Shown here: positions 1 to 64,000 of the stretch, piece by piece
Numbering within the stretch: position 1 is the first letter of the stretch
How the letters are laid out: every line of letters starts with the position of its first letter
Made by a program: the position numbers and the translations under genes
Assembly: GCF_016793485.1 (NCBI RefSeq)
Contig: NZ_JAEULZ010000003.1
Span: 186,001-250,000 of the forward strand
Length of the DNA stretch: 64,000 nt
Origin: Mesorhizobium sp.
Lineage (GTDB): Bacteria > Pseudomonadota > Alphaproteobacteria > Rhizobiales > Rhizobiaceae
Direction: 5' to 3'
Notes under the pieces: model-generated
What the model saw: the letters and a program-made list of their open reading frames with translations, nothing else
Told to the model about the DNA's origin: nothing
Database searches by the model: none

Positions 1-120
1 CGGCTGATTGAGCCGCGCCACCTGCGAAGCGGTGTCCAAATCCTCATCCTGCTGACCGCGCTCGCCCGCGGCGCCAGCTCTGCGCTGGCGCTCATGCGCC
101 CCGGCGGCCCTGCGACTTGA
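1..120 (+). CDS. 3' end of an unidentified plus-strand CDS (partial)
   Basis: Reading frame 1 is open from the window edge to a TGA at 118-120, giving 39 residues that end in LALMRPGGPAT. The piece is rich in Leu, Ala and Arg and has no motif I recognise. A gene entering from the left and ending here would fit the promoter-like sequence that follows at 138, but an open frame this short in GC-rich DNA can also occur by chance. The upstream sequence is needed to name it. Confidence 0.3.
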   Translation, partial: RLIEPRHLRSGVQILILLTALARGASSALALMRPGGPAT

Positions 121-137
121 TAGCAGGCTGTCGATCT

Positions 138-170
138 TTGACACATGGCCGCCGATCTATTGTATAAAAT
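138..170 (+). promoter_or_regulatory. Promoter/operator of the GntR gene
   Basis: TTGACA at 138-143 is a perfect -35 hexamer. TATAAA at 163-168 is a -10-like hexamer, with 19 bases between (slightly long). The -10 lies inside ATTGTATAAAAT (159-170). The same 12-mer occurs at 3274-3285 in the divergent promoter region of the operons this regulator probably controls. FCD-type GntR proteins commonly bind TNGTNNNACNA-like sites; TTGTATAAAAT is an imperfect version. Overlap of the site with the -10 suggests autorepression. Confidence 0.5.
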
Positions 171-187
171 TCCTGCGATTTGCCCTT

Positions 188-919
188 ATGCAAGACGGTG
201 AAATAGTGGCGCCCATCGGCAAGAGCCTGAAGCACAAGACGATTTCGACCGCTGCGGCGGAAGAGATTCGCCGGCGGATTCTCGGAGGCGTATTTCCGCC
301 CGGCTTTCAGTTGCGGCAGGAAGAGCTCGCCAAGGATTTCGGGATCAGCCGCATCCCAATCCGCGAAGCCCTGCTGCTCCTGGAAAACGAAGGCATCGTG
401 AAGATTTCGCCGCATCGCGGTGCGACCGTCGTCAAACTGTCGACCGACGAAATCGAAGAACTGTTCAACATGCGCATTTTGCTCGAACCGTTCCTGTTCG
501 AGCGCTCGGCGCCGCTCCTGACGCCTGCGGACTACGAGGAGCTGAACAGCATCCTGGAGCGCTATGCGGTTTCCATCCACAAGCTCAATATCGCGGTCTG
601 GAACGATCTCAACTCCGAGTTCCACATGCTGCTGTACCAACATGCACGCAGCCCGCGCATGTTGACCACCGTGCAGAATCTCCTGAGCGAATGCGACCGT
701 CATACGCGAATACAATTGAGCAACATCGCGGGCGACCGCGAACGGGCCGTCCGCGAGCATGTGGAACTGGTCAGGCTCTGCGAGGCCGGAAAGTTTGCGG
801 AAGGCGCAAAATTGCTGCGCGAACACATCGACCACATCCGCGTCGGCCTGCTCGAACTCCTGAACGCGAGCCATGACGAGGCCAAGACGAGCGGTATGAC
901 CAGGCCGGCGAAGCAGTAG
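188..919 (+). CDS. GntR-family transcriptional regulator (FCD domain)
   Basis: A 243-residue DNA-binding regulator. Residues about 15-80 form the GntR winged helix (AEEIRRRILGG, then LAKDFGISRIPIREAL and a GATVV wing). Residues about 90-225 are the helical FCD ligand-binding domain, whose members bind small carboxylates, often with a metal. It lies alone on the plus strand before two minus-strand enzyme genes and shares an upstream 12-mer with the divergent promoter at 3.27 kb, so it probably controls 952-11626. In Sinorhizobium the hydroxyproline genes are controlled by a GntR protein (HypR), which would fit the neighbours, but the ligand is not readable from sequence. The ATG at 188 gives a normal length for the family. 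Confidence 0.85.
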   Translation: MQDGEIVAPIGKSLKHKTISTAAAEEIRRRILGGVFPPGFQLRQEELAKDFGISRIPIREALLLLENEGIVKISPHRGATVVKLSTDEIEELFNMRILLEPFLFERSAPLLTPADYEELNSILERYAVSIHKLNIAVWNDLNSEFHMLLYQHARSPRMLTTVQNLLSECDRHTRIQLSNIAGDRERAVREHVELVRLCEAGKFAEGAKLLREHIDHIRVGLLELLNASHDEAKTSGMTRPAKQ

Positions 920-951
920 CGCCGCAATAGCCACGGACGCCCGAGAAATCC

Positions 952-2055
952 CTATGCGATGGTGAACAGAGGCGAGCCCAGCCTGTCGACGTCGATCTCG
1001 ATGCCGAGGCCGGGTCCCTTTGGCGCAGAACCGAAGCCGTTTTCCGAGCGCGGCAGATACCCCGCGAGATGACCGTCGGTCCAATCGTTGAAGAACGGCG
1101 TCATCAGGAGCGATTCCGGCCGGGTGGTCGCCGCGACATGGCTGGTCGCCGCAGTGATGATGTCGCCGCCCCACATGTCTTCGACGGATACTGCAAGGTT
1201 GAGTTCCTGCATCAGGTCGCGAATTTTGACCGTATTGGTGAGGCCGCCCAGCTTGCCGAACTTCAGGTTTATGGAAACCGCGTTCGCCTCGTATTTGGCG
1301 CGATAGACCTCGTCCTGGTTGACGATGGATTCATCGAGAACCAGCGGCAAGGCCGAACCGCGATGCGCCAGTATGCAGTCAATCGTCGAACGGCAGGGTT
1401 GTTCGACATAGACCGGGAAGCCTGCCAACCCCTGGATGGCCAGTTTCGCCGAGGCCAGAGACCAGCCGCCGTTGGAATCCGCAACGATGATCGTCTGATC
1501 GTTCCCGGCGTTCACGCTTGCCTTCGTCCGCGCGATATCGTCGAAGGGATTGTTACCGACCTTTAGCTGGAAGCGATTGATGCCCGCCGCACGGCGCGCT
1601 TTGACGAACTCGCCCATGGCTTCCGGGCGGTCGAGCGGCACGGCTTCGTAGATCGGAAACCGTTCGTTGATGACGCCGCCGATAAGTGCCGAGATGGGCA
1701 GGCCGAGCGATTTTCCAAAAATGTCCCAGCAGGCGATGTCGATCGCGCTTTTGGCGAACTCCTGTCCCATCAGAGTCGCGTTCATTATACGGTTGACCTT
1801 GGAGAGGTTCCTGGGATCGGCACCGAGCAAAGCCAGCGCCAGATCCTTGAGAGCGGTGCGGATGCCTGCCGGAAAGGTCGGGAGATAGGTTTTGCCGAGC
1901 GTGGTGACCTCGCCCCAGCCCTCGATACCCTCGTCGGTGCGGACGCGGACGACCGTTCCATCCTCGGTCGCAGCCACGCGGTCGCCCGACATCACATAGG
2001 TGCCGTGCGCATAGCCCACCGTGTACCTGAAAACGTCAACGCCAATGATTTTCAT
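952..2055 (-). CDS. Enolase-superfamily enzyme, cis-3-hydroxy-L-proline dehydratase-like
   Basis: A 367-residue mandelate racemase/muconate lactonizing type enzyme: N-terminal capping domain, then a modified TIM barrel. Visible active-site positions are FQLKVG with Lys165 on the second strand (the usual first Lys of KxK is Gln163), metal ligands Asp193 (VADSN), Glu218 (YVEQP) and Asp241 (LDES), and Lys265 (NLKFGKLGG). FQLKVG together with the conserved core SAIDIACWDI recalls the enolase-superfamily cis-3-hydroxy-L-proline dehydratases, which give delta1-pyrroline-2-carboxylate. The next gene upstream looks like the reductase for that product, which supports this reading. Epimerase or sugar-acid dehydratase activity remains possible. 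It ends 33 bp from the convergent GntR gene. Confidence 0.65.
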   Translation of the reverse strand: MKIIGVDVFRYTVGYAHGTYVMSGDRVAATEDGTVVRVRTDEGIEGWGEVTTLGKTYLPTFPAGIRTALKDLALALLGADPRNLSKVNRIMNATLMGQEFAKSAIDIACWDIFGKSLGLPISALIGGVINERFPIYEAVPLDRPEAMGEFVKARRAAGINRFQLKVGNNPFDDIARTKASVNAGNDQTIIVADSNGGWSLASAKLAIQGLAGFPVYVEQPCRSTIDCILAHRGSALPLVLDESIVNQDEVYRAKYEANAVSINLKFGKLGGLTNTVKIRDLMQELNLAVSVEDMWGGDIITAATSHVAATTRPESLLMTPFFNDWTDGHLAGYLPRSENGFGSAPKGPGLGIEIDVDRLGSPLFTIA

Positions 2056-2105
2056 TCGTAATTTCCTTTACCTGCGCTGTGTCCACCCAAGCCTGCTCCA
2101 ATCGG

Positions 2106-3242
2106 TCAAAGCGTAAGGGACTTCAGAATCTCGTATTGGGGTCGCGAAACACTGATGCCGTTCAGGCCGGTCCTGACCCGCGCCTCGAAGCGGCGCTGCG
2201 ACGGAAGACGTGCGCCTTGGGCGACAATGTTGTTTAGCAGGCCTTCGGCGCTTTCGAAGTATCGGTCCTTTGCGTCCTTCAAAAACACGTTTGGGCACAG
2301 GGCGATGACGAGTTCTCCGTGAAAGGGAGCGGCGCCGGCGCCATCGTCAAAGTGTTGGGACTGAGCACTGGTCAGGTCGCCGATCAGTGGCCCTGCAATC
2401 AGCTCGATCATGGTCGAGAGCGCCGAACCCTTGTGTCCGCCGAATGTCAGGAGGGCGCCCGACATTGCCGCCGCCGCATCGTTCGTCGGCTTCCCATTTC
2501 GGTCGATCGCCCACCCATCCGGCAGGGGCTCGTTGCGCTGACGGTGGAGCTCGATCTCGCCCCGCGCCACCATGCTCGTTGCGAAATCGAACACATAAGG
2601 ATTGCCCGATGGACGCGGCCAGCCAAAGGCGAAGGGATTGGTACCGAACAGCGGCTTGACGCCTCCGGCAGGCGCCACCCAGCTGTGGCTCGGCGTCATC
2701 GCCATCGAAACCAGTCCATCGGCGCAGAGCGCCTCTACCTCCGGCCAAAGCGCCGTGAAGTGGACACACCTGTTGATCGCCATAGCAGCGATACCATGTT
2801 TCCTTGCCTTCTCGGCCAGACGAGGACGCCCGAGATTGAACGCCAGCGGGGAGAACCCGCTGTCGGCATCAACTCGCACGATGGCGGTGTCGTCCACGCT
2901 CACCGATGGCCGGGCGTCCAGCTTGACCTTGCCGGATTTCATGGTCCGGACAAGGCCGGCCAACCTGTAGACGCCATGCGACGGGCACTCGCCGCGTTCC
3001 GCCGCCACGATGAGCTCCGTCAAGGCTGTTGCTTGCTCTTGCGCCAGACCGTGATGGCGCAGGATGCTCAGCGTCAGCTTCGTGATCTCAGCTTCGGACA
3101 GGATGAGGCTGTCGTCAGGCACTTCTTCCCGTGGCGAGGCGATGGTCGCCACCAGCATGGTCTGCGCTTGCTGCATTGCTCTTGTCACGCGGCTGCGGCC
3201 TGCATGTTTACCCGGTCCAGAAACACCGTTTTGCGTTCGCAT
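2106..3242 (-). CDS. Ldh-family reductase, delta1-pyrroline/piperideine-2-carboxylate reductase-like
   Basis: A 378-residue NAD(P)-dependent enzyme of the malate/L-lactate/ureidoglycolate dehydrogenase family (Ldh_2, not the Rossmann LDHs). Family marks are SHGVYRL near the N-terminus, then HFTALWP, PLFGTNPFAFGWP, DFATSMVARGEI and GGHKGSALSTMIELI. GGHKGSAL and the HF-ALWP segment are typical of the imine reductases DpkA/LhpD rather than AllD. It would reduce the cyclic imine made by the adjacent enolase-type dehydratase to proline or pipecolate. The start is uncertain: the first ATG (3242) adds a basic stretch of about 22 residues, and an internal ATG at 3176 would leave more room for the operator at 3274. 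It lies 50 bp upstream of the enolase gene in the same direction. Confidence 0.7.
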   Translation of the reverse strand: MRTQNGVSGPGKHAGRSRVTRAMQQAQTMLVATIASPREEVPDDSLILSEAEITKLTLSILRHHGLAQEQATALTELIVAAERGECPSHGVYRLAGLVRTMKSGKVKLDARPSVSVDDTAIVRVDADSGFSPLAFNLGRPRLAEKARKHGIAAMAINRCVHFTALWPEVEALCADGLVSMAMTPSHSWVAPAGGVKPLFGTNPFAFGWPRPSGNPYVFDFATSMVARGEIELHRQRNEPLPDGWAIDRNGKPTNDAAAAMSGALLTFGGHKGSALSTMIELIAGPLIGDLTSAQSQHFDDGAGAAPFHGELVIALCPNVFLKDAKDRYFESAEGLLNNIVAQGARLPSQRRFEARVRTGLNGISVSRPQYEILKSLTL

Positions 3243-3273
3243 CGAACAAAGCGGTTGCGTTCAAATTTTGTAG

Positions 3274-3285
3274 ATTGTATAAAAT
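3274..3285. promoter_or_regulatory. Operator-like 12-mer in divergent promoter region
   Basis: ATTGTATAAAAT is repeated exactly from 159-170, in front of the GntR gene. Here it lies between the divergent reductase (minus) and binding-protein (plus) genes. It contains a -10-like TATAAA for the plus-strand operon. It is the likely GntR binding site linking the two halves of the cluster. The rest of 3243-3448 is an AT-richer leader in which I see no further structure. Confidence 0.45.
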
Positions 3286-3448
3286 ATGCCAACTGACGGC
3301 GCAACTGAAATCTCCCACCGTCCAAGCTGAGGACGACAGAAGGAGAGCGGACTTCCGGGAAGTCCATGCGCCTGAAGTTGGCGGCTTATGTCGCGACGAG
3401 ATGGGGCCTCTCTCGAGGTGGAACACAAACGCAAAAGGGTTGTAGCCA

Positions 3449-4552
3449 ATGAGCAATTTTTCGAACATCAAGCTGGGTCGCAGGCAGTTCCTGAAGACAT
3501 CGGCTGCCGGCGTCGCCACCTTGGCCGCCCCGGGGCTGATCAGGTCGGCGCGCGCCGCCGGCGAGATCACCATCATCACCTGGGAGACCTATCACGAGGA
3601 TCCGTGGATCGCTGCGTGGACCGAGCAGACAGGCATCAAGGTCAACGTCGTACGCGCCGGCTCCAACGACGAGATTTTCGCGCAGACGCAGTCGGGCGCC
3701 ATCCAGGCCGACGTGCTCTACTTCGATTCCGGCTCCATCCCGCGCTACAAGGACGCCGGGCTGATCGCGCCGATCGACGTGTCCAAGCTGCCGGAAGCCG
3801 CGAACATCACGGCCGGCCTCAAATATGAGGAGCGCAACACTGTCGACGGCAAGCTGTACGGCGTCCCCTACAACTGGGGCACACAGCCACTGATGTACAA
3901 CGCCGACGTGGTGAAGGACGGAACGGATAGCTGGGCGTCGCTCTGGAACCCGGAATATGCAGGCAAGGTCGGCCTCTTCGACGACGCTTACATCACGTTC
4001 CCGATGATCGCGCTTTACGCCGGCGTGAAGGATCCCTTCAACCTCAGCGACGAGGACTTCGAGAAGTGCCGCCAGGCGCTGATCGCGCTGCGTCCGCAGG
4101 TCCGCACCATCGCGCGCGGCTTCAACGACGGCGAGGCGATCTATGCGGCCGGCGATGCCGTGATCGGCTACTGCCAGAACATCTCCATCGTCTTCAACCT
4201 TCAGGCCAAGGGTCTGAACTTCAAGTACAGCTTCCCGAAGGAAGGCACCCCGACCTGGATCGACAACGCGGTGCTGACGCCGCGCGGCGACCGCCCGGAA
4301 GTCTACCAGTTCCTGAACGACAATCTGAAGCTTGACTGGCAGGCGCGCTTCGTCGAGTTCTCCCTCAACAACGGCATCCTGACGCAGGAAGGCGCCGTTA
4401 AGGGCGGCGTCAGCGAAGACATCATGAAGAAGACCAACATCATCGACCAGAACGAAGCCGGCTTCTGGGAGAAGATGGTCGTGTTTGTCGCGCCTGAAAG
4501 CGTCGACCGCCGCGTCCAGATGTGGAACGACTTCAAGTCCGGCACACTCTAG
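3449..4552 (+). CDS. Polyamine-type ABC transporter substrate-binding protein (Tat-exported)
   Basis: A 367-residue periplasmic binding protein of the PotD/PotF type. The N-terminus carries a twin-arginine signal (GRRQFLKTSAAGVATLAAPG, then AXA at about residue 36), followed by the mature start EITIITWETYHEDPW. The Asp/Trp-rich pocket segments YFDSG, NWGTQPLMYN and DDAYITFPM are of the family. It is the first gene of a plus-strand operon with ATPase, fused permease, aldehyde dehydrogenase, GMC flavoprotein and a HypD-like lyase. The ligand is therefore likely a cationic or zwitterionic amino compound such as hydroxyproline, its betaine or a polyamine, rather than necessarily spermidine. Transcription probably starts near the TATAAA at 3279. 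Confidence 0.85.
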   Translation: MSNFSNIKLGRRQFLKTSAAGVATLAAPGLIRSARAAGEITIITWETYHEDPWIAAWTEQTGIKVNVVRAGSNDEIFAQTQSGAIQADVLYFDSGSIPRYKDAGLIAPIDVSKLPEAANITAGLKYEERNTVDGKLYGVPYNWGTQPLMYNADVVKDGTDSWASLWNPEYAGKVGLFDDAYITFPMIALYAGVKDPFNLSDEDFEKCRQALIALRPQVRTIARGFNDGEAIYAAGDAVIGYCQNISIVFNLQAKGLNFKYSFPKEGTPTWIDNAVLTPRGDRPEVYQFLNDNLKLDWQARFVEFSLNNGILTQEGAVKGGVSEDIMKKTNIIDQNEAGFWEKMVVFVAPESVDRRVQMWNDFKSGTL

Positions 4553-4578
4553 GTCCGGCACTGCGGGAGTTCGATGGC

Positions 4579-5658
4579 ATGACAGCGTCCGGTGAGCCTA
4601 TCATCAGATTCCAGAATGTGGTGAAACACTATCCTGGGTCTGCTGCGCCGGCGCTCGATGTGTCGGACTTCCGCATCGACAAGGGCGAGTTCTTCTCCAT
4701 CCTCGGCCCCAGCGGGTCGGGAAAGACGACCGCGCTGCGCCTGATCGCAGGTTTTGAACAGGCAGACAGCGGCCGCATATTCCTTGGCGACGAAGACGTC
4801 ACGGATGTCCCGCCCTACCGGCGGGACATCAATACCGTTTTCCAGTCCTATGCCCTCTTTCCGCACATGTCGCTCGCCGAGAACGTCGCCTATCCGCTGC
4901 GGATGGCGGGCGTTGAAAAGGCAGAGCGACGGCGTCGCGTCGGCGAGGCGCTCGATATGGTCGCGATGGACAAGATGCCCGACCGCCTGCCCCATCAGGT
5001 CAGTGGCGGCCAGAGGCAGCGCGTGGCACTTGCGCGCGCCTTCGTTGGGCGACCGAAAGTGCTCCTCCTCGACGAGCCTCTTTCGGCACTTGATCTCAAC
5101 CTGCGTCAGCAGATGCAGCATGTGCTGGTCGGACTCCAGCGCCAGATCGGCATCACCTTCGTCTATGTAACGCACGACCAGGGCGAGGCCCTGTCGATGT
5201 CCAACCGCGTCGCCGTCATCGACGGCGGAAAGATCCGCCAGCTCGATACGCCGAACGCCATCTATTACGAACCAAGCAGCCGCTTCGTCGCCCAGTTCAT
5301 CGGCAAATCGAACCTTATTCCGGCGCAGGTAGCCGGCGCCGGATCAAATCCGGTCGCGACGGTCTCCGGCGTCAGCTTCCCTTTGCCGAAGGCCACGCGA
5401 AACGGCCAGGTCAATCTCGGCATCCGTTTCGAGTCGCTCGCTGTTACGCGCCCCGAAGAGGCGACGGCCCATCCGGTTTGTCTTCCCGGCAAGGTGTCGG
5501 ACGTGCTGTTCCTCGGGCACACGTGCGAAGTGAAGGTGAAGTGCGCCGGACAGGAGTTCATCGCCTTCGCACAGGCAAGTCGCGACTCGATACTCCGTCA
5601 CGACCAGGACGTCTGCGTCTCATTCAATCCGCAGGACTGCGCGGTCTTCGATGACTGA
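4579..5658 (+). CDS. ABC transporter ATP-binding protein, PotA-like
   Basis: A 359-residue importer ATPase. Walker A is GPSGSGKTT, the signature is VSGGQRQR, Walker B is VLLLDEPLSALD and the H-loop is VTHDQGEA. A TOBE regulatory domain follows from about residue 270. The frame is open back to 4522, inside the binding-protein gene. The ATG at 4579 gives a normal N-terminus and begins 26 bp after that gene. The stop overlaps the fused permease start by 8 bp, implying translational coupling. It powers uptake by the two-domain permease downstream. Confidence 0.9.
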   Translation: MTASGEPIIRFQNVVKHYPGSAAPALDVSDFRIDKGEFFSILGPSGSGKTTALRLIAGFEQADSGRIFLGDEDVTDVPPYRRDINTVFQSYALFPHMSLAENVAYPLRMAGVEKAERRRRVGEALDMVAMDKMPDRLPHQVSGGQRQRVALARAFVGRPKVLLLDEPLSALDLNLRQQMQHVLVGLQRQIGITFVYVTHDQGEALSMSNRVAVIDGGKIRQLDTPNAIYYEPSSRFVAQFIGKSNLIPAQVAGAGSNPVATVSGVSFPLPKATRNGQVNLGIRFESLAVTRPEEATAHPVCLPGKVSDVLFLGHTCEVKVKCAGQEFIAFAQASRDSILRHDQDVCVSFNPQDCAVFDD

Positions 5659-7375
5659 CATCGCGGCGCCGTCGAACATCGATCACGCCAACCGCGCCGG
5701 TTCCTCGCGTGGCCTGCTTCGTTTTGTGCCGCAACTGCCGCTGCTGGCATGGCTGGCGATCCTCGTCGTCCTGCCGAACCTGCTTCTCCTCGGCGTCAGT
5801 TTCCTGAGATCGAACAACGGCGTCATCATCTACGAGCTGACCTTAGAAAACTACGTTCGCGCGTGGCAGTCGTCGGGCGTCTGGGTCCTGCTTGGGCGGA
5901 CCCTGATGACGGCGGCGCTCTCCGCGCTCATCGCGGCTGCAATCGCCTATCCCATGGCCTATTATGCCGCCCGCGTACTGCAGAAGGGCCGGTTCGTCGC
6001 CTTGATTCTGGTGATCATCCCGCTGTGGATCAGCCTGCTGATGCGTGTCTTCGCATGGCGCGTCATCCTCGGCGAGAACGGCGTGCTGAACGCCTTCCTG
6101 CTGCGCATGGGCATCATCTCGGAGCCGAGCGACGCGCTGCTATACAACAGCTTCGCGGTGTTCCTGACCTTCGTCTACGTGTCCATTCCCTTCATCTTCG
6201 TGGCCGTCTACGCGGCCATCGAGCGCATTCCGCAGAGCCTTGTCGATGCCGCAAGCGACTGCGGCGCAAACGGCATGCGCGCCTTCGCCACCGTCATCTG
6301 GCCGCTGTCGCTCTCGGGCATGGCGATCGGCGTCGCGCTGGCCTTCCTCATGGCGGTCGGCGACTATGTCACGCCGTCCATGGTCGGCGGCCTCAACGGC
6401 ACCATGCTCGGCATGGTCATCGCCTCGCAGTTCGGCATTGTCGGAAACTGGCCCTATGGCGCTACGCTCGCGCTGATCCTGCTCATCTCGGTTGCCGTCA
6501 TCCTGTCCATTTTGTTCCGGTTCGCCCGCGTCCCCGGTGTGCTCGTCGGTGAGGGCGGCAGCGGCGTCGCGCTTCGGAACCCACCGAAAACGACGTCCGA
6601 GAGGTTGCGCCGCGTGGCTGCCTTCGCGCTGTTCTGCCTGCCCTACCTCTTTCTCTATGCGCCGCTGATCATCATCGCGATCTTTTCGTTCAACGACTCG
6701 ACCGTGCAGATCTTCCCGCTCACGGGCTTCACCTTCAAATGGTACAGGGAGGTGCTGGACAACGCGGCCCTGCTGGCAGCGCTGAACAGGTCACTCTACG
6801 TCGGCCTTCTCGTGCTGCTGATCTCGATTGTCGCGGGGACCGGTTTCGCCATACTCCTCGCCTACGGCAAAGTCGTGGGTTCGCGGATCACCGAGCAACT
6901 GCTGACGCTTCCGGTGGCCATTCCCGGCGTCGTGCTTGGCATCACGCTCGTGCTGACCTTCCAGCTCCTGTCACTGCCCACGGGCATTCCGCGCATCGTG
7001 CTCGGCCACTGCACCTTCGTCATGCCCGTCATCATGCTGACGGTGCTGAGCCGGCTGAGAAGGCTGGACCCTGCTCTCGTGGAGGCTTCGTCCGATCTCG
7101 GTGCGCGCTACTCCAGCACCATCTGGAACGTGATCCTGCCGCTGGTGCGTGGCTCCATCATCGGCGGCGCGCTGCTCGGCTTCACCCTGTCGGTGGACGA
7201 GGTGGTCGTGTCGCTCTTCCTGACCGGCACGCAGCCCACCCTTCCGGTATGGGTGTGGAACCAGATGCGCTTCGGCTTCACGCCCTCCGTCAATGCAATC
7301 TTCGTGTGTATCGGCGTTTTCTCGATCGTGCTCACGGTCGTTGCACGTCGGTTCCTGCAACCCGAAAAGAACTAG
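5651..7375 (+). CDS. Fused ABC permease (PotB-PotC-like in one polypeptide)
   Basis: A 574-residue inner-membrane protein made of two binding-protein-dependent permease domains in tandem. The first is about residues 25-295, with coupling loop LVDAASDCGANGMRAF. The second is about 315-570, with loop LVEASSDLGARYSSTIW. Each has about six hydrophobic helices. In most polyamine-type importers these are separate PotB and PotC genes; here the linker (ALRNPPKTTSERLRRVAAF) joins them in frame with no stop, so one chain can form the whole translocation channel. Similar fusions are known in iron(III) importers of the FbpB type. Gene order (SBP, ATPase, permease) places it with the polyamine/opine class. 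Confidence 0.88.
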   Translation: MTDIAAPSNIDHANRAGSSRGLLRFVPQLPLLAWLAILVVLPNLLLLGVSFLRSNNGVIIYELTLENYVRAWQSSGVWVLLGRTLMTAALSALIAAAIAYPMAYYAARVLQKGRFVALILVIIPLWISLLMRVFAWRVILGENGVLNAFLLRMGIISEPSDALLYNSFAVFLTFVYVSIPFIFVAVYAAIERIPQSLVDAASDCGANGMRAFATVIWPLSLSGMAIGVALAFLMAVGDYVTPSMVGGLNGTMLGMVIASQFGIVGNWPYGATLALILLISVAVILSILFRFARVPGVLVGEGGSGVALRNPPKTTSERLRRVAAFALFCLPYLFLYAPLIIIAIFSFNDSTVQIFPLTGFTFKWYREVLDNAALLAALNRSLYVGLLVLLISIVAGTGFAILLAYGKVVGSRITEQLLTLPVAIPGVVLGITLVLTFQLLSLPTGIPRIVLGHCTFVMPVIMLTVLSRLRRLDPALVEASSDLGARYSSTIWNVILPLVRGSIIGGALLGFTLSVDEVVVSLFLTGTQPTLPVWVWNQMRFGFTPSVNAIFVCIGVFSIVLTVVARRFLQPEKN

Positions 7376-7422
7376 GTCGGACCATCCCACCCGACCCCGA
7401 CAGACACTGAAAGGAAGCCATC

Positions 7423-8919
7423 ATGGCGGCGAACGCCCCTGACTTCGGTCAGATCGCAAAATCCGTTGAACTCGAGACCAAGGCGTTCATCAACGGCCGC
7501 TTTGTCGACTCCGCGAGCGGCAAGACGTTCGATACGATCAACCCCGCCACAGGCAGGACCATCGCAGCGATTGCTGAGACGGACAAGGAAGACGTGAACC
7601 GCGCCGTATCCGCCGCACGCACCGTCTTCGACAAGGGCGACTGGCGCAACCAGTCACCACGCGACAGGAAAATCGCGCTGCTGAAACTTGCCGACCTCGT
7701 CGAGAAGCATCAGCAGGAACTCGCCGCCATGGAGGCGCTGGACACCGGCAAGCCCGTGCTTGACGCGTTCAACGCCGACCTCCCCGATGCCATTGCGACC
7801 CTGCGCTGGCACGCCGAGGCGATCGACAAGATCTACGACGTGGTGTCGCCGACATCGTCCGACATCGTCTCCATGGTCGTGCGCGACCCGATCGGCGTCG
7901 TCGGCACCGTGATCCCCTGGAACTTCCCGCTCGCCATCACCGCGATGAAGCTCGGGCCGATCCTTGCCGGCGGCAATTCCGTCGTCATCAAGCCGGCTGA
8001 GCAGACGCCGCTGACGGCCCTGAAGCTTGCGCGTCTCGCCGCGGAAGCCGGCATCCCCGACGGCGTCGTCAACGTCCTGCCGGGCTATGGCGAAACGGCG
8101 GGCCAGGCGCTTGGACGACACGCAGATGTCGACTGCCTGAGCTTCACCGGCTCGACCGAAGTCGGCGGCTACTTCCTGAAATACGCAGCCGAATCCAACC
8201 TCAAGCGCGTCCTGCTCGAACTCGGCGGCAAGAGCCCGGTGATCGTCATGGACGACGTCGACGACCTTACGCCTGTCGTCGAGCAGATCGCCTTCGGCAT
8301 CCTTTTCTCGCAGGGCGAGAACTGCAGCGCGGGCTCGCGCCTGCTCGTCCAGAAGAACATGAAGGAACGCCTCCTTGCCGCCGTCCTCGATCACTTCAGG
8401 ACATGGAAGGTCGGCGACCCCTTCGCACCCGATACGCGAGTCGGCGCGCTCATCGAAGAAAAGCATATGGAGCGCGTTCTCGGCTACATCGATGCCGGGA
8501 AGAAGGAAGGCGCGAAGATCGTGCTCGGTGGCAACCGCGTGCTCGAAGAAACCGGCGGCTATTTCGTCGAGCCCACCGTTTTCGACAATGTTCGCAACGA
8601 CATGAAGATCGCGCAGGAAGAAATCTTCGGGCCGGTGCTGTCGACCATCACCTTCGACGACGTGGAAGAAGCCGTCAGCATCGCCAACGACACCAAATAT
8701 GGCCTTGCCGCGCAGCTCTACACCAACAATCTCCACATCGCCCACAAAGTGTCGCGCCAGATCCGCGCGGGAACGGTTTCCGTCAACTGCTTCTCCGAAG
8801 GCGACCAGGCAGTTCCTTTCGGCGGCTACAAGCAGTCCGGTTTCGGTGGGCGCGAAAAGTCGCTACTGGCCCACGACCAGTACCTCCAGTTCAAGACGAT
8901 CTGGATGCAGTTGAGGTAG
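7423..8919 (+). CDS. NAD(P)-dependent aldehyde dehydrogenase
   Basis: A 498-residue member of the ALDH superfamily, closest in look to PuuC/GabD-like enzymes. Catalytic residues are visible: Asn167 in IPWNFPL, Glu266 in LLELGGKSP and nucleophile Cys301 in SQGENCSAG; FTGSTEVGG is the cofactor-loop motif. It has the full family length. It lies 47 bp after the permease and 4 bp before the GMC gene. If the operon handles hydroxyproline, this would be the alpha-ketoglutarate semialdehyde dehydrogenase step after the HypD-like lyase. If it handles an amino alcohol, it would oxidise the aldehyde made by the GMC protein. The sequence alone does not separate these. Confidence 0.88.
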   Translation: MAANAPDFGQIAKSVELETKAFINGRFVDSASGKTFDTINPATGRTIAAIAETDKEDVNRAVSAARTVFDKGDWRNQSPRDRKIALLKLADLVEKHQQELAAMEALDTGKPVLDAFNADLPDAIATLRWHAEAIDKIYDVVSPTSSDIVSMVVRDPIGVVGTVIPWNFPLAITAMKLGPILAGGNSVVIKPAEQTPLTALKLARLAAEAGIPDGVVNVLPGYGETAGQALGRHADVDCLSFTGSTEVGGYFLKYAAESNLKRVLLELGGKSPVIVMDDVDDLTPVVEQIAFGILFSQGENCSAGSRLLVQKNMKERLLAAVLDHFRTWKVGDPFAPDTRVGALIEEKHMERVLGYIDAGKKEGAKIVLGGNRVLEETGGYFVEPTVFDNVRNDMKIAQEEIFGPVLSTITFDDVEEAVSIANDTKYGLAAQLYTNNLHIAHKVSRQIRAGTVSVNCFSEGDQAVPFGGYKQSGFGGREKSLLAHDQYLQFKTIWMQLR

Positions 8920-8923
8920 GCTT

Positions 8924-10555
8924 ATGACGACGCTGAAGAAGGCATATGACTACATCATCGTCGGCGCGGGCTCGGCGGGCTGTGTCGTCGCCAACCGGCT
9001 GACGGAAGACGGCAGCCGCTCCGTGCTGCTGGTCGAGGCCGGACCGCGCGACGGCTCCATCATCATGCGCATGCCGGCAGCGCTCGGCCTGCCGCTCGAA
9101 AGCACCCGCTTCAACTGGGGCTACAAGAGCGAACCGGAGCCCGGCCTCGGCGGACAGGTCAGCGACCAGCATCGCGGCCGCGTGCTTGGCGGAACCTCAT
9201 CGATCAACGGCATGGTTTTCGTGCGCGGAAACCCGTTGGATTACGAAGGCTGGGCCGCGCAGGGGCTGCCGAACTGGTCGTACAGTAACGTCCTGCCCTA
9301 CTTCAAGCGGATGGAGACTTTCGAGAAGGGGCCTAACACCTATCGGGGCGGCAATGGCCCGCTGCACGTCCATTCCTGCAAGGCCGACAACCCGCTCTAC
9401 CAGGCTTTTCTCGGTGCAGGGCAGGACTTCGGCCTCGCCCTCAATCCGGACCAGAATGGCGGCGACCAGGAAGGCGTGAACGTCGCGCAGGCGTCGATAC
9501 GAAACGGCGTGCGCGAAAGCACGGCTGTGGCATTCCTGCGCCCGGCTGAAGGACGCTCCAACCTGACGGTGCTGACCAACGCTACAGCCGTGAGCCTGGT
9601 CCTTGATGGCACGCGGGTGACGGGCGTCCGCCTCGAAACCCAATCCGGAGCCACAACAGTCGAGGCCGGCAAGGAAGTCGTGCTCAGCGCTGGCGCGTTC
9701 GATACGCCGAAGCTGCTGATGCTGTCGGGCATCGGCGATGCCGACGAATTGAAGGTGAACGGCATCGAAGCCGCAATCCATCTGCCCGGCGTCGGCAAGA
9801 ACCTTCAGGATCATGTCGCCGTGCCGATCCAGTACACGACGACCAAATCCATGTCGCCGACGAAGCAGCTTTCGAAATGGGGCCGCCCCTTCGTCGGTGC
9901 GCGCTGGCTGCTCACCAAGGGCGGTCTCGGCGCCAGCAACTATTTCGAAGTCGGCGCCTTTTTCAGGGGCAATGACGAGGTTGCCTATCCCAACCTCCAG
10001 CATGAATTCTTCCCGATGATCGGTGAATTCTATCGCGGCGAGGCGCGCGTGCTGGACGGCTTTCAGTATTTCACAAGCGTCATGCGGCCGAAGAGCCGGG
10101 GCAGGATTTCGCTGAAGTCTGCCGATCCGAAGGGCCACCCACGCATCCAGATCGGCTTCCTCACCGAGGACGTCGACCTCAAGGAAATGATCGAGGGCGT
10201 TCGCAAGACCCGCGAGATGATCCGCCAGAAGTCATGGGATTCGCTTCGTGGCCGGGAAGTGACCCCGAGCGCCGAGATCTCGACTGACAAGGATCTGGCC
10301 GCATGGATCCGCAAGAACGCCGGCACGGGCTACCATGCGGTCGGAACATGCCGGATGGGCGTGGACGAGGATGCAGTCACGGATGGCGGCGGCCTTGTGC
10401 GCGGCGTCGAGGGCCTGCGCATTGCGGACGCCTCGCTTATGCCTGCGCTGACGACCGGCAACACGAATGCGCCGACGATCATGATCGGCGAAAAGATATC
10501 TGACGCGATCCTGGGCCGCCAGTTGCCGCCCTCGGACGCACCCTTCGCGCACTGA
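8924..10555 (+). CDS. GMC-family FAD alcohol dehydrogenase/oxidase
   Basis: A 543-residue flavoprotein of the glucose-methanol-choline family. The N-terminal FAD fold is YIIVGAGSAGCVVANRL, followed by the GMC signature RGRVLGGTSSINGMVFVRG. The catalytic His lies in GTGYHAVGTCRMG and the C-terminal Asn in [14 protein letters not shown]. No signal peptide is evident, so it should be cytoplasmic. Members oxidise choline, other alcohols or hydroxy acids. The gene follows the aldehyde dehydrogenase by 4 bp, so an alcohol to aldehyde to acid sequence is likely, but the alcohol is unknown. It is similar in size to the second GMC protein of the window (49221-50852), which belongs to a different operon. 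Confidence 0.88.
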   Translation: MTTLKKAYDYIIVGAGSAGCVVANRLTEDGSRSVLLVEAGPRDGSIIMRMPAALGLPLESTRFNWGYKSEPEPGLGGQVSDQHRGRVLGGTSSINGMVFVRGNPLDYEGWAAQGLPNWSYSNVLPYFKRMETFEKGPNTYRGGNGPLHVHSCKADNPLYQAFLGAGQDFGLALNPDQNGGDQEGVNVAQASIRNGVRESTAVAFLRPAEGRSNLTVLTNATAVSLVLDGTRVTGVRLETQSGATTVEAGKEVVLSAGAFDTPKLLMLSGIGDADELKVNGIEAAIHLPGVGKNLQDHVAVPIQYTTTKSMSPTKQLSKWGRPFVGARWLLTKGGLGASNYFEVGAFFRGNDEVAYPNLQHEFFPMIGEFYRGEARVLDGFQYFTSVMRPKSRGRISLKSADPKGHPRIQIGFLTEDVDLKEMIEGVRKTREMIRQKSWDSLRGREVTPSAEISTDKDLAAWIRKNAGTGYHAVGTCRMGVDEDAVTDGGGLVRGVEGLRIADASLMPALTTGNTNAPTIMIGEKISDAILGRQLPPSDAPFAH

Positions 10556-10663
10556 TGGGGTAGTTGTTCCCATCGGTGCGGTGCGTTTTCCTTGACGGCG
10601 ACAAGTGCCGCCGTCTCTCGTAAAATCGACGGTAGAGCCGTCCTGCTTTTGGAGTTGAACGAT

Positions 10664-11626
10664 ATGAAGGCCGACATTTTCTCCGGCGTAATGCCCGCCC
10701 TGATGACGCCGTGCAAGGACGACCGCACACCCGATTTCGACGGCCTTGTGCGCAAGGGCAAGGAACTGATCGGCAAGGGCATGTCCGCTGTCATCTATTG
10801 CGGATCGATGGGCGACTGGCCGCTGCTGACCGACGCGCAGCGCATGGAAGGCGTGGAGCGGCTGACGAAGGCAGGCGTGCCTGTCATCGTCGGCACCGGC
10901 GCGGTCAACACGGCGTCGGCCGTGGCACATGCCGCCCATGCCCAGAAAGTCGGCGCGAAAGGCCTGATGGTCATTCCGCGCGTTCTGTCTCGCGGCACGT
11001 CGCCCAGCGCGCAGAAGGCGCATTTCAAGGCGATCCTGTCCGCAGCCCCCGGCCTGCCGGCCGTAATCTACAACAGCCCCTACTATGGCTTCGCAACCCG
11101 CGCGGACCTGTTCTTCGCGCTGCGCGCCGAGCATCCGAACCTCGTCGGCTTCAAGGAATTCGGCGGCCCGTCCGACCTGCGCTACGCCGCCGAGCACATC
11201 ACCAGCGGCAACGACGACATCGCACTGATGGTCGGTGTCGACACCGCCGTCTTCCACGGCTTCGTCAACTGCGGCGCAAAGGGCGCCATCACCGGCATCG
11301 GCAACGTCCTGCCGAAGGAGGTCATCCACCTCTGCAAGCTTTCGCAGGGAGCAGCCGCCGGCGACGTCGAAGCCCGCCAGCGCGCCCTGGAGTTGGAACA
11401 GGCACTCGGCGTCCTCTCGTCCTTCGACGAGGGCGCCGACCTTGTGCTCTTCTACAAGCACATGATGGTTCTGAAGGGCGATAAGGAATACACGCTGCAC
11501 TTCAACGAGGCTGACAGGCTGAGCGACAGCCAGATCGGCTACGTCAACGCCCAGTTCAAGCTGTTCAACGACTGGTATGCCGAATGGAGCAAGCTCCCCG
11601 GAGCAGTCCAGACCTACAAGGGCTAG
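10664..11626 (+). CDS. DHDPS-family lyase, HypD-like (1-pyrroline-4-hydroxy-2-carboxylate deaminase candidate)
   Basis: A 320-residue Schiff-base aldolase/lyase of the dihydrodipicolinate synthase family. The catalytic Lys164 is in LVGFKEFGG and Tyr136 in VIYNSPYYGF; the GTTGE-like loop reads CGSMGDWP, which is not that of true DapA. The start MKADIFSGV and the long C-terminus ending in KLPGAVQTYKG recall rhizobial enzymes assigned to hydroxyproline breakdown, where HypD deaminates delta1-pyrroline-4-hydroxy-2-carboxylate to alpha-ketoglutarate semialdehyde. The frame is open from 10592, but the ATG at 10664 has a GGAG ribosome site 9 bases upstream and matches the family start. It is the last gene of the operon, before two hairpins. 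Confidence 0.75.
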   Translation: MKADIFSGVMPALMTPCKDDRTPDFDGLVRKGKELIGKGMSAVIYCGSMGDWPLLTDAQRMEGVERLTKAGVPVIVGTGAVNTASAVAHAAHAQKVGAKGLMVIPRVLSRGTSPSAQKAHFKAILSAAPGLPAVIYNSPYYGFATRADLFFALRAEHPNLVGFKEFGGPSDLRYAAEHITSGNDDIALMVGVDTAVFHGFVNCGAKGAITGIGNVLPKEVIHLCKLSQGAAAGDVEARQRALELEQALGVLSSFDEGADLVLFYKHMMVLKGDKEYTLHFNEADRLSDSQIGYVNAQFKLFNDWYAEWSKLPGAVQTYKG

Positions 11627-11645
11627 GTCAAGTCAGTGGAAGATT

Positions 11646-11722
11646 GGTGGGCGTTGGGTACGCCCGCCAGGTGGAACAGACCGTCAGCCTCCCGATCCAT
11701 TCTTTGCCTTCCATAGGAAGGC
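11646..11722. terminator. Two stem-loops between convergent operons
   Basis: GGTGGGCGT (11646-11654) pairs with ACGCCCGCC (11660-11668) around a 5-base loop, with one wobble pair. GCCTTCC (11706-11712) pairs with GGAAGGC (11716-11722) around ATA and touches the dihydropyrimidinase stop codon. Neither has a long T-run, so these are weak or Rho-assisted terminators, or 3' end protectors. Their place between two convergent genes supports a termination role for both strands. Confidence 0.5.
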
Positions 11723-13185
11723 TATGCTGACGGCACTTGAATGCCTGTAACGGGGTCGAACCCGGTCACGAAACGGCCAAGGGGTGCGATGTAGTCGTAA
11801 GGTGCCCGAGCCAAAAACCGGCCGTGACCCTCGCGCCCTTCGATGACCCCATCGCGGCAAACCACCTTGCCGCGCGACAGGGTCAGTTCCGGCCAGCCGG
11901 TCACCTCCACGCCCTCATAGACCGTATAGTCCACCTGATGATGGAGATCGGCGTTGCGGATGGTGACCTTGCGTGTCTGATCCCAGATCGCGATATCGGC
12001 ATCGGCGCCCACGGCGATCGTGCCTTTCTTCGGCGAGAGGCCGAACAGACGCGCCGGGTTGGTGGCCGAGAGGGCGACGAATGTCTGGAGGTCGATGCGT
12101 CCCTTGACGACCCCTTCCGAAAACAGGATCGGCAGCCGTGTCTCGAGACCCGGGATGCCGTTCGGCACGACGGAAAATGGAGCATTCTCGCCGGAAACTT
12201 TCTTGCCATGCGGCCCGTCGAAACGGTTCGGTGCATGGTCCGAGGAAAAGACGCTGATCGTTCCATCGCGAAGATAGGACCACAGCGCCTGCTGGTCTTC
12301 CTCCGTTCGCGGCGCGGGGCTGCACAGGAACTTCGCCCCCTCGAAGCCCTGCCGGTCGAGATCGCGGTCGGTCAGCATCAGATATTGCGGGCACGTCTCG
12401 GAAAAGACCTTGAGGCCGCGCTGCTGCGCGCGCCTGATTTCCTCCGCGGGCTCCGCGCCGGATACGTGGAAGATGTGGACCGGCGTGTCGAGGAGTTCGG
12501 CCAGCGAGATGACGCGGTGGCAAGCTTCCCGCTCGACAGCCGGCGGCTTCGCCCAGGCGTGATACTTCGGCGCGGTCAGGCCAGCCTTTTCGAGCGCCTC
12601 TGTCAGGAAGGCGATCGCCGCGTGGTTCTCCGCATGCACGCAGACCAGCGCCCCGCAGCGACGCGCCAGAGCGAGAACCTTCAGCGTCTGGGCATCGTCA
12701 AGAACGATGTTGTCGTAGGTCAGGAATATCTTGAGGGAACGATGCCCTTCCGCGATCAGTGCCGGCAATTCCTCCAGCACCGCAGGAGAAGGGTCGGATA
12801 TGATCATATGGAAGGAGTAGTCGATCAGCGCTTTTTCCGCCTTGCGATGGTAGTCGCGCAGGTTGCCGGTCACGATGCCGCCTTTGACCTGCGTGCAGAA
12901 AGGTATGACCGTCGTGGTTCCGCCCGCCGCTGCGGACGCGGTGGCGCTGGCGAACGTGTCGGCGTTGTGGACATCGCCGACCGGCGGCTCCTCGATGTGG
13001 CAATGCGTATCGATGCCTCCCGGCAGCACGTAGCGTCCTTCCGCGTCGATCTCCTCCTGCCCCGGCGCAAGATCGCGCCCCAAGGCAACGATCTGCCCTT
13101 CGCGGATACCGATATCCGACATGAACACGTCGCTTGCGGTTGCGACGGTCCCGCTACGGATTACCAGATCGAATTCAGTTCCCAT
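11722..13185 (-). CDS. Dihydropyrimidinase/hydantoinase
   Basis: A 487-residue cyclic-amide hydrolase that opens dihydropyrimidine or hydantoin rings. Binuclear metal-site residues are visible: His61 and His63 (GGIDTHCHIEEP), Lys152 (RSLKIF, the carbamylated lysine position), His184 (VCVHAENH), His240 (HIFHVSG) and Asp316 (SSDHAP). The length is normal. The frame stays open to 13617, but the ATG at 13185 has an AGGAG site just upstream and starts as the family does (MGTEFDLVIRSG). It is the last gene of the operon behind a nucleoside-type importer and another deaminase, which suggests that imported nucleobases or their ring-oxidised products end here. Substrate preference (dihydrouracil, 5-substituted hydantoin, allantoin-like) cannot be told. 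Confidence 0.9.
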   Translation of the reverse strand: MGTEFDLVIRSGTVATASDVFMSDIGIREGQIVALGRDLAPGQEEIDAEGRYVLPGGIDTHCHIEEPPVGDVHNADTFASATASAAAGGTTTVIPFCTQVKGGIVTGNLRDYHRKAEKALIDYSFHMIISDPSPAVLEELPALIAEGHRSLKIFLTYDNIVLDDAQTLKVLALARRCGALVCVHAENHAAIAFLTEALEKAGLTAPKYHAWAKPPAVEREACHRVISLAELLDTPVHIFHVSGAEPAEEIRRAQQRGLKVFSETCPQYLMLTDRDLDRQGFEGAKFLCSPAPRTEEDQQALWSYLRDGTISVFSSDHAPNRFDGPHGKKVSGENAPFSVVPNGIPGLETRLPILFSEGVVKGRIDLQTFVALSATNPARLFGLSPKKGTIAVGADADIAIWDQTRKVTIRNADLHHQVDYTVYEGVEVTGWPELTLSRGKVVCRDGVIEGREGHGRFLARAPYDYIAPLGRFVTGFDPVTGIQVPSA

Positions 13186-13195
13186 GTGGATCTCC

Positions 13196-14545
13196 TCAGG
13201 CTTGCAGGCACTGGATCCGCCGAGCCTGCCGCGCATGGCGGGCCAGGATGTCGGGCAGGTCCTTGGAAACGGGTTGTGCGTCCTCGACAAGCGGAACGCC
13301 GGCGACCATGGTAAGCCCCGCGACAGCCGGTGCGCATCGCAGCCAGGCTTCGACCGGATCGGTGTGCGCACCTGCCAGGGCAACCTCCGACATGTGCCAC
13401 ACGACAAGATCGGCGCATGCGCCAGGCTCGAGGTGCCCGATCTCGTCCTGCCAGCCGAGGCACGCTGCTCCCCCGATGGTCGCGGCGTCGAGCGCATCGC
13501 GGGCTGACATGGAAGCGGGACCATTGCGGTAGCGACCGAGGAGCAGCGCCGTGCGCGCCTCCAGCCACATCGATGCGTGGTCGGTCGATGCGGAACCGTC
13601 GCAGCCAAGCCCGACATTCATGCCGCGCCGTCTCAATCCCATCATGTCTGCGGAACCGCCACCGATCAGCATGTTCGAACACGGGCACTGAGCTACGCAG
13701 ACGCCGGCATGCGCGAGACGGTCGATCTCGTCGCTGCGTGGATAGATGAAATGGGCAACCCAGGAGCGGTTCGTCGCCCAGCCTACCCGCTCGAAATACT
13801 CGACCGGAGTGCAGCCGTAGACTTCCTTGCAATAGACGTCTTCTTCGGGATCTTCAGCAAGGTGCGTGTGCAGCCGAAGATCGTAGGTCTCGGCCAGCCT
13901 TGCCGATTCCTTCATGATGCGCTCGGTGACCGAGAACAGCGAACAAGGGGCCAAGGCGACACGGCTCATCGAGCCAGGCCCGGGATCGTGGTAGGCCTCG
14001 ACCAGCCTGACGCTGTCGGCGAGGATATCGTCCTCCGACTGAACGACCGATGCCGGCGGCAAGCCTCCCTGCTCCACCGACCGGGTCATGGAACCGCGCG
14101 TGGCGTAGAAGCGGAAGCCGATATCTTTCGCGGCACGGAACTGTGCGTCGATCAGGAACGGCTTGGGATGGACATACATGTGGTCCATCGATGTCGTGCA
14201 GCCCCCCATCAGGAGTTCGGTCATCGCGACGTAGGTCGAGAGATAGACCGCATCCTCGTCGAGCTTTGCCCATAGCGGATAAAGGCCGGTCAGCCATTCG
14301 AACAACGTGCCGTTGGTGACGGGCGCATAGGCGCGCGTCAGGTTCTGGTACATGTGATGGTGGACGTTGATCAGGCCCGGTGTCAGCAGCCGCCCTCCGG
14401 CGGAAATCGTGCGCCGGGCTTCGGGTTCATCGCCTGCCTTGCCGACCGAGTGGACCCGGCCATCCTTTACCGCCACCCAGCCGCCGGCGATTTCATGACC
14501 CCGCTTCACATACACATGCGCATCGCGCACCACGCAATCCAACAT
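13196..14545 (-). CDS. Amidohydrolase, 8-oxoguanine deaminase-like
   Basis: A 449-residue metal-dependent deaminase of the TrzA/AtzB/guanine deaminase branch. Metal-site motifs are GLINVHHHMYQNLTRA (His62, His64), LHTHLAED, AHFIYP and GCDGSASTD. The FEWLTGLYPLWAKL and GCTTSMDHMYVHP segments match what I remember of bacterial 8-oxoguanine deaminases, which release ammonia from 8-oxoguanine or related purines and triazines to give uric acid-like products. It lies 10 bp upstream of the dihydropyrimidinase and 147 bp downstream of the transporter permease, all in one direction, so it probably acts on the imported base. Hydroxyatrazine-type substrates are the main alternative. Confidence 0.8.
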   Translation of the reverse strand: MLDCVVRDAHVYVKRGHEIAGGWVAVKDGRVHSVGKAGDEPEARRTISAGGRLLTPGLINVHHHMYQNLTRAYAPVTNGTLFEWLTGLYPLWAKLDEDAVYLSTYVAMTELLMGGCTTSMDHMYVHPKPFLIDAQFRAAKDIGFRFYATRGSMTRSVEQGGLPPASVVQSEDDILADSVRLVEAYHDPGPGSMSRVALAPCSLFSVTERIMKESARLAETYDLRLHTHLAEDPEEDVYCKEVYGCTPVEYFERVGWATNRSWVAHFIYPRSDEIDRLAHAGVCVAQCPCSNMLIGGGSADMMGLRRRGMNVGLGCDGSASTDHASMWLEARTALLLGRYRNGPASMSARDALDAATIGGAACLGWQDEIGHLEPGACADLVVWHMSEVALAGAHTDPVEAWLRCAPAVAGLTMVAGVPLVEDAQPVSKDLPDILARHARQARRIQCLQA

Positions 14546-14692
14546 CTTCGGTCACCTCCAAGGCCATGACGCCGGCCGCACCGGCCCCGGCGTTGTGAGC
14601 CCTGTCCCGCGGGGTGCGAACCGCGGATCGTCATCGAGGTGAACGGGCAATGCTTGCCGCTTCCTGCGGCAGTCTAATCGCGAATGTGCCTC

Positions 14693-15628
14693 CTAACGGA
14701 CATCCCTGAAATACGGCTCGCCCAGTGCGGCGGGAGCGGCCATCAGACGGCGCACCTTCTGCCATGCGAGAACCGGAACGATCATCAACGCGATGGTGCC
14801 GAGATAGGGCAGCATGGACAATACGGGAGCCGCGATCGGCCAGTTGCGGGCTTGCCCTACGAAACCGAGCGACGTGATCAATCCAAAGAGCAGCGCCGCG
14901 CCCACTGCGGTCCATGGGCGGTAGCCCGCAAAGATCACCAGCGCCACGGCAATCCAGCCGCGGCCCGCAACGACGCCTTCCGACCAGGACGGTACGAAGG
15001 CCAGCGTGAGGTAGGCGCCTGCGCCTGCGGCAAGCGCCGCGCCGGCCGAGACGTACCAGAAACGAATCCGCGTGACCGGAATGCCGGCGGCATCGGCTGC
15101 AGCCGGATTCTCGCCGACTGCCCTGAGGTCGAGACCGTGCCGTGTCCGGAAAAGCAGATGATGGAGAGCGAAGGGCAGAACGAGATAGATGACGTAAACC
15201 AGAACATTCTGGGTGAAGAGCGCACGGCCCACAAGCGGCAGATCGCTCAGGAAAGGGATTGCGATTGGCGCGAACGTCACCGGCGCGGGAATACCGGAAT
15301 AGGCCTTGCCCACCATCGCGGCAACGCCGGTGCCCATCAGGGTCAGCGCGAGGCCGCACAGGATCTGGTTAGCGCGGATGATTACGGTAGCCGTCGCGAA
15401 GACCATGCCGGCGAGAAGGCCGACAAGCATCGCGAGGATGAGACCCAGCGTCGGGCTTGGCACCGCGACCACGGTGGCGATGCCGGTTATCGCGCCCAGC
15501 GCGATCAGCCCTTCAACGCCCAGATTGACCACGCCGACCCGCTCGGCGAGCACTTCGCCCAGCGCTGCCAGCGCGAGCACGCCGCCGGCCAGGATGGCGG
15601 TTTGTATCAGACCAGCGAGTAGGTCCAT
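14693..15628 (-). CDS. ABC permease, purine/nucleoside (BMP-type) importer, second permease
   Basis: A 311-residue integral membrane protein with about eight to nine hydrophobic helices, of the branched-chain-type permease family used with Bmp/PnrA binding proteins (YufQ/NupQ-like). The motifs GVVNLGVEGLIALGAITG near the N-terminus and AVGENPAAADAAGIPVTRIRFWYVSAGAALAAGAGA (read in pieces, about residues 185-225) are the family coupling region. It lies 18 bp after the partner permease. With 15647-16693 it would form the channel of a nucleoside or nucleobase importer. Confidence 0.87.
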   Translation of the reverse strand: MDLLAGLIQTAILAGGVLALAALGEVLAERVGVVNLGVEGLIALGAITGIATVVAVPSPTLGLILAMLVGLLAGMVFATATVIIRANQILCGLALTLMGTGVAAMVGKAYSGIPAPVTFAPIAIPFLSDLPLVGRALFTQNVLVYVIYLVLPFALHHLLFRTRHGLDLRAVGENPAAADAAGIPVTRIRFWYVSAGAALAAGAGAYLTLAFVPSWSEGVVAGRGWIAVALVIFAGYRPWTAVGAALLFGLITSLGFVGQARNWPIAAPVLSMLPYLGTIALMIVPVLAWQKVRRLMAAPAALGEPYFRDVR

Positions 15629-15646
15629 GTCGAAACTCCAGGAATG

Positions 15647-16693
15647 CTACGCCGGCTTCGAGCGAACGATGCGATAATGCGAAAGTTCATCGCCAATGGC
15701 CGTGAAGAAAAGGATCAGCCCGGTCAGTGCGAGCACTGTCGAGATGTTCACGCCCTGCGTCTGCAGCGCGATGCCTGACTTCAGGATCACTGCCATCAGG
15801 GCCGCACCTGCGATTACCCCGATTGCCGATCCGCGCGCCAGGACTGCGACCATGATGCCGATGTAGCCGAAATTGTTGGATATGCCGCCCTGCAGCCTGT
15901 GGGTGGTGCCGATGACTTCAAACATGCCGGCCAGCCCGGCGATGGCGCCAGACATCAGCATGACGACGATGAGATGACGGCGAAACGGGATCGCCGCATA
16001 GCGTGCCGCGGCTGGATTGGAGCCGGCGATACGCACCTCGTACCCCCAGCGCGTGTAGTTCAGCACGCCTGCCAGCGCGACCGTGAGCAGAACGGCAATC
16101 GGTAGGCCCCAGTGAACATCGCCCCAGAAGCCGGGCACATCATGCGGCAGCCGCTTGGTGGCGGCAAAAGAAAGTCCGCTTGGGTCAAGCCACGGCCCCG
16201 TCGCCAGATAGTAGATGAAAAGTGCGCCGACGAAATTCAGCAGCAATGTCGTGATGAGCTCGCTGACATCGGCATAGGCTCGGGCAAGCGTGGGTATGAG
16301 AATCCACAGCATGCCGCCGATGGCGCCCGCCACGAACATGAGCGGGAGGACCAGGATCGTCGGCCCGGGTACGAAAAGCGCGACGGCGGTGGCGGCGATG
16401 GCTCCGGCGCAGAACTGCCCTTCCGCTCCGATATTCCAGGCACCCACCTTCATGGCGACAGTGACTGCGAGGCCTGTCAGGATGAGAGGCGTCACGATCA
16501 GGCCGAGATCCATCAGGCCGAAACGGGAACCGAATGTCGATTTGAAAACATGGGCTCCAAGCTTGCCGAGGTCGGCGCCACTCATTGCGAAGACGATAGC
16601 GGCGATTGACAGCGCCAGGACAATGGCGATGAGCCGTGCCGCCAGGCCGCCTGCCATGTTCTCGGACGGCACGCGCTGTATGCGAATGGACAT
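15647..16693 (-). CDS. ABC permease, purine/nucleoside (BMP-type) importer, first permease
   Basis: A 348-residue membrane protein (YufP/NupP-like), with an N-terminal helix at about residues 15-40 and a series of hydrophobic segments to the C-terminus. It shows VGAWNIGAEGQFCAGAIAA and RIAGSNPAAARYAAIPF, the conserved features of this permease class. Its start codon shares one base with the stop of the ATPase gene (TGATG), so the two are translationally coupled. It pairs with 14693-15628. Confidence 0.87.
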   Translation of the reverse strand: MSIRIQRVPSENMAGGLAARLIAIVLALSIAAIVFAMSGADLGKLGAHVFKSTFGSRFGLMDLGLIVTPLILTGLAVTVAMKVGAWNIGAEGQFCAGAIAATAVALFVPGPTILVLPLMFVAGAIGGMLWILIPTLARAYADVSELITTLLLNFVGALFIYYLATGPWLDPSGLSFAATKRLPHDVPGFWGDVHWGLPIAVLLTVALAGVLNYTRWGYEVRIAGSNPAAARYAAIPFRRHLIVVMLMSGAIAGLAGMFEVIGTTHRLQGGISNNFGYIGIMVAVLARGSAIGVIAGAALMAVILKSGIALQTQGVNISTVLALTGLILFFTAIGDELSHYRIVRSKPA

Positions 16694-18297
16694 CAGCGAA
16701 CCTCCTCGGCAGAGCCGGCCTCAAGGCTCCGTTGCCCGCCCATCATGAGGCCTATGGTCTCGACATCGACCTGGGATGAATCGACGACGCCCATGACTTC
16801 GCCATGGAACATGACGGCAATGCGGTCCGAGAGCTTGAACAGCTCTTCCAGCTCCTCGGAGACGAACAGCACTCCCACGCCGGCATCCCGTAACTCGGTA
16901 AAATAGCTCATCATCGCGTTGATGGCGCCGACGTCGAGTCCCCGCGACGGATAGGCCGCGACCAACACATTCGAAGCGATGCGCATTTCGCGCCGTGCGA
17001 CGAGCCGTTGCTGGTTGCCGCCAGAGAGGTTGCGCACTGGCATTTTGAAGTCCGGCACCGCCACGGAAGCCGCTTCGGCGATGGAACGCGCAAGCGCAGC
17101 GGCCGCCGAGGGACGATACATCCATCCCTGCGACAACGGTGCCTTGCCATATTCTCGGATCACGACATTGTCTGTGATGCTGAGCGCAGGCGCGAGCCCG
17201 CTGTGGAGCCTGTCTTCAGGGATATGGCCAACGCCAAAGGCCGCGAATTCCTCCGCACCGCGCGATGAAAGGTCCTTGCCGCAGACATGAATCTCGCCGC
17301 CCGACGCTCGGCGCACGCCGGTCAGCACCTGCGACAGTTCCTTCTGGCCATTGCCGGCGACGCCGGCGATACCCAGGATTTCGCCGGCACGCAGGTCCAG
17401 CGAGACGTTCTTCAGGGACAGGTTCCCAAGGTCGTCCCGCGCAGAAACATTTCGCAGGCTCAGCACGGGGGCATCGGATATCGGCTTCGCGCCCGGCTTG
17501 CGCTCGCGCATGTTGCTGAGCACAACTTCTTGCCCCACCATCAAGCGAGCGAGGATTCGCTTGTCGCACTCATTGGTCGGTTTGGTCGTGACCTTTCGGC
17601 CGCCACGCAAAACCGTAACGCGGTCCGAAATCTCCAGAACCTCGTCCAGCTTGTGGCTGATGAAGATGACCGCGTTGCCACGCGCCGCGAACTGCCGGAG
17701 CGCCTTGAAGAGTTCGGCGGCCTCCGCCGGCGTCAAAACCGCCGTCGGCTCGTCGAGGATCAGGACACGCGCTTTGCGCGACAGCACACGCAGGATTTCG
17801 ACGCGCTGTTGTTCGCCGGTTGACAGGTCGCTGACACGCGCGCCCGGCTTCACTGCAAGGTTCAGCGAGGCGGCGATTTGCGCCGTCCTCGCCTCGAGTA
17901 GATCCCGGCTGATGCGGCCGGGAGTTTCGGACCATCCGAGATGGACGTTTTCAGCAACCGTGAATGCCTTCACCAGCTTGAAGTGCTGATGAACCATGCC
18001 GATGCCGGCCGCGATCGCCTCGACCGGCGATGCGAAAGTGACAGGCTGGCCGTCAACGATGATTTCACCCAGATCCGGCCTGTATATGCCGGTCAGGATA
18101 TTCATCAGCGTCGATTTGCCCGCGCCGTTCTCACCGAGCAGCGCGTGGATTTCGCCTGGCAGCAGGTCGAAATCCACGTCCTGGTTGGCGATCACTCCGG
18201 GGAAATGCTTCGCAACTCCCCGCAGCGACACTATCGGCTGGACCGCAACGCCAGAAGCGGCCGTCCGATCAACATCCAGCATGACATTCATGATCAT
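16693..18297 (-). CDS. ABC ATP-binding protein with two nucleotide-binding domains, nucleoside type
   Basis: A 534-residue tandem ATPase (YufO/NupO or RbsA-like). The first domain has Walker A GENGAGKST, signature LSTGEQQRV and Walker B VLILDEPTAVLTP. The second has a degenerate Walker A (GVAGNGQKE) and signature LSGGNQQRL, followed by AAYPSRGLDVGA in place of a normal Walker B. This asymmetry is normal in the family: only one site is fully catalytic. An ATG two codons downstream (18291) could also be the start. It lies 6 bp after the binding-protein gene. Confidence 0.9.
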   Translation of the reverse strand: MIMNVMLDVDRTAASGVAVQPIVSLRGVAKHFPGVIANQDVDFDLLPGEIHALLGENGAGKSTLMNILTGIYRPDLGEIIVDGQPVTFASPVEAIAAGIGMVHQHFKLVKAFTVAENVHLGWSETPGRISRDLLEARTAQIAASLNLAVKPGARVSDLSTGEQQRVEILRVLSRKARVLILDEPTAVLTPAEAAELFKALRQFAARGNAVIFISHKLDEVLEISDRVTVLRGGRKVTTKPTNECDKRILARLMVGQEVVLSNMRERKPGAKPISDAPVLSLRNVSARDDLGNLSLKNVSLDLRAGEILGIAGVAGNGQKELSQVLTGVRRASGGEIHVCGKDLSSRGAEEFAAFGVGHIPEDRLHSGLAPALSITDNVVIREYGKAPLSQGWMYRPSAAAALARSIAEAASVAVPDFKMPVRNLSGGNQQRLVARREMRIASNVLVAAYPSRGLDVGAINAMMSYFTELRDAGVGVLFVSEELEELFKLSDRIAVMFHGEVMGVVDSSQVDVETIGLMMGGQRSLEAGSAEEVR

Positions 18298-18303
18298 CGG
18301 ATC

Positions 18304-19422
18304 TCAAGCGAGACCGCTGCTGCCATCTACCGACCAGTTCCAATTATAGATGTCGTTATCGGACATGCTCTGGCCCGCCGGGACCCGCACTTCTCCCTTG
18401 TTGTCCTTGATCTCGCCCTGGAACGGGTTCCATCCGCCGAGAATCTTCTCGCGAACCTCGTCCGCCGCCTTGGCAGCACCCGCCGGCACCGTCTCGCCCC
18501 AGGCATCGCGATCCGTACCGTCGCCGAACGGCAGGAGAAACTGGCCCGGCACCCACTTTCCTTCCAGGCGAGCCCTCACCTGGTCGACGTAGAACTTGCG
18601 GAAGTCGAACATGATCGAACTGACATAGGCGTTCGGTCCATACTTGCGGCTGTCGGTGTTGAGCATGACGGCCTTTTTGCCGCGCTGCTCTGCGACCTGC
18701 AGATAACCCGGTTCGTCCATGATGCCGAACAGTACGTCCGCGCCATTGTCGATCAGCGCGCGGGCCGCCTGCGTGGAAGCCTGTGGATCAAACCAGGAAT
18801 TGATCGCTATGACCTGGATCGTCGCGTCGGGCTTCACCGAGCGCGCGCCGAGCAGGAAGGCATTGCTTCCCGCAAACGAACTCGGAACAGGGAAGGAGGC
18901 AACGTAACCAAGCTTGCTGCTCTCGCTCATGTGGCCGGCAGCGACGCCCGTGACGTAGCTCGGATACCAGTGCGACGGATAGAAAACGCCCATGTTGTCC
19001 ATTAGCGTGCGGTCGTCGCAATGCAGGAAGGCCGTTTCGGGCGCATTCTTGGCGACGTCGTAGATGAAGTCGCCATAGGTCGAGTTGGTGATGATCATAT
19101 TGGCGCCTTCGGACACGAATTGCCGGAAGGTGCGGCCGGCGTCAGCCGAATACGGGATATTCTCGACAAAGATGGTCTTGGCCTTCGGGAACGCTTCCTG
19201 AACGGCCAGGCGCCCCTGGTCATGCTGCCAGGTCCAGCCTTCGTCGGACGTGGGCCCGACATAGCCAAAGGCGATGACCGCATCTTCCTCGGCTACAGGC
19301 GCGAGAGGCGTAGCGGCCAAAGCCGGCCGCATCAAGCCAGCGCCGGACACACCAAGCGCGACACCGGTTGCACCGCTGAGCTCGAGAAAGCGCCGACGGG
19401 AAAGGTTGCGAAAATCGATCAT
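18304..19422 (-). CDS. BMP-family substrate-binding protein (Tat-exported), purine nucleoside type
   Basis: A 372-residue periplasmic protein of the Bmp/Med/PnrA family. The N-terminus is a twin-arginine signal (NLSRRRFLELSGATG), and the mature protein begins near TPLAPVAEEDAVIAFGYVGP. Family segments are GPTSDEGWTWQHDQGR and, in the pocket, MIITNSTYGDFIYDVAKN and GIMDEPGYLQVAEQ. Known relatives bind nucleosides, purines or thiamine-like bases. A GGAGG ribosome site lies just upstream (about 19427-19434). It is the first gene of a six-gene run ending with two ring-attacking amidohydrolases, so a nucleobase or N-heterocycle ligand is likely. Confidence 0.87.
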   Translation of the reverse strand: MIDFRNLSRRRFLELSGATGVALGVSGAGLMRPALAATPLAPVAEEDAVIAFGYVGPTSDEGWTWQHDQGRLAVQEAFPKAKTIFVENIPYSADAGRTFRQFVSEGANMIITNSTYGDFIYDVAKNAPETAFLHCDDRTLMDNMGVFYPSHWYPSYVTGVAAGHMSESSKLGYVASFPVPSSFAGSNAFLLGARSVKPDATIQVIAINSWFDPQASTQAARALIDNGADVLFGIMDEPGYLQVAEQRGKKAVMLNTDSRKYGPNAYVSSIMFDFRKFYVDQVRARLEGKWVPGQFLLPFGDGTDRDAWGETVPAGAAKAADEVREKILGGWNPFQGEIKDNKGEVRVPAGQSMSDNDIYNWNWSVDGSSGLA

Positions 19423-19490
19423 TGTTCTCCTCCATTGTTGTTAGGTCGGCCGGTTTTGCTGTAGGGCCGATTTATGGCTGCCGCGTCCGG

Positions 19491-19511
19491 CATCGCGTTT
19501 CAGACGCGATG
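19491..19511 (-). promoter_or_regulatory. Stem-loop in the leader of the BMP transporter operon
   Basis: CATCGCGT (19491-19498) and ACGCGATG (19504-19511) form a perfect 8-bp stem with a 5-base loop, about 70 bases upstream of the BMP start codon. It lies in the likely 5' UTR. It could be part of a leader regulatory structure or a protein site; I cannot match it to a known riboswitch by eye. Confidence 0.4.
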
Positions 19512-19584
19512 TTCCTCCCGTGCGGTTGTTGGTCTTGTTGTCCTGCCTTCCTTCTGATCTCGGGTAGCGTTTGTAGGCGGCTCT

Positions 19585-19725
19585 TGTTAAGCCAGATGAC
19601 GGCCTTCGCCGTGGCAAAGGCGTGGCGATACCAGCTTCGGGATAGGCAGTGGGAAGGTGGCTGTGCCGACCGACTCGGATCCACCGATAGAGCACGGCAA
19701 GGGAAACGTGCAGCGGACGTCGACA
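19585..19725 (-). pseudogene. Possible AlpA-like HTH remnant, frame-broken
   Basis: Reading the minus strand with two frame changes gives VSLAVLYRWIRVG, then FPLPIPKLVSPR, then AVIWLNKSRLQ. Put together these resemble the short AlpA/excisionase-type DNA-binding proteins (xxLYRWIRxGxFPxPxKLxxRxxxWxxxE). No single frame carries all parts. If real, it is a decayed regulator from a phage or integrative element between the two heterocycle operons. This is pattern matching on short pieces and could be chance. Confidence 0.25.
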
Positions 19726-20034
19726 GGTGGCTCTCTGGCTTCCATGGTCGCTCTCCACAGGCCGACGACCTCATGGCTCCAAGGAACCGCAGAGGCATAC
19801 GACCGCCCGGATTTATCGAAACGGTATGGGTCTTTGACTGATCGGAAAAGACCGCCAGATTGGACATATCGTTCGCATTCTTGAACGTCTGCCTTACCCG
19901 TCGGAATGCTGCTTTTCCTTGAAATTACGCCATCTTCTTTGGTTGCCTGGCAACGGATTTCCCGAACAGGAGCCACCTGCAGCCGCCGTTTCACTAAAAT
20001 TTGAGCCGAAAGCATCTGGTTGAGACCTCGGTCG

Positions 20035-20520
20035 TCAAGCGCCCTGGCCTGCGTCGGCAGCCTTGAGTGCGACAGCTCGGACTGCTCCACGGATGATGGA
20101 GTGGTATCCGGTGCATCGGCACAGATTGCCGCCGAGTGCTTCACGGATTTCGGTCTCGCTTGGATCGTCGGTTTCACGCAGGAGGGCGGTAAGGGTAACG
20201 GTGAAACCAGGAGCGCAGTAACCGCACTGGAACGCGTTTTCCTCGATCAGGCCCTGCCTGACAAAGGAGCTCTCCGGCACTGCGTCCAGCCCTTCCGGAG
20301 TGATGATGTCGGCGCCTTCCACCTGCCACATCATGAGCAGGCAAGCATTTGTCGGCGCACCGTCGCGCAACACCATGCAGGCTCCGCACCGTCCGATGCC
20401 ACAGGCCTTCTTGGAGGCCGTCGCATGAAGATTTTCCCGGAGGAGATCAATCAGACGCGTCTCCGGGGATACGTCGGCGCTCCGATCCTCGCCGTTCAGC
20501 CTAAAGCGGAATACCGTCAT
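20035..20520 (-). CDS. Molybdenum hydroxylase [2Fe-2S] subunit
   Basis: A 161-residue electron-transfer subunit of the xanthine dehydrogenase/CO dehydrogenase family. The plant-type ferredoxin cluster is bound by Cys40, Cys45, Cys48 and Cys60 (ACGIGRCGACMVL, NAC), and the second all-helical cluster by Cys99, Cys102, Cys134 and Cys136 (FQCGYCAPG, LCRCTGYH). All eight cysteines are present. The start overlaps the stop of the large subunit by 4 bp, so the two are made together. It would pass electrons from the Mo site to the FAD domain in the partner chain. Confidence 0.92.
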   Translation of the reverse strand: MTVFRFRLNGEDRSADVSPETRLIDLLRENLHATASKKACGIGRCGACMVLRDGAPTNACLLMMWQVEGADIITPEGLDAVPESSFVRQGLIEENAFQCGYCAPGFTVTLTALLRETDDPSETEIREALGGNLCRCTGYHSIIRGAVRAVALKAADAGQGA

Positions 20521-23500
20521 GATGGTCTGCTCATCGCCTCAAGTATCCGCTCGGGGTCGAAGGGAGCGCGTTCCGGCCAGTAGCCGATCGCATCGGCGAC
20601 CGCGTTGGCGATCGCAGGCGTCACAGCCCCTATGCCGAGCTCACCGATGCCTCGCGGACCGAACGTGTCATCACTTGCCAGACCCTCATGCGCAAACACG
20701 GCCATAGATTGTGGCGCATCGCGAATGCTTGGGATCATGTAGCCATCGAGATTCCAGGTGAAGTATTTCCCGGACTCCAGCAACGAGTTCTCAAGCGTGG
20801 TGAACCCAAGTCCCTGCACGCTGGCCCCTTCGATCTGTCCCAGATAGGCGGCATGGTCCAAAACCGGCCCCGCCGCAGTATGCTGGGAAATATCGAGCAC
20901 CCGCACATGGCCGCTGACGCGATCGACTGCGACGCGAGCAAGCGTCGCGCCGAAGGCGAAGATCAGCCGGGCGTTGCCGTCGAAATAATCGGACTTCGGA
21001 AATTCGAATTCGGTTTCGGCAACGGGACGCTCGCCTTCGGGCAAAGCGGCTGCAAGATCTGCAAAGCTGAGCAGGATCTCGCCGCTGTTCGACGCACGGT
21101 CTGCGACACCACCGGGCACGATGACTAGCGAATCCGGATCGCGGTCCAGAATACTGGCGGCCGATATCTTGATCTGTTCGGCAAGGTTCGGCGCGGCATC
21201 TCTTGCCACGCGCCATACGACATAGGTGCCACGCGAGGCCGTGGTCGAGCCGGACTCGGGCGACGTCGCCGTATCGCCGGTCAATGGCCTGATGTCGTCG
21301 TGGCCGCAACCAAGCTCGGCGGCGACTGTGTTTCGGATTGCCGCAAGCAGGCCCTGCCCGATCTCGTCCAGTCCATAGGCTGCCTCGATCTTGCCGTCGC
21401 GCGCGAGCCGCAACGCACCTCCACCGGGATCCGGAGGAAGGGTGCCCAACCCGTTCCCCTGGTAGTTCATGCCCATGCCGATCCCGATGAACTCGGTGCC
21501 GTCTTCGGAAAGGCCGCGCGGCATTTTCCAGATGGCATCGGCTGCCGCTGCATCCAGCATTTCCGAAAGCCGTTCGGTCGGGGCGACGGCCTGCCCAAGA
21601 TAACCGCGGGTGCCCGCCTTTCGCATGTTGCGCGCGCGAAATGCGATGGAGTCCAGACCGCAAGCGACCGCAAGCCGTTCGACCTGGCATTCCAGCGCGT
21701 AGGACATCTGGTTGCACCCAAAGCCCCGAAAGGCGCCACCGGCTCCATTGTTCGTGTAGGCGAGACGCGCATGCGCCTCGACATTCGCCACGTCATACGG
21801 GCCGCACGCGTGCTCCAGTGCAGTCTCCAGCACGCCGGGGCTCAGCGATGCGTATGCGCCGCTGTCGGAAAGAAGATCGACCTGCTGCGCCACCAGACGG
21901 CCTTCGGCATCGCATGCGGTGCGCATGCGTATGGTCATGGGATTGCTCTTGGTGCCTGCCCTGACAGATTCGGCGCGTTCCAGTTGCATTCGCACAGGCC
22001 TGCCAGTCTTGAGCGCAAGCAGCGCGAGTGCGGGCTGCACGGTCAACTCGTCCTTGCCGCCGAAGGCGCCGCCGGTCGGGCTCGAGACAATCCGTATCTT
22101 GTCCTCCGGAAGACCCAGAATGCGGGCAAGCTGCATCTGGTCGCGACGGCCATGCTGGCCGCCGGCGCAGACATTTAGCGTGCCGTCGTCGCTGACATAG
22201 GCGTAACCGCCCTCCGTCTCCATGAACGTGTGCATCTGGCGCGGCGTACGATAGGTGGCTTCGACCACATGCGCGGCCCGCGCGAACGCGTCCTCGATGT
22301 TGCCGCGTTCAAAATGGATCTCGCGCTGGAGATTCCCGGAAGCGTGAACCGCAGGTGCTCCTGGTTCCAATGCAGCCTTGGCGTCCGACACAACAGGCAC
22401 GGGCTTGTAACGCAGCCGGATGAGCTTGAGCGCGCGCTCGGCGACCTCGGCATTGACCGCCGCCACCGCCGCGATCGCATCGCCAGTATAGCGCACCTTG
22501 TCGAAGCACATGGCCGGCTGGTCCTGCACAACGATGCCGAAGCCGTTGCTTCCCTTGACGTCGCGATGCGTCACCACGGCCACAACGCCCGGCAAAGCCT
22601 CGGCTCTCTTCGTGCTTATGTGGCCGATATAGGCATGGGGCATCTTCGGACGCAGGACGCGGCCGACGAGCATGCCCTCCTCCCGAACATCGGTAAGGTA
22701 GGTCAGCCGACCGGCGATCTTGGCCGGCCCGTCCGGTCTGGTGTGCCAGTGCCTGCCCGACGGTCCACGGCCTAGCCGTATCTCCTCGACGGGTCCGGTC
22801 GGCGGCGAAAGCAGGGGCCGATTACGGTTCCCGCTTGTCCCTGGCAGGCGACCTGTCAGGCCATGGACCAGAGCGTTTGCTGCGACACGGCGACGATAGC
22901 TTGTCGATCTTTGCGGGTCCGTAGGCGCCTTTATGGCCTCCATCAGTTCCGTATGCACGTGCGACCAGTCCACCGCCTCCAGAAGTTCCCCCTTCAGCAG
23001 CGCCTCCACTTCGAAATGGCGCATCGCCGTCACACCACCGCCGACGGCGATGCGGCAATCCTCGATGCGGTCACCTGCCATGAGCAGCGACCCGGCAATC
23101 CCGATGACCCCCGGCGTGAACCCAGCTCTGAGACCTGTCTTGCGGTAGGTCCATCGTGTTGGAGCAGGCAACCTCGGCACGACAATCGCCTCGATGAGGC
23201 AGTCTGGATCCCGGAGCGTTCCCAGCCAGTTGACCAATGATATGCGCTGGCGTGCGCCCGGCCTGACGATTTCGAGTTGTGCATCCATGGCGAGCAGGAC
23301 TGGGATCAGGCATCCACGCCGCCCGCCAACATTGCCGCCGATCGTGCCGATGTTGCGCACCGACGGCGCCGCCGTCACCTTGATCGCCGCCAGAAGCATC
23401 GGCAAGGCGTCGGCAACCGTTCGATTGTGCTCGATGGCAGCCAAGGTTGTTAGCGCCCCTATTCGGACGAAGTCCGAGCCAACGTCGATGCCTTGGAGGG

Positions 23501-23657
23501 TGACGATGCGACCGAGCGCTATCGCCCTGTCTGTCAGCCGCAGGCCCATGGCCCAGTCGAGCTGGGCGAGTGTGCCTCCGCCGAGGAAATAGGTGTCTTC
23601 ATCGCCCGCAGCCAGTTCCAGGGCTTCTTCGGAGGTCGAAGGATGAAGGACCAGCAT
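20517..23657 (-). CDS. Molybdenum hydroxylase large subunit: FAD domain fused to molybdopterin domain
   Basis: A 1046-residue polypeptide. Residues about 1-280 are the FAD-binding module (FLGGGTLAQLDWAMG, RNIGTIGGNVGG, then the CO_deh_flav_C part). A linker follows at about 280-310. The rest, about 310-1046, is the molybdopterin module (GDAIAAVAAVNAEVAE, GGAFGGKDELTVQPALA, GGAFRGFGCNQMSYALE). Glu1006 in GIGELGIGAVTP is the expected catalytic base. No selenocysteine or CO-dehydrogenase-type active-site loop is seen, so a purine or N-heterocycle hydroxylase is more likely. Bacterial xanthine dehydrogenases normally fuse Fe-S with FAD or keep three genes; FAD-Mo fusion is unusual. No XdhC chaperone or Mo-cofactor gene is in the window. 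Neighbouring deaminases and amidase suggest an N-heterocyclic substrate. Confidence 0.88.
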   Translation of the reverse strand: MLVLHPSTSEEALELAAGDEDTYFLGGGTLAQLDWAMGLRLTDRAIALGRIVTLQGIDVGSDFVRIGALTTLAAIEHNRTVADALPMLLAAIKVTAAPSVRNIGTIGGNVGGRRGCLIPVLLAMDAQLEIVRPGARQRISLVNWLGTLRDPDCLIEAIVVPRLPAPTRWTYRKTGLRAGFTPGVIGIAGSLLMAGDRIEDCRIAVGGGVTAMRHFEVEALLKGELLEAVDWSHVHTELMEAIKAPTDPQRSTSYRRRVAANALVHGLTGRLPGTSGNRNRPLLSPPTGPVEEIRLGRGPSGRHWHTRPDGPAKIAGRLTYLTDVREEGMLVGRVLRPKMPHAYIGHISTKRAEALPGVVAVVTHRDVKGSNGFGIVVQDQPAMCFDKVRYTGDAIAAVAAVNAEVAERALKLIRLRYKPVPVVSDAKAALEPGAPAVHASGNLQREIHFERGNIEDAFARAAHVVEATYRTPRQMHTFMETEGGYAYVSDDGTLNVCAGGQHGRRDQMQLARILGLPEDKIRIVSSPTGGAFGGKDELTVQPALALLALKTGRPVRMQLERAESVRAGTKSNPMTIRMRTACDAEGRLVAQQVDLLSDSGAYASLSPGVLETALEHACGPYDVANVEAHARLAYTNNGAGGAFRGFGCNQMSYALECQVERLAVACGLDSIAFRARNMRKAGTRGYLGQAVAPTERLSEMLDAAAADAIWKMPRGLSEDGTEFIGIGMGMNYQGNGLGTLPPDPGGGALRLARDGKIEAAYGLDEIGQGLLAAIRNTVAAELGCGHDDIRPLTGDTATSPESGSTTASRGTYVVWRVARDAAPNLAEQIKISAASILDRDPDSLVIVPGGVADRASNSGEILLSFADLAAALPEGERPVAETEFEFPKSDYFDGNARLIFAFGATLARVAVDRVSGHVRVLDISQHTAAGPVLDHAAYLGQIEGASVQGLGFTTLENSLLESGKYFTWNLDGYMIPSIRDAPQSMAVFAHEGLASDDTFGPRGIGELGIGAVTPAIANAVADAIGYWPERAPFDPERILEAMSRPS

Positions 23658-23710
23658 GATCCTCTAGGCGCTCCTCTCTTTCGCGCAGCGCGTGATGCGA
23701 ACGAAGCGCC

Positions 23711-25090
23711 TCAACTGGTCGTCCACTGCACCATGTCGCCCTGGCTTTCGGCCAGGAACGCAGCCCGGCGATCAAAGAGGCCGGGCGCAACCTTATGCAC
23801 TTCGGCGATAATCGCCTTGATATCGGCGGTCTTGAGCTCTCCATCCTCGACCAGGATTTTCCCGTCCACCATCGTCAGCGAAACGTCGCTGCCGCGCACC
23901 GCATGAACGATGTTGTGATGCAGGTTTGCGTAGGGGCCGTCCCGGAAGAATGGCGTCATGCGCGGCGTGTCGGCTCGCACGGCGATGATGTCGGCCCGCT
24001 TGCCGACGTCGATCGACCCGATTTCATGGTCGAGGCCTATCGCGCGCGCCCCGGTGATCGTGCCCATGCGCAGCACTTCCCAGCTGTCCAGAGGATGCAC
24101 CTTATCATAGCGCAGCTTGCCCAGCAGCGAGGCGACCTTCATCTCCTCGAACATGTCAAAGTTGTTGTTCTCCTTTTCGCCATCCGTCCCGACGCCTACC
24201 GGAACCCCGGCGTCCAGCATCTCGCGGACATTGGCGATGCCACTCGCGAGTTTCATGTTGGAGACAGGGTTATGAGCAACCGATACGCGCTTGCCGGAAA
24301 TCATCGCGATCTCTTGAGGATCGAGCCATACGGCATGCGCGATCATAGCTAGAGGTGTCTCGAAGAAACCGATGTCGTCCAGCACGAACATCGGCCGCTT
24401 TCCGTAGCGTTTGACGAAGCCATCGACCTCGATGCGCGCTTCGCTGCAATGCGTGTGGAACCCTGTGTTGTGGTGCTTGGCCATTTCGATGGCGCGGCGA
24501 TGCCCTGCATCATCGGAATAGAAGGGATGCTCGAGGCCCACCCAGACGTTGATGCGCCCGTCGAGCTTGCGGTGCCAAGTCTCGATCATCGCCTCGTTCA
24601 TGTCGAGCGTGTCGAAGTAGTTGTAGTCGGGATGCTCGCCGACATAGGGTACCGCGACGAGGCGGTTGCCGATCTCCTTGGCGACCTTCGCGCTGCCGTC
24701 CATGTAGCGCCACATGTCGACGATCGTAGTGGTGCCGCCAAGCAGGGATTCCGCATAGCAGAGCCACGATGCCGCCTCCGCTTCATGCGGCCGGAGCACG
24801 CGGTGCATCGGATTGATGTGCTGCGTCAGCCAGTCCCATACTGGCAGGTGTTCGGCCGTCCCGCGCAGGAAACCCGAATGGACATGGGTGTTGATCAGAC
24901 CGGGAAGCAGAACCGCGTTGTGCAGGTGCTTCGTCTTCACGCCGGGGTTGTTCGCGGCGACTTCGTCCAGCGTGCCAACCGCCGCAATGATTCCGCCATC
25001 GACCAGAACCGCGCCGTCCAGGATGACGCGATTTTCTGCGTTCATTGTAAGCAGCGCATCTGCGGCAAGTATCAATTTGGTGTCGGGCAT
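23711..25090 (-). CDS. Amidohydrolase, TrzA/SAH-deaminase-like
   Basis: A 459-residue metal-dependent hydrolase of the chlorohydrolase/SsnA/MtaD branch. Metal and proton-transfer residues are in GLINTHVHSGF, FHTHCSEAR, AHAVWLDP and GTDGEKENN. The ATG at 25090 has a GAGGA site upstream and begins MPDTKLILAADALLTM; the frame is open 13 codons further. Relatives remove amino, chloro or alkylamino groups from purine-like and triazine rings. It lies 53 bp before the molybdenum hydroxylase, so deamination and ring hydroxylation of the same compound is plausible. It is clearly different from the 8-oxoguanine-deaminase-like protein at 13196. Confidence 0.82.
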   Translation of the reverse strand: MPDTKLILAADALLTMNAENRVILDGAVLVDGGIIAAVGTLDEVAANNPGVKTKHLHNAVLLPGLINTHVHSGFLRGTAEHLPVWDWLTQHINPMHRVLRPHEAEAASWLCYAESLLGGTTTIVDMWRYMDGSAKVAKEIGNRLVAVPYVGEHPDYNYFDTLDMNEAMIETWHRKLDGRINVWVGLEHPFYSDDAGHRRAIEMAKHHNTGFHTHCSEARIEVDGFVKRYGKRPMFVLDDIGFFETPLAMIAHAVWLDPQEIAMISGKRVSVAHNPVSNMKLASGIANVREMLDAGVPVGVGTDGEKENNNFDMFEEMKVASLLGKLRYDKVHPLDSWEVLRMGTITGARAIGLDHEIGSIDVGKRADIIAVRADTPRMTPFFRDGPYANLHHNIVHAVRGSDVSLTMVDGKILVEDGELKTADIKAIIAEVHKVAPGLFDRRAAFLAESQGDMVQWTTS

Positions 25091-25186
25091 CGAAGTCCTC
25101 GGTTCTGTCCTGCGGAACGCGGCCGGCATTCATGGCCGCATTCCCATCATATGAAGCGATCTTCCGCTCCATTCCTGTTCTGAGGC

Positions 25187-25921
25187 TTATCGCAGGTCCT
25201 GGAACAGGCGTCCCCAGCCTTTGATCTTGGCAGGGTCGTGGCCGGTCATCAGAAGAGTCTTCCACACTGTGGCGCTGACGGAATCATAGATTGGAATACC
25301 GATCTCGCGCTCAAGCTCTTCGACGATCGGCGCGCCACGGAAATTGGTGCACAGGACGATGATCGCCTCCGGTTTGTCCTTGGCGACATCGCGGATCATA
25401 TTGGCGATGGTGGTTTCGTCATATTCCGAGAACGAGAAATTGCCCTTGTCGCCGAGGTGACGTTCGGAGGTGACGGGATGGCCGGCCTTGGCATAGTTGG
25501 CCACGATCTGCTTCTGCACGTCTTCAAGGTACGGCGTCACGAGGCCCAGACGCTTCACATTGGTGCGGTCGAGAATTTCGTTCAGGGCCAGCACGCTGGT
25601 CGTGGAGGGCGCGCCGGTCGCCTCTGTGATCTGCTGGCAGAGATCAAGGTCCACGTCGAACCCGCGCCAGCCGGCAGCCGTGCCCGCCCAGGCGATGACG
25701 TCCATCTTCGCGTCGTTTAGGGTCTTCGCCGCCTCGATCAGCGGTTCGTTCTTGAACTGCGCCATCGCCTTGTCGTCGAGGGATATTTCCCTGACGGTGA
25801 AGCGCTGAAAATGCGCCGTCACCTCTGGGAGCATCTGATGGAGGATGGCCCCCATATACGGCTCAAGAACGGTGTTCGACGAGGGCGTCAGCATCCCCAG
25901 CAGGGTTCGCTTGAGAGCCAT
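25187..25921 (-). CDS. Asp/Glu racemase superfamily protein, arylmalonate decarboxylase/maleate isomerase-like
   Basis: A 244-residue protein of the family holding maleate isomerase, arylmalonate decarboxylase (AMDase) and hydantoin racemase. Two-cysteine members use Cys in both half-sites; here the first is replaced (AWAGTAAGW, Gly80-Thr81) and only Cys191 (VLCTNFRG) remains. That is the AMDase pattern (Gly in site one, Cys in site two). Tyr131 (TPYLEDV) and the C-terminal WGRLF also match what I recall of AMDase. So cofactor-free decarboxylation of a malonate-type acid, or an isomerisation with one thiol, is more likely than racemisation. The gene lies between an enoyl-CoA hydratase and a deaminase in the N-heterocycle operon. 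Confidence 0.75.
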   Translation of the reverse strand: MALKRTLLGMLTPSSNTVLEPYMGAILHQMLPEVTAHFQRFTVREISLDDKAMAQFKNEPLIEAAKTLNDAKMDVIAWAGTAAGWRGFDVDLDLCQQITEATGAPSTTSVLALNEILDRTNVKRLGLVTPYLEDVQKQIVANYAKAGHPVTSERHLGDKGNFSFSEYDETTIANMIRDVAKDKPEAIIVLCTNFRGAPIVEELEREIGIPIYDSVSATVWKTLLMTGHDPAKIKGWGRLFQDLR

Positions 25922-25959
25922 GGAATTTTCCTCCGATCAAATGCGGATGCCGCGCGGTG

Positions 25960-26718
25960 TCATTCACCGCGAACTGTCGGCGCCCTGTTTTCAAGAATTG
26001 AGTTTATGCCTTCGTGCAGGTCCTTGGTGCCGAACATCAGTTGCCACCCGCGACGCTCCAGCGCGAGGCCGACTTCGGCCGGCGCATCGAGGCCAAGGCG
26101 CACGATTTCCTTTATCTGGCGCACCGTGATCGGCGGGCGCGATGCGATCTGCTGGGCCAGATCGAGCGCACGCGGCAGCGCATCGCCTTCCACCACTTCT
26201 GCGACCAGCCCCATGCGCAGCGCATCCGCGGCGGACATTGGCGTCCCGGTAAGCAGCGCGTACATCGCGTTCTGCCGGCCAATCACCTTCGGCAGGCGCT
26301 GTGTCGCGCCGCCACCGGGCACAAAGCCGACGTTGACTTCAGGCTGGGCGAACCGCGCTCCATCGGAGGCAATGACGAAGTCCGCCTGCAGGACGAGTTC
26401 GCAGCCTCCGCCGAAAGCGTCGCCATTGACCGCAGCGATGACTGGCTTGGGCGAACGCCAGAGCGCATGGGTCGTGAAGGTGCCGATCGCACCGACCACG
26501 TCCCTGCCCGACTGCTCCCTCAGGTCGGCGCCGACGGCGAACACCTTGTCGCCGCCCGTCAGCACGATCACCTTGATCGAATCGTCTTCGGCGATCTCGT
26601 TGACATGCTTCTCGATCAGCCGCCTGACCTCGGTCGTCAGCGCATTCCTGACGTCGGGCCGGTTCAACCGGATCACCGCGACGCCCGGACGGGCAACTTC
26701 TATCAGCACGACCGACAT
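25960..26718 (-). CDS. Enoyl-CoA hydratase/isomerase (crotonase family)
   Basis: A 252-residue crotonase-fold protein. The oxyanion-hole segments VFAVGADLRE and NGDAFGGGCELVLQAD, and both catalytic acids (Glu in GGGCELVL and in QPEVNVGFVPGGG), are present. It should therefore be a true hydratase rather than a degenerate member. It adds water to a 2-enoyl-CoA, here probably late in breakdown of the ring-opened substrate. No CoA ligase or thiolase is next to it in this operon, so the CoA ester must be made elsewhere. It is spaced 38 bp from the AMDase-like gene and 35 bp from DUF2237. Confidence 0.87.
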   Translation of the reverse strand: MSVVLIEVARPGVAVIRLNRPDVRNALTTEVRRLIEKHVNEIAEDDSIKVIVLTGGDKVFAVGADLREQSGRDVVGAIGTFTTHALWRSPKPVIAAVNGDAFGGGCELVLQADFVIASDGARFAQPEVNVGFVPGGGATQRLPKVIGRQNAMYALLTGTPMSAADALRMGLVAEVVEGDALPRALDLAQQIASRPPITVRQIKEIVRLGLDAPAEVGLALERRGWQLMFGTKDLHEGINSILENRAPTVRGE

Positions 26719-26753
26719 GTCTTCCTCCCTCGACAGCCTGCTTCCGCTTCGGT

Positions 26754-27131
26754 TCAGGCCTTGGGCTTGTCCACCGCGTGTTCCAGCAGCAGTTTCATCG
26801 GGATGATGTCGAGCGCAGCCTTATTGGTCGCGGAGAGAACCACCGGGCATGCCGCGCCGTTCTGGTAGGCCTCGAGCCACTTTGCCGTCAGCACGCACCA
26901 GCGGTTGCCGGGAACCAGTCCAGGAAAACGCTTGTCGGGTTCAGGCACGGACAGATTGTTGCCGATGCTGTCCTGGAAGGCGATGAATTCCTTGGTGACG
27001 ATCGCACATACCGTATGCGGGTTCGGATCGTCTGGACCGTCGTCGCAACAGCCATTGCGCGTATATCCCGTCATGGGCTCGAAGCCGCACGGCTCCAGCG
27101 GCCCGCCGAGGACGTTACGCCTGTTGGTCAT
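26754..27131 (-). CDS. DUF2237 protein
   Basis: A 125-residue protein of the DUF2237 family, recognised by NVLGGPLEPC, TGYTRNGCCDDGPDDPNPHTVCA and the C-terminal GNRWCVLTAKWLEAY. Cysteines occur at CGF, the vicinal pair GCC, VCA and WCV, which could bind a metal or form disulfides. There is no signal peptide. The function of the family is not known to me. The start codon overlaps the amidase stop by 4 bp (ATGA), so it is firmly part of the operon between an amidase and an enoyl-CoA hydratase. It may be an accessory or metal-handling factor, but this is only guilt by association. Confidence 0.8.
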   Translation of the reverse strand: MTNRRNVLGGPLEPCGFEPMTGYTRNGCCDDGPDDPNPHTVCAIVTKEFIAFQDSIGNNLSVPEPDKRFPGLVPGNRWCVLTAKWLEAYQNGAACPVVLSATNKAALDIIPMKLLLEHAVDKPKA

Positions 27132-28687
27132 GCGACTACTCCCTGTCTGGTGCGGTCGTCTGCAAGACGACCCGATGGCGGAGGGGCCATGAAGACTTCG
27201 CGCCGAAAACGATGCGCTAGCGCGATGAGGCAGTGGTCATCCAGCGCACGGCCGATCAGCAGCATGCCAACCGGCAGCCCGTCGATCATGGCGCACGGCA
27301 CGCTTAGTGCGGGATGCCCCGTCAGGTTCATAACGCAGTTGTTGTCGTGCATTTCGAAGGCTAGCTTCTGGTGCTCGGCCGGCGCCAACGGACCCCCGGG
27401 CAGCCGGTGCGGCAGCATGGGCACTGTCGGCATCACCAGGACATCGTAGCGCTTCAGCGCAGCGTCGTACTGCGCCCGCAGCGTCCGGCGTAGCGCTTGT
27501 GCCAGCGCCATGACACGGCCCTTTGTCTCGTGGCGAAGCAAGGTTCCCGCGATCAGCGAGACCTTGCCGTTCAGAGGCAGGTTTTCGATGTTCGTATCGA
27601 ACGCCTTACCAAACGCCATTGCGAGTGCGGGATCGTAGGCGCCTGCATGGTTGCTGCCCTGCATGTTCTGCTCGAACACTGTCGCCAGGCCACCTTCGCA
27701 CGAGATCGGAACGTGGATGTCGCGCCCGTGCCTGTGAAGCTCGACCGCGGTTTCTTCCGCGCCTGCGCACAGTTTTCCCAGAGCGGTGGCCGCATCCCTC
27801 ACGACCGCATCAACACGTGGATCGGAACGATCCGGCCAGCCGAAACCATCAATCACGATGCCTATACGAAGCTTGGAAATATCCCTGTCGAGATCGTTGG
27901 CCGAACCGACCAGTTTTCCAACACCCACCTGGCGCGGATCGTCCTCGCTATGGCCTGCGACTGCATCCAGAAGTCGCGCCAACTGCGAAGGGGTGCGCGC
28001 CATCAGGCCGAGATGGTCCATGCTGTACTCGGTCGGCAATGCCCCGAAATAGGGTACGACGCCGAACGTCGCCTTGAGCGCCAGGACCCCACACCACGCA
28101 GCAGGGTTGCGGACGGATCCGCCAAGGTCCGTACCCAACGCGATATCGGCCTGGTCGCTTGCCAGCAACGCACCGCATCCGCTGGTCGAGCCGCCGGCGG
28201 AACGCTTGGCGTCATAGGGGTTCAGGACCGGTCCCGTGGCGCTTGTGAAACTGGAGCCGGAATAGCAAAGGTCCTCACAGACGGCCGTGCCGACAAGTTG
28301 CGCACCGGCTTCGAGCGCGCGCTCCACGACGGTCGCGCTGTGCGCCGGCGTATAGTCGCGCAGGAATGCCGACCCCGCCGTCATCGGCACGCCGGCAACC
28401 GCGATCGAATCCTTGACGGCCAGCCTCATGCCGCTCAACGGTCCTGGCGATCCGGCATGTCCTTGCGTCCTGTACATCCAGGCGTGAAGCGCGTCAGTCC
28501 CGGCCACGCGTTCCAGATCGCGGAACGGTGCCGGTTGGGAGGTCGTCGGAAGGCTCGCTGCCAGCGCCTCGACCCGCGCATAGGTTGCCCGCGTTCCGTC
28601 GAGCAGCGCGTCCAGCCCCTCGATGGCGTCCGCATCTATTTCCCAGCGCGCCAGCAGGCGGTCGCGGTCGGCAGGCGTCGACGCCAT
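27128..28687 (-). CDS. Amidase-signature-family hydrolase
   Basis: A 519-residue amidase with the complete Ser-cisSer-Lys triad: Lys92 (LAVKDSIAV), Ser167 (GGSTSGCGALLA) and nucleophile Ser191 (GTDLGGSVRNPA). These enzymes hydrolyse amides, ureido acids and allophanate. It is larger than minimal amidases, but there is no AtzF/DUR-type C-terminal domain, so it is not a typical allophanate hydrolase. Coupling is tight: its start shares a base with the DUF1116 stop (TAATG) and its stop overlaps DUF2237. It probably cleaves the linear amide or ureido acid formed after ring opening. It is not GatA, since no GatB or GatC is near. Confidence 0.85.
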   Translation of the reverse strand: MASTPADRDRLLARWEIDADAIEGLDALLDGTRATYARVEALAASLPTTSQPAPFRDLERVAGTDALHAWMYRTQGHAGSPGPLSGMRLAVKDSIAVAGVPMTAGSAFLRDYTPAHSATVVERALEAGAQLVGTAVCEDLCYSGSSFTSATGPVLNPYDAKRSAGGSTSGCGALLASDQADIALGTDLGGSVRNPAAWCGVLALKATFGVVPYFGALPTEYSMDHLGLMARTPSQLARLLDAVAGHSEDDPRQVGVGKLVGSANDLDRDISKLRIGIVIDGFGWPDRSDPRVDAVVRDAATALGKLCAGAEETAVELHRHGRDIHVPISCEGGLATVFEQNMQGSNHAGAYDPALAMAFGKAFDTNIENLPLNGKVSLIAGTLLRHETKGRVMALAQALRRTLRAQYDAALKRYDVLVMPTVPMLPHRLPGGPLAPAEHQKLAFEMHDNNCVMNLTGHPALSVPCAMIDGLPVGMLLIGRALDDHCLIALAHRFRREVFMAPPPSGRLADDRTRQGVVA

Positions 28688-29946
28688 TATGTCTGGGCCC
28701 CGGCGGAAAGCGCCTCGCTTGCCGCAATGAAGGGCTCTATCGGCACCCGGGTGATCCCCGCGCCGATACGGCCGTGGCCGGGCAGCCGATGCGCCATGCC
28801 ATTGTTGATGACCGGTGCGATGCCGGTCGCACGAACCTTGTTCACATCGATACCGATCGGTGTGCCGCGATGTTCCTCCACCGGGATCAGGAAACGCGTG
28901 CTGGTTCCTGCACAGATGCTACGCATTTCTGCGACGAACTGAGTTGCCTCGGCAGCGGTACCCCCGACGAAAGACATGATTGCCGGCGCTGCCGTCATGG
29001 CGAAGGCGCCGAATCCGGCGGTCTCCGAGATCATGGAATCGCCCATGGTCGGGGTGATGTCCTCTATGCGGGCTCCCGGCACGAGCTTCGGCTCGCCGAT
29101 CGGAGAAGGAGCGACGAACCAGCGGTCACCCATTCCGCTGACACGAATGCCGAAGTCGCGGCCGTTTGCCGACATGGCTGTGACGATCGGGCTGCCGGGC
29201 ACATCGGACGCGGCCAGCGTCAGCGCCTTGGCCATGGAGATGGCGAAGGGCAGTGCGAAATGGCCATTGCCGGCCATGAAGGTCGCGACCTTTTCGGCCG
29301 CGTCCTGGTGCTTCGACCGGATGAAGGACGGAGCGAAGCGGATAATCAGGTTGCCGGTGGTGGCAACGAGGCGGTTGTGGCACTCGTCGCCGCGACGCAA
29401 TCCCTCGGTAATAAGGTCGACGAGATCGATCGGCGCGGAACCCTGCACAGCCTCGTCCAGCACGGCCACCATGTCGGTCGCCATCCAGCGCAACCGAGCC
29501 AGTGTCTTCTCATCGTAGGAACCATAACGCACCGCGCCGTCCGTGCCTTCATTTAGCGGCGCAAAGGTCGTGTGTCTGTCCGAGCGAGCAACCGCGACAG
29601 GCATGCTCGGCGTGATGATGCCGGCCATGGCGCCGAGCGCGCCCGCGTCGTGGCAGGGTGATATCTCGACATCGCCGGCATCGATGATCGCTTCGGCTTC
29701 CGCGACATCCTTCGCCTCGCCCTCAAGGAGCAGGCCACCGATGATGGCACCTCGCATGGGCCCCGGTATGCGGTCCAGTTCGATCGGGGGACCTGCATGC
29801 AGGAAGCTGCGAGGCCCCACCTTGCCCGTCACTTCGCGCGCCGTGCAAATCCGTTCCAACACCACCTTGGTAGAGTCGAGCGCCGCGACGGACCGCTGGA
29901 TCGGATCGAGATTTTGGCACGGTGCCGGTGTGGGTTCTGCGTTCAT
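28687..29946 (-). CDS. DUF1116 protein (YlbE/AllG-like), first gene of the heterocycle operon
   Basis: A 419-residue protein of the DUF1116 family, recognised by LHAGPPI, PGPMRGAIIGGLLLEGEA, SPCHDAGALGAMAGIITPSMPV and FAPLNEGTDGAVRYG. In enterobacteria the DUF1116 protein YlbE acts with FdrA and YlbF in oxamate carbamoyltransferase of allantoin breakdown. Neither partner, nor a carbamate kinase, is in this window. It is therefore an orphan, either working with partners elsewhere or doing a different reaction. It is the promoter-proximal gene, divergent from the LysR regulator across 293 bp, with a one-base overlap to the amidase. A carbamoyl-transfer role would fit a pathway that releases ureido or carbamoyl groups. 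Confidence 0.8.
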   Translation of the reverse strand: MNAEPTPAPCQNLDPIQRSVAALDSTKVVLERICTAREVTGKVGPRSFLHAGPPIELDRIPGPMRGAIIGGLLLEGEAKDVAEAEAIIDAGDVEISPCHDAGALGAMAGIITPSMPVAVARSDRHTTFAPLNEGTDGAVRYGSYDEKTLARLRWMATDMVAVLDEAVQGSAPIDLVDLITEGLRRGDECHNRLVATTGNLIIRFAPSFIRSKHQDAAEKVATFMAGNGHFALPFAISMAKALTLAASDVPGSPIVTAMSANGRDFGIRVSGMGDRWFVAPSPIGEPKLVPGARIEDITPTMGDSMISETAGFGAFAMTAAPAIMSFVGGTAAEATQFVAEMRSICAGTSTRFLIPVEEHRGTPIGIDVNKVRATGIAPVINNGMAHRLPGHGRIGAGITRVPIEPFIAASEALSAGAQT

Positions 29947-30239
29947 TGGAGTTATCGTTCGCCCTGTTTTGTCTGATGCAGCGCTGCCACAGCCACGTGT
30001 GCGTGGTTGCCGTCAGGCTTGGTGCACGAATGCGCAGCCGCTCGGACCTGTCGCCGGTCGCGATGGAAATGCATTTTGCTTGAAAAACAGAGTGTTAAGA
30101 CGTGCGTGCTTTGGCGCGCGCATTTTTCCTCCCCTGGGTGCCTTTTCGGTGCCTCGTCTTGTTGAAGGGGATTATAGGTTGGGCTATGTTCCAAGATAGA
30201 GTGAAATAGTGAACCCTGAGTTCCAGATTTTGGACGGTC
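29947..30239. promoter_or_regulatory. Divergent promoter region between DUF1116 operon and LysR gene
   Basis: This 293-base AT-richer stretch is a typical LysR control region. CTATGTTCCAAGATAG (about 30183-30198) has inverted ends CTAT/ATAG and is the only LysR-box-like element I noticed, about 42 bp before the LysR start; the match is weak. No open frame in it looks like a protein. Confidence 0.4.
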
Positions 30240-31187
30240 ATGAGCGACCAATACGAACTGAAAGATATTCGTTGCTTCCTCTCCATCGCACGGGCTGGAA
30301 GCATCTCGCGGGCGGCCACTGCATACAACATTCCGAAAGCGACGCTGAGCCATCACCTACGGCGGCTGGAGGACGCGTTGCATGTCGAGCTGTTCGTGCG
30401 CAAAGCCAAAGGTCTTGAGCTAACCGATGCGGGCAAGGAGTTTCTCGACCACGCCTCGATCATTTTCGATACTTGCGAGAACGCGGTCAGCGCAGCACAG
30501 CGCGCCCATTCCACCATCAGTGGCCGCATCCGCATCGTCGCAAGTTCGGCCTTCGGCACATCGCTGATCGGCGCTGCGGCGCACTATTTCGCGATCCATA
30601 ATCCGCAGATCGATTTCGACCTGCAAATGTATCCGAACGACAAGATCATCGCCGGCCAGTTCGATTTCGACTGCATGATCTTCGTCGGCGACCCGCCGAC
30701 ATCAAGTTTGCTGCGACGGAAAATGGGCGACGTCTCGTTCGGGCTATACGCAAGTCCGCAATTCATCGAGAAAAACGGAATGCCATCCACACTGGAGGAT
30801 GTGAACACCTGCGACGGCGTCGTTTACATGCGCAACGGGTTGCCAGAGCGCTGGCGAGTTCGCAACGACAAGCGGGTAGTCAACCTGAACCCGCACGCGC
30901 GATTCAATGTCAACGAATACTGGATGGCTAAATATTTCGCGGTGGAAGGCCTTGTCATCGGCTACCTGCCCGACTTCTTCGTCCGCTACGAGGTTGAGCA
31001 AGGCGGGCTTGTGCCGATCATGCCAGAGTGGCGCTCCGACGATGCGCCTGTCTACGCGGTCTATCCGCAGCATCGCCACCGCAACCCGCGCATCATGAAG
31101 CTGGTCGATTCGATGTGCAGCCAGTTCGACGAGTTTGTCCGCTCCCCCGGCTACCGTTCCGTTCGCATCGACTACGGCCAGGGGTAA
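30240..31187 (+). CDS. LysR-family transcriptional regulator
   Basis: A 315-residue regulator. The N-terminal winged helix-turn-helix is clear (LKDIRCFLSIARAGSISRAA, YNIPKATLSHHLRRLED, VELFVRKAKGLELTDAG). The effector-binding domain begins at about residue 90 (GRIRIVASSAFGTSLIGAAA). The small SHHLRRLE variation of the recognition helix is common in the family. It is divergent from the DUF1116-amidase-Mo-hydroxylase operon and convergent with the Rieske oxygenase cluster. By the usual LysR arrangement it should control the divergent operon and itself; control of the Rieske cluster as well is possible. Confidence 0.9.
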   Translation: MSDQYELKDIRCFLSIARAGSISRAATAYNIPKATLSHHLRRLEDALHVELFVRKAKGLELTDAGKEFLDHASIIFDTCENAVSAAQRAHSTISGRIRIVASSAFGTSLIGAAAHYFAIHNPQIDFDLQMYPNDKIIAGQFDFDCMIFVGDPPTSSLLRRKMGDVSFGLYASPQFIEKNGMPSTLEDVNTCDGVVYMRNGLPERWRVRNDKRVVNLNPHARFNVNEYWMAKYFAVEGLVIGYLPDFFVRYEVEQGGLVPIMPEWRSDDAPVYAVYPQHRHRNPRIMKLVDSMCSQFDEFVRSPGYRSVRIDYGQG

Positions 31188-31223
31188 CAAGTCCTCGCCA
31201 GGCGGCGAGCACAACTCACCCGT

Positions 31224-31691
31224 TCAATGGTGGTGGGCGTCCGGGTCGGGAAGCGGTTTGAATACGTCCGAACCGGTGTTTATCCAGCGTACGCCGTGCC
31301 CGTCCTCTACGCAGGAGTCGATATCGGTCGAACCGATATAGGCGACCATGTACCAGATGAGTTCTGCGGCAAACATCGATGAGTTCTCGCGCGGCTCTCT
31401 TATACCTACCCGCTCGCTCCAGGCAGATGCCGCCTTGTCCACGTCGATCTTGTAGCCGAAGGTCGCGTCCGGGCGATTGGCGGGCGTGAATGTAAGCTGA
31501 AGCTGGCGCCCATTCGGACCATCGACTGCGTCGACCTTGTGAAACCGCATGTCCGGCCAGAATGTCCTTTCGCGCAGATGCTCGTCCGCATCGACGGGGT
31601 GACCGCCTTGCCGCACAGTGTTGTATTTGCGGCTGAGGATGGTCCAGATGTGGTCCCTGACACGTTCGTCAAACTCGATCTGATCCGCCAT
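31224..31691 (-). CDS. Unrecognised 155-residue protein, last gene of the Rieske oxygenase cluster
   Basis: I do not recognise this protein. It is soluble, charged and Asp/His-rich, with no signal peptide or membrane segment. It begins MADQIEFDERVRDHIWTILS and ends in a His-rich tail (DPDAHHH). Aromatic residues are frequent in the middle (ERTFWPDMRFHKVD, AAELIWYMVAYIG). It lies 44 bp downstream of the FAD reductase in the same direction, so it is co-transcribed with a three-component oxygenase. It does not show the pattern of the NTF2-like beta subunit of dioxygenases. A role as accessory subunit or product-handling protein is a guess. Confidence 0.65.
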   Translation of the reverse strand: MADQIEFDERVRDHIWTILSRKYNTVRQGGHPVDADEHLRERTFWPDMRFHKVDAVDGPNGRQLQLTFTPANRPDATFGYKIDVDKAASAWSERVGIREPRENSSMFAAELIWYMVAYIGSTDIDSCVEDGHGVRWINTGSDVFKPLPDPDAHHH

Positions 31692-31735
31692 TTCCGCTCC
31701 CTGCTCTGTCCATGGACGCGTCGTCTTAGCCGGCG

Positions 31736-32938
31736 CTATGCCGCCTGCAGCGCGCGCGCTTCTTCTTCGATCTGACGTCGTAGCTTCATGACGATCCGCG
31801 GTGCATTGATACCTGCGGCGGCGACCAGGCGTCCGTCGCGATAGAACCGCGCAAGCGGTCCCGGCGCTTCGCCAGACCGGTCGAGCTCCACGTGGTCATG
31901 CCCTTGATGCCATCCGACCATCTGGATTTTCTGGCCATACTGATCCGACCAGAAATAGGGAACGTCGCCAAAAGCCTTGCGCAATTCCTGACGACCGGTG
32001 AGCGCCGCGGCCATATTGCGCGCTGCCGCCCTGCCCTGCGCGGACGCGTTGGTCCAATGCTCGACACGCATCTGAATTCCGTAAACGGGATTCATCCACC
32101 GCGCGACATCCCCAGCAGCAAAGATGGCCGGCCGCGACGTTGCCAGATAGGTGTCGCAGACGACACCGTTGTCGACAGCCACCCCAGACCCTTCCAGCCA
32201 GTGCGTGCAGGGCTCTGATCCGGCCCCCACGACAACGAGTTGGGCATCTATCGTTGTGCCGTCAGCGAGTTTGACGCCTGCGACCCACCCGTTATCGACA
32301 GCAAGGCGCTCGACCATGCCGCCCATGATGAGTTCGACACCGTTGTCGCGATGCAGATCAAGGAAATACGTCCCGAACGCACCGCCGAACGGGCGCTCCA
32401 GCAGCGACTGCAACTGTTCAACGAGCGTGACTTCAAGTCCAAGCGTGCGCATGGACGCAGCAAGCTCGCAGCCGATCAGTCCGCCGCCAATCACGACAAC
32501 TTTAGGCTTCCCGGCAAGGCTCTCGCGTATCGCTACTGCGTCGTCCAGCGTCCGCAAGGGAAACACGCCCCCTACGCCTTGCAAGATGTCGGGCATTCTC
32601 GCTCGCGCGCCGGTGGCGACAAGCAATTGGTCGAAGCCTATGCGTTCGCCGTTGCCAAGCACCACAGACTGGCCACTCGGGTCCAGCGATGCACAGGACT
32701 CGCTGACGATCCGAAGCCGGCCCAGATCGCCCTCGATGCCGGGAAGCATGAGGTCGGCTATCTCGTTGCGGGCCTGCATGAACTCCTTGGACAGTGCAGG
32801 CTTGCTGTACGCGCGATGACGCTCGCCGGTCACCCAGACTACATCGGCGTCCGGAACGAGGGCCATCAGTTCCGCAACTGCGGAGTGGCCAGCCAGCGAG
32901 CCACCGGCCACGACGATCCGATGCGTCATTTCACCCAT
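31736..32938 (-). CDS. FAD-dependent ferredoxin reductase of the Rieske oxygenase system
   Basis: A 400-residue reductase of the rubredoxin/putidaredoxin/BphA4 type. The N-terminal FAD motif is VVAGGSLAGHSAVAEL, the central NADH-binding motif is VVIGGGLIGCELAASM, and FAD-contact GDVARWMNP follows (about residue 275). It carries electrons from NADH to the small ferredoxin encoded 37 bp upstream, which then reduces the Rieske oxygenase. The AHRAYSKPALSKEF segment near the N-terminus is the usual FAD-binding KP motif of this class. Confidence 0.87.
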   Translation of the reverse strand: MGEMTHRIVVAGGSLAGHSAVAELMALVPDADVVWVTGERHRAYSKPALSKEFMQARNEIADLMLPGIEGDLGRLRIVSESCASLDPSGQSVVLGNGERIGFDQLLVATGARARMPDILQGVGGVFPLRTLDDAVAIRESLAGKPKVVVIGGGLIGCELAASMRTLGLEVTLVEQLQSLLERPFGGAFGTYFLDLHRDNGVELIMGGMVERLAVDNGWVAGVKLADGTTIDAQLVVVGAGSEPCTHWLEGSGVAVDNGVVCDTYLATSRPAIFAAGDVARWMNPVYGIQMRVEHWTNASAQGRAAARNMAAALTGRQELRKAFGDVPYFWSDQYGQKIQMVGWHQGHDHVELDRSGEAPGPLARFYRDGRLVAAAGINAPRIVMKLRRQIEEEARALQAA

Positions 32939-32975
32939 TCAACATGCTTTCGCAGCGCGTTTCATCACCCGGCGC

Positions 32976-33173
32976 TCAATCCTCGACCAGCTTGAGCGCG
33001 AGGATCGGGCAGGACGTGATCGACTGGCGCACGCGCGCGCGCAGTTCAGGATCTTCCGGGATGTTTTCCGCAACGTGCAGGTAAAGGTCGTCATCAACAT
33101 CAAAGACCTCCGGGGCAATACCCATGCAAACCCCGTTGCCGTCGCAACGCTGCCGGTCGACGATGATCTTCAT
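32976..33173 (-). CDS. Small 3Fe-4S-type ferredoxin
   Basis: A 65-residue single-cluster ferredoxin. Ligand cysteines are Cys10 and Cys16 (RCDGNGVCMG) and Cys55 (TSCPILAL). The position where a 4Fe-4S protein has a third Cys is Asn13, so a 3Fe-4S cluster (or 4Fe with a non-Cys ligand) is expected, as in the ferredoxins that serve cytochromes P450. It is small and acidic (DVDDDLYLH). The frame is open far upstream to 33677, but MKIIVDRQRC at 33173 is the only start giving a ferredoxin. It sits between the oxygenase and the reductase, as the electron shuttle. Confidence 0.88.
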   Translation of the reverse strand: MKIIVDRQRCDGNGVCMGIAPEVFDVDDDLYLHVAENIPEDPELRARVRQSITSCPILALKLVED

Positions 33174-33291
33174 TCTCAATCTCCCAAATAAGGTTTTCCG
33201 TAAGACGAGCCGCGCCTCCACGCGCCCCGCCGGAAATTCATCCATCCCGCATGTTTGTCCGAAAGCCGGTGTGTGCTTCCGGAGCCGAGCG

Positions 33292-34533
33292 CTAGGCGTC
33301 CTGTTCCTGCCGGGCTTCCTTCGCGTAGTCGCGGTATCGTTTGTGCAGCCATTGATAGAACTGCAGCAGCGACTCCTCCTGGAAGGAATAGCGGCCCGGC
33401 TTGCGGAAGCGGGACCGGTTGCCGCGCTGTACCGACGCGGTCGAAGCGGCATCCTGATTGTGGAACACAACCAAGCCGTCCTGGGCGATCTTGTAGAGAT
33501 GTTCGAAGAGAGGCAGCTTGGTACTCGCCTCGGGATAGAGGTGACCGATGCGAAGGTTGAGCGCGTTGGGACCGGCGGGTAGGACAAGGTAGTAGAACAG
33601 CCCCTCCGGAACCGCACCGAAGCCGAGGTTCGGCGGAATGCTTGCGAAGATGACCTCGTTGCGTTCCTTTTCCCCAAGCGTGGAAATGATCGGCATCAGA
33701 GCCTTGCCGGTGGGGTTGAAGCCCGCGTCCGGATAATAGAAGCCGGTAGGGTGGTAGACCGCACCGTCATCCTCGTCGTAGTCGACAAAGCTGGTCAGAC
33801 GCACATGCGCGAAATCGTGCAGCATCCCGTGGAGATAGGCGCTGTGATACGGCTCGATGCCGTTCTCAAGCTGCGGCTTCCAATTCCAGTCACATCCCTT
33901 GATCTCCGCCACGGGCATCGAGACCATGTCCTGGATGTTGTACAGCTCCAGCGCCTTCGTAAGCTTGTGCAGAGTCGGCGTCAGCGGCTTGGCGTTGGGA
34001 TCCAGATTGGTGAAGACGAAGCCGTTCCAGATCTCGACCTTGTGAGACGGCAGATGGGCCTCCGACTTGAGCGTCTTGAGGCCGATCGTGTCGTTCATCG
34101 ACGGAGCTGCGATCAGGTGTCCGTCGAGACCGTAGGTCCACGCATGGAATGGGCAGCGGAACAGCCGGCCAGTGTTGCCGGACCCTTCGCAGAGCAGATG
34201 GCCGCGATGGGCGCAGATCGGCGTGAACACGCGGATTTCCATGTTCTGGTCGCGAACCATGACCAGCGGCTCGTCGCCCATGTCGATGCGAACGAAATCG
34301 CCGGGATTCTTGACTTCATCGACCCGGCCCAGGCACAGCCAGCTGCGCAGGAAAACCGCTTCCTGCTCGAAGTCGTAGAACTCCTGATCGACGTAGCACT
34401 CGCGTGGCAGGTTCCAACCGCTCTGCATGTCCTTCACGCCTGCCTCGATCTGGTCGAGGACTCTCAGAATGCGGTCGGATACGCCAGCGCTTCGCGCCCT
34501 TCCATTGCCGTTGCCGTTATGCTTGCAGTCCAC
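33292..34533 (-). CDS. Rieske non-haem iron oxygenase, large subunit
   Basis: A 413-residue terminal oxygenase. The Rieske [2Fe-2S] site is Cys107, His109, Cys127 and His130 (CAHRG and CPFH with 17 residues between His109 and Cys127). The mononuclear iron site follows at His230 and His235 (ENGIEPYHSAYLHG). The length and single-subunit layout, with no recognisable beta subunit, point to an alpha-only enzyme of the demethylase/monooxygenase or small-substrate dioxygenase type. Three-component organisation with a one-cluster ferredoxin and an FAD reductase resembles dicamba-demethylase-like and related systems. The substrate is unknown; N- or O-demethylation of a heterocycle would fit the neighbouring operon but is inference. 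Confidence 0.85.
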   Translation of the reverse strand: MDCKHNGNGNGRARSAGVSDRILRVLDQIEAGVKDMQSGWNLPRECYVDQEFYDFEQEAVFLRSWLCLGRVDEVKNPGDFVRIDMGDEPLVMVRDQNMEIRVFTPICAHRGHLLCEGSGNTGRLFRCPFHAWTYGLDGHLIAAPSMNDTIGLKTLKSEAHLPSHKVEIWNGFVFTNLDPNAKPLTPTLHKLTKALELYNIQDMVSMPVAEIKGCDWNWKPQLENGIEPYHSAYLHGMLHDFAHVRLTSFVDYDEDDGAVYHPTGFYYPDAGFNPTGKALMPIISTLGEKERNEVIFASIPPNLGFGAVPEGLFYYLVLPAGPNALNLRIGHLYPEASTKLPLFEHLYKIAQDGLVVFHNQDAASTASVQRGNRSRFRKPGRYSFQEESLLQFYQWLHKRYRDYAKEARQEQDA

Positions 34534-35011
34534 CTGCTCTCCTCCAGATTTTCTTGTGCTGCTGGCTTATGTCTTTGCGCGGTGCGAAACCGTGTTCGCG
34601 GCGCTTAGTCCCGACCTCAGGTTCCCAAACTCGTATGCACCGCATCGAGCCGGACAAGACCGCCGAAAGCCCGGCAGACGCGTGGGCATGCGAGACGACT
34701 AGTCGTCGAAAGGTGGCTTGCGGCTTCCATATTCGACCCAAAGGTTCTTGGCGTTGTGTGAAGACTAGGAAGAAACCGGTGTTCGGAATAGCCAGTTCGA
34801 TTAGACGTCGCGTTCCATTATCTGAACGAAATGCGCAGGTGACGGATCGGATTTTACATTGGCGGCCGCGTTGAGAATCGCGTGAACCGGCTCGATGACG
34901 CCCCTTAACGCCCGTGCATCAACTCGCGCTGCGGGACGCGATCAGCCGTGAACGCGACTTGAAGTGGATACGGTCTTTGGGCCATTGGGGAATTCCAACA
35001 GAGTTATCCCG
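34534..35011. other. 478-base divergent intergenic region
   Basis: Lies between the Rieske oxygenase (minus) and the FGGY kinase (plus) and should hold both promoters. Apart from the 14-bp palindrome at 34694-34707 I see no gene, repeat or clear sigma-70 promoter here. A GTG at 34964 is in frame with the kinase, but the ATG at 35012 is the likelier start. Confidence 0.5.
34694..34707. promoter_or_regulatory. 14-bp perfect palindrome, candidate operator
   Basis: GACGACTAGTCGTC reads the same on both strands. It lies about 160 bp upstream of the Rieske oxygenase start and about 305 bp upstream of the kinase start, in non-coding DNA. Perfect palindromes of this length are typical of dimeric repressor sites. 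Which regulator binds is not known; the nearest regulators are the LysR at 30240 and the GntR at 36565. Confidence 0.4.
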
Positions 35012-36511
35012 ATGAAGTCCATTCTCCTCGGCATTGATGCCGGTTCGACGCTCACCAAGGCTGCCTTGTTCGATCGGGAAGGCCACGAACTCGGACGCTG
35101 CACGGAACCAGTTGAGATCAGCAGGCCGCGCACCGGATGGTGCGAAGTCGATCCCGACCAGGCGTGGGCGGCGATGAAATCCGCGATAGAAGGTGTTTTG
35201 CGGCAGACAGGCATCGATTCCGGCGAGATCGCGGCGATCGGCATCTCCGCAGCCATGGTCGGAGCCTGGCTGGTGGATGAGGGGGGTAACGCGCTCAGGC
35301 CCGGGATCAACTGGGAAGACAGCCGTTCGCAGGAAATGCTCGATGCGAGGCTGGCCGCCGACTCGGAATTTTATCAGCGTATCTTTCGCGAGGACGGTTG
35401 CGTCATGCAGCAGGGCTGTACGCTGCCCGTTGCGGCCTGGCTTCGAGACAACGAGCCGGAGGTATTCACCGCCGCCGCGCATATATTCAGCTACAAGGAT
35501 TTCCTGCGCATGAAGCTGACCGGCCAGGCGGCTGCCGACCGGACCGAGGCGGCTGTCGCGCCGGGAGATGCCAGGGGGCGTAGTCGCAGCGCCACCATGA
35601 TGGAATTGTTCGGCCTGACCGAGGGCGCGGGCAAGTTTCCGCCCGCATTCGATTCAGAAGCCCTTGCAGGGAAGCTGACGCAAACTGCGGCGGCGGAACT
35701 GGGTCTCGTCGAAGGGACGCCGGTGGCTGTTGGCGCCGGCGATGTGCCGTCGACGGTCGTCGGGGCGAGCGCCCTGCAGGCCGGGACAGCGCTTGTCATC
35801 CTCGGGACAACCTGCATTGCCGGCGTCGTGTCGGACGAGCCCGTCTTCACGCCGCCCGATCTTGGCCTGCTCTTTACCTTACCCGAAAGAGCGTGGTTCC
35901 GATCGATGGTGAACGTTGCGGGCACGTTGAACCTAGATTGGGCGATCAGCACCATCCTCGGTGAAATAGCCCGCGACGCCGCGTTCTTTCAGAGGCTGGA
36001 TGACATGATCTCCAGCGTTCCGATCGGATCGGACGGCGTCGTCTATCTTCCCTATCTCTCTGAAAGCGGCATCATCGCTCCGGTGTTCAACCAGCAGGCA
36101 AGAGCGGGCTTTTTCGGACTCACGCCGCGCCACGGACGGCCACACATGATGCGCGCAGTCTATGAAGGCGTCGTGCTCGCGGTGCGCGACCTGATGCAGC
36201 ACCTACCCGAGGTGAAGAGTGAAATTCTTCTGACAGGCGGCGGCTCCAATAGCCGTGTCTGGACGCAAATGCTGGCCGACACGCTGGCCAAGCCCGTCGC
36301 CGTCCCGGAGGGTACCCAGTTCGGGGCACGCGGCGCGGCGCTGCTGGCCGGTACGGCCGTCGGTATCTTCCCATCGGTGCGCGAAGCCTCCATTTCGACA
36401 CGCAAGATCGCGCGAAGGCAGGCGCCCGACCACGGTGCTCGCAAAGAATGGGATAAGGCATTTGTCGCCTACTGCGTACAGAGGGACAAGACACTCCGCG
36501 AATCCGTTTGA
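35012..36511 (+). CDS. FGGY-family carbohydrate kinase
   Basis: A 499-residue sugar kinase of the xylulokinase/gluconokinase superfamily. The N-terminal phosphate-binding segment is LGIDAGSTLTKAALFD, the sugar-site stretch is GINWEDSRSQEM, and the C-terminal ATPase part has ILGTTCIAG and LLTGGGSNSRVWTQMLAD. It looks most like the L-xylulose/3-keto-L-gulonate and erythritol kinases, but the sugar cannot be assigned. It is the first gene of a plus-strand run with a GntR regulator, a SIS-domain isomerase and a sugar ABC importer, so it probably phosphorylates the imported sugar or polyol. The ATG at 35012 gives the usual MKSILLGIDAG start. Confidence 0.87.
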   Translation: MKSILLGIDAGSTLTKAALFDREGHELGRCTEPVEISRPRTGWCEVDPDQAWAAMKSAIEGVLRQTGIDSGEIAAIGISAAMVGAWLVDEGGNALRPGINWEDSRSQEMLDARLAADSEFYQRIFREDGCVMQQGCTLPVAAWLRDNEPEVFTAAAHIFSYKDFLRMKLTGQAAADRTEAAVAPGDARGRSRSATMMELFGLTEGAGKFPPAFDSEALAGKLTQTAAAELGLVEGTPVAVGAGDVPSTVVGASALQAGTALVILGTTCIAGVVSDEPVFTPPDLGLLFTLPERAWFRSMVNVAGTLNLDWAISTILGEIARDAAFFQRLDDMISSVPIGSDGVVYLPYLSESGIIAPVFNQQARAGFFGLTPRHGRPHMMRAVYEGVVLAVRDLMQHLPEVKSEILLTGGGSNSRVWTQMLADTLAKPVAVPEGTQFGARGAALLAGTAVGIFPSVREASISTRKIARRQAPDHGARKEWDKAFVAYCVQRDKTLRESV

Positions 36512-36527
36512 CGTGCCAACAGAGCGT

Positions 36528-36559
36528 GGTACATACCACTGACAGCAGTGGGATATACC
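36528..36559. promoter_or_regulatory. Tandem GGTAxATACC operator before the GntR/UTRA gene
   Basis: GGTACATACCACTG (36528-36541) and CAGTGGGATATACC (36546-36559) are inverted copies matching at 12 of 14 positions around ACAG. Each arm itself contains a 10-bp near-palindrome, GGTACATACC and GGGATATACC, like the GTATATAC-type sites of HutC/UTRA GntR repressors. The element sits in the 53 bases between the kinase stop and the regulator ATG, so autorepression is likely. Confidence 0.55.
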
Positions 36560-36564
36560 GCCTG

Positions 36565-37311
36565 ATGGTCACCGACGCGGCGCTTGACGACGTTCCAATC
36601 TACCAGCGCATTGCACGCCGGCTGGAGGATCAGATCGGTTCCGGCAAGCTGCAGGGCGGTGATCGCCTTCCTTCCGAGCGACAGATCGCGGACGAGCTTG
36701 GCGCCAGCCGCATGACGGCCAGGCAGGCGTTGAAGTCGCTCGAACGGCGCGGGCTCGTTGAGACGCGGGTGGGACGCGGTGTCTTCGTCGCGCACCCGCT
36801 GATCGAAAAGGAATCGCGAACCCTTCACGGCTTTACCGAGGAAATGCAGCGCGAGGGGCGCAAGGTCACGAGCGTGGTCCTCGACGCGGGCACGGGCGCG
36901 GCGGACGAGGAAGTCGCGCGCGCGTTGGAAATAGCCGAACATACGCTGGTGCACCGGCTGGTGCGCGTGCGCCTGCTCGACGGCGAGCCTCTCGCGGTCG
37001 AGCGCACCGAAATCCCGCTGGCGATGGCTCCGGGCCTTCTCGACAGGAGCGATTTCTCCAAGGATTCTCTCTATCGCGTGCTGCGCGAGGAATACGGTTT
37101 CATCCCCACGGAAGCTGAGGAAACCGTTCGCGCCGATCTCGCCGACGCCGCCGCTACGTCGGCACTGCGCATTCCGGCGACCTCGCCAGTCCTCAAATTC
37201 ACGCGGCGTACCTTCGAGAGCAGCGGCCGACCTATCGAATATGTCCGATCGGTATATCGAGCCGACAGCTTTACCATGCGCGTCAGGTTGACCGTGGCAG
37301 GAAACAAATGA
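36565..37311 (+). CDS. GntR-family regulator, HutC/UTRA type
   Basis: A 248-residue regulator. The winged helix is at about residues 8-75 (PIYQRIARRLEDQIGSG, LADELG-like IADELGASRMTARQALKSLE, RGVFVAHP). The UTRA ligand domain follows (about 85-245), a chorismate-lyase-like fold that usually binds phosphorylated sugars or amino-acid intermediates. The frame runs back to a TTG at 36508 inside the kinase gene, but the ATG at 36565 starts just after the operator and gives a normal protein. It overlaps the SIS gene by 4 bp. It probably represses the sugar operon in the absence of a sugar phosphate. Confidence 0.85.
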   Translation: MVTDAALDDVPIYQRIARRLEDQIGSGKLQGGDRLPSERQIADELGASRMTARQALKSLERRGLVETRVGRGVFVAHPLIEKESRTLHGFTEEMQREGRKVTSVVLDAGTGAADEEVARALEIAEHTLVHRLVRVRLLDGEPLAVERTEIPLAMAPGLLDRSDFSKDSLYRVLREEYGFIPTEAEETVRADLADAAATSALRIPATSPVLKFTRRTFESSGRPIEYVRSVYRADSFTMRVRLTVAGNK

Positions 37312-38045
37312 CCGAGGCTTCGACCGCAAGGGACTATCTGGCCGGACTGGCGGCACGCGTCGCCGCTCTTTTCGATGCGAACGCGCAGGCAATCGATGCG
37401 GCCGCGACGGCTATAGAAGAGACCTCGGCAAAGGACGGTCTGGTCTATATCTTCGGCACCGGGCACAGCCACATGATCGCCGAGGAAGCCCACTACCGCG
37501 CCGGCGGGCTTGCCCTGACGGTGCCTGTCCTCGCCACCGCGACGATGTTGCACGAGGGCGCGATCGCCAGCACCGCGTTCGAGCGGATGGCAGGCATCAT
37601 AGAACCGATCCTCGATCGCTATCCGATTAGCCCGAACGACGTGCTGTTCGTCATCTCGAACAGCGGCGTCAACGCGGTTCCCGTGGAAGCCGCAAAGATC
37701 GGCAAGGCGCGTGGCGCGAAGGTCGTCGCCATAACGTCAGAAACCTATTCCCGCGAAGCCGCCAAGGGACGTACGCGGCTGGCCGATGTCGCGGACATCG
37801 TGCTCGACAACGGGGCGCCCTCGGGCGACGCGACCGTTACCGTGCCCAACAGCGATCTGAAGGTGGGACCGGTGTCGACCTCCATCGGTGCGGCGTTGAT
37901 CAACGCCGTGCTGGCGGAAGCCGCGACCCGGCTCCAGAACTCAGGAAAAGGCGCGCCCATCTATCTCAGCGCCAATATGCCCGGCTCGTCCGAGAACAAT
38001 GCGCAACTCATCAAGCGCTACCGGCCGCGCAACCCACACCTTTAG
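37308..38045 (+). CDS. SIS-domain protein (UPF0309-like sugar-phosphate isomerase/binding)
   Basis: A 245-residue single SIS-domain protein. Family marks of the UPF0309 group are YIFGTGHSHMIAEEAHYRAGG, MLHEGAIASTAFERM, ISNSGVNAVPVEAA and KVGPVSTSIGAALINA (each a short stretch). The Ser/Thr loops that hold the phosphate are intact. It probably isomerises or binds a phosphosugar, acting with the FGGY kinase upstream. The 4-bp overlap with the GntR gene places it in the same transcript, and the sugar-binding protein gene follows 45 bp later. The exact substrate is unknown. Confidence 0.82.
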   Translation: MTEASTARDYLAGLAARVAALFDANAQAIDAAATAIEETSAKDGLVYIFGTGHSHMIAEEAHYRAGGLALTVPVLATATMLHEGAIASTAFERMAGIIEPILDRYPISPNDVLFVISNSGVNAVPVEAAKIGKARGAKVVAITSETYSREAAKGRTRLADVADIVLDNGAPSGDATVTVPNSDLKVGPVSTSIGAALINAVLAEAATRLQNSGKGAPIYLSANMPGSSENNAQLIKRYRPRNPHL

Positions 38046-38090
38046 CGACGATTTCCGCGCAGGAACCGCGGACAAACAGGGAGCATGAAA

Positions 38091-39374
38091 ATGAAAGCCA
38101 GACTTCTTACCATTGCCGGCCTCGCTTCGATCCTGATGGGATCGAGCGCGTTTGCCGAACCGGTTTCCCTCACGCTTTGGCACATGGAACAGCCGCCGCA
38201 TCGCGTACAGCGAATGCAGGAACTGCTCGACGAATTCAACAAGACACATCCTGACGTGCAGGTTAAGCAGGAGCCGCAGAGCTGGGGCGAAATCTACGCC
38301 AAGGCCCCGGCAGCCTTCGCAGCAGGCACCGGACCGGACATGTTGTTCGCCATCCCGGACTTCACCACGGTGATCAAGGGCATCGACGCCGTTGTCCCGG
38401 TCGATGACCTCGCGAAGGACATGGAAGCCAAGCACGGGTTCGTCCCCTCGACCATCGCGCCATACCAGTACGACGGCCAAACCTGGGCGATCCCGGTCTA
38501 CAACATGGCTCTTTCCATGTGGTTCCGTAACAGCGCACTGAAGGAAGCTGGCGTCGAAGTGCCGAAGACCTGGACGGAGTGGAAGGCCGTGGCCGAGAAG
38601 CTGTCGACGGACGGCAAATACGGTGTCGGCCTGCCCGCCAACAAGCAGCTCTACACCGACCAGACCGTCTATGCCTTGATGGTCAACGGCGGCGCGGCTG
38701 ACATCTACAAGGAAGACGGCTCGATTTCGTTTGACACTCCGCAGACCGTGGCTTCGTTGCAGGCTTATGGCGACCTCCAGAAGCTGTCGCCGCCGGACTC
38801 GACAAGCTGGACATGGGGCGAGGCTGAAGCATGCTTCGCATCGGCCTCTTGCGGCACGATCCTGCAGTTCAGCGTCATCAACACCTACGAGACACAGGCC
38901 GAGGCAGACGCTGCGGATCTCGGCGTGGCTCCGGTACCGCATGCGGACGACCAGTCGGAATCGGGCACGATCTCTTATTCCAACGCGATCATGTTGACCA
39001 CCAAGGACGAGGCAAAGCAGGCTGCGGCCAAGGTGTTCATTGCCTGGTTGCTCGAGCCGGCCAACTATGGCCGCTTCCTGACCATGGAGCCCGGTCTCTT
39101 CCTGCCGGTCACCAATGACGGCGCGAAGGCGGAGAGCTTCTGGAACGATCCAATCGTGACCAAATACAAGTCGCAGGTCGAGACGATGATCGCCAACTCG
39201 CAGAACGGCAAGCTTTTCGGTTTCACCACCGGCAAGGTCTTCCCGTCGATCGGCGCGATCTCTGGCCAGAACGTGATTGCGGAGTCGTTGCAGAAGATGG
39301 TCGTCGACGGCCAGAGCGCTGCCGAAGCCGCCAAGTTCGGACAGGCCAGGATGAGCGAGATCGCAGGCAAGTAA
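38091..39374 (+). CDS. Sugar ABC transporter substrate-binding protein (family 1, MalE-like)
   Basis: A 427-residue periplasmic protein with a Sec signal peptide (MKARLLTIAGLASILMG, cleavage near AFA-EPV). The mature part starts VSLTLWHMEQPPHRVQ and shows the family 1 pattern FAAGTGPDMLFAIPDF and YNMALSMWFRNSALKEAG. An ATG at 38085 is only one base from the AGGGAG ribosome site (38078-38083), while the ATG at 38091 has a 7-base spacing, so I use the latter. Two Cys (CFASASCGT) may form a disulfide. It delivers sugar to the two permeases downstream, after a strong intergenic hairpin. Confidence 0.87.
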   Translation: MKARLLTIAGLASILMGSSAFAEPVSLTLWHMEQPPHRVQRMQELLDEFNKTHPDVQVKQEPQSWGEIYAKAPAAFAAGTGPDMLFAIPDFTTVIKGIDAVVPVDDLAKDMEAKHGFVPSTIAPYQYDGQTWAIPVYNMALSMWFRNSALKEAGVEVPKTWTEWKAVAEKLSTDGKYGVGLPANKQLYTDQTVYALMVNGGAADIYKEDGSISFDTPQTVASLQAYGDLQKLSPPDSTSWTWGEAEACFASASCGTILQFSVINTYETQAEADAADLGVAPVPHADDQSESGTISYSNAIMLTTKDEAKQAAAKVFIAWLLEPANYGRFLTMEPGLFLPVTNDGAKAESFWNDPIVTKYKSQVETMIANSQNGKLFGFTTGKVFPSIGAISGQNVIAESLQKMVVDGQSAAEAAKFGQARMSEIAGK

Positions 39375-39391
39375 CGCCAGCGCAAATAGGC

Positions 39392-39424
39392 CGATGATCG
39401 CACGCCCAGGGTGTGCGATCATCG
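39392..39424 (+). terminator. Strong intergenic stem-loop after the MalE-like gene
   Basis: CGATGATCGCAC (39392-39403) and GTGCGATCATCG (39413-39424) form a perfect 12-bp stem with a 9-base loop, 18 bases after the binding-protein stop. No T-run follows, so it should act as an mRNA stabiliser or partial attenuator rather than a full terminator. It ends 10 bases before the permease ATG and could also cover its ribosome site region, limiting permease translation. Confidence 0.65.
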
Positions 39425-39433
39425 TTCCGTTCC

Positions 39434-40306
39434 ATGACCAACCCGCGTCTCGCCTTTCTTTTCGTCACACCGGCGCTGCTGTTCCTAGCGGCAGTGCTTG
39501 GCTGGCCGCTGCTGGAAGCCGTGGTTCTGAGTTTCCAGAACGTCGGCGTCATCGGCACGACCGGCAGCTGGGTCGGTTTCGACAATTACGCCAAGGTGAT
39601 CGGCAGCGCGGGCTTTTGGAATTCGTTTGGCCGCAGCGCGCTGTGGGTGGTTGCAAACGCTGTGGTGCAGACCTTCATGGCGCTTGGCGTCGCCTTGCTC
39701 CTCAACCAGAAATTTCCCGGCGTACGCATCGCCCGCACGTGGATCATCCTCACCTGGATCGTGCCCACGGTGGTCGTCGTCATCATCTGGCGCTGGCTGC
39801 TCTCGACTTCCGGAGGCATGATCAACCCACTCCTCATTCAATTGGGATTGATCGAAAGACCCGTCGGCTTCTTTGCCACGCGCGAAAGCGCAATGGCGAC
39901 ATTGGTCATGATTAATTCGTGGCGCTGGTTCCCCTTCACGGCTCTGATGATGCTGGCTGGGCTGACGCGTATACCCGGTGACCTCTACGAAGCCGCGCGT
40001 ATAGACGGCGCCAGTGCGATGAAGCGCTTCACGCGCATCACATGGCCTCTGCTGCAGCCGACGCTTCTGGTTCTTGGCATCGTCGGCACGCTTCTGTCCT
40101 TCAATGTCTTCGACGTCATCTGGCTGCTGACTGCCGGAGGCCCGAGCCAGGCAACCCAGACGCTTCCAGTGCTGATCTACGAGACGGCCTTCAAGGGCTA
40201 CAAGCTCAGCGAAGCTGCGACGATTTCGGTGCTGACCAGCATCTTGCTGATGGCGTTCGCGCTGCTTGCGACGCGGGCGATGACGGCAAGCGAGGAGGCG
40301 AGATGA
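39434..40306 (+). CDS. Sugar ABC permease, MalF-like
   Basis: A 290-residue inner-membrane protein with six predicted helices and the coupling loop LYEAARIDGASAMKRFTRITWPLL. The N-terminus is MTNPRLAFLFVTPALLFLAAV. A GTG at 39413 is in frame but lies inside the hairpin stem, so the ATG at 39434 is preferred; no clear ribosome site is seen, in keeping with low translation. The stop overlaps the next permease start by 4 bp. It forms the channel with the MalG-like protein. Confidence 0.87.
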   Translation: MTNPRLAFLFVTPALLFLAAVLGWPLLEAVVLSFQNVGVIGTTGSWVGFDNYAKVIGSAGFWNSFGRSALWVVANAVVQTFMALGVALLLNQKFPGVRIARTWIILTWIVPTVVVVIIWRWLLSTSGGMINPLLIQLGLIERPVGFFATRESAMATLVMINSWRWFPFTALMMLAGLTRIPGDLYEAARIDGASAMKRFTRITWPLLQPTLLVLGIVGTLLSFNVFDVIWLLTAGGPSQATQTLPVLIYETAFKGYKLSEAATISVLTSILLMAFALLATRAMTASEEAR

Positions 40307-41130
40307 AGCGCACCTTGCCTCAGTCCGTTGCCCTCTATTCAGGGCTTCTGCTTGTTTTCCTGATCATCGGCATGCCGTTCTGGTGGGTTGTCAGCGGATC
40401 GGTAAAACTGCCGCGCGAGATCATCGCGCGTGTGCCGACCATGTTCCCGCAGAGCTTCACGACGCAGCATTTCGAGAAGCTCTTTCAATCGACCGATTTT
40501 CCGGCCTATCTCGTCAACAGCATCGGCGTCGCGCTGTTCTCGACCATAGTCACCGTGGCGCTCGCCCTGCCTGCCGCCTACGCGTTCTTTCGCATGCGCT
40601 TTCCCGGCCGCAACGCGCTCTATCGTCTGATCCTGCTGGCTTACGCGTTTCCGACGATCGTCGTGCTGATCCCGATCTACGGCTTGTTCGCCAAGGTTGG
40701 GCTCATCGATACGCGCACCAGCCTCGTCATCGTCAACATCGCTTTCGCCCTGCCATTCTCGATCTGGATGATGCGCTCCTTCCTCTCGACCGTCCCGAAG
40801 GAGATCGAGGAGGCCGCGATCATCGACGGTGCTCCGGCCCGCGTGATCCTGCTTCGCATCATGGCGCCGCTGATCGCACCGGGCATCGCCAGCGTTGCGA
40901 TCTTCACCTTCATCGCCTCGTGGACCGAATATCTGTTTGCGTCCGTGCTGATCGTCTCTGATGCACGACGCACGGTTCCCGTCGGCTTCGCCGGCATCAT
41001 CGGCCAGTATCAGATCGACTGGGGCCTTTTGCTCGCAGGTGCAACGGCCGCCACCATACCCGTCGTCATCCTCTTTGCCTTTGTCGGTCGCTGGTTCGTC
41101 TCCGGCCTGACGGAAGGCGCAGTGAAGTAG
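40303..41130 (+). CDS. Sugar ABC permease, MalG-like
   Basis: A 275-residue permease with six helices and the loop EIEEAAIIDGAPARVILLRIMAPL. The start at 40303 has a GAGGAGG ribosome site within the end of the previous gene; the frame is open further back, but only as a shadow of that gene. The large periplasmic loop after helix one (SVKLPREIIARVPTMFPQ) is of the MalG group. It is paired with the MalF-like permease and the ATPase 6 bp downstream. Confidence 0.9.
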   Translation: MKRTLPQSVALYSGLLLVFLIIGMPFWWVVSGSVKLPREIIARVPTMFPQSFTTQHFEKLFQSTDFPAYLVNSIGVALFSTIVTVALALPAAYAFFRMRFPGRNALYRLILLAYAFPTIVVLIPIYGLFAKVGLIDTRTSLVIVNIAFALPFSIWMMRSFLSTVPKEIEEAAIIDGAPARVILLRIMAPLIAPGIASVAIFTFIASWTEYLFASVLIVSDARRTVPVGFAGIIGQYQIDWGLLLAGATAATIPVVILFAFVGRWFVSGLTEGAVK

Positions 41131-41136
41131 AAACGC

Positions 41137-42219
41137 ATGGCTGGATTGTCGCTGAAATCGGTAAAGAAGCGCTTCGGCAACGTCGAAGTCGTCACCGGCG
41201 TCGACCTGACGGTCGAGAACGGCGAATTCCTTGTTTTTGTCGGGCCTTCCGGCTGTGGGAAATCAACGCTTCTGCGCATGATAGCGGGCCTGGAAACAGT
41301 CAGCGAAGGCCGCATCGAGATAGGCGACAAGGATGTGACTCACGTCGACCCGGCGAAGCGCGGAATCGCCATGGTGTTCCAGACATACGCGCTCTATCCG
41401 CACATGACGGTCGCCACGAATATCGGCTTTCCATTGGAAATGGCCGGACTTCCGCAAGACGAGATCGACCGCAAGGTCGCTGAGGCGGCGAAGGTTCTGC
41501 ACCTCGAGCCCTATCTCCAGCGCAAGCCGCGTGAACTTTCAGGCGGCCAACGCCAACGCGTGGCGATCGGTCGTGCCATCGTGCGGCAACCTGAGGTGTT
41601 CCTGTTCGACGAGCCTTTGTCCAATCTCGACGCCGAACTGCGCATACAGATGCGGCTCGAGATCGCTCGACTGCACCAGGAACTCAAATCGACCATGGTC
41701 TACGTCACGCACGATCAGGTCGAGGCCATGACGCTGGCGACCCGCATCGTGGTGCTGCGCGCCGGCAGGATAGAGCAGGTCGGCTCTCCGCTCGATCTCT
41801 ATGAAAATCCGGACAACACGTTCGTCGCGGGGTTCATCGGCTCGCCGCGCATGAATTTCGTGAAAGTCAGAGTTGTCCGGGTGGCTGAAGGGTTTGCCTT
41901 CGTCAGCGCGGAGGCTCTTGGACTTAGCGAAATCCCCGTCAGGCTGCGAGGTGTAGAGCCTGAGTCGCCGCCCGGGGATGTTACGCTCGGCATTCGACCA
42001 GAGCACTTCCGAGACGGCGGTGATGGCGCGTTAAGCGGCATTGTGAGCGTGGTGGAGCGCTTGGGCGGCACCTCGTACGTGCACGCGGCGCTGAACGACG
42101 GCTCACAGATCACCGTGGAAAGCCGCGACCCGCGCGAGCATCAGGTCGGCCGGGCCCATACATTCGCGTTTGATCCTGACAGCGCTCTGCTGTTTGGCGG
42201 CGACGGGAAGCGACTGTAG
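41137..42219 (+). CDS. Sugar ABC ATP-binding protein, UgpC/MalK-like
   Basis: A 360-residue importer ATPase. Walker A is GPSGCGKST, the signature is LSGGQRQR, Walker B is VFLFDEPLSNLDAE and the H-loop is VTHDQVEA. The C-terminal TOBE/OB regulatory domain (about 235-355) has FIGSPRMNF and LGIRPEHF, typical of CUT1 transporters. It is the last gene of the operon and is followed by a stem-loop at 42233. Confidence 0.92.
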   Translation: MAGLSLKSVKKRFGNVEVVTGVDLTVENGEFLVFVGPSGCGKSTLLRMIAGLETVSEGRIEIGDKDVTHVDPAKRGIAMVFQTYALYPHMTVATNIGFPLEMAGLPQDEIDRKVAEAAKVLHLEPYLQRKPRELSGGQRQRVAIGRAIVRQPEVFLFDEPLSNLDAELRIQMRLEIARLHQELKSTMVYVTHDQVEAMTLATRIVVLRAGRIEQVGSPLDLYENPDNTFVAGFIGSPRMNFVKVRVVRVAEGFAFVSAEALGLSEIPVRLRGVEPESPPGDVTLGIRPEHFRDGGDGALSGIVSVVERLGGTSYVHAALNDGSQITVESRDPREHQVGRAHTFAFDPDSALLFGGDGKRL

Positions 42220-42232
42220 CAACCGCTGGAGG

Positions 42233-42264
42233 GCGCAGATTGCTCGAACTTGGTCAATCTGCGC
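42233..42264. terminator. Stem-loop after the sugar transporter operon
   Basis: GCGCAGATTG (42233-42242) pairs perfectly with CAATCTGCGC (42255-42264) around a 12-base loop, 14 bases after the ATPase stop. No T-run follows, so termination would be Rho-assisted. The rest of 42265-42501 is non-coding, apart from a possible short permease remnant described under findings. Confidence 0.55.
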
Positions 42265-42501
42265 GAGGATGGGCAAAGAAGTCTGCCAGCCGCTGTTATA
42301 CTGAGTTTGCTGGAAGGATTGGTACGCCGACGGATATCAGTGGTTCACCAACAGTTTCAGATGCTTCGTTGCCCAACCGGGACCGTCACGCCCAAATGGC
42401 ATATGACAACAGTTCGCCGTCAGGACCGCCAAAGCCGGCGCTCATCCAGAGATACAAGAACCTCGCCGGTTGTTACGCACTCCTTGCCCCCGGGCTCCTC
42501 A

Positions 42502-43248
42502 CTATCCAGTAATTCGCATCGACATGCCGCCGTCGACTGTGACGATCTCGCCGGTCATGAAATCGTTGCGGATCAGCTCAAGCGCTGCGCTCGCTACGTC
42601 GTCCGCCGTGCCCTCGCGCCTCAGCGGAATGCGGTTGGCAAGGTTGTGCGCCTTGGCGGCATCGGTCATGGCCTCATGGAAACGGGTGCGGATTATGCCT
42701 GGTGCCAGCACATTGACGCGGATGCCTTCGACGGCGTGATCGAAGGCCAGCGCCTTGGCGAGCGGGATGAGCGAGCCCTTGACGGTCTGGTATGCGGCTG
42801 AACCGGGGCACCCCCTCAATCCAGCGACGGAAGACACCAGCACGACAGCACCTCCTTCCTTGGTCAGATAGGGATGCGCGGCGCGGAAGAGATAGAAGAC
42901 CGGGTGTACGTGGATGGCGAAGGCGTTCGCCCAGGTCTCCGGCGTCAGGTCGAGGATCTTGCCGGGAACCGGACCGCCGGCCGAATGAACGAGAATGTCG
43001 AGCCGACCGAAACGTTTGGCTGCGCGCTCGACCAGCGCCGTGGCTTCCACCGGCACGGAGACGTCGCCCAGATCGATCGCAACCCGGTCCTTGCCGTATT
43101 CCGCCTGCATGGCAGCGGCCTCTTCCGTCGCATTGCGGCCGTTGACAACGACATTGCTGCCGGCCTCCAGCAGGTGGCGAGCGATAGCCAAACCGATGCC
43201 TCTCGTCCCTCCCGTAATGACGGCGAGCTTGCTATCGATCTCATACAT
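42502..43248 (-). CDS. SDR-family oxidoreductase
   Basis: A 248-residue classical short-chain dehydrogenase. The cofactor loop is TGGTRGIGLAIA, then NNAG-equivalent HSAGG, catalytic Ser in VSSVAG, and Tyr and Lys in AYQTVKGSLIPLAK. The Asn of the usual catalytic tetrad lies in a region reading AFAIHVHP, where I do not see it clearly. The C-terminus DGGMSMRITG is normal. It probably oxidises or reduces a sugar, polyol or sugar acid of the neighbouring transport operons. It is convergent with the MalK-like gene and divergent from a GntR gene, sharing the 165-base control region at 43249-43413. Confidence 0.88.
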   Translation of the reverse strand: MYEIDSKLAVITGGTRGIGLAIARHLLEAGSNVVVNGRNATEEAAAMQAEYGKDRVAIDLGDVSVPVEATALVERAAKRFGRLDILVHSAGGPVPGKILDLTPETWANAFAIHVHPVFYLFRAAHPYLTKEGGAVVLVSSVAGLRGCPGSAAYQTVKGSLIPLAKALAFDHAVEGIRVNVLAPGIIRTRFHEAMTDAAKAHNLANRIPLRREGTADDVASAALELIRNDFMTGEIVTVDGGMSMRITG

Positions 43249-43293
43249 GCGCGTTTCCTTAGATGGCGGTGCCGGTTGTGTTCAGGTTGATTT

Positions 43294-43307
43294 AATCATA
43301 CAATATT
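43294..43307. promoter_or_regulatory. Candidate GntR half-site between SDR and GntR genes
   Basis: AATCATACAATATT contains ATACAAT, the complement of ATTGTAT, which also begins the 12-mer found at 159 and 3274. On the minus strand TTGTATGATTA approaches the FadR-type consensus TNGTNNNACNA but misses the C. It lies 46 bp upstream of the SDR start and 107 bp upstream of the GntR start. Confidence 0.3.
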
Positions 43308-43413
43308 ACGCCATGTGTCAAGCGCTGCATGACCCCATTGCCGTCGAGAACTCGGTCGGATGCGCCGCTATACAGCCCATAGCGGCTGCGCTTCCGGTGT
43401 GAGATAAGTCGAT

Positions 43414-44202
43414 ATGGAACAAGCGGTTTCACGACCGGGCGAGCCACAGGCATCGGGGTCGAAGACAATCAGCAAGCCAAATCCTTTTGCCCGGCTGGGC
43501 AAAGCCAACGTCAAGCTTCATTCGCGCGTGGCAGATCAACTCGGGCTTGCGATCGTGCGCGGCGACTTCAAGCCCGACCAGGCGCTCCCTCCCGAACTAC
43601 AACTCTGCGAGATGCTGGGCGTCAGCCGTACTGCCATGCGCGAGGCCGTGCGCGGGTTGGTAGCCAAGGGCCTGATCGATTCCAAGCCCAAGCGTGGCAC
43701 GCGCGTGCGCCATCCGACGCACTGGAACCATCTCGATCCAGACGTGTTGCGCTGGCGCGTCGAGGTTACCGACACCGAGACCTATCTCAGGAAAATGTTC
43801 CAGATTCGGCGCGCAACCGAGCCTGAAGCCTCGGCTTTGGCCGCAATTGAGGGCACCGAAGAGGACCATGGGCGCCTTAAGGCCGACTTCCAGGCGATGA
43901 TAGACGCCGGGGCTGACAACGACGCATGGGTCGAGGCTGACCTTCGCTTCCATCGCTCAATCTACCTCGCCACCCACAACGAGTTCTTTTGGCCCATCGG
44001 TCAGCTCTTCGGCTTTGGCCTTAGGCAGATGTTCGCCATTGCCGCGCAAGGCTCGCACCGGGCGCGCGCCATCGTCGAGCATGGCGACGTGCTGGAGGCG
44101 ATACTGGCGCGCAAACCCGACCTCGCCCGGGCTGCCTCGCTCACACTGCTCGGCAACGCGACCTCGGATATCGACCGTATCCGGCATTCGCCGACGCCCT
44201 AG
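43414..44202 (+). CDS. GntR-family regulator (FCD domain), DgoR-like
   Basis: A 262-residue regulator with an N-terminal extension of about 30 residues. The GntR helix-turn-helix follows (VADQLGLAIVRGDF, ELCEMLGVSRTAMREAVRGL-like) with wing PKRGTRVRHP. The FCD domain runs from about residue 110 to the end. The segment THWNHLDPDVLRWR after the wing is characteristic of the DgoR-type sugar-acid regulators. ADLRFHRSIYLATHNEFF holds the metal or ligand-binding Asp/His of FCD. It lies upstream of a ribose-type importer whose leader contains an exact TNGTNNNACNA site (44305-44315), so it probably controls that operon and perhaps the divergent SDR. Confidence 0.87.
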   Translation: MEQAVSRPGEPQASGSKTISKPNPFARLGKANVKLHSRVADQLGLAIVRGDFKPDQALPPELQLCEMLGVSRTAMREAVRGLVAKGLIDSKPKRGTRVRHPTHWNHLDPDVLRWRVEVTDTETYLRKMFQIRRATEPEASALAAIEGTEEDHGRLKADFQAMIDAGADNDAWVEADLRFHRSIYLATHNEFFWPIGQLFGFGLRQMFAIAAQGSHRARAIVEHGDVLEAILARKPDLARAASLTLLGNATSDIDRIRHSPTP

Positions 44203-44304
44203 TCCAGGCCTGACCTTCCCGACAAAACTCGGAACGCGACGCGATGGCGCCGGCGCACGCTCGCACCTCGCGCAACGACACGTGATTGACTCATCCTGGG
44301 CATA

Positions 44305-44315
44305 TGGTATTACAA
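44305..44315. promoter_or_regulatory. FadR/FCD-type operator before the ribose-type importer
   Basis: TGGTATTACAA fits the consensus TNGTNNNACNA exactly. It lies 159 bp before the binding-protein ATG. The leader also holds a hairpin, GGCGGG (44397-44402) with CCCGCC (44408-44413), and a GGAGG ribosome site close to 44456. Confidence 0.45.
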
Positions 44316-44463
44316 ATAGAAGCCAGTCGTAGAGGATGACTGGCGTCGCCGGGTTCGGCTGGCGGCGGGCATATTACCGCAAAGCCAACAGGGATAGGCG
44401 GGCGCGACCCGCCGGTGAGGAGCAGCCGTGACCGGCATTCCGGCGCGGAAGATTGGAGGAGAC

Positions 44464-45468
44464 ATGAAAATCAATCGGCTATTTGCGTTGATTGCCGCTG
44501 TCGGCACGCTGACCGCAGCCATCGCCGCCCCCGCATTCGCCCAGAGCAAAGGCCTCGCCGCCTTCTCTCAGGCGGAGATGACAAATGAATGGCGCGTCAT
44601 GAACACCAAGGAGATGGAGCAGGCTTGGAAGGACGCCGGCTACGACTTCGTGTGGACTAACGCCGAATCCGACCCGGCCAAGCAGTTGGCCGACGTGGAA
44701 GACCTTCTGGCTCGCAAGCCCGACGTGCTGATCATCGCTCCGATCGAATACGAAGCATTGGCGCCGGTTCCAGGCTTGGCCTCCAAGGCTGGCGTGCCGC
44801 TGCTGGTCGTCGATCGCAACCTGCCGGGCAAAGCCGGCACGGATGGCTGGATCTCCGTCATCACCACAGACTTCGTCGACTCTGGAAAGCGCGCTGCGGA
44901 AGATGTGGTCGCCCAACTCCAGGCCAAGAAAGGCGGAGCCAAGGGCAACTGGCTTCACATCACCGGCAATGTGGGCGCTTCACCGGTCATCGACCAGGGC
45001 AAGGGCATGGAACAGACATTCGCCGCCTATCCCGATATCAAGCTTCTCTCAAGCTGCGACAGCGGCAATTCGCGTGAAGGCGGACGAAAATGCGCCGAAG
45101 ACATGCTGCAGGCCTTCCCGGATGGCGTGGATGTCGTGATAGCCGACAATGACGACGCTGCACTTGGCGCGATCGCCGCCATCAAGGCTGCCGGACGCAA
45201 CGAGCTCATCGGCTGGGTTTGGGGTAAGGATGGCACCGTAGATGGCCTCAACGCGATCCTGGCCGGCGACATGGTCCAGTCGGTCCAGACGCCGCCCTTC
45301 TTCGGCAAGGATTCGGTCAAGGCCTTTGAGGACTACAAGGCCGGCACGCCTGTCGAAGCGCTGGTCTTCGTGCCGAAGGAAACTTTCGACGCTCACACAC
45401 CTGAAAACAAAGCCCGCGTCGAGCAGCGCATTGAGGAACTGAAAAAGCTCGGCGTCGGCTGCTGCTGA
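44464..45468 (+). CDS. Sugar ABC substrate-binding protein (RbsB/YtfQ-like)
   Basis: A 334-residue periplasmic binding protein of the CUT2 class. Its Sec signal peptide is MKINRLFALIAAVGTL, with cleavage at AFA-Q. The mature start LAAFSQAEMTNEWRVMN and the pocket LIIAPIEYEALAPVPG and LVVDRNLPG resemble galactofuranose/ribose-type receptors. An unusual C-terminal vicinal pair of Cys (GVGCC) ends the protein, and two further Cys (SSCDSGNSREGGRKC) may form a disulfide. A GTG 12 codons upstream is in frame, but the ATG has the better ribosome site. It heads an operon with one ATPase and two permeases. Confidence 0.87.
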   Translation: MKINRLFALIAAVGTLTAAIAAPAFAQSKGLAAFSQAEMTNEWRVMNTKEMEQAWKDAGYDFVWTNAESDPAKQLADVEDLLARKPDVLIIAPIEYEALAPVPGLASKAGVPLLVVDRNLPGKAGTDGWISVITTDFVDSGKRAAEDVVAQLQAKKGGAKGNWLHITGNVGASPVIDQGKGMEQTFAAYPDIKLLSSCDSGNSREGGRKCAEDMLQAFPDGVDVVIADNDDAALGAIAAIKAAGRNELIGWVWGKDGTVDGLNAILAGDMVQSVQTPPFFGKDSVKAFEDYKAGTPVEALVFVPKETFDAHTPENKARVEQRIEELKKLGVGCC

Positions 45469-45480
45469 TTTCCTCCCTGA

Positions 45481-45551
45481 GTCTGGAGCCTGCATGGATA
45501 TCGGGTTCCAGACATTCGACGGCGGGTTACACTGGGCCCGCCGTCCCTTTT
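45481..45551 (+). terminator. Tandem stem-loops after the RbsB-like gene
   Basis: The first has GTCTGGA (45481-45487) with TCCAGAC (45507-45513). The second has GACGGCGGG (45518-45526) with CCCGCCGTC (45537-45545), followed by TTTT at 45548-45551, so it looks like a partial intrinsic terminator. They lie in the 99 bases between the binding-protein stop and the ATPase ATG (45568) and should reduce expression of the membrane components relative to the receptor. Confidence 0.65.
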
Positions 45552-45567
45552 CATGAAGTGATCAGGA

Positions 45568-47124
45568 ATGCAGCAGTCAGGCACCGAGATCGGGAGAGGA
45601 CGGCAAAGCGATCCTCTCCTTCCGCTTCTGAGTATGCGGACAATCGTCAAGACCTTTCCGGGCGTGCAAGCGCTGCGCGGCGTCGATTTCGACCTGATGC
45701 CCGGCGAAATCCATTGCTTGATCGGCGAGAACGGCGCAGGCAAGTCGACGCTGATGCGCGTGCTTACCGGCGCTCAGCGGCCGGATTCAGGCGAGATCGA
45801 AATATCAGGCGAGACATTCTCGGGCCTGAACCCCGCGTTAAGCCAAAAGCTCGGCGTCGGCATGATCTATCAGGAAGCCGACCTTGTGCCGGCGCTGTCG
45901 GCACGCGACAACATCTTCCTTGGACATGAGCGGGTAGAGGCCGGCATGATCCTGAAGAAGAAGGAGATGCGGCGCGAAGTCGAACGCATCTTCGGCCAAC
46001 TCAACCTGAATTTTCCGCCTTCCACTATAGTGCGCGATCTCGCGCCGGCGCAGCGTCAATTGGTACAGATCGCCAAGTCACTGTCGCGCAACATCCGCAT
46101 TCTCGTGCTCGACGAGCCGACCGCAGCGCTGACCGACAGCGAGATCGGCTACCTCTTCGACCTGCTGAACGAGTTGAAGAGCCGGGGTATCGGCATGGTC
46201 TACGTCTCTCACCGGCTGGACGAGATCATGGCTATCGCCGACCGCGTCACCGTGCTGCGCGACGGCAGCCACGTCGCGACCCAAAGGATCGGCGACGTCA
46301 CCAAGGGCAGCCTGATCGCCGCCATGGTCGGCCGCAACATCGACGCCGAAGCGCGCAGCACATCCTCCAAGGCTGACAAGGTCGTGCTATCCGTGCGCGG
46401 GCTGACGGTGAAGGGCCAGTTCGAGGACGTCGGCTTCGACCTCTACCAGGGCGAGGTCCTGGGGCTTGCCGGCCTGATCGGCGCCGGTCGCAGTGAAGTG
46501 CTCGAATGCCTGTTCGGCGTCACCCAGCCCGACGCCGGCAGCATCAGTGTTGAGGGCAAGGCGGTCAAGGTGAATTCTCCCATCGAGGCGATCTTGTTAG
46601 GCTTTGGCCTCGTGCCGGAGGAACGGCGCGAAAGCGGCTTGGTGCTCGGCCGCTCTGTGGCGGAAAATATCACCTTTCCTGTTCTCGACCGCTTTTCGCG
46701 CTTCACCTTCCTGTCGCGAGGCAAACTGGTTGAGGTCGCCTCGCGGCTGGTCTCGCAACTTTCGATCAAGACGCCATCGCTCGGTCAGTCGGTACGCACG
46801 CTTTCGGGCGGCAACCAGCAGAAGGTCGTGATTGGCAAATGGCTGGCAGCGGGCACTCGCATCCTCTTGCTTGACGAGCCGACGCGCGGCATCGACATCA
46901 ACGCCAAATTCGAGCTCTACCAGCTTGTGCGCGATCTGACCGCCAAGGGCATGTCGGTCATCATGGCTTCCTCCGAGATGCCCGAGCTACTGGCGCTGAG
47001 CGATCGCATCCTGGTCATGTCCGAAGGCCGCCTCGTCGCCGAGCTCGACGCCGCGATGACCGACCAGGTCGAGATCATGCACCATGCCGTTGCCGGCGCG
47101 CGCCGCGAGGGAGAAGCGGCATGA
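45568..47124 (+). CDS. Sugar ABC ATP-binding protein, RbsA-like (two domains)
   Basis: A 518-residue tandem ATPase. Domain one: Walker A GENGAGKST, Q-loop region YQEADLVPAL, Walker B ILVLDEPTAALTD, H-loop VSHRLDEI. Domain two: Walker A-like GLIGAGRSE, signature LSGGNQQKV, Walker B ILLLDEPTRGID. The first-domain signature is degenerate (DLAPAQRQLV), as usual for CUT2 ATPases. The ATG at 45568 follows the hairpins; the stop overlaps the first permease start by 4 bp. Confidence 0.92.
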   Translation: MQQSGTEIGRGRQSDPLLPLLSMRTIVKTFPGVQALRGVDFDLMPGEIHCLIGENGAGKSTLMRVLTGAQRPDSGEIEISGETFSGLNPALSQKLGVGMIYQEADLVPALSARDNIFLGHERVEAGMILKKKEMRREVERIFGQLNLNFPPSTIVRDLAPAQRQLVQIAKSLSRNIRILVLDEPTAALTDSEIGYLFDLLNELKSRGIGMVYVSHRLDEIMAIADRVTVLRDGSHVATQRIGDVTKGSLIAAMVGRNIDAEARSTSSKADKVVLSVRGLTVKGQFEDVGFDLYQGEVLGLAGLIGAGRSEVLECLFGVTQPDAGSISVEGKAVKVNSPIEAILLGFGLVPEERRESGLVLGRSVAENITFPVLDRFSRFTFLSRGKLVEVASRLVSQLSIKTPSLGQSVRTLSGGNQQKVVIGKWLAAGTRILLLDEPTRGIDINAKFELYQLVRDLTAKGMSVIMASSEMPELLALSDRILVMSEGRLVAELDAAMTDQVEIMHHAVAGARREGEAA

Positions 47125-48143
47125 GCGCCGGAACAGACACGCGTACCGGAATGCGGCCCGCGACGCCGACGTCTGCGCTTTCCGGACGTGGCCGCTGGCG
47201 CGTGTGGCTTGGCCACAACGACGCATTCGTCATACTGGTCGGCTTCGCTTTGCTTGCGTCTGTCATCAGCCCGGCATTCCTCACTCCTCACAATCTCGGC
47301 AACCTGTTGACGCAGTCGGCCTTGCTTGGCCTGCTTGCCATTGCGCAATTCCTGGTCGTGGTCAGCGGCGGCTTCGACCTGTCAGTGGCAGCAGTCATGG
47401 CCTTCTCATCGCTTGTCTTCGCACATTTCATCGGGCTCGGCTTCGTACCGGCAGCGCTGCTTGCGATCCTTGCTGGCGGCACCTGCGGCCTGTTCAGCGG
47501 CCTCGTTATCACAAAGGGCCGCGTCCAGCCGCTGATCGCCACGCTGGCGATGATGGGCATCGCGCGCGGACTTGCGCTTTCCGTCTCCGAGAAGAGCATT
47601 CTGGTGAACGATCCCACCGTCGCTGCGTTGCGCGGCTTTTCGCTCGGCATCTTGTCCACGCCGACGCTGGTGTGGTTCTTCGTGCTGACGATCGCGGTCG
47701 CGTGGTTGGCGCTGACCAGGCAGGCGCTACACCTCTACGCCATCGGCGGCAACGAGGTCACGGCACGGCTCGCAGGCGTCGCCGTCAACCGCATCAAGCT
47801 CGGCGTCTATGTCGCCTCCGGCCTGCTCTCAGGCCTGACTGGCGTCGTCATGGTGATGCGCTCGTCGAGCGGCGTGCCGCTTGGCGGCATGGGCTGGGAA
47901 CTTGATACGATCGCCTCCATCGTGATTGGCGGCGTCAATCTCTTCGGCGGCGAAGGGCGGCTGATGCGCGCCATGGCCGGCGTGCTGATCTATCAGATGA
48001 TCGCCAACGTCATGAATCTCAGCGGGCTCGACCCCTTCTACCAGGACATCGTCCGGGCCGGCGTCATCGTGGCTGCCGTAGGGCTCAGCATCTTTCGAAA
48101 CCGAAAGGCAGGGCGCCGTGTGATCCAAGGGAGGAGCGCATGA
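47121..48143 (+). CDS. Sugar ABC permease, RbsC-like (first)
   Basis: A 340-residue membrane protein with about nine to ten helices after a polar N-terminus of about 35 residues. Family marks are FLVVVSGGFDLSVAAVMAFSS, AIGGNEVTARLAGVAVNRIK and SIVIGGVNLFGGEGR. The 4-bp overlaps on both sides show it is translated with the ATPase and the second permease. CUT2 importers with two different permeases, as here, are common in rhizobia for sugars such as galactofuranose and erythritol. Confidence 0.9.
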   Translation: MSAGTDTRTGMRPATPTSALSGRGRWRVWLGHNDAFVILVGFALLASVISPAFLTPHNLGNLLTQSALLGLLAIAQFLVVVSGGFDLSVAAVMAFSSLVFAHFIGLGFVPAALLAILAGGTCGLFSGLVITKGRVQPLIATLAMMGIARGLALSVSEKSILVNDPTVAALRGFSLGILSTPTLVWFFVLTIAVAWLALTRQALHLYAIGGNEVTARLAGVAVNRIKLGVYVASGLLSGLTGVVMVMRSSSGVPLGGMGWELDTIASIVIGGVNLFGGEGRLMRAMAGVLIYQMIANVMNLSGLDPFYQDIVRAGVIVAAVGLSIFRNRKAGRRVIQGRSA

Positions 48144-49153
48144 CATCGAACATGGCGACCGCCGATTCCGGCATCGACTGGCGCAAGCTTCTGGCCGAGA
48201 ATGCCATCATCCCGGCGCTGCTTGTCTTCATCGTGCTCGCCGGCATCGCGACGGGCGGACGTTTCCTTTCACCGTCGAACCTTACAATCATCCTCTTCCA
48301 GAGCTCGGTTCTCGGCGTGCTGGTGCTTGGCCAGACGCTGGTCATGCTGGTGGCGGGCATCGACCTGTCGATCGCCGCCGTCGCCATACTCGCCGCCGTT
48401 ATCATGGGCGCCGGCGGCTCCGAGCGGCAGATCATGATGAATTTTTCCGGCATCCTGCCCTATCTCGGCTTCCTTCCGGCGATTCTCATCGCGATCGCGG
48501 GAGCGGCTCTTGCCGGACTCATCAACGGCCTCGTCGTGGTGAAGCTCAGGATCCCCGCGTTCATCGCGACGCTCGCCATGTCGCTTGCGCTTTCAGGGCT
48601 GGCGATGCTCGCCACCGGCGGCTCGCCGGTCCACTATCCCGACCCATTCTACGAGAGCTTCGGCCAGACGAAATTCCTCGGCTTGCCGATGCCAATCTAC
48701 ATGTTCCTGGCGCTGTCGCTCGGTCTTGGCCTATACCTGTCGCGCAGCAAGCTGAGCGTCCAGCTCTATGCGACCGGCGGCAATCCCCGCGCGGCCGCTT
48801 TGTCGGGCATTCCAGTCTCACGCATCACCATCCTCGCGTATACCGCAAGTGGCCTACTTGGCGGCATCGCCGGTTTCCTGTTCCTGGCACGCACCGGTTC
48901 GGTCGCGCCGCATTCCGGCGGGAACCTGCTGCTGGAGACGATTGCTGCGGTGGTCATCGGTGGTGTCAGCCTCGCCGGCGGCAAGGGCAACGTACTCAAT
49001 GCATTTGCCGGCACGCTGCTTCTCGTGGGCTTGTCAAACCTGATGAACATTCTCCTTATCTCGCCGCATTTGCAGGATGCGGTGAGTGGCATCATCATTG
49101 TAGTAGCGATCATGGCGAACACACGTTTGCAGGACGCGCCCGCGGGCCAGTAG
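48140..49153 (+). CDS. Sugar ABC permease, RbsC-like (second)
   Basis: A 337-residue permease partner of the preceding gene. It shows LVMLVAGIDLSIAAVAILAA, ATGGNPRAAALSGIPVSRI and AVVIGGVSLAGGKGN, the usual RbsC landmarks. It ends the operon; 67 bp separate it from the convergent GMC gene, with no obvious terminator hairpin. Together the two permeases form a heterodimeric channel. Confidence 0.9.
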   Translation: MTSNMATADSGIDWRKLLAENAIIPALLVFIVLAGIATGGRFLSPSNLTIILFQSSVLGVLVLGQTLVMLVAGIDLSIAAVAILAAVIMGAGGSERQIMMNFSGILPYLGFLPAILIAIAGAALAGLINGLVVVKLRIPAFIATLAMSLALSGLAMLATGGSPVHYPDPFYESFGQTKFLGLPMPIYMFLALSLGLGLYLSRSKLSVQLYATGGNPRAAALSGIPVSRITILAYTASGLLGGIAGFLFLARTGSVAPHSGGNLLLETIAAVVIGGVSLAGGKGNVLNAFAGTLLLVGLSNLMNILLISPHLQDAVSGIIIVVAIMANTRLQDAPAGQ

Positions 49154-49220
49154 CAAGCAGATACCATCTTGCCTTTGCACGAACTGTCGCAGCGGCGGCA
49201 GTGGCCCTGCGCCGGACGAC

Positions 49221-50852
49221 CTAGCGAATTTCCGCATCCTCCCGGATAAGCTCGGCAGCTTTCTCGGCGATCATGATTGTCGGGGCGTTAGTGTTGCCGG
49301 ACGTGATTGTTGGCATGATCGAGGCATCGGCTATCCTGAGACCTTCAAGGCCGCGCAACCGCAAGCGAGGGTCAACCACCGCCTTATCGTCGAGGCCCAT
49401 TCGGCAGGTACCGACTGGATGAAAGATCGTGGTGCCGATGTCGCCTGCTACATGCATCAGCTCCTCGTCGCTTTGAAGGCGAGCGCCGGGACGATACTCC
49501 TCCGGCCGATGTGGCGCGAATGCCTTGCCCTCAGTCACAATGCGGCGGACGAGCCTGATCGAGTCGACGGCAACCTGCCTGTCGACCGGGTCGGCGAGAT
49601 AGTTCGGCTGGATTACCGGCGCCGAGAGGGGATCGCCCGATTTGAGACGGATATTGCCCCGGCTCAGCGGCCTGAGGTTGCAGACGGTGGCAGTGAACGC
49701 AGCGAAGCGGTGTAGAGGCTCGCCGAACTTGTCGAGGCTTAGTGGCTGGACGTGGAACTGGACGTTCGGGGTCGCGTATTCCGGCGAGGAACGGGTGAAG
49801 CCGCCCATCTGAGAGGGCGCCATCGTCATTGGGCCACGCCGCATCAGCGCGTATTGGAGCGCCATGCCGGCCTTGCCGAAAAGGCTGTTGGCGCTCTGGT
49901 TGAGCGTCTGCAGGCCGTCGATCTTGTAGATCATGCGCAACTGCAGATGATCCTGCAGGTCTTCGCCAACGCCGGGCGCGGAATGAACGACCGGGATGCC
50001 GTGGCTCGCCAGCAGCCCGGGTTCGCCGATGCCCGAGAGTTGCAGGAGATGCGGAGAGTTAACCGCACCTGCGGTAAGGATGATCTCGCGGCCGACGCGG
50101 ACGGTTTTCATCTGCTCTTCATGCCGCAGTTCCACACCCGATACCCGTCCTCCCTCCACGATCAGGCGCAATACCCGGGCGCCTGTCCAGAGCGTCAGGT
50201 TGGAACGGTTGCGTATCGGCTTGAGAAAAGCCGAAGCTGCGGACCAGCGGCGGCCGCGCCGCTGATTAACCTCGAAGTAGGACGTACCCTCGTTGTCGCC
50301 ACGGTTGAAATCGGGCGTCGGAGGTATGCCTTGCTCGGCTGCGGCCTGCTGGAAGAGGTCGAGCACGCGCCATGAAATGCGCTGCTTCTCCACCCGCAAC
50401 TCCCCGCTATGGCCATGCATATGGTCGTGGGGGTCATCCCGGTTTTCACTGCGAATGAAGAATGGCAGCACATCTTGCCAGCCCCAACCTACGTTGCCGA
50501 GCTGTCGCCAATGATCATAGTCGGCTGCCTGGCCGCGCATGTAGATCATTCCGTTTATCGCCGACGAGCCGCCGATGACCTTGCCGCGCGGATAGTCGAG
50601 AGAACGACCATTGAGGCCCGGCACCGGTTCGGTGCGAAAGCACCAGTCTGCGCGCGGGTTGCCCATGGCGTAGAGATAACCCACCGGAATATGCAGCCAG
50701 ATCCAGTCATCGTAACCGCCGGCCTCGATCAGCAGGACGGAATATTTCTCCGACGCGGTCAGGCGATTGGCAAGCGTACAGCCCGCACTTCCCGCGCCGA
50801 TGATGATGAAGTCGTAGCGGATGTCCGTCGCTGGAAGCTGCTTACCAATCAT
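49221..50852 (-). CDS. GMC-family FAD dehydrogenase (second in window)
   Basis: A 543-residue flavoprotein. The FAD fold is [17 protein letters not shown], the GMC signatures are [20 protein letters not shown] and the segment around [17 protein letters not shown]-like ([17 protein letters not shown]). The catalytic His is in [10 protein letters not shown] and the Asn in [14 protein letters not shown]. It is the last gene of an operon with a ribose-type importer, a lactonase-like amidohydrolase and a D-2-hydroxyacid dehydrogenase; its start overlaps the dehydrogenase stop by 4 bp. It probably oxidises an alcohol or sugar delivered by the importer. It is similar in layout to the GMC at 8924 but part of a different pathway. 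Confidence 0.88.
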
Positions 50853-51886
50853 GCCGCTCCCCGCAACGCGCCGAGTGACGGCGTGTTGACGAGGTTGCGC
50901 AACTTGCCTTCGCGCAGATAGAGCATCGCCGTCTCCACCGAAAGCCGGCGCGCATCGGCAACGCTTTCGGGGCTGGACCAGGCCGCATGCGGCGTGACCA
51001 GCAGCCTATCGCCGACTATCTTGTCGGCGCGTGCGCGGTATGCCTTGGCGAGCGCGTCATCCGGAGGAGGTGGCTCGACGGGCAGGACATCGATGCCGGC
51101 GCCAGCGATCACACCCTGCCGCAGCGCGTCGACCAGGGCATCAATATCGACAATGCCGCCCCGCGCCGTGTTGATCAGGACAGCGTCGCGCCGCATTGCC
51201 CGTAACGTCATGGCATTGATCATCCGGCGTGTATCGGTGGTCAGCGGGCAATGAATGCTGACGACGTCGCTGATGGCCAGAAGCTCTTCCAGGCTCTCCT
51301 TGCGCTCGACACCAACGGAAATTTCGGTGCCACGTGAGACGAGCGGATCGTAGGCCGCAACCGACATGCCGAAAGCCTTGGCTCGCAAAGCCGTCGCGAC
51401 GCCGATCCGGCCGAGCCCTATCACGCCGAAAACCTTGCCGCGCAACCGGCCTACCAGAGGTGCAAGCGAATAATCGAAACCTTTGGTCGTGTCGGCGACA
51501 AGGTGCTGATGATAGCTGACGAGACCGCGTTTCAGCGCCAGCATCAGCGCGATTGCGTGGTCCGCCACCTCACTTGTACCGTAGTCCGGCGTGTTGCAGA
51601 CCGGTATGCCAAGTTCGGCGGCGGCCTCGAGATCAATATGGTCAAAGCCCACGCCTGCCCGCACGACGATACGGCACCTCTCCAACTGGCTGAGGAGGGC
51701 GCGATCGACCTTCATTTCGTGCCACACCACCATGGCATCGCATGCGGCAAGCGCCTCCGCAGAAATTCGCTCGGACACCCGTTCGCGAAAGATATCCCAA
51801 TCCACATCAGCGCCGGTCGTCCGACGCTCGACAAGCGCATTGTCCGCGTATTGCGCGTCGGGAGTAAGAAGTCTGAAGCGGGCCAT
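50849..51886 (-). CDS. D-isomer-specific 2-hydroxyacid dehydrogenase
   Basis: A 345-residue NAD-dependent enzyme. The Rossmann motif is [20 protein letters not shown]. Catalytic Arg is in NTARGGIVD, Glu in IDVLPVEPP and His in TPHAAW, so the triad is complete. The overall form is closest to the CtBP-like and phosphoglycerate/glyoxylate reductase group. The ATG at 51886 has an AAGGA site upstream; the frame continues to 51964 but overlaps the amidohydrolase. It would interconvert a 2-oxo acid and a D-2-hydroxy acid, probably after lactone opening by the upstream amidohydrolase. Confidence 0.88.
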
Positions 51887-51911
51887 GGTAGGTCCTTGTG
51901 CTGGGGCGGTC

Positions 51912-52799
51912 TTAGATGCGGTAATGGCGCAGCGCGTTGCCGCGGAACATCCGATCCTGCTCATCTGGACTGAAGTCGGCGACGATCATCTCGAATGCCC
52001 GGTAGACATCGGCGAAAGAGCCATAGAGTCGGTCGACCGGGAAATTGCTGGCGAACATGACTCGGTCGACACCGAAGCAGTCGACCGCGTGAAGGATAAG
52101 CGGTCGTATACTCTCTGGCGTCCAGCGGTGATCTACCATGCCGAACCCGGAGACCTTAATGACGACGTTCTCGGTGGCCGCGAGCAATTTCAGCCCGGCA
52201 CGCCAGTCGGCAATGCCCTGGGTGTTCCGGTCCGCGGGCATTCCCGCGTGGTTGACGATCATCAGCGTGTCCGGATAACGGCGCGCGACATCCGCAGCGT
52301 CGACCATCTGCACGGCATAGAGTTGCATGTCGAAGCTCAGTCCGTATTTCCGCAGCAACCGGTAGCCCGAGCGCCAGGCATCGTCTGCAAGCAGGTTGCG
52401 TGGCGTGAACGTCAGCGACGGATTCGGGTGCCAGTTGACGATTTGCCGTATGCCCTTCACCCTTGGGAAACTGGCCTGCGTAGCAATGATCTGCTCGGCA
52501 TCCGGAGCGTCAAGTGCGGCGAAGGCGACGATGGCGCTAGGCAGACGGCCGCTGAGGGCATGGAGCCAGCGCGTTTCGTCCAGCGGATCCCTCGGCACGG
52601 CCTCTACATGCACCGAGCCAACGACGTCATAGTTCTTGGTGTCGGTGAGATAGTCGGCAAGGCCGTAGTCGCGCACGATGGGAGCAAGGTCGCCGAGCAT
52701 GCCTTCTCCGGCGGGGGCATCCTGCAGCCAGGGATAGTTGTAGCCTCGGCTCAGTTGCCAGAAATGATGATGGGCGTCGACGATCTTTCTCTTTGCCAT
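51912..52799 (-). CDS. Amidohydrolase_2 family, sugar lactonase-like (fuconolactonase type)
   Basis: A 295-residue TIM-barrel hydrolase. The N-terminus KIVDAHHHFWQLS carries the HxH, followed by HVEAVP, NHAGMP and the C-terminal MFASNFPVDRL with the Asp/Asn site. This arrangement matches L-fuconolactonase and related sugar lactonases, which are linked to ribose-type importers and dehydrogenases in sugar-acid pathways. Two starts are possible: an ATG at 52799 with a GAGAGG site, or a GTG at 52814 that would overlap the permease stop by 4 bp. Either way it is coupled to the transporter. Dicarboxylate or aromatic lactone substrates are possible alternatives. Confidence 0.8.
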   Translation of the reverse strand: MAKRKIVDAHHHFWQLSRGYNYPWLQDAPAGEGMLGDLAPIVRDYGLADYLTDTKNYDVVGSVHVEAVPRDPLDETRWLHALSGRLPSAIVAFAALDAPDAEQIIATQASFPRVKGIRQIVNWHPNPSLTFTPRNLLADDAWRSGYRLLRKYGLSFDMQLYAVQMVDAADVARRYPDTLMIVNHAGMPADRNTQGIADWRAGLKLLAATENVVIKVSGFGMVDHRWTPESIRPLILHAVDCFGVDRVMFASNFPVDRLYGSFADVYRAFEMIVADFSPDEQDRMFRGNALRHYRI

Positions 52800-52810
52800 G
52801 CCCGCCTCTC

Positions 52811-53812
52811 TCACATGCTCTGATCTTCGCCGCGCGCCAGCAACTTCTGCGCAATCACGGCGGCCAGAACGGCCACGCCAAAGATCACATTGCGCATGCC
52901 CGCCGATATGCTGCCGATCACCAGAACGGTGCTGAGGATGGTGGCAAAGAAGACTGCTGCCACCGTGCCGCCATACCCGCCACGACCGCCGAACATCGAC
53001 GTCCCGCCTAGGACCACCGCAGCGATCGCCGGCAACAGGAACTGGTCGCCCATGCCGAGGAAGCTGGCCCCCGAGAAAGCGGCGAAGAGAATGCCCGTAA
53101 CCGATGCCATGATGCCAGAGAACACGTAGGCTCCGATGACGATGGCATCATTGTTGATGCCGCTCAGGAAGCTGACGCGCGAATTCTCGCCCACCGCAAG
53201 AAGGCGCCGACCCCAGCGGGAATAGCGGATCGCCACAATGGCGCAAAAGGCGACGACAGCCCACAGAACCACCATCCACGGGATACCCGCTATGGAGCCG
53301 GTCGCGACTGCGCGTATGAACGGGCTGATGCCCCCACCAGGATTGCCGCCGGTATAGACAAGCGTCGCCCCGAGCATGACGTTGTTCATCGCGAGCGTCA
53401 TGATGATCGGTGCGATCCTGAGCTTGACGATGCCGAAGCCGTTCACAAGCCCGGACAGCACGCCAATGGCGATAGCGGCTGCGGCGGCAAGCGGCAGGTT
53501 GGCGTCCTGGCCAAGGCAGATGCTGGTGAAAAGGACTGCCGAAGCGGTGAGTACCCAGGCAAGCGAAAGGTCTATGCCGCCAACCAGCATCACAACCGTC
53601 TGCCCAAGCGCGACGAGGCCGAGGAATGATGCGAGCTTCAGAAGCTGCATGAGGTTTGAAGCCGATGCGAACCCGGGGGCGACGCGTTCAGCGAAGACGA
53701 TCAAGCCTATGGAGAAGAGGATAAGGAGACCGGGAAGTGCGGCCGCCAATCCGGGAGTCCGCCGCGGTGCGCTCGTTTCCTTCACGTCTTCCTGCCGATC
53801 CACCAAGCTCAT
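52811..53812 (-). CDS. Sugar ABC permease, RbsC-like
   Basis: A 333-residue membrane protein of the ribose-type permease family. Visible marks are GQTVVMLVGGIDLSLAWVLTAS, AVGENSRVSFLSGINNDAI and AAVVLGGTSMFGGRGG. It overlaps its partner permease by 4 bp. The second of two unlike permeases of this importer, it is followed directly by the lactonase-like gene, so transport and first enzymatic steps share one transcript. Confidence 0.9.
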   Translation of the reverse strand: MSLVDRQEDVKETSAPRRTPGLAAALPGLLILFSIGLIVFAERVAPGFASASNLMQLLKLASFLGLVALGQTVVMLVGGIDLSLAWVLTASAVLFTSICLGQDANLPLAAAAAIAIGVLSGLVNGFGIVKLRIAPIIMTLAMNNVMLGATLVYTGGNPGGGISPFIRAVATGSIAGIPWMVVLWAVVAFCAIVAIRYSRWGRRLLAVGENSRVSFLSGINNDAIVIGAYVFSGIMASVTGILFAAFSGASFLGMGDQFLLPAIAAVVLGGTSMFGGRGGYGGTVAAVFFATILSTVLVIGSISAGMRNVIFGVAVLAAVIAQKLLARGEDQSM

Positions 53813-54753
53813 TTGCGAACCAGCCCCCGGATGAAATCACGCGCTCCGGCGCTGCCGGCAACCAGCAGCAAGATGCAGCCGTCGATCAGGCTTTGGTAGA
53901 ACGACGACACCTCCGCGAAAAAGAGCAGGCTGGCCGTGATCGTCAGGATCAGCGCGCCCATGACGACCGCGAGTGGTGAACCGCGTCCGCCGACAAGCGG
54001 AACCCCGCCAACCACCACCGCCGCTATCGACGTAAGGATGTAGCCGTCGCCTACCGTAGGTGAACCGGACGACATCGAGATCGCCATGTACATGCCGCCG
54101 ATTGCGGCAAGCAGGCCGCCGAGCGTGTAGGCGGTGATCTTGACCCCTCGCACACGTACGCCGCTCATCTCCGCCGCAAGCTCGTCGCCACCAATCGCAC
54201 GGAGATTTAGGCCGAAACGCGTCGAAAGGACCCAACTCACAATCCCACCCCATGCCAGGAGCGAAACGAGCCCGATGTAGGGCGAGGAAAAGCCGCCGAT
54301 GAAAAATGCTTGATAAAAGGACGGCACGCTTCCGCCTGGATCCGGCAACACCATCAACGCAGCACCCTGCCAGATCGACATCGTCGCCAGCGTGACGATG
54401 ATCGGCGGCAGCCCGATACCGACGACGAGCACACCATTGAGGAGCCCTGCGCACAGCCCAAATGCCACAGGAAGCATAAGGCCCAGCGCCGGATTCCCGG
54501 CAATGACGATCGCCATGACCGCGCCGGAAACGCTGGCGATCGGCCCGAGCGACAGGTCGATCCCGCGTGTCAGGATGATGAGGTACTGGCCAAGCGCGAT
54601 CAGCGCCAGCTGCAGCGCCGCCACGCAAAGCGAACGCAAATCGAAGGCCGTGAAGCGGCCCTTCAGCAGGATCAGCAGTGTAAGCAGCACGGCGAAGACG
54701 ATCGCCGACCATCTGTCACCGATCAGCCGACGCGGCACCGCAATCGCGCTCAT
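53809..54753 (-). CDS. Sugar ABC permease, RbsC-like
   Basis: A 314-residue permease with about nine helices. It shows GQYLIILTRGIDLSLGPIASVSG, AIGGDELAAEMSGVRVRGVK and AAVVVGGVPLVGGRGS. It starts within the last bases of the ATPase gene (4-bp overlap). The N-terminal region is short and basic, as expected for a first cytoplasmic tail. It partners with 52811-53812. Confidence 0.9.
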   Translation of the reverse strand: MSAIAVPRRLIGDRWSAIVFAVLLTLLILLKGRFTAFDLRSLCVAALQLALIALGQYLIILTRGIDLSLGPIASVSGAVMAIVIAGNPALGLMLPVAFGLCAGLLNGVLVVGIGLPPIIVTLATMSIWQGAALMVLPDPGGSVPSFYQAFFIGGFSSPYIGLVSLLAWGGIVSWVLSTRFGLNLRAIGGDELAAEMSGVRVRGVKITAYTLGGLLAAIGGMYMAISMSSGSPTVGDGYILTSIAAVVVGGVPLVGGRGSPLAVVMGALILTITASLLFFAEVSSFYQSLIDGCILLLVAGSAGARDFIRGLVRK

Positions 54754-56255
54754 GCATGCACCTCGGCCTGCGGTGTGGAACCCATGACCGCGGCATGAAC
54801 GATCCGGTCCTCAGTCACCTCGGCGCCTGTCAGTTCGGCGCTGACGCGACCACCAAGCATAACAAGCACCCGGTGCGCGACACCGACCAATTCTCGCGCG
54901 TCGGTCGAATACCAGATGACGCCCACTCCTTCCCGCGCGATCGAGGCGATGACTTCATAGATTTGTCGCTTGGTGCCGACGTCGACACCGCGCGTAACAT
55001 CGTTGAGCAGCAATATCGAAGGCTTGGCGAGCAGCCATTTCTCAAGCAGCACCTTCTGCTGGTTGCCTCCGCTGAGATTGCTAACCAGTTCACCACCGCC
55101 CCGGGTGCGCACCTTGGCCCGCGCGATCGCCTTCCGGATGAGATCAGCTTCGTCGCGCGGCTCGATCACCCCGAGCAGGGTGCGTAGCCGGTCAAGAATG
55201 GCAAGCGTGATGTTCTGGCCGACGCTTTTGAGAAGCAGCAGGCCCTCCGTCTTCCGCTCCTGTGGCACATAGGCAAGGCCGGCGCGAATTGCCCGGCGTG
55301 GCGTCGGACGGTCAAGCGGCAGTTCCCCGACCAGGATGGCGCCTGAAGAAAGACCATGTGCGCCGAAAAACGCTTCCAGCAGGTGTCCTTGGCCCTGTCC
55401 GACAAGTCCACCCAGCCCGAGTATTTCGCCGCGTCGGAGATCCACGCTTACGCCCGCGAGTTGATCGCTGCGCAGTTCCCGCGCACTCAGCGCCACATCG
55501 CCATGCACTGCGACCTTGTTCGGAAAGGCCTCGTCCGTACCGGATTGTCCCGTCATCAACCGGACGGCTTCCGCCTCACTCAGCTTGTCGGTCTCGGCCA
55601 TGGCCATCAGTTCGCCGTTGCGGAGCACCGCGACGCGATTGCAGAAGCGGACGATCTCGTCCCAGCGATGCGAAATGAAAAGAATGATCGAGCCTTGTTG
55701 CCTCAGCTTTGTCAGCAGCGCGGCCAGCCAGTCGACCTCGGTCGCCGCCAATGCGGAACTCGCCTCGTCGAGGAGCAGCACACGGGGCTTTCGTTCGACG
55801 GCGCGTATGATCTCGAGCATCTGCTGCCGGCCGAGCGGCAGATCGCCGACGCGTGCATCAGGTGCAATATCGAGGTCATGACGAGCAAGGATTTCTGTCG
55901 CGACCGAACGCCGGCGGCGCCGGTCGATGCTGAGCCAAGGCCGGACTGGAGGATCGGTGAGGAACAGATTCTGCTCGACGCTCAACTCGCGCACCAGCGT
56001 CAGTTCCTGGAACACGCTGGCGATGCCGAGTGCCAGCGCATGGCGCGTACTACGTGGCACTACTGCTTGCCCGTCGAGTTCGATCCCGCCGCCGTCCGCG
56101 ACGATCGCGCCACTGACGATCTTGATCAGCGTCGACTTACCGGCGCCGTTCTCGCCCACGAGGCCAAGCACCGTACCGGGGGCAGCCTCTAGACTGACGG
56201 AACGCACCGCATGCGTCGCTCCGTAGGATTTGTGGATGTCTGATAGACGGAGCAT
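54750..56255 (-). CDS. Sugar ABC ATP-binding protein, RbsA-like (two domains)
   Basis: A 501-residue tandem ATPase. Domain one: Walker A GENGAGKSTLIK, signature LPLGRQQML, Walker B VLLLDEASSALAA, H-loop ISHRWDEI. Domain two: Walker A-like GLVGQGQGH, signature LSGGNQQKV, Walker B ILLLNDVTRGVD. In domain two the usual DEPT is NDVT, so its catalytic Glu is replaced; such degeneracy is often seen in one site of CUT2 ATPases, but here the first-domain Walker B is also slightly unusual (DEAS). Function is still likely. Confidence 0.9.
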   Translation of the reverse strand: MLRLSDIHKSYGATHAVRSVSLEAAPGTVLGLVGENGAGKSTLIKIVSGAIVADGGGIELDGQAVVPRSTRHALALGIASVFQELTLVRELSVEQNLFLTDPPVRPWLSIDRRRRRSVATEILARHDLDIAPDARVGDLPLGRQQMLEIIRAVERKPRVLLLDEASSALAATEVDWLAALLTKLRQQGSIILFISHRWDEIVRFCNRVAVLRNGELMAMAETDKLSEAEAVRLMTGQSGTDEAFPNKVAVHGDVALSARELRSDQLAGVSVDLRRGEILGLGGLVGQGQGHLLEAFFGAHGLSSGAILVGELPLDRPTPRRAIRAGLAYVPQERKTEGLLLLKSVGQNITLAILDRLRTLLGVIEPRDEADLIRKAIARAKVRTRGGGELVSNLSGGNQQKVLLEKWLLAKPSILLLNDVTRGVDVGTKRQIYEVIASIAREGVGVIWYSTDARELVGVAHRVLVMLGGRVSAELTGAEVTEDRIVHAAVMGSTPQAEVHA

Positions 56256-56286
56256 CTATGCGGGCTGCCTGCCGGTGAGCAAACGT

Positions 56287-56317
56287 CGGATACCGAGCGA
56301 ATATCGCTCGATATCCG
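56287..56317 (-). terminator. Stem-loop between RbsB-like and RbsA-like genes
   Basis: CGGATACCGAGCG (56287-56299) and CGCTCGATATCCG (56305-56317) give a 13-bp stem with a single mismatch that becomes a G-U wobble in the minus-strand RNA, and a 5-base loop. It lies 17 bases after the binding-protein stop. No T-run follows. As in the other two sugar operons it should raise receptor mRNA over the rest. Confidence 0.65.
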
Positions 56318-56334
56318 CAGGTTGTATGCTGGCC

Positions 56335-57348
56335 TTACTTGCCGGTGCCGTCTTCGATGGTCAGGCCGAGATTGGCGCCAGGAATATCGGTGTCGGCATC
56401 GAGCGTCGGCGACAGGTCCGGAAACACGTTGGTTCCCGGCTTGAGTTCGGCGGTCGTCACGGTCGGTACAAGTACCGCCACATGCTTGTCCGCCGGTGCC
56501 TTGCCGTCAAGGATGTCGACGGCAATCTTCAGCGCATAGGCGCCGATGACAGCAGGATCGCCGGCAGATACGCCCTGCAGGCCCTTGTCCTTGTAGTCGA
56601 GCATGGCGATGCGCCAGCCATTCTCGCCCTGACCTGACATGGCGACAAGCGGTCGGTTGAGGTTTAGCAGCGCCTGCAGCGCGCCGTAAGTGCCATACTG
56701 GTTGAGGATGCCGTCCACCTTGGGGTTGGCGGTCAAAACCTTGGTCAGCTCCTGCTGGCTGACCGCGTTGTCCCACTTCCCGTAGACTTCGCCAACGACC
56801 TTTATATCGGGATATTTTGCCAATACCTCGGTCATACCGGCGTTCATGTTCGTGTCCGCAGGAAAGCCTGAAACGCCACGGTTGATCACGACATTGCCCT
56901 TGCCGCCCAGCGTGTCGGCGAGCCACTGGGCGTGAATGCGACCGATCTCGGTGAAGTCAACGGCGACGACATAGGCGCAGGGCGCAGTCACAGGCTGGTC
57001 AAAGGCGATGACAAGAATGTTCTGCTTGCAGGCCTCCTCAATGACAGCGTCGAGGGCGGTATCCGACGCCGGATTGACCAGGATGGCGTTGACGCCCGCG
57101 GAGATCATGTCGGACAGAACCGCGATCTGCTTCTGAGCGTCGGTGCCGGAGTTGTTGACGGTCAGTTCGACTTTTCCCTTAAGGTTCTTGGCGGTATAGG
57201 CCTCCATGAATTTGATCATCTGAACGCGCCACTCGTTGCCGATGTACGAGTTGCTGACGGCGATCTTGTACGGTTCGGCATAAGCCGCCGTAGAGGCCAG
57301 AAGCGCCATCGCGCCCAGCGCGAGGCGAATCAACAGTTTGAGTTTCAT
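56335..57348 (-). CDS. Sugar ABC substrate-binding protein, RbsB-like
   Basis: A 337-residue periplasmic receptor with a Sec signal peptide (MKLKLLIRLALGAMALL, cleavage near AYA-EPY). The mature protein starts YKIAVSNSYIGNEWRVQMIKF and has NPASDTALDAVIEEA and VIAFDQPV, the hinge and pocket of the CUT2 receptors. It is the first gene of the operon. Upstream is a nested palindrome with a perfect TTGACA (minus strand, 57435-57440), the likely promoter. The ligand is probably a sugar, sugar acid or lactone precursor, given the downstream lactonase and hydroxyacid dehydrogenase. Confidence 0.87.
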   Translation of the reverse strand: MKLKLLIRLALGAMALLASTAAYAEPYKIAVSNSYIGNEWRVQMIKFMEAYTAKNLKGKVELTVNNSGTDAQKQIAVLSDMISAGVNAILVNPASDTALDAVIEEACKQNILVIAFDQPVTAPCAYVVAVDFTEIGRIHAQWLADTLGGKGNVVINRGVSGFPADTNMNAGMTEVLAKYPDIKVVGEVYGKWDNAVSQQELTKVLTANPKVDGILNQYGTYGALQALLNLNRPLVAMSGQGENGWRIAMLDYKDKGLQGVSAGDPAVIGAYALKIAVDILDGKAPADKHVAVLVPTVTTAELKPGTNVFPDLSPTLDADTDIPGANLGLTIEDGTGK

Positions 57349-57396
57349 CTATTCCCTCCCATAGCGAATTTGCCGACAGCGACCACCACTACCGCC

Positions 57397-57452
57397 GCAG
57401 TTTGCAATTCTAGAATTCTAGAGTTCCAACTTGTTGTCAATATGCAAACTGC
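57397..57452. promoter_or_regulatory. Nested palindromic operator between the sugar operon and its GntR gene
   Basis: The centre TCTAGAATTCTAGA (57409-57422) is a perfect 14-bp palindrome. It lies between GCAGTTTGCA (57397-57406) and TGCAAACTGC (57443-57452), a perfect 10-bp inverted repeat. TTGACA on the minus strand (57435-57440) falls between these elements, so a bound regulator would block the importer promoter. The element is about 50 bp upstream of the receptor gene and 140 bp upstream of the GntR gene. Confidence 0.6.
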
Positions 57453-57594
57453 TTGCTATGGGGAGAATCGGACAGGCCGCGCCACAACCGATCAGACGTG
57501 CCGCCAACCAAGCAAAGGAGATGACACTGTTGGAATTCCTGCTTCGGAGCCGCCTGGCAGAAAGCCAAGACGGCGTGGTTTGGAGGATCTTGCT

Positions 57595-58308
57595 ATGTCG
57601 ATGACGACCGAGGCTTTCGAGCGCATCCGGGACGCCATTGTCTCAGGCGGACTTGAATTCGGCGAACATCTTTCGGAGACGCAGATCGCAACCGCACTCG
57701 GGATGAGCAAGGCGCCGGTACGCGCCGCCTTTATTGAACTGAGAGACAAAGGCCTGGTGACGATCGTGCCGCAGTCCGGCACCTACGTCTTCTCGCCGAC
57801 CGCCGACGACGTCCGCACCATGAGCGAGTTCCGCGCGCTGCTTGAGAATCAGGCATTGGCGGAAGCTTACGCCGGTCGGCGAGACGTCATGCTCGGGCGC
57901 ATGGACGAGGCGATCCGCGCGATGCGCAAGGCCATCGCCGCCAAAAACTGGGACGCCTACCGGAACGCCGACAGCAGTTTCCACCTTGCTTTCCTGGAGG
58001 AATGCGGCAACCGCTTCATTCTCAAGGCATACCACCTTACCTCGACTGCGCTTGAGGCTCTGCGGGTTCGCTTGCAGCGCGGCGCCGGCAATTATCGCGA
58101 GCAGTCCTTCCGCGAGCATTGCGAAATCGCCGCTCTGCTACGCGAAGGCAAAACAAAGGCTGCCGCCGCAATCCTGAGGCAGCACATACTCGTCATCAAT
58201 CAGTCGCTACACACCTTACCGCTGTCGGCCAACAAAGGTTCCCGCAAGGACAAGCCAGACGACAGGGACTACGCCAGCGTATTCGCAGAACGCATCCAGC
58301 ATCGGTGA
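57595..58308 (+). CDS. GntR-family regulator (FCD domain)
   Basis: A 237-residue regulator. The winged helix is at about residues 5-70 (AFERIRDAIVSGGLEFG, ATALGMSKAPVRAAFIELRDKG, GTYVFSP) and the FCD domain runs from about 80 to 215. The frame is open upstream to 56932, but that part overlaps the receptor gene on the other strand; the ATG at 57595 has a TGGAGG site and gives a normal size, with a second ATG two codons later. It is divergent from the ribose-type importer operon and separated from it by the nested palindrome. It probably represses that operon. Its 3' end lies 6 bp from the truncated pcaF. Confidence 0.85.
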   Translation: MSMTTEAFERIRDAIVSGGLEFGEHLSETQIATALGMSKAPVRAAFIELRDKGLVTIVPQSGTYVFSPTADDVRTMSEFRALLENQALAEAYAGRRDVMLGRMDEAIRAMRKAIAAKNWDAYRNADSSFHLAFLEECGNRFILKAYHLTSTALEALRVRLQRGAGNYREQSFREHCEIAALLREGKTKAAAAILRQHILVINQSLHTLPLSANKGSRKDKPDDRDYASVFAERIQHR

Positions 58309-58314
58309 AAATTG

Positions 58315-58640
58315 ATTGGTCACCCACCTTGATGGCGCGCCCCGCTATCATCACCGCGTCCATAACGGAACCGCTCAGCCTGTTCACCGTCGAGCCTGAT
58401 ACGTCCTTCGGCAGATCGGCGAGCAGGAGCGCCATGCGCGCCACGTTGCCATTGTCATCGCCCGCCTGGTTGGCGCAGCCTTAGACCACGTCGTCCACCG
58501 CGACCCAGTCGACCCCTGGACTGCGTTCATGGAGCTTTCGGAGGCACTGCGCCGAGATCGTTGGTACGGACAGAGGACAGCGCACCACCAAACCTGCCGA
58601 TGGGAGTGCGGACATAGTCGCAGATGACGGCGTCAGTCAT
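58315..58640 (-). pseudogene. pcaF: Truncated, frameshifted beta-ketoadipyl-CoA thiolase (pcaF remnant)
   Basis: Reading the minus strand from the ATG at 58640 gives DAVICDYVRTPIGRFGGALS and then SVRTNDLGAVPPKA, the normal PcaF start, before the frame breaks at a stop. About 40 codons on, after a frame change, come NQAGDDNGNVARMALLLA and STVNRLSGSVMDAVMIAGRA, where intact thiolases have the nucleophile Cys in NRLCGSG; here it is Ser. Homology stops at about 58315, beside the stop of the GntR gene. So the first quarter is damaged and about 300 C-terminal codons are gone. It directly follows pcaJ (ATG 1 base after its stop), so the operon once ended pcaIJF. Confidence 0.8.
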
Positions 58641-58641
58641 T

Positions 58642-59313
58642 TCAAAGCTCCGGGACCGTCAAAAGCCCTATCTCGCCATCTACCAACAACTCGGCGCCGG
58701 TGAGGCTTTGCAGTTCGTCGAAGCTCATGGACGGCAATTTTTCGCGCAACACGAACCGAAGGGCCACGATGTCGATCACCGCAAGGCTTGTATAGATGCG
58801 TGTCACGCATCGCACCCCCGTCAACGGCAGGCTGCAGTTCTTGACGAGCTTCGGGCACCCTTCCTTCGTTACATGGTCGGTGATGACCGCCACCCGTTTT
58901 GCGCCATGCACCAGATCCATTGCACCGCCGACGGCAGGAACTCCTTTTGGCCCGGTGCTCCAGTTGGCCAAGTCTCCCGTTTCGGCCACCTCATAGGCGC
59001 CGAGGATCGCTACATCGAGATGGCCTCCGCGCACCATCGCAAAGCTGTCGGCATGATGAAAGAACGCAGCACCGGGATTGAGCGTGACGGCCTTCTTGCC
59101 GGCGTTGATCAGATCCCAATCTTCTTCGCCTTTTTTCGGCGCCTCGCCGAAGTTCAGGATGCCATTCTCGGTGTGGAAGATCGCCTGCCGTCCCGCAGGC
59201 TGGAAACGCGCCACCATTTCCGGAAATCCGATGCCGAGGTTAACGTAGGCGCCGTCCTCGATGTCCTGCGCCGCGCGCCAGGCGATCTGGGTGCTGGTGA
59301 GCTTGGCGATCAT
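58642..59313 (-). CDS. pcaJ: 3-oxoadipate CoA-transferase subunit B
   Basis: A 223-residue beta subunit of the class I CoA-transferases. The catalytic Glu49 is in HTENGILNFG, and GIGFPEMV and GGAMDLVHGAKRV are conserved. With PcaI it moves CoA from succinyl-CoA to 3-oxoadipate (beta-ketoadipate). The start shares one base with the stop of pcaI, so the two subunits are coupled. In this cluster the 3-oxoadipate would come from hydroxyquinol through maleylacetate. Acetoacetate or other oxoacid transferase activity cannot be excluded, but the neighbouring dioxygenase and pcaF remnant favour the ketoadipate role. Confidence 0.87.
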   Translation of the reverse strand: MIAKLTSTQIAWRAAQDIEDGAYVNLGIGFPEMVARFQPAGRQAIFHTENGILNFGEAPKKGEEDWDLINAGKKAVTLNPGAAFFHHADSFAMVRGGHLDVAILGAYEVAETGDLANWSTGPKGVPAVGGAMDLVHGAKRVAVITDHVTKEGCPKLVKNCSLPLTGVRCVTRIYTSLAVIDIVALRFVLREKLPSMSFDELQSLTGAELLVDGEIGLLTVPEL

Positions 59314-60032
59314 CAGCGTGCAACTCCCTGGCGAATGAGCTCTTCCTCCTGGGCGGGAGCGGCAACCTCGACCACCGCGTCAACGAAGATACCTGGGGTC
59401 ACGACCATTTCCGGATCGATCATGCCCGGTTCGACGATCTTGCGCGCCTGCACCACGGTCCTGCCGGCCGCCATCGCCATCAGCGGAGAGAAATTGCGAG
59501 CCGCCTTGCTGAAGGTCAGGTTGCCCTGACGGTCCGCTAGCTCCGCCTTTATCAGCGCCACGTCGGCTTTCAGCCAGCGCTCCTGGACGTAGTGGCGTCC
59601 CTCGAATTCGGCAACCGGCTTGCCGGCCGCGAGATCGGTGCCGTAGCTCGTCGGCGTATAGAATGCGGGGATGCCCGCGCCGGCGGCGCGGATACGCTCG
59701 GCGAGCGTTCCCTGCGGAACCAGTTCAAGTCCGATGTTTCCCGCAAGATATCGCTCGGTGAATGCCCTGGGGTCGGACGAGCGCGGGAACGAGCAAACCA
59801 TCTTCGCGACCATGCCGCTGTCGATCATGGCTGCGATGCCTATGCGACCATTGCCGGCGTTGTTGTTGACGACAATCAGGTCGTGCGGTGCGCCGGTCGC
59901 GCGAAAACGATCGATCAGTTCATGGATCAGTTCGATCGGCGCACCCGCCCCGCCGAAGCCGCCGATCATGACGGTCATCCCGTTCTCGACGATCGCTACC
60001 GCCTCGGCGAGGCTCGCGATTGTTTTGTCCAT
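59313..60032 (-). CDS. pcaI: 3-oxoadipate CoA-transferase subunit A
   Basis: A 239-residue alpha subunit of the class I CoA-transferases. MIGGFGGAGAPIELIHELI is the Gly-rich CoA-binding motif, followed by VNNNAGNGRIGIAAM and ELVPQGTLAERIRAAGAG. It pairs with PcaJ to activate 3-oxoadipate. It lies 75 bp downstream of the hydroxyquinol dioxygenase gene in the same direction. Length and motifs are normal. Confidence 0.87.
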   Translation of the reverse strand: MDKTIASLAEAVAIVENGMTVMIGGFGGAGAPIELIHELIDRFRATGAPHDLIVVNNNAGNGRIGIAAMIDSGMVAKMVCSFPRSSDPRAFTERYLAGNIGLELVPQGTLAERIRAAGAGIPAFYTPTSYGTDLAAGKPVAEFEGRHYVQERWLKADVALIKAELADRQGNLTFSKAARNFSPLMAMAAGRTVVQARKIVEPGMIDPEMVVTPGIFVDAVVEVAAPAQEEELIRQGVAR

Positions 60033-60107
60033 GTCATGAATCTCCCGGCGCCAGTGACATGCACCACAGTAAATATTTCATCGCCCGGCGAGCCACCGCA
60101 GCTCCGG

Positions 60108-60998
60108 TCACGCCCGCGCCAGGACGAAGTCGTGCTCGACGTCCCAGAAGGGCGAAGCGAATTCGAGCTCGGCTGCCCTTGCCGCGTCGCCGTTCCGCTT
60201 GAACTCGGCCAGCAGGCTCGCCTTGACACCGAACACCGCGTCGGACCCGATATAGGGGTCGTCCGGATCGAAGATGTGCGTCGTGAGCGTCTCGTAGCCA
60301 TCGGCCTTGATGATGTAGTGCAGGTGAGCAGGCCGGTAGGGATGGCGGCCCAGAGCTGCCAGCAGCTTGCCAACCGTTCCGTCGTCAGGGATCGGGTAGA
60401 ACTTCGGCTTGACTGCGCGGAACCAATAGCGGCCGTCGGCTCCCGTGCGGAACACGCCGCGCAGGTTGAAGTCCGGCTGGATGCCCTGCTGCTGGACGTC
60501 GTAGAACCCCTCGTCGTTGGCCTGCCACACGTCGATCACCGCATTGGCGATGGGCTTGCCGGCGGTGTCGAGGATACGCCCCGATACCAGCATGTCCTCG
60601 CCCTTGTGATCGAGGCAGATGTTGGCGCCCATCGGGAGTTCCGGCGCATCGGCGACATGGAAGGGGCCAAGCACGGTCGACTCGGACGCTCCCGACGGTT
60701 TGCGGTTGTTGATCGCATCGACCAGCATCGATACGCCAAGCACATCCGACAGGAGGATGAACTCCTGACGCCAGTCGTTGCAGAGATGCCCGGTGCGGGT
60801 CAGGAACTGGATCATCTCGAACCACTCTTCCTGGGTCGGCTCAATCTCCTTCACCGCCTCATGCAGCTTGCGGGTGATGACCTCCATCGCGAACTGCAGC
60901 CGCGCGTCCTTCGCCCCGGCGTTGCGGCCGGTGACAACCGAGATCGAGTCCTCTTCTGTGAAGAAGCCCTGCTCGTGCGTTGCGGTCATGGCGCTCAC
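60108..60998 (-). CDS. Hydroxyquinol 1,2-dioxygenase (intradiol)
   Basis: A 296-residue iron(III) intradiol ring-cleavage enzyme. The N-terminal helical domain (about 20-100) mediates dimer contact. The catalytic beta domain holds Tyr166 (DEGFYDVQ), Tyr201 (KFYPIP), His225 and His227 (RPAHLHYII), the four iron ligands. The STVLGPFHVADAPELPMG segment is of the hydroxyquinol and chlorocatechol group rather than CatA. It would cleave 1,2,4-trihydroxybenzene to maleylacetate. Its start overlaps the stop of the monooxygenase gene by 4 bp, which fits a product-to-substrate pair. Maleylacetate reductase is not in the window. Confidence 0.87.
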   Translation of the reverse strand: MSAMTATHEQGFFTEEDSISVVTGRNAGAKDARLQFAMEVITRKLHEAVKEIEPTQEEWFEMIQFLTRTGHLCNDWRQEFILLSDVLGVSMLVDAINNRKPSGASESTVLGPFHVADAPELPMGANICLDHKGEDMLVSGRILDTAGKPIANAVIDVWQANDEGFYDVQQQGIQPDFNLRGVFRTGADGRYWFRAVKPKFYPIPDDGTVGKLLAALGRHPYRPAHLHYIIKADGYETLTTHIFDPDDPYIGSDAVFGVKASLLAEFKRNGDAARAAELEFASPFWDVEHDFVLARA

Positions 60999-62749
60999 CT
61001 GTCGAGGATCGATTTGAGGACGCGGCGCAGCTCAGATACCGGGTTCGCCGCCTTTTCCTGCGACCGCCAGGCGACGTGCTGGTCTGGCCGAATGAGCAGC
61101 GCGCCTGCATCGCGCACCTCGCGCACGCGTGCCCATTCGCCACCGAGGTCCTGCCATTTCTGGCGCGGGCCGATCGCATAGGCTGCGATATCGATGCCCA
61201 GCTCGACGCCGACGACCCGTGCGGCATCGATCCAATCCTTGCCGCCGATGCCGGTCAGAACCGTGAAGCGGCCTTGTCCGGCAAGGTCGAGGGTAGAGGC
61301 CTTTTCTCCTGTCCCCGAGAAGACCCATGCGTGGGGCAAGCGCGCGCCCGGCCAGGACGTCGGATGATAGTGCAGCTCCGCGTCCTTCTCGAAGGCCGGT
61401 TCCTTCTGCCCGTCCGTCACGACTGCGGCCGACTTGTAGCGATGGTTCATCTCGATGCCATGCGCGTCGAATTCGTAGACCTTGAAGGCGATCGCCTTGC
61501 GGATCGCCTCGCGCTGCAGCTCCGCTTCTTCGGTGTCGTTACAGCGGTCGTCCATGTTCTGCTGCATCTTCACCGGATCGATGGAATCCAGAAGCCCGAG
61601 CGCCTTGAAGATCGGGCCGAACTCCTCGATCGACTGGTTGGCGCGCGTGACGATCTGCTTGGCGATGGGCGCGCGTTCCTTCGTGTAGCTTTCCAGCAGC
61701 TTCGCGCCAGCCTGTCCCTTAACCACCATCGCCAGCTTCCAGGCGAGGTTGAAGCCGTCCTGGATCGAGGTGTTGGAGCCAAGCCCGTTGGACGGAGGAT
61801 GGCGGTGCGTGGCGTCGCCCATGCAGAAGATGCGTCCCGCCGACATCGTCGTCGCGTACATATTGTTGACGGTCCAGGTCGAAACCGACTGGATGTCGAT
61901 CTCCAGCGTCTGGTCGCCGACGAGGTCGCGCGCAACCTTGGTCGCGAATGCTTGGTCGACCTTGGGTTCGGGGCCATTAATGTCGTAACCCCAGACGATC
62001 AGCCACTCGTTCCAGGGGCGCACCATGCGGACGAGGCCCATGCCGATGCCGCCGACGTTCGACCCCGGCTGCAGCACCCAGTAGAGCACCGAGGGGCGAT
62101 GGGCGACATATCGGGACAGGTCCGCCTTGAACAGGATGTTGAGGGAGCCGCCGACGCCCATCTTGCCTTCAAACTTTAGGCCGGCATGTTCTGCGACCTT
62201 CGAATTGCCGCCGTCTGCCCCGACCAGATATTTCGAGCGCACGGTAAAATCCTTGCCAGTCAGGCGGTCGCGGCAGGTGGTCGTCACGCCATCCGCGTCC
62301 TGCACATGGCTGATATATTCCGTCGACATCCGCGCCTGCGTGCCGCGCGAGCAGGCCGTCTTGAACAGCAGCGGCTCCATGAACGTCTGCGGCAGATCGT
62401 TCATGTGAGACGGTGAGGACAACTGGTGCGCGGCACGCGACAAGGGATGCTTGCCCCAAGTCTGCAGCCGGCCGATCTCCTCGCCGGACAGCGACGTGCA
62501 GAACACGTTCTCGCCCATCAGGTCCTGTTCGGTCGCGAAGAGATAGGCTTCGTCCTCGACGTCCCGCCCGAGGTCGCGCAATACCTCCATGGTTCGCTGG
62601 TTGGTGATGTGCGCGCGCGGCGTGTTGGCCAGCCAGCGGTAGCGGTTGATGACCATGTTCTCGACGCCGTAGCTGGACAGCAGTGCAGCGGTCGCGGAGC
62701 CGGCAGGCCCGGTGCCGATGATGAGAACGTCGGTTGTGATGTCAGCCAT
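60995..62749 (-). CDS. FAD-dependent aromatic monooxygenase (phenol/chlorophenol/resorcinol hydroxylase-like)
   Basis: A 584-residue flavin hydroxylase of the PheA/TfdB group. Residues 8-20 form the FAD fold (VLIIGTGPAGSAT), the DG motif is YLVGADGGNSKV and the second FAD contact is GDATHRHPPSNGLGSN. A thioredoxin-like C-terminal domain of the phenol hydroxylase type (about 420-580) contains GKDWIDAA. It adds a hydroxyl to a phenolic ring with NAD(P)H and O2. Beside hydroxyquinol dioxygenase, the best fit is formation of hydroxyquinol, for example from resorcinol or hydroquinone. The frame is open to 62980, but MADITTDVLIIG at 62749 is the natural start, overlapping the LivM stop by 8 bp. Confidence 0.85.
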   Translation of the reverse strand: MADITTDVLIIGTGPAGSATAALLSSYGVENMVINRYRWLANTPRAHITNQRTMEVLRDLGRDVEDEAYLFATEQDLMGENVFCTSLSGEEIGRLQTWGKHPLSRAAHQLSSPSHMNDLPQTFMEPLLFKTACSRGTQARMSTEYISHVQDADGVTTTCRDRLTGKDFTVRSKYLVGADGGNSKVAEHAGLKFEGKMGVGGSLNILFKADLSRYVAHRPSVLYWVLQPGSNVGGIGMGLVRMVRPWNEWLIVWGYDINGPEPKVDQAFATKVARDLVGDQTLEIDIQSVSTWTVNNMYATTMSAGRIFCMGDATHRHPPSNGLGSNTSIQDGFNLAWKLAMVVKGQAGAKLLESYTKERAPIAKQIVTRANQSIEEFGPIFKALGLLDSIDPVKMQQNMDDRCNDTEEAELQREAIRKAIAFKVYEFDAHGIEMNHRYKSAAVVTDGQKEPAFEKDAELHYHPTSWPGARLPHAWVFSGTGEKASTLDLAGQGRFTVLTGIGGKDWIDAARVVGVELGIDIAAYAIGPRQKWQDLGGEWARVREVRDAGALLIRPDQHVAWRSQEKAANPVSELRRVLKSILDR

Positions 62750-63839
62750 TCGGCCCTCCCTGAACCTTTGAATGATGCCCGTCGCGCCTGACCAACATAC
62801 GGCGCACGGGGAAGAACTGGATACCGGTGCGATCGGTGAAGAGGCCCCACAGGCCGCGTGGGGCGAACAGCATGATGATGATGCCCATGGCGCCGAGCAG
62901 CAGCAGGTACCAGGAGCCGTATTCCGCGAGCGCGTTCTGCAACAGGAAGAACACGATGACCCCGACGATGGGGCCTTCAAGCGTTCCGATGCCGCCGATC
63001 ACGACGATGAAGATGACGTAGGCGGTCCAGTCGACGACGGAGAATGCCGCGTCGGGAGAGATGCGCGCCTTCTGCACGTAGATAAGGGCGCCGCAGACGC
63101 CGGTGACGAAGGACACGCAGATGTACACCGCCCATTTCAGCCGCGCCGCGTCGACGCCAACCGCGCGCGCCGCCTCCTGATTGTCGCGCAGCGCGGCCAG
63201 GCCGAGACCGCGGCGCGTGCGCAACAGCCAGTAGATGAAGCCGGTCGTCAGGCAGGCGACTACCAGCGCCAGCCAGTAGGTCAGAACATCCATGGCCTGG
63301 GCCGGACGCATATCGAACAGCTCGGAAACGAACTGCGTCGCCCACATGTCGCGCGTCGCCGAATTGGGCAGCGACGTGCCGGTCCCTCCACCAAGCGCGC
63401 GCCATTGCGCAAGCAGCAGCCGCACCACCTCGGCGACGACCCAGGTGCCGATCGCAAAATAGGCGCCCTGCAGACGAAAGATGAAGAAACCGGTCGGAAG
63501 CGACAGCAGCGCGGCCCCCAGCCCACCGAGGAAGATCGCCGAGATCGGGTCGAGGCCGAGCAGGCTGACGCAGGCGAACATGGCGTAGGCACCGAAGCCG
63601 ACGAAGACCTGCTGCCCGACGGACACCAACCCAGCATAGCCCGCGAGCAGGTTCCAGCACTGTGCCAGGACCAGCATGGTCAGGATGAAAAACAGGTCCT
63701 GCACCGTGCTGCGCGCGAGAAAGAGCGGCGCCAAGAAACCCAGAGCGACGAGGAACGCGACCGCGATGAAGAACCCTCGCGAGGCCTTCGTGCGTGTCTC
63801 GATCGACCAGCTTCGGGTCGGCGGGCCTTGCGCATCCAT
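62742..63839 (-). CDS. Branched-chain-type ABC permease LivM
   Basis: A 365-residue permease with about ten helices. The LivM landmarks are NLLAGYAGLVSVGQQVFVGFGAYA, LRDNQEAARAVGVDAARLKWAVYICVSF and IGGIGTLEGPIVG (read in pieces). An N-terminal cytoplasmic stretch of about 25 residues is rather polar. It shares one base with the stop of the livH gene upstream (TGATG) and overlaps the monooxygenase start. A HAAT importer next to an aromatic pathway usually carries an aromatic acid or phenolic compound rather than amino acids. Confidence 0.88.
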   Translation of the reverse strand: MDAQGPPTRSWSIETRTKASRGFFIAVAFLVALGFLAPLFLARSTVQDLFFILTMLVLAQCWNLLAGYAGLVSVGQQVFVGFGAYAMFACVSLLGLDPISAIFLGGLGAALLSLPTGFFIFRLQGAYFAIGTWVVAEVVRLLLAQWRALGGGTGTSLPNSATRDMWATQFVSELFDMRPAQAMDVLTYWLALVVACLTTGFIYWLLRTRRGLGLAALRDNQEAARAVGVDAARLKWAVYICVSFVTGVCGALIYVQKARISPDAAFSVVDWTAYVIFIVVIGGIGTLEGPIVGVIVFFLLQNALAEYGSWYLLLLGAMGIIIMLFAPRGLWGLFTDRTGIQFFPVRRMLVRRDGHHSKVQGGPNG

Positions 63840-64000
63840 CAGTCGACCGCCCTCGGAAACAGGCCGCGCGGGCGTATGAGCAGGACTAAGAGGAAGGCCA
63901 GGTGTCCCGACAGGATCTGCCACTCGGGATTGATCGCCGCGCCGACCGTTTGCGCGACGCCGATGATAATCCCGCCGAGCAGCGTTCCCCACAACGAACC
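63839..64000 (-). CDS. Branched-chain-type ABC permease LivH, 3' end (partial)
   Basis: The last 53 codons of a livH-type permease gene, cut by the window edge. The protein ends GSLWGTLLGGIIIGVAQTV, INPEWQ, then LVLLIRPRGLFPRAVD, the usual LivH C-terminus with its last two helices and the RPRGLF motif. It overlaps livM by one base (TGATG). The binding protein and the LivG and LivF ATPases are expected further right, outside the window. Confidence 0.85.
   Translation of the reverse strand, partial: GSLWGTLLGGIIIGVAQTVGAAINPEWQILSGHLAFLLVLLIRPRGLFPRAVD

Follow-up and report, generated by a model that had tools for sequence, protein, structure and literature searches.

A conserved gene cluster of Mesorhizobium that may import and break down a nucleobase-like cyclic ureide

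Purine-fermenting clostridia open the pyrimidine ring of the purine directly, and imidase pathways serve as a model for the breakdown of cyclic imides. Other described systems come closer to the locus reported here. AllG is a subunit of an enzyme acting on oxalurate, according to PMC11326118. Arylmalonate decarboxylases (AMDases) are recognized by Gly74 and Cys188, a dioxyanion hole formed by Thr75-Ser76, Tyr126 and Gly189, the pair Pro14-Pro15 and two stereo-motifs, and PMC4996985 states that their natural substrate is unidentified. We analyzed a stretch of 64,000 bp from Mesorhizobium sp. (contig NZ_JAEULZ010000003.1, positions 186,001 to 250,000; hereafter the window), in which about 19 neighboring genes between positions 11722 and 34533 form one system (Table 1). 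As an earlier reading of the sequence alone had supposed, no described pathway with this exact gene set turned up in the literature searched, and the caffeine and cytokinin papers listed showed no matching cluster.

All 14 genes named by the sequence-only reading were found on the minus strand at the given places, each above a Pfam cut-off, together with the LysR regulator. The extent given at that time, 11722..29946, does hold the named genes, but the regulator lies outside it and a Rieske oxygenase block (31224-34533) also belongs to the system. Likewise the dihydropyrimidinase is present, though its true start is at 13185 (487 aa) and not at the open reading frame start of 13617. Intergenic gaps range from -4 to 147 bp inside each of two units and reach 612 bp between them; this larger gap showed nothing resembling a promoter or terminator, and the division into two transcription units is deduced from gene spacing. 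A GMC oxidoreductase and an aldehyde dehydrogenase at 7423-10555 (with 38 and 42% relatives in a Rhizobium locus) were considered as members and rejected: genome G067 does not have them beside the cluster, and they are absent from the 2.2 kb that remain of the G151 contig, so the boundary was put at 11722.

Table 1. Features of the cluster, with positions in the window.
Feature	Position	Strand	Basis
Dihydropyrimidinase/hydantoinase, PRK13404 subfamily; predicted ring opening	11722..13185	-	NCBIfam NF009941
AH2, 8-oxoguanine-deaminase-type amidohydrolase	13196..14545	-	NF006055; Amidohydro_1
ABC permease 2 (BPD_transp_2)	14693..15628	-	Pfam
ABC permease 1 (BPD_transp_2)	15647..16693	-	Pfam
ABC ATPase, two ATPase stretches	16693..18297	-	Pfam PF00005 x2
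BMP/PnrA-type substrate-binding protein	18304..19422	-	Pfam PF02608 123.5 bits
2Fe-2S subunit of Mo-hydroxylase	20035..20520	-	Pfam Fer2_2; PucE-like, below cut-off
Fused FAD + molybdopterin hydroxylase	20517..23657	-	Pfam, MoCoBD_1 249 bits
AH1, amidohydrolase, 5'-deoxyadenosine deaminase/TRZ-ATZ group	23711..25129	-	Pfam Amidohydro_1
AMDase-like one-cysteine Asp/Glu racemase superfamily protein	25187..25921	-	Pfam PF17645
Enoyl-CoA hydratase (ECH)	25960..26718	-	Pfam ECH_1 207 bits
DUF2237 protein	26754..27131	-	Pfam PF09996 147.6 bits
Amidase-signature amidase	27128..28687	-	Pfam PF01425 255 bits
Stand-alone AllG/DUF1116	28687..29946	-	Pfam PF06545 214 bits, cut-off 27
LysR regulator, divergent from AllG	30240..31187	+	Pfam
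155-aa protein without Pfam family, kept with oxygenase	31224..31691	-	Conservation in kin
FAD ferredoxin reductase (Pyr_redox_2 + Reductase_C)	31736..32938	-	Pfam
65-aa ferredoxin	32976..33173	-	Pfam Fer4_13
Rieske ring-hydroxylating oxygenase (RHO) alpha subunit	33292..34533	-	Pfam Rieske + Ring_hydroxyl_A

The gene order of the window is the same in G151, in G067, where the dihydropyrimidinase is missing, and in the part fetched from Mesorhizobium sp. 65-26, which ends inside unit 2. A core is also present in another family, in genomes G654 and G608, as one operon in the order AllG, amidase, DUF2237, ECH, AMDase-like gene and dihydropyrimidinase, accompanied by the same LysR (78-80%) and the Rieske block. 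Together these arrangements are more than chance, and they establish the linkage of the genes and the identity of the conserved core. The idea of a single linked uptake-and-breakdown system has thus held: other genomes were checked for separation of the two units, and G151, G067 and Mesorhizobium sp. 65-26 carry both together, while in G654/G608 unit 1 runs straight on into the dihydropyrimidinase gene of unit 2, which there adjoins the AMDase-like gene. The BMP-type importer accompanying the core in G654/G608 is only distantly related (28-42%), and the substrate there may therefore differ. Neither the Mo-hydroxylase nor AH1 nor AH2 had a relative in the stretches fetched around that core; in G608 the dihydropyrimidinase is followed by another gene of the amidohydrolase family (PF01979, 52 bits). 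The Mo-hydroxylase and both deaminases make up a front end, and the larger part of this set occurs apart from the core on Rhizobium plasmids.

Several features point to a nucleobase. The binding protein is of the BMP/PnrA type, with an N-terminus bearing what we take to be a twin-Arg motif. AH2 passes the NCBIfam equivalog cut-off for 8-oxoguanine deaminase (NF006055, 545.5 against 532), and a 79% relative lies beside an SLC23-family permease in Paracoccus aminovorans. Relatives of AH1 (72-73%) are found beside a Mo-hydroxylase on Rhizobium plasmids, where the front-end relatives adjoin a guanine deaminase and split Rieske oxygenases; on an Acinetobacter plasmid an AH1 relative occurs with a BMP importer near HpxO and allantoicase. 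In addition, a 40% relative of the RHO alpha subunit adjoins a BMP-type importer in G643. We read the substrate as nucleobase-like because of the importer, the AH2 score, these purine-type neighbors and the G643 arrangement. Among the remaining scores, the two deaminase-type proteins reach 211 and 188 bits for Amidohydro_1, the best NCBIfam model for AH1 scores 316 bits (cut-off 522), and the fused Mo-hydroxylase stays below the xanthine dehydrogenase equivalog cut-offs of PucD, its best NCBIfam match (662 against 784), and XdhA (384 against 780).

The dihydropyrimidinase scores 692 bits over 480 of its 487 aa, above the NF009941 subfamily cut-off of 647, which a second, different dihydropyrimidinase beside efflux genes elsewhere in the genome fails (433). 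A reductive pyrimidine pathway, considered in view of this second enzyme, is not favored for the cluster. The G067 cluster lacks the gene, with only a 37% relative elsewhere in that genome, so ring opening by this enzyme is either not strictly required or done by another. The protein previously called AllG-like is indeed a member of the AllG family. Its predicted structure (mean pLDDT 90) has a single fold match below E 0.001, 3clq (E 2.8e-38), a structure of unknown function. Oxamic transcarbamylase is ruled out, with AllF and AllH missing: five of five genomes gave no AllF/FdrA orthologue (only 27-37 bit partial matches at 24-28%) and no AllH/DUF2877 (PF11392; the E. coli control was positive), and AllK had no match in the window. 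We fetched 40 further AllG loci, representing 41 of 49 non-core places. Among those without FdrA, 5/22 have a same-strand amidase and 17/22 have none within 6 kb; three of the 22 carry malonyl-CoA synthase and an amidase, two of these also malonyl-CoA decarboxylase. Core and malonate-linked AllG proteins (9 rows) have in common M185R and D300T, present in none of the other 28 rows; row L177, which was assigned to the malonate group of the tree through a 25% AMP-binding match 8 kb away, was left out of the malonate-linked counts. We propose an acylurea as the substrate because AllG belongs to an oxalurate-acting enzyme and because FdrA-less AllG occurs with amidase and malonyl-CoA synthase. The amidase itself reaches 478 bits for NF005565 (cut-off 545).

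The AMDase-like protein matches the Amdase Pfam family (75 bits, cut-off 25.9) and scores 71 bits against NF052327 (cut-off 225). Gly80 and Cys191, present in 35/35 aligned rows, align to Gly74 and Cys188, and equivalents of Pro14, Thr75 and Tyr126 were also found. Despite the Gly/Cys pair, the protein should not be taken for a true arylmalonate decarboxylase: Pro15 is replaced by Ser, Ser76 by Ala and Gly189 by Thr, and in place of the motifs LMGTSLSF and ILLSCGGL it reads AWAGTAAG and IIVLCTNF. As for the two remaining core proteins, ECH aligns to the solved hydratase 5xzd and has the glutamates of GGGCE and QPE, presumably catalytic, while the DUF2237 structure model (mean pLDDT 39) is useless and the DUF2237 neighbors on three plasmids show no common theme.

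The Mo-hydroxylase had been taken as the first oxidation, a role that conservation does not favor: the oxygenase kept in 6/6 genomes compared is the Rieske system, which was outside the earlier gene list. Behind LysR its position is the same in five other genomes, and no protein compared among the five kin is better conserved than its alpha subunit (84-98%) and ferredoxin (89-98%). The RHO alpha subunit (PF00355 71 bits, PF00848 78 bits) has Glu (ENGIEPYH) in 7/7 aligned rows where Rieske non-haem iron oxygenases usually have a bridging Asp; carnitine monooxygenase has Glu there too. The ferredoxin reductase is kept in 5/5 other genomes, and the 155-aa protein is 72-86% identical in G151, G067 and Mesorhizobium and 56-58% in G654/G608. 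In the 397-genome order draws, the four genomes with RHO alpha (86-100%) are also the four with the AMDase-like protein (77-100%), namely G000, G067, G608 and G654; they represent two lineages only.

From these data we infer the chemistry, the substrate and the order of steps. The sequence-only reading had supposed hydroxylation, deamination, ring opening, amide hydrolysis, decarboxylation or isomerization and then CoA-linked breakdown. A tentative reading, somewhat short of probable, is dedicated uptake and breakdown of a nucleobase-like cyclic ureide, such as an oxidized, amino- or alkyl-substituted pyrimidine or purine, by the genes from 11722 to 34533. The BMP-type ABC transporter would import the base, the two deaminases and the Mo-hydroxylase would trim and oxidize it in this genus, and the Rieske oxygenase, served by a ferredoxin and a reductase of its own, may act on the ring or on an N-alkyl substituent. 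Opening of the resulting non-aromatic cyclic ureide by the hydantoinase-type enzyme would then give an acylurea homologous to oxalurate (ureidomalonate, for instance, or a hydroxylated relative), which the stand-alone AllG would split. The adjoining amidase would hydrolyze the remaining half-amide, the one-cysteine AMDase-like enzyme may decarboxylate (or isomerize) the malonate-type diacid, and ECH would channel the carbon into central metabolism once a ligase encoded elsewhere had activated it with CoA; the scheme assigns no step to DUF2237 or the 155-aa protein. The cluster encodes neither a CoA ligase nor a dehydrogenase for ECH, which counts against the scheme. It is possible, though on balance doubtful, that the whole is an aerobic, oxygenase-initiated route from a nucleobase-like ring via an acylurea to a malonate-type acid, with a free-standing acylurea-cleaving AllG and partner amidase and a cofactor-free AMDase-like decarboxylation.

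Other explanations are less likely. The Rieske system might simply remove an N-methyl or N-alkyl group from a methylated base or an N-methylhydantoin (as from creatinine), the rest being ordinary hydantoin or ureide hydrolysis. Carnitine monooxygenase, which cleaves a C-N bond, is the nearest solved relative of the window's RHO alpha. Split Rieske oxygenases and a GST protein also accompany the front-end relatives in Rhizobium, an architecture that we take to resemble NdmC/NdmE of caffeine demethylation. We nevertheless consider this explanation unlikely: ring hydroxylases are nearly as close (103 against 115 bits), the four loci from Rhizobium and Acinetobacter gave no match to the window's RHO alpha at E 1e-5, and the AMDase-like protein, ECH and AllG would be left unexplained. 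Direct opening of the pyrimidine ring of a purine seems rather improbable. A xanthine-like base would be converted to 4-ureido-5-imidazolecarboxylate by the hydantoinase, followed by deureidation, AMDase-like decarboxylation and action of the amidohydrolases on the imidazole, in keeping with the purine-type front end and importer, the presence of hydantoinase, deureidation and decarboxylase candidates in one operon and the lack of a uricase-type domain among cluster genes. However, such a route needs neither Rieske oxygenase nor ECH, and HIU hydrolase is encoded elsewhere in 5/5 genomes searched, which suggests the usual urate route there and, with no uricase-type domain in the cluster, led us to reject the classical urate route as its purpose. 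Barbiturase (PF09663) matched in 0/5 genomes, and in no control genome either.

A cyclic-imide route, in which the hydantoinase would serve as imidase, the amidase would hydrolyze the half-amide and the AMDase-like protein would isomerize (cis-trans) or decarboxylate the diacid, appears quite improbable. The AMDase-like family does lie near PRK13404-type dihydropyrimidinases (at least 50%) in 16/54 and near amidases in 29/54 fetched loci, hand-picked, not random, from 82 non-core places and mostly stronger ones, and maleate isomerases are its next solved relatives. Yet maleate cis-trans isomerase needs two catalytic cysteines, and the first is replaced by Gly in 35/35 rows, which speaks against this identity; AllG and the nucleobase front end would also remain without explanation. 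We give equally little credence to two or three unrelated catabolic units merely lying together. Front end without core on Rhizobium plasmids and core without front end in G654/G608 would fit, but the units share a single divergent LysR, which accompanies core and oxygenase in two families; the window, G151, G067 (less one gene) and the part fetched from Mesorhizobium sp. 65-26 have a common gene order; and the dihydropyrimidinase shifts place yet stays linked in all but G067. Finally, a variant of the reductive urate pathway (XdhD, YgfK or UacX, SsnA, HyuA, YgeW, YgeY, YgeX) is very improbable: a Mo-hydroxylase, a deaminase-type amidohydrolase and a hydantoinase share one cluster, as in E. 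coli (PMC12507026), and UacY is an Amidohydro_3 protein, so that the weak Amidohydro_3 matches of the cluster amidohydrolases make a UacY-type member possible, but Pfam found no YgfK/UacX-, YgeX-, YgeY- or YgeW-type domain among cluster genes, AH1 stays below the SsnA cut-off (186 against 444 bits) and an oxygenase is conserved in place of the reductase.

If the aerobic, oxygenase-initiated acylurea route is true, the one-cysteine AMDase-like family would gain a natural role and DUF1116 an independent function. The cluster adds a candidate nitrogen-scavenging route in soil and plant-associated bacteria. AllG and the AMDase-like protein share one operon with a hydantoinase, beside a Rieske oxygenase, in two families, and the ligand of the importer is measurable; the roles of the AMDase-like protein and the lone AllG thus become testable.

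Compared with known loci, the purine-type locus on Rhizobium tumorigenes pRt1078 (35 kb fetched) resembles the front end in AH1 (73%), Mo-hydroxylase (58%), 2Fe-2S subunit (57%), BMP protein (62%) and ABC and permease proteins (66-71%), but differs in its split VanA_C/Rieske oxygenases, GST, guanine deaminase, GMC and TPP enzymes and in having no match to AllG, amidase, DUF2237, ECH, AMDase-like protein or dihydropyrimidinase. In Azospirillum (24.7 kb fetched), a run of amidohydrolase, AMDase-like gene, hydA and amidase shares the AMDase-like protein (57%) and the dihydropyrimidinase (61%) as well as an amidohydrolase and an amidase, while AllG, DUF2237, ECH and Mo-hydroxylase have no relative there and the ABC transporter and the GntR regulator are different. 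Set against the reductive urate pathway of E. coli (PMC12507026), the cluster has a Rieske oxygenase, AllG, AMDase-like protein, ECH and DUF2237 instead. With oxamic transcarbamylase AllFGH and AllK of E. coli allantoin fermentation (PMC11326118) it has in common a full-length AllG/DUF1116 and, as proposed, acylurea chemistry, although of the 86 columns without variation in FdrA-linked AllG, 26 differ in one or more core rows. Finally, the AMDase-like protein resembles arylmalonate decarboxylase (PMC4996985) in combining a single catalytic cysteine with Gly at the second site.

The cluster is a real, conserved catabolic system and is larger than first thought. All fourteen genes named in the sequence-only reading were found, on the minus strand from 29946 down to 11722, but the extent proposed for the system held only in part: the named genes are all there, and a Rieske oxygenase block behind the LysR gene had been left out. 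The upper unit, from AllG (DUF1116) to the 2Fe-2S subunit, has gaps of -4 to 57 bp, the lower unit, from the BMP/PnrA-type substrate-binding protein (BMP) to the dihydropyrimidinase (start at 13185), has gaps of -1 to 147 bp, and 612 bp separate the two. Ten enzymes of the cluster were included in an NCBIfam scan. Among the matches listed, a curated cut-off was passed only by the second deaminase-type amidohydrolase (AH2; 8-oxoguanine deaminase, 545.5 vs 532) and the dihydropyrimidinase (PRK13404, 692 vs 647; TIGR02033, 524 vs 393). None was reached among these matches by the molybdenum hydroxylase (Mo-hydroxylase) and its 2Fe-2S subunit, the first deaminase-type amidohydrolase (AH1), the amidase, the enoyl-CoA hydratase or the protein resembling arylmalonate decarboxylase (AMDase), and no NCBIfam model matched AllG or DUF2237.

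Regulator and Rieske oxygenase block in the window
Feature	Position	Strand or orientation
LysR	30240-31187	divergent from the fourteen - strand genes
155-aa protein, no Pfam family	31224-31691	-
FAD reductase	31736-32938	-
65-aa ferredoxin	32976-33173	-
Rieske oxygenase alpha subunit	33292-34533	-

The four-gene Rieske block occurs beside LysR, in the same place, in G151, G067 and Mesorhizobium sp. 65-26 and in two genomes of another family, G654 and G608. The oxygenase alpha subunit (RHO alpha) is 98% identical in G151 and 93% in both G067 and Mesorhizobium sp. 65-26, with the ferredoxin at 97-98% in all three; the corresponding values in G654 and G608 are 84 and 87% for RHO alpha, 89% for the ferredoxin and 56% for the reductase. 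Across both families, RHO alpha and the ferredoxin are the most conserved among the proteins compared. The 155-aa protein (56-58% identity in G654 and G608) accompanies the oxygenase in each of the five other genomes and is possibly a small oxygenase subunit. The top solved match of RHO alpha is carnitine monooxygenase (115 bits, residues 38-240). The bridging residue of Rieske oxygenases is usually Asp; the window protein has Glu at this place (motif ENGIEPYH), as does a 40% relative in genome G643. At its locus, L219, this relative directly follows the genes of a BMP-type ABC importer; genes resembling a cysteine hydrolase and an amidase are on the opposite strand, and the locus is possibly a third, diverged version of the system.

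Linkage of the genes extends beyond the window. G151 carries all fourteen, together with LysR and the oxygenase block, and G067 carries everything except the dihydropyrimidinase: its cluster stops after AH2, and from 6406 onward in locus L075 (contig C1) other genes stand in its stead, namely an SDR gene and a further Mo-hydroxylase set on the opposite strand. In Mesorhizobium sp. 65-26, gene order matches the window over the fetched part, which stops inside the second permease. Starting from LysR, G654 and G608 encode on one strand an ABC protein, two permeases, BMP, AllG, amidase, DUF2237, enoyl-CoA hydratase, AMDase-like protein and dihydropyrimidinase. The last six, hereafter the core, are similar to those of the window (AllG 71-72%, AMDase-like 77-78%, hydratase 73%, DUF2237 65%, amidase 63-65%, dihydropyrimidinase 59-60%), the importer only at 28-42%. 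Relatives of AH1, AH2 and the Mo-hydroxylase were absent from the stretches fetched from both genomes, and the next gene downstream differs (phytase-like in G654, amidohydrolase-family in G608; PF01979, 52 bits).

In draws of 397 genomes of the order, the AMDase-like protein showed 77-100% identity in four genomes, namely the window's own (G000), G067, G654 and G608, and did not exceed 58% in the 68 others among the 72 with a match; RHO alpha was 86-100% identical in these four, and a single further genome had it at 40%. Since the four genomes represent two lineages, this matching pattern does not amount to four independent events. Core-type AllG (at least 70%) was present in 3 of 297 genomes of the family, in 2 of 28 of G654's family and, among 385 genomes drawn from the class, in the window's own only. 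The AMDase-like gene is carried by three of the four genomes of the genus; the remaining one is 87% complete.

Aldehyde dehydrogenase, GMC oxidoreductase and DHDPS-family genes adjoin the cluster in the window (7423-11626); they are absent beside it in G067 and in the short stretch remaining in G151. Further away, at 58642-62749, a FAD-type aromatic-ring hydroxylase (Pfam FAD_binding_3) belongs to a separate aromatic unit, with genes nearby that by eye resemble a CoA-transferase pair.

The front end (AH1, Mo-hydroxylase, 2Fe-2S subunit, BMP, ABC protein and permeases) was also found without the core on Rhizobium plasmids. For example, Rhizobium tumorigenes pRt1078 encodes AH1 (73%), Mo-hydroxylase (58%), BMP (62%), ABC (70%) and permeases (66-71%) beside a guanine deaminase above its cut-off, and adjoining them are two VanA_C-only oxygenases, a separate Rieske protein and a GST. 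R. grahamii BG7 has front-end relatives and a 43% AH2 relative. Similarly, in Acinetobacter sp. NCu2D-2 a BMP importer is followed by a 55% AH1 relative, with Rieske oxygenases, HpxO and allantoicase near. These Rhizobium and Acinetobacter neighbourhoods point towards bases of the purine type. In Paracoccus aminovorans, a 79% AH2 relative directly adjoins an SLC23-family permease. The R. tumorigenes purine-type locus (L186) spans 12715-27804, and its VanA_C-only oxygenases and separate Rieske protein are a candidate split Rieske N-dealkylase. In G151, the Rieske block is immediately preceded by a 54% relative of the guanine deaminase from R. tumorigenes (locus L076, 457-1830); the window has no such match.

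In the AMDase-like protein, Gly80 and Cys191, which align with Gly74 and Cys188 of AMDase, do not vary in any of the 35 rows aligned, of which the window protein is one. The window protein nevertheless departs from several further AMDase criteria set out in PMC4996985. We compared 54 fetched AMDase-like loci, a selected, non-random set from 82 non-core places, with 40 non-core AllG loci. Within the fetched stretches, a dihydropyrimidinase of the cluster's kind (at least 50%) accompanied 16/54 AMDase-like vs 0/40 AllG loci, an amidase 29/54 vs 10/40 and a deaminase-type amidohydrolase 15/54 vs 2/40. By these counts, the combination of AMDase-like protein, hydantoinase and amidase recurs outside the cluster, for example in Azospirillum.

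E. coli AllG is described in PMC11326118 as one of three oxamic transcarbamylase subunits. The five core-cluster genomes have no orthologue of AllF (FdrA; best matches 27-37 bits) and no AllH (0/5). FdrA hits were likewise absent from 22 of the 40 non-core AllG loci, counting fetched stretches only, some of them short. Three of these, L094-L096, have AllG in a run of genes that also encodes an amidase and malonyl-CoA synthase, in two of them malonyl-CoA decarboxylase as well, possibly a malonate-linked DUF1116 operon of its own. An amidase directly follows AllG at L181 and L182. At the remaining seventeen, no amidase lies on the strand of AllG within 6 kb, and an amidase is also present at one of the loci with FdrA (L112). 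In a tree of 48 AllG rows, the six core rows form one clade and L094-L096 fall in another, both with 100/100 support. The 17 FdrA-linked rows have 86 invariant columns; 60 of these are unchanged in all six core rows, and M185R and D300T are common to core and malonate-linked rows only (37 rows compared). The AllG model has a mean pLDDT of 90, with 3clq as the only fold match below E 0.001. At L108, L167 and L173 and in their tree clades, AllG is near neither FdrA nor a same-strand amidase; the few neighbours scanned, all at these three loci, were SelO, poly(A) polymerase, coproporphyrinogen oxidase and glutamine synthetase.

The enzyme families suggest an order of steps, of which gene linkage is the sole part observed. 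A nucleobase-like ring would be imported, deaminated and oxidised, and the hydantoinase would open the ring of a cyclic ureide. AllG may then cleave the acylurea (oxalurate is a substrate of its known complex), after which the amidase would hydrolyse the half-amide and the AMDase-like enzyme would decarboxylate or isomerise a malonate-like diacid. The malonate link is proposed because the three stand-alone AllG operons carry malonyl-CoA enzymes; in those operons, CoA-dependent decarboxylation would replace the AMDase-like step. By alignment, the enoyl-CoA hydratase retains both glutamates that we take to be the functional residues of true hydratases, so a CoA step is likely; a CoA ligase is absent from the cluster. 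The absence of dihydropyrimidinase from the cluster of G067 is among the weakest points of this scheme.

Searches of the open-licence literature, which covers few subscription papers, turned up no described pathway with this gene set, in agreement with the sequence-only reading, which knew of none with exactly this set. The catabolic system is apparently undescribed so far, a new combination of known families.
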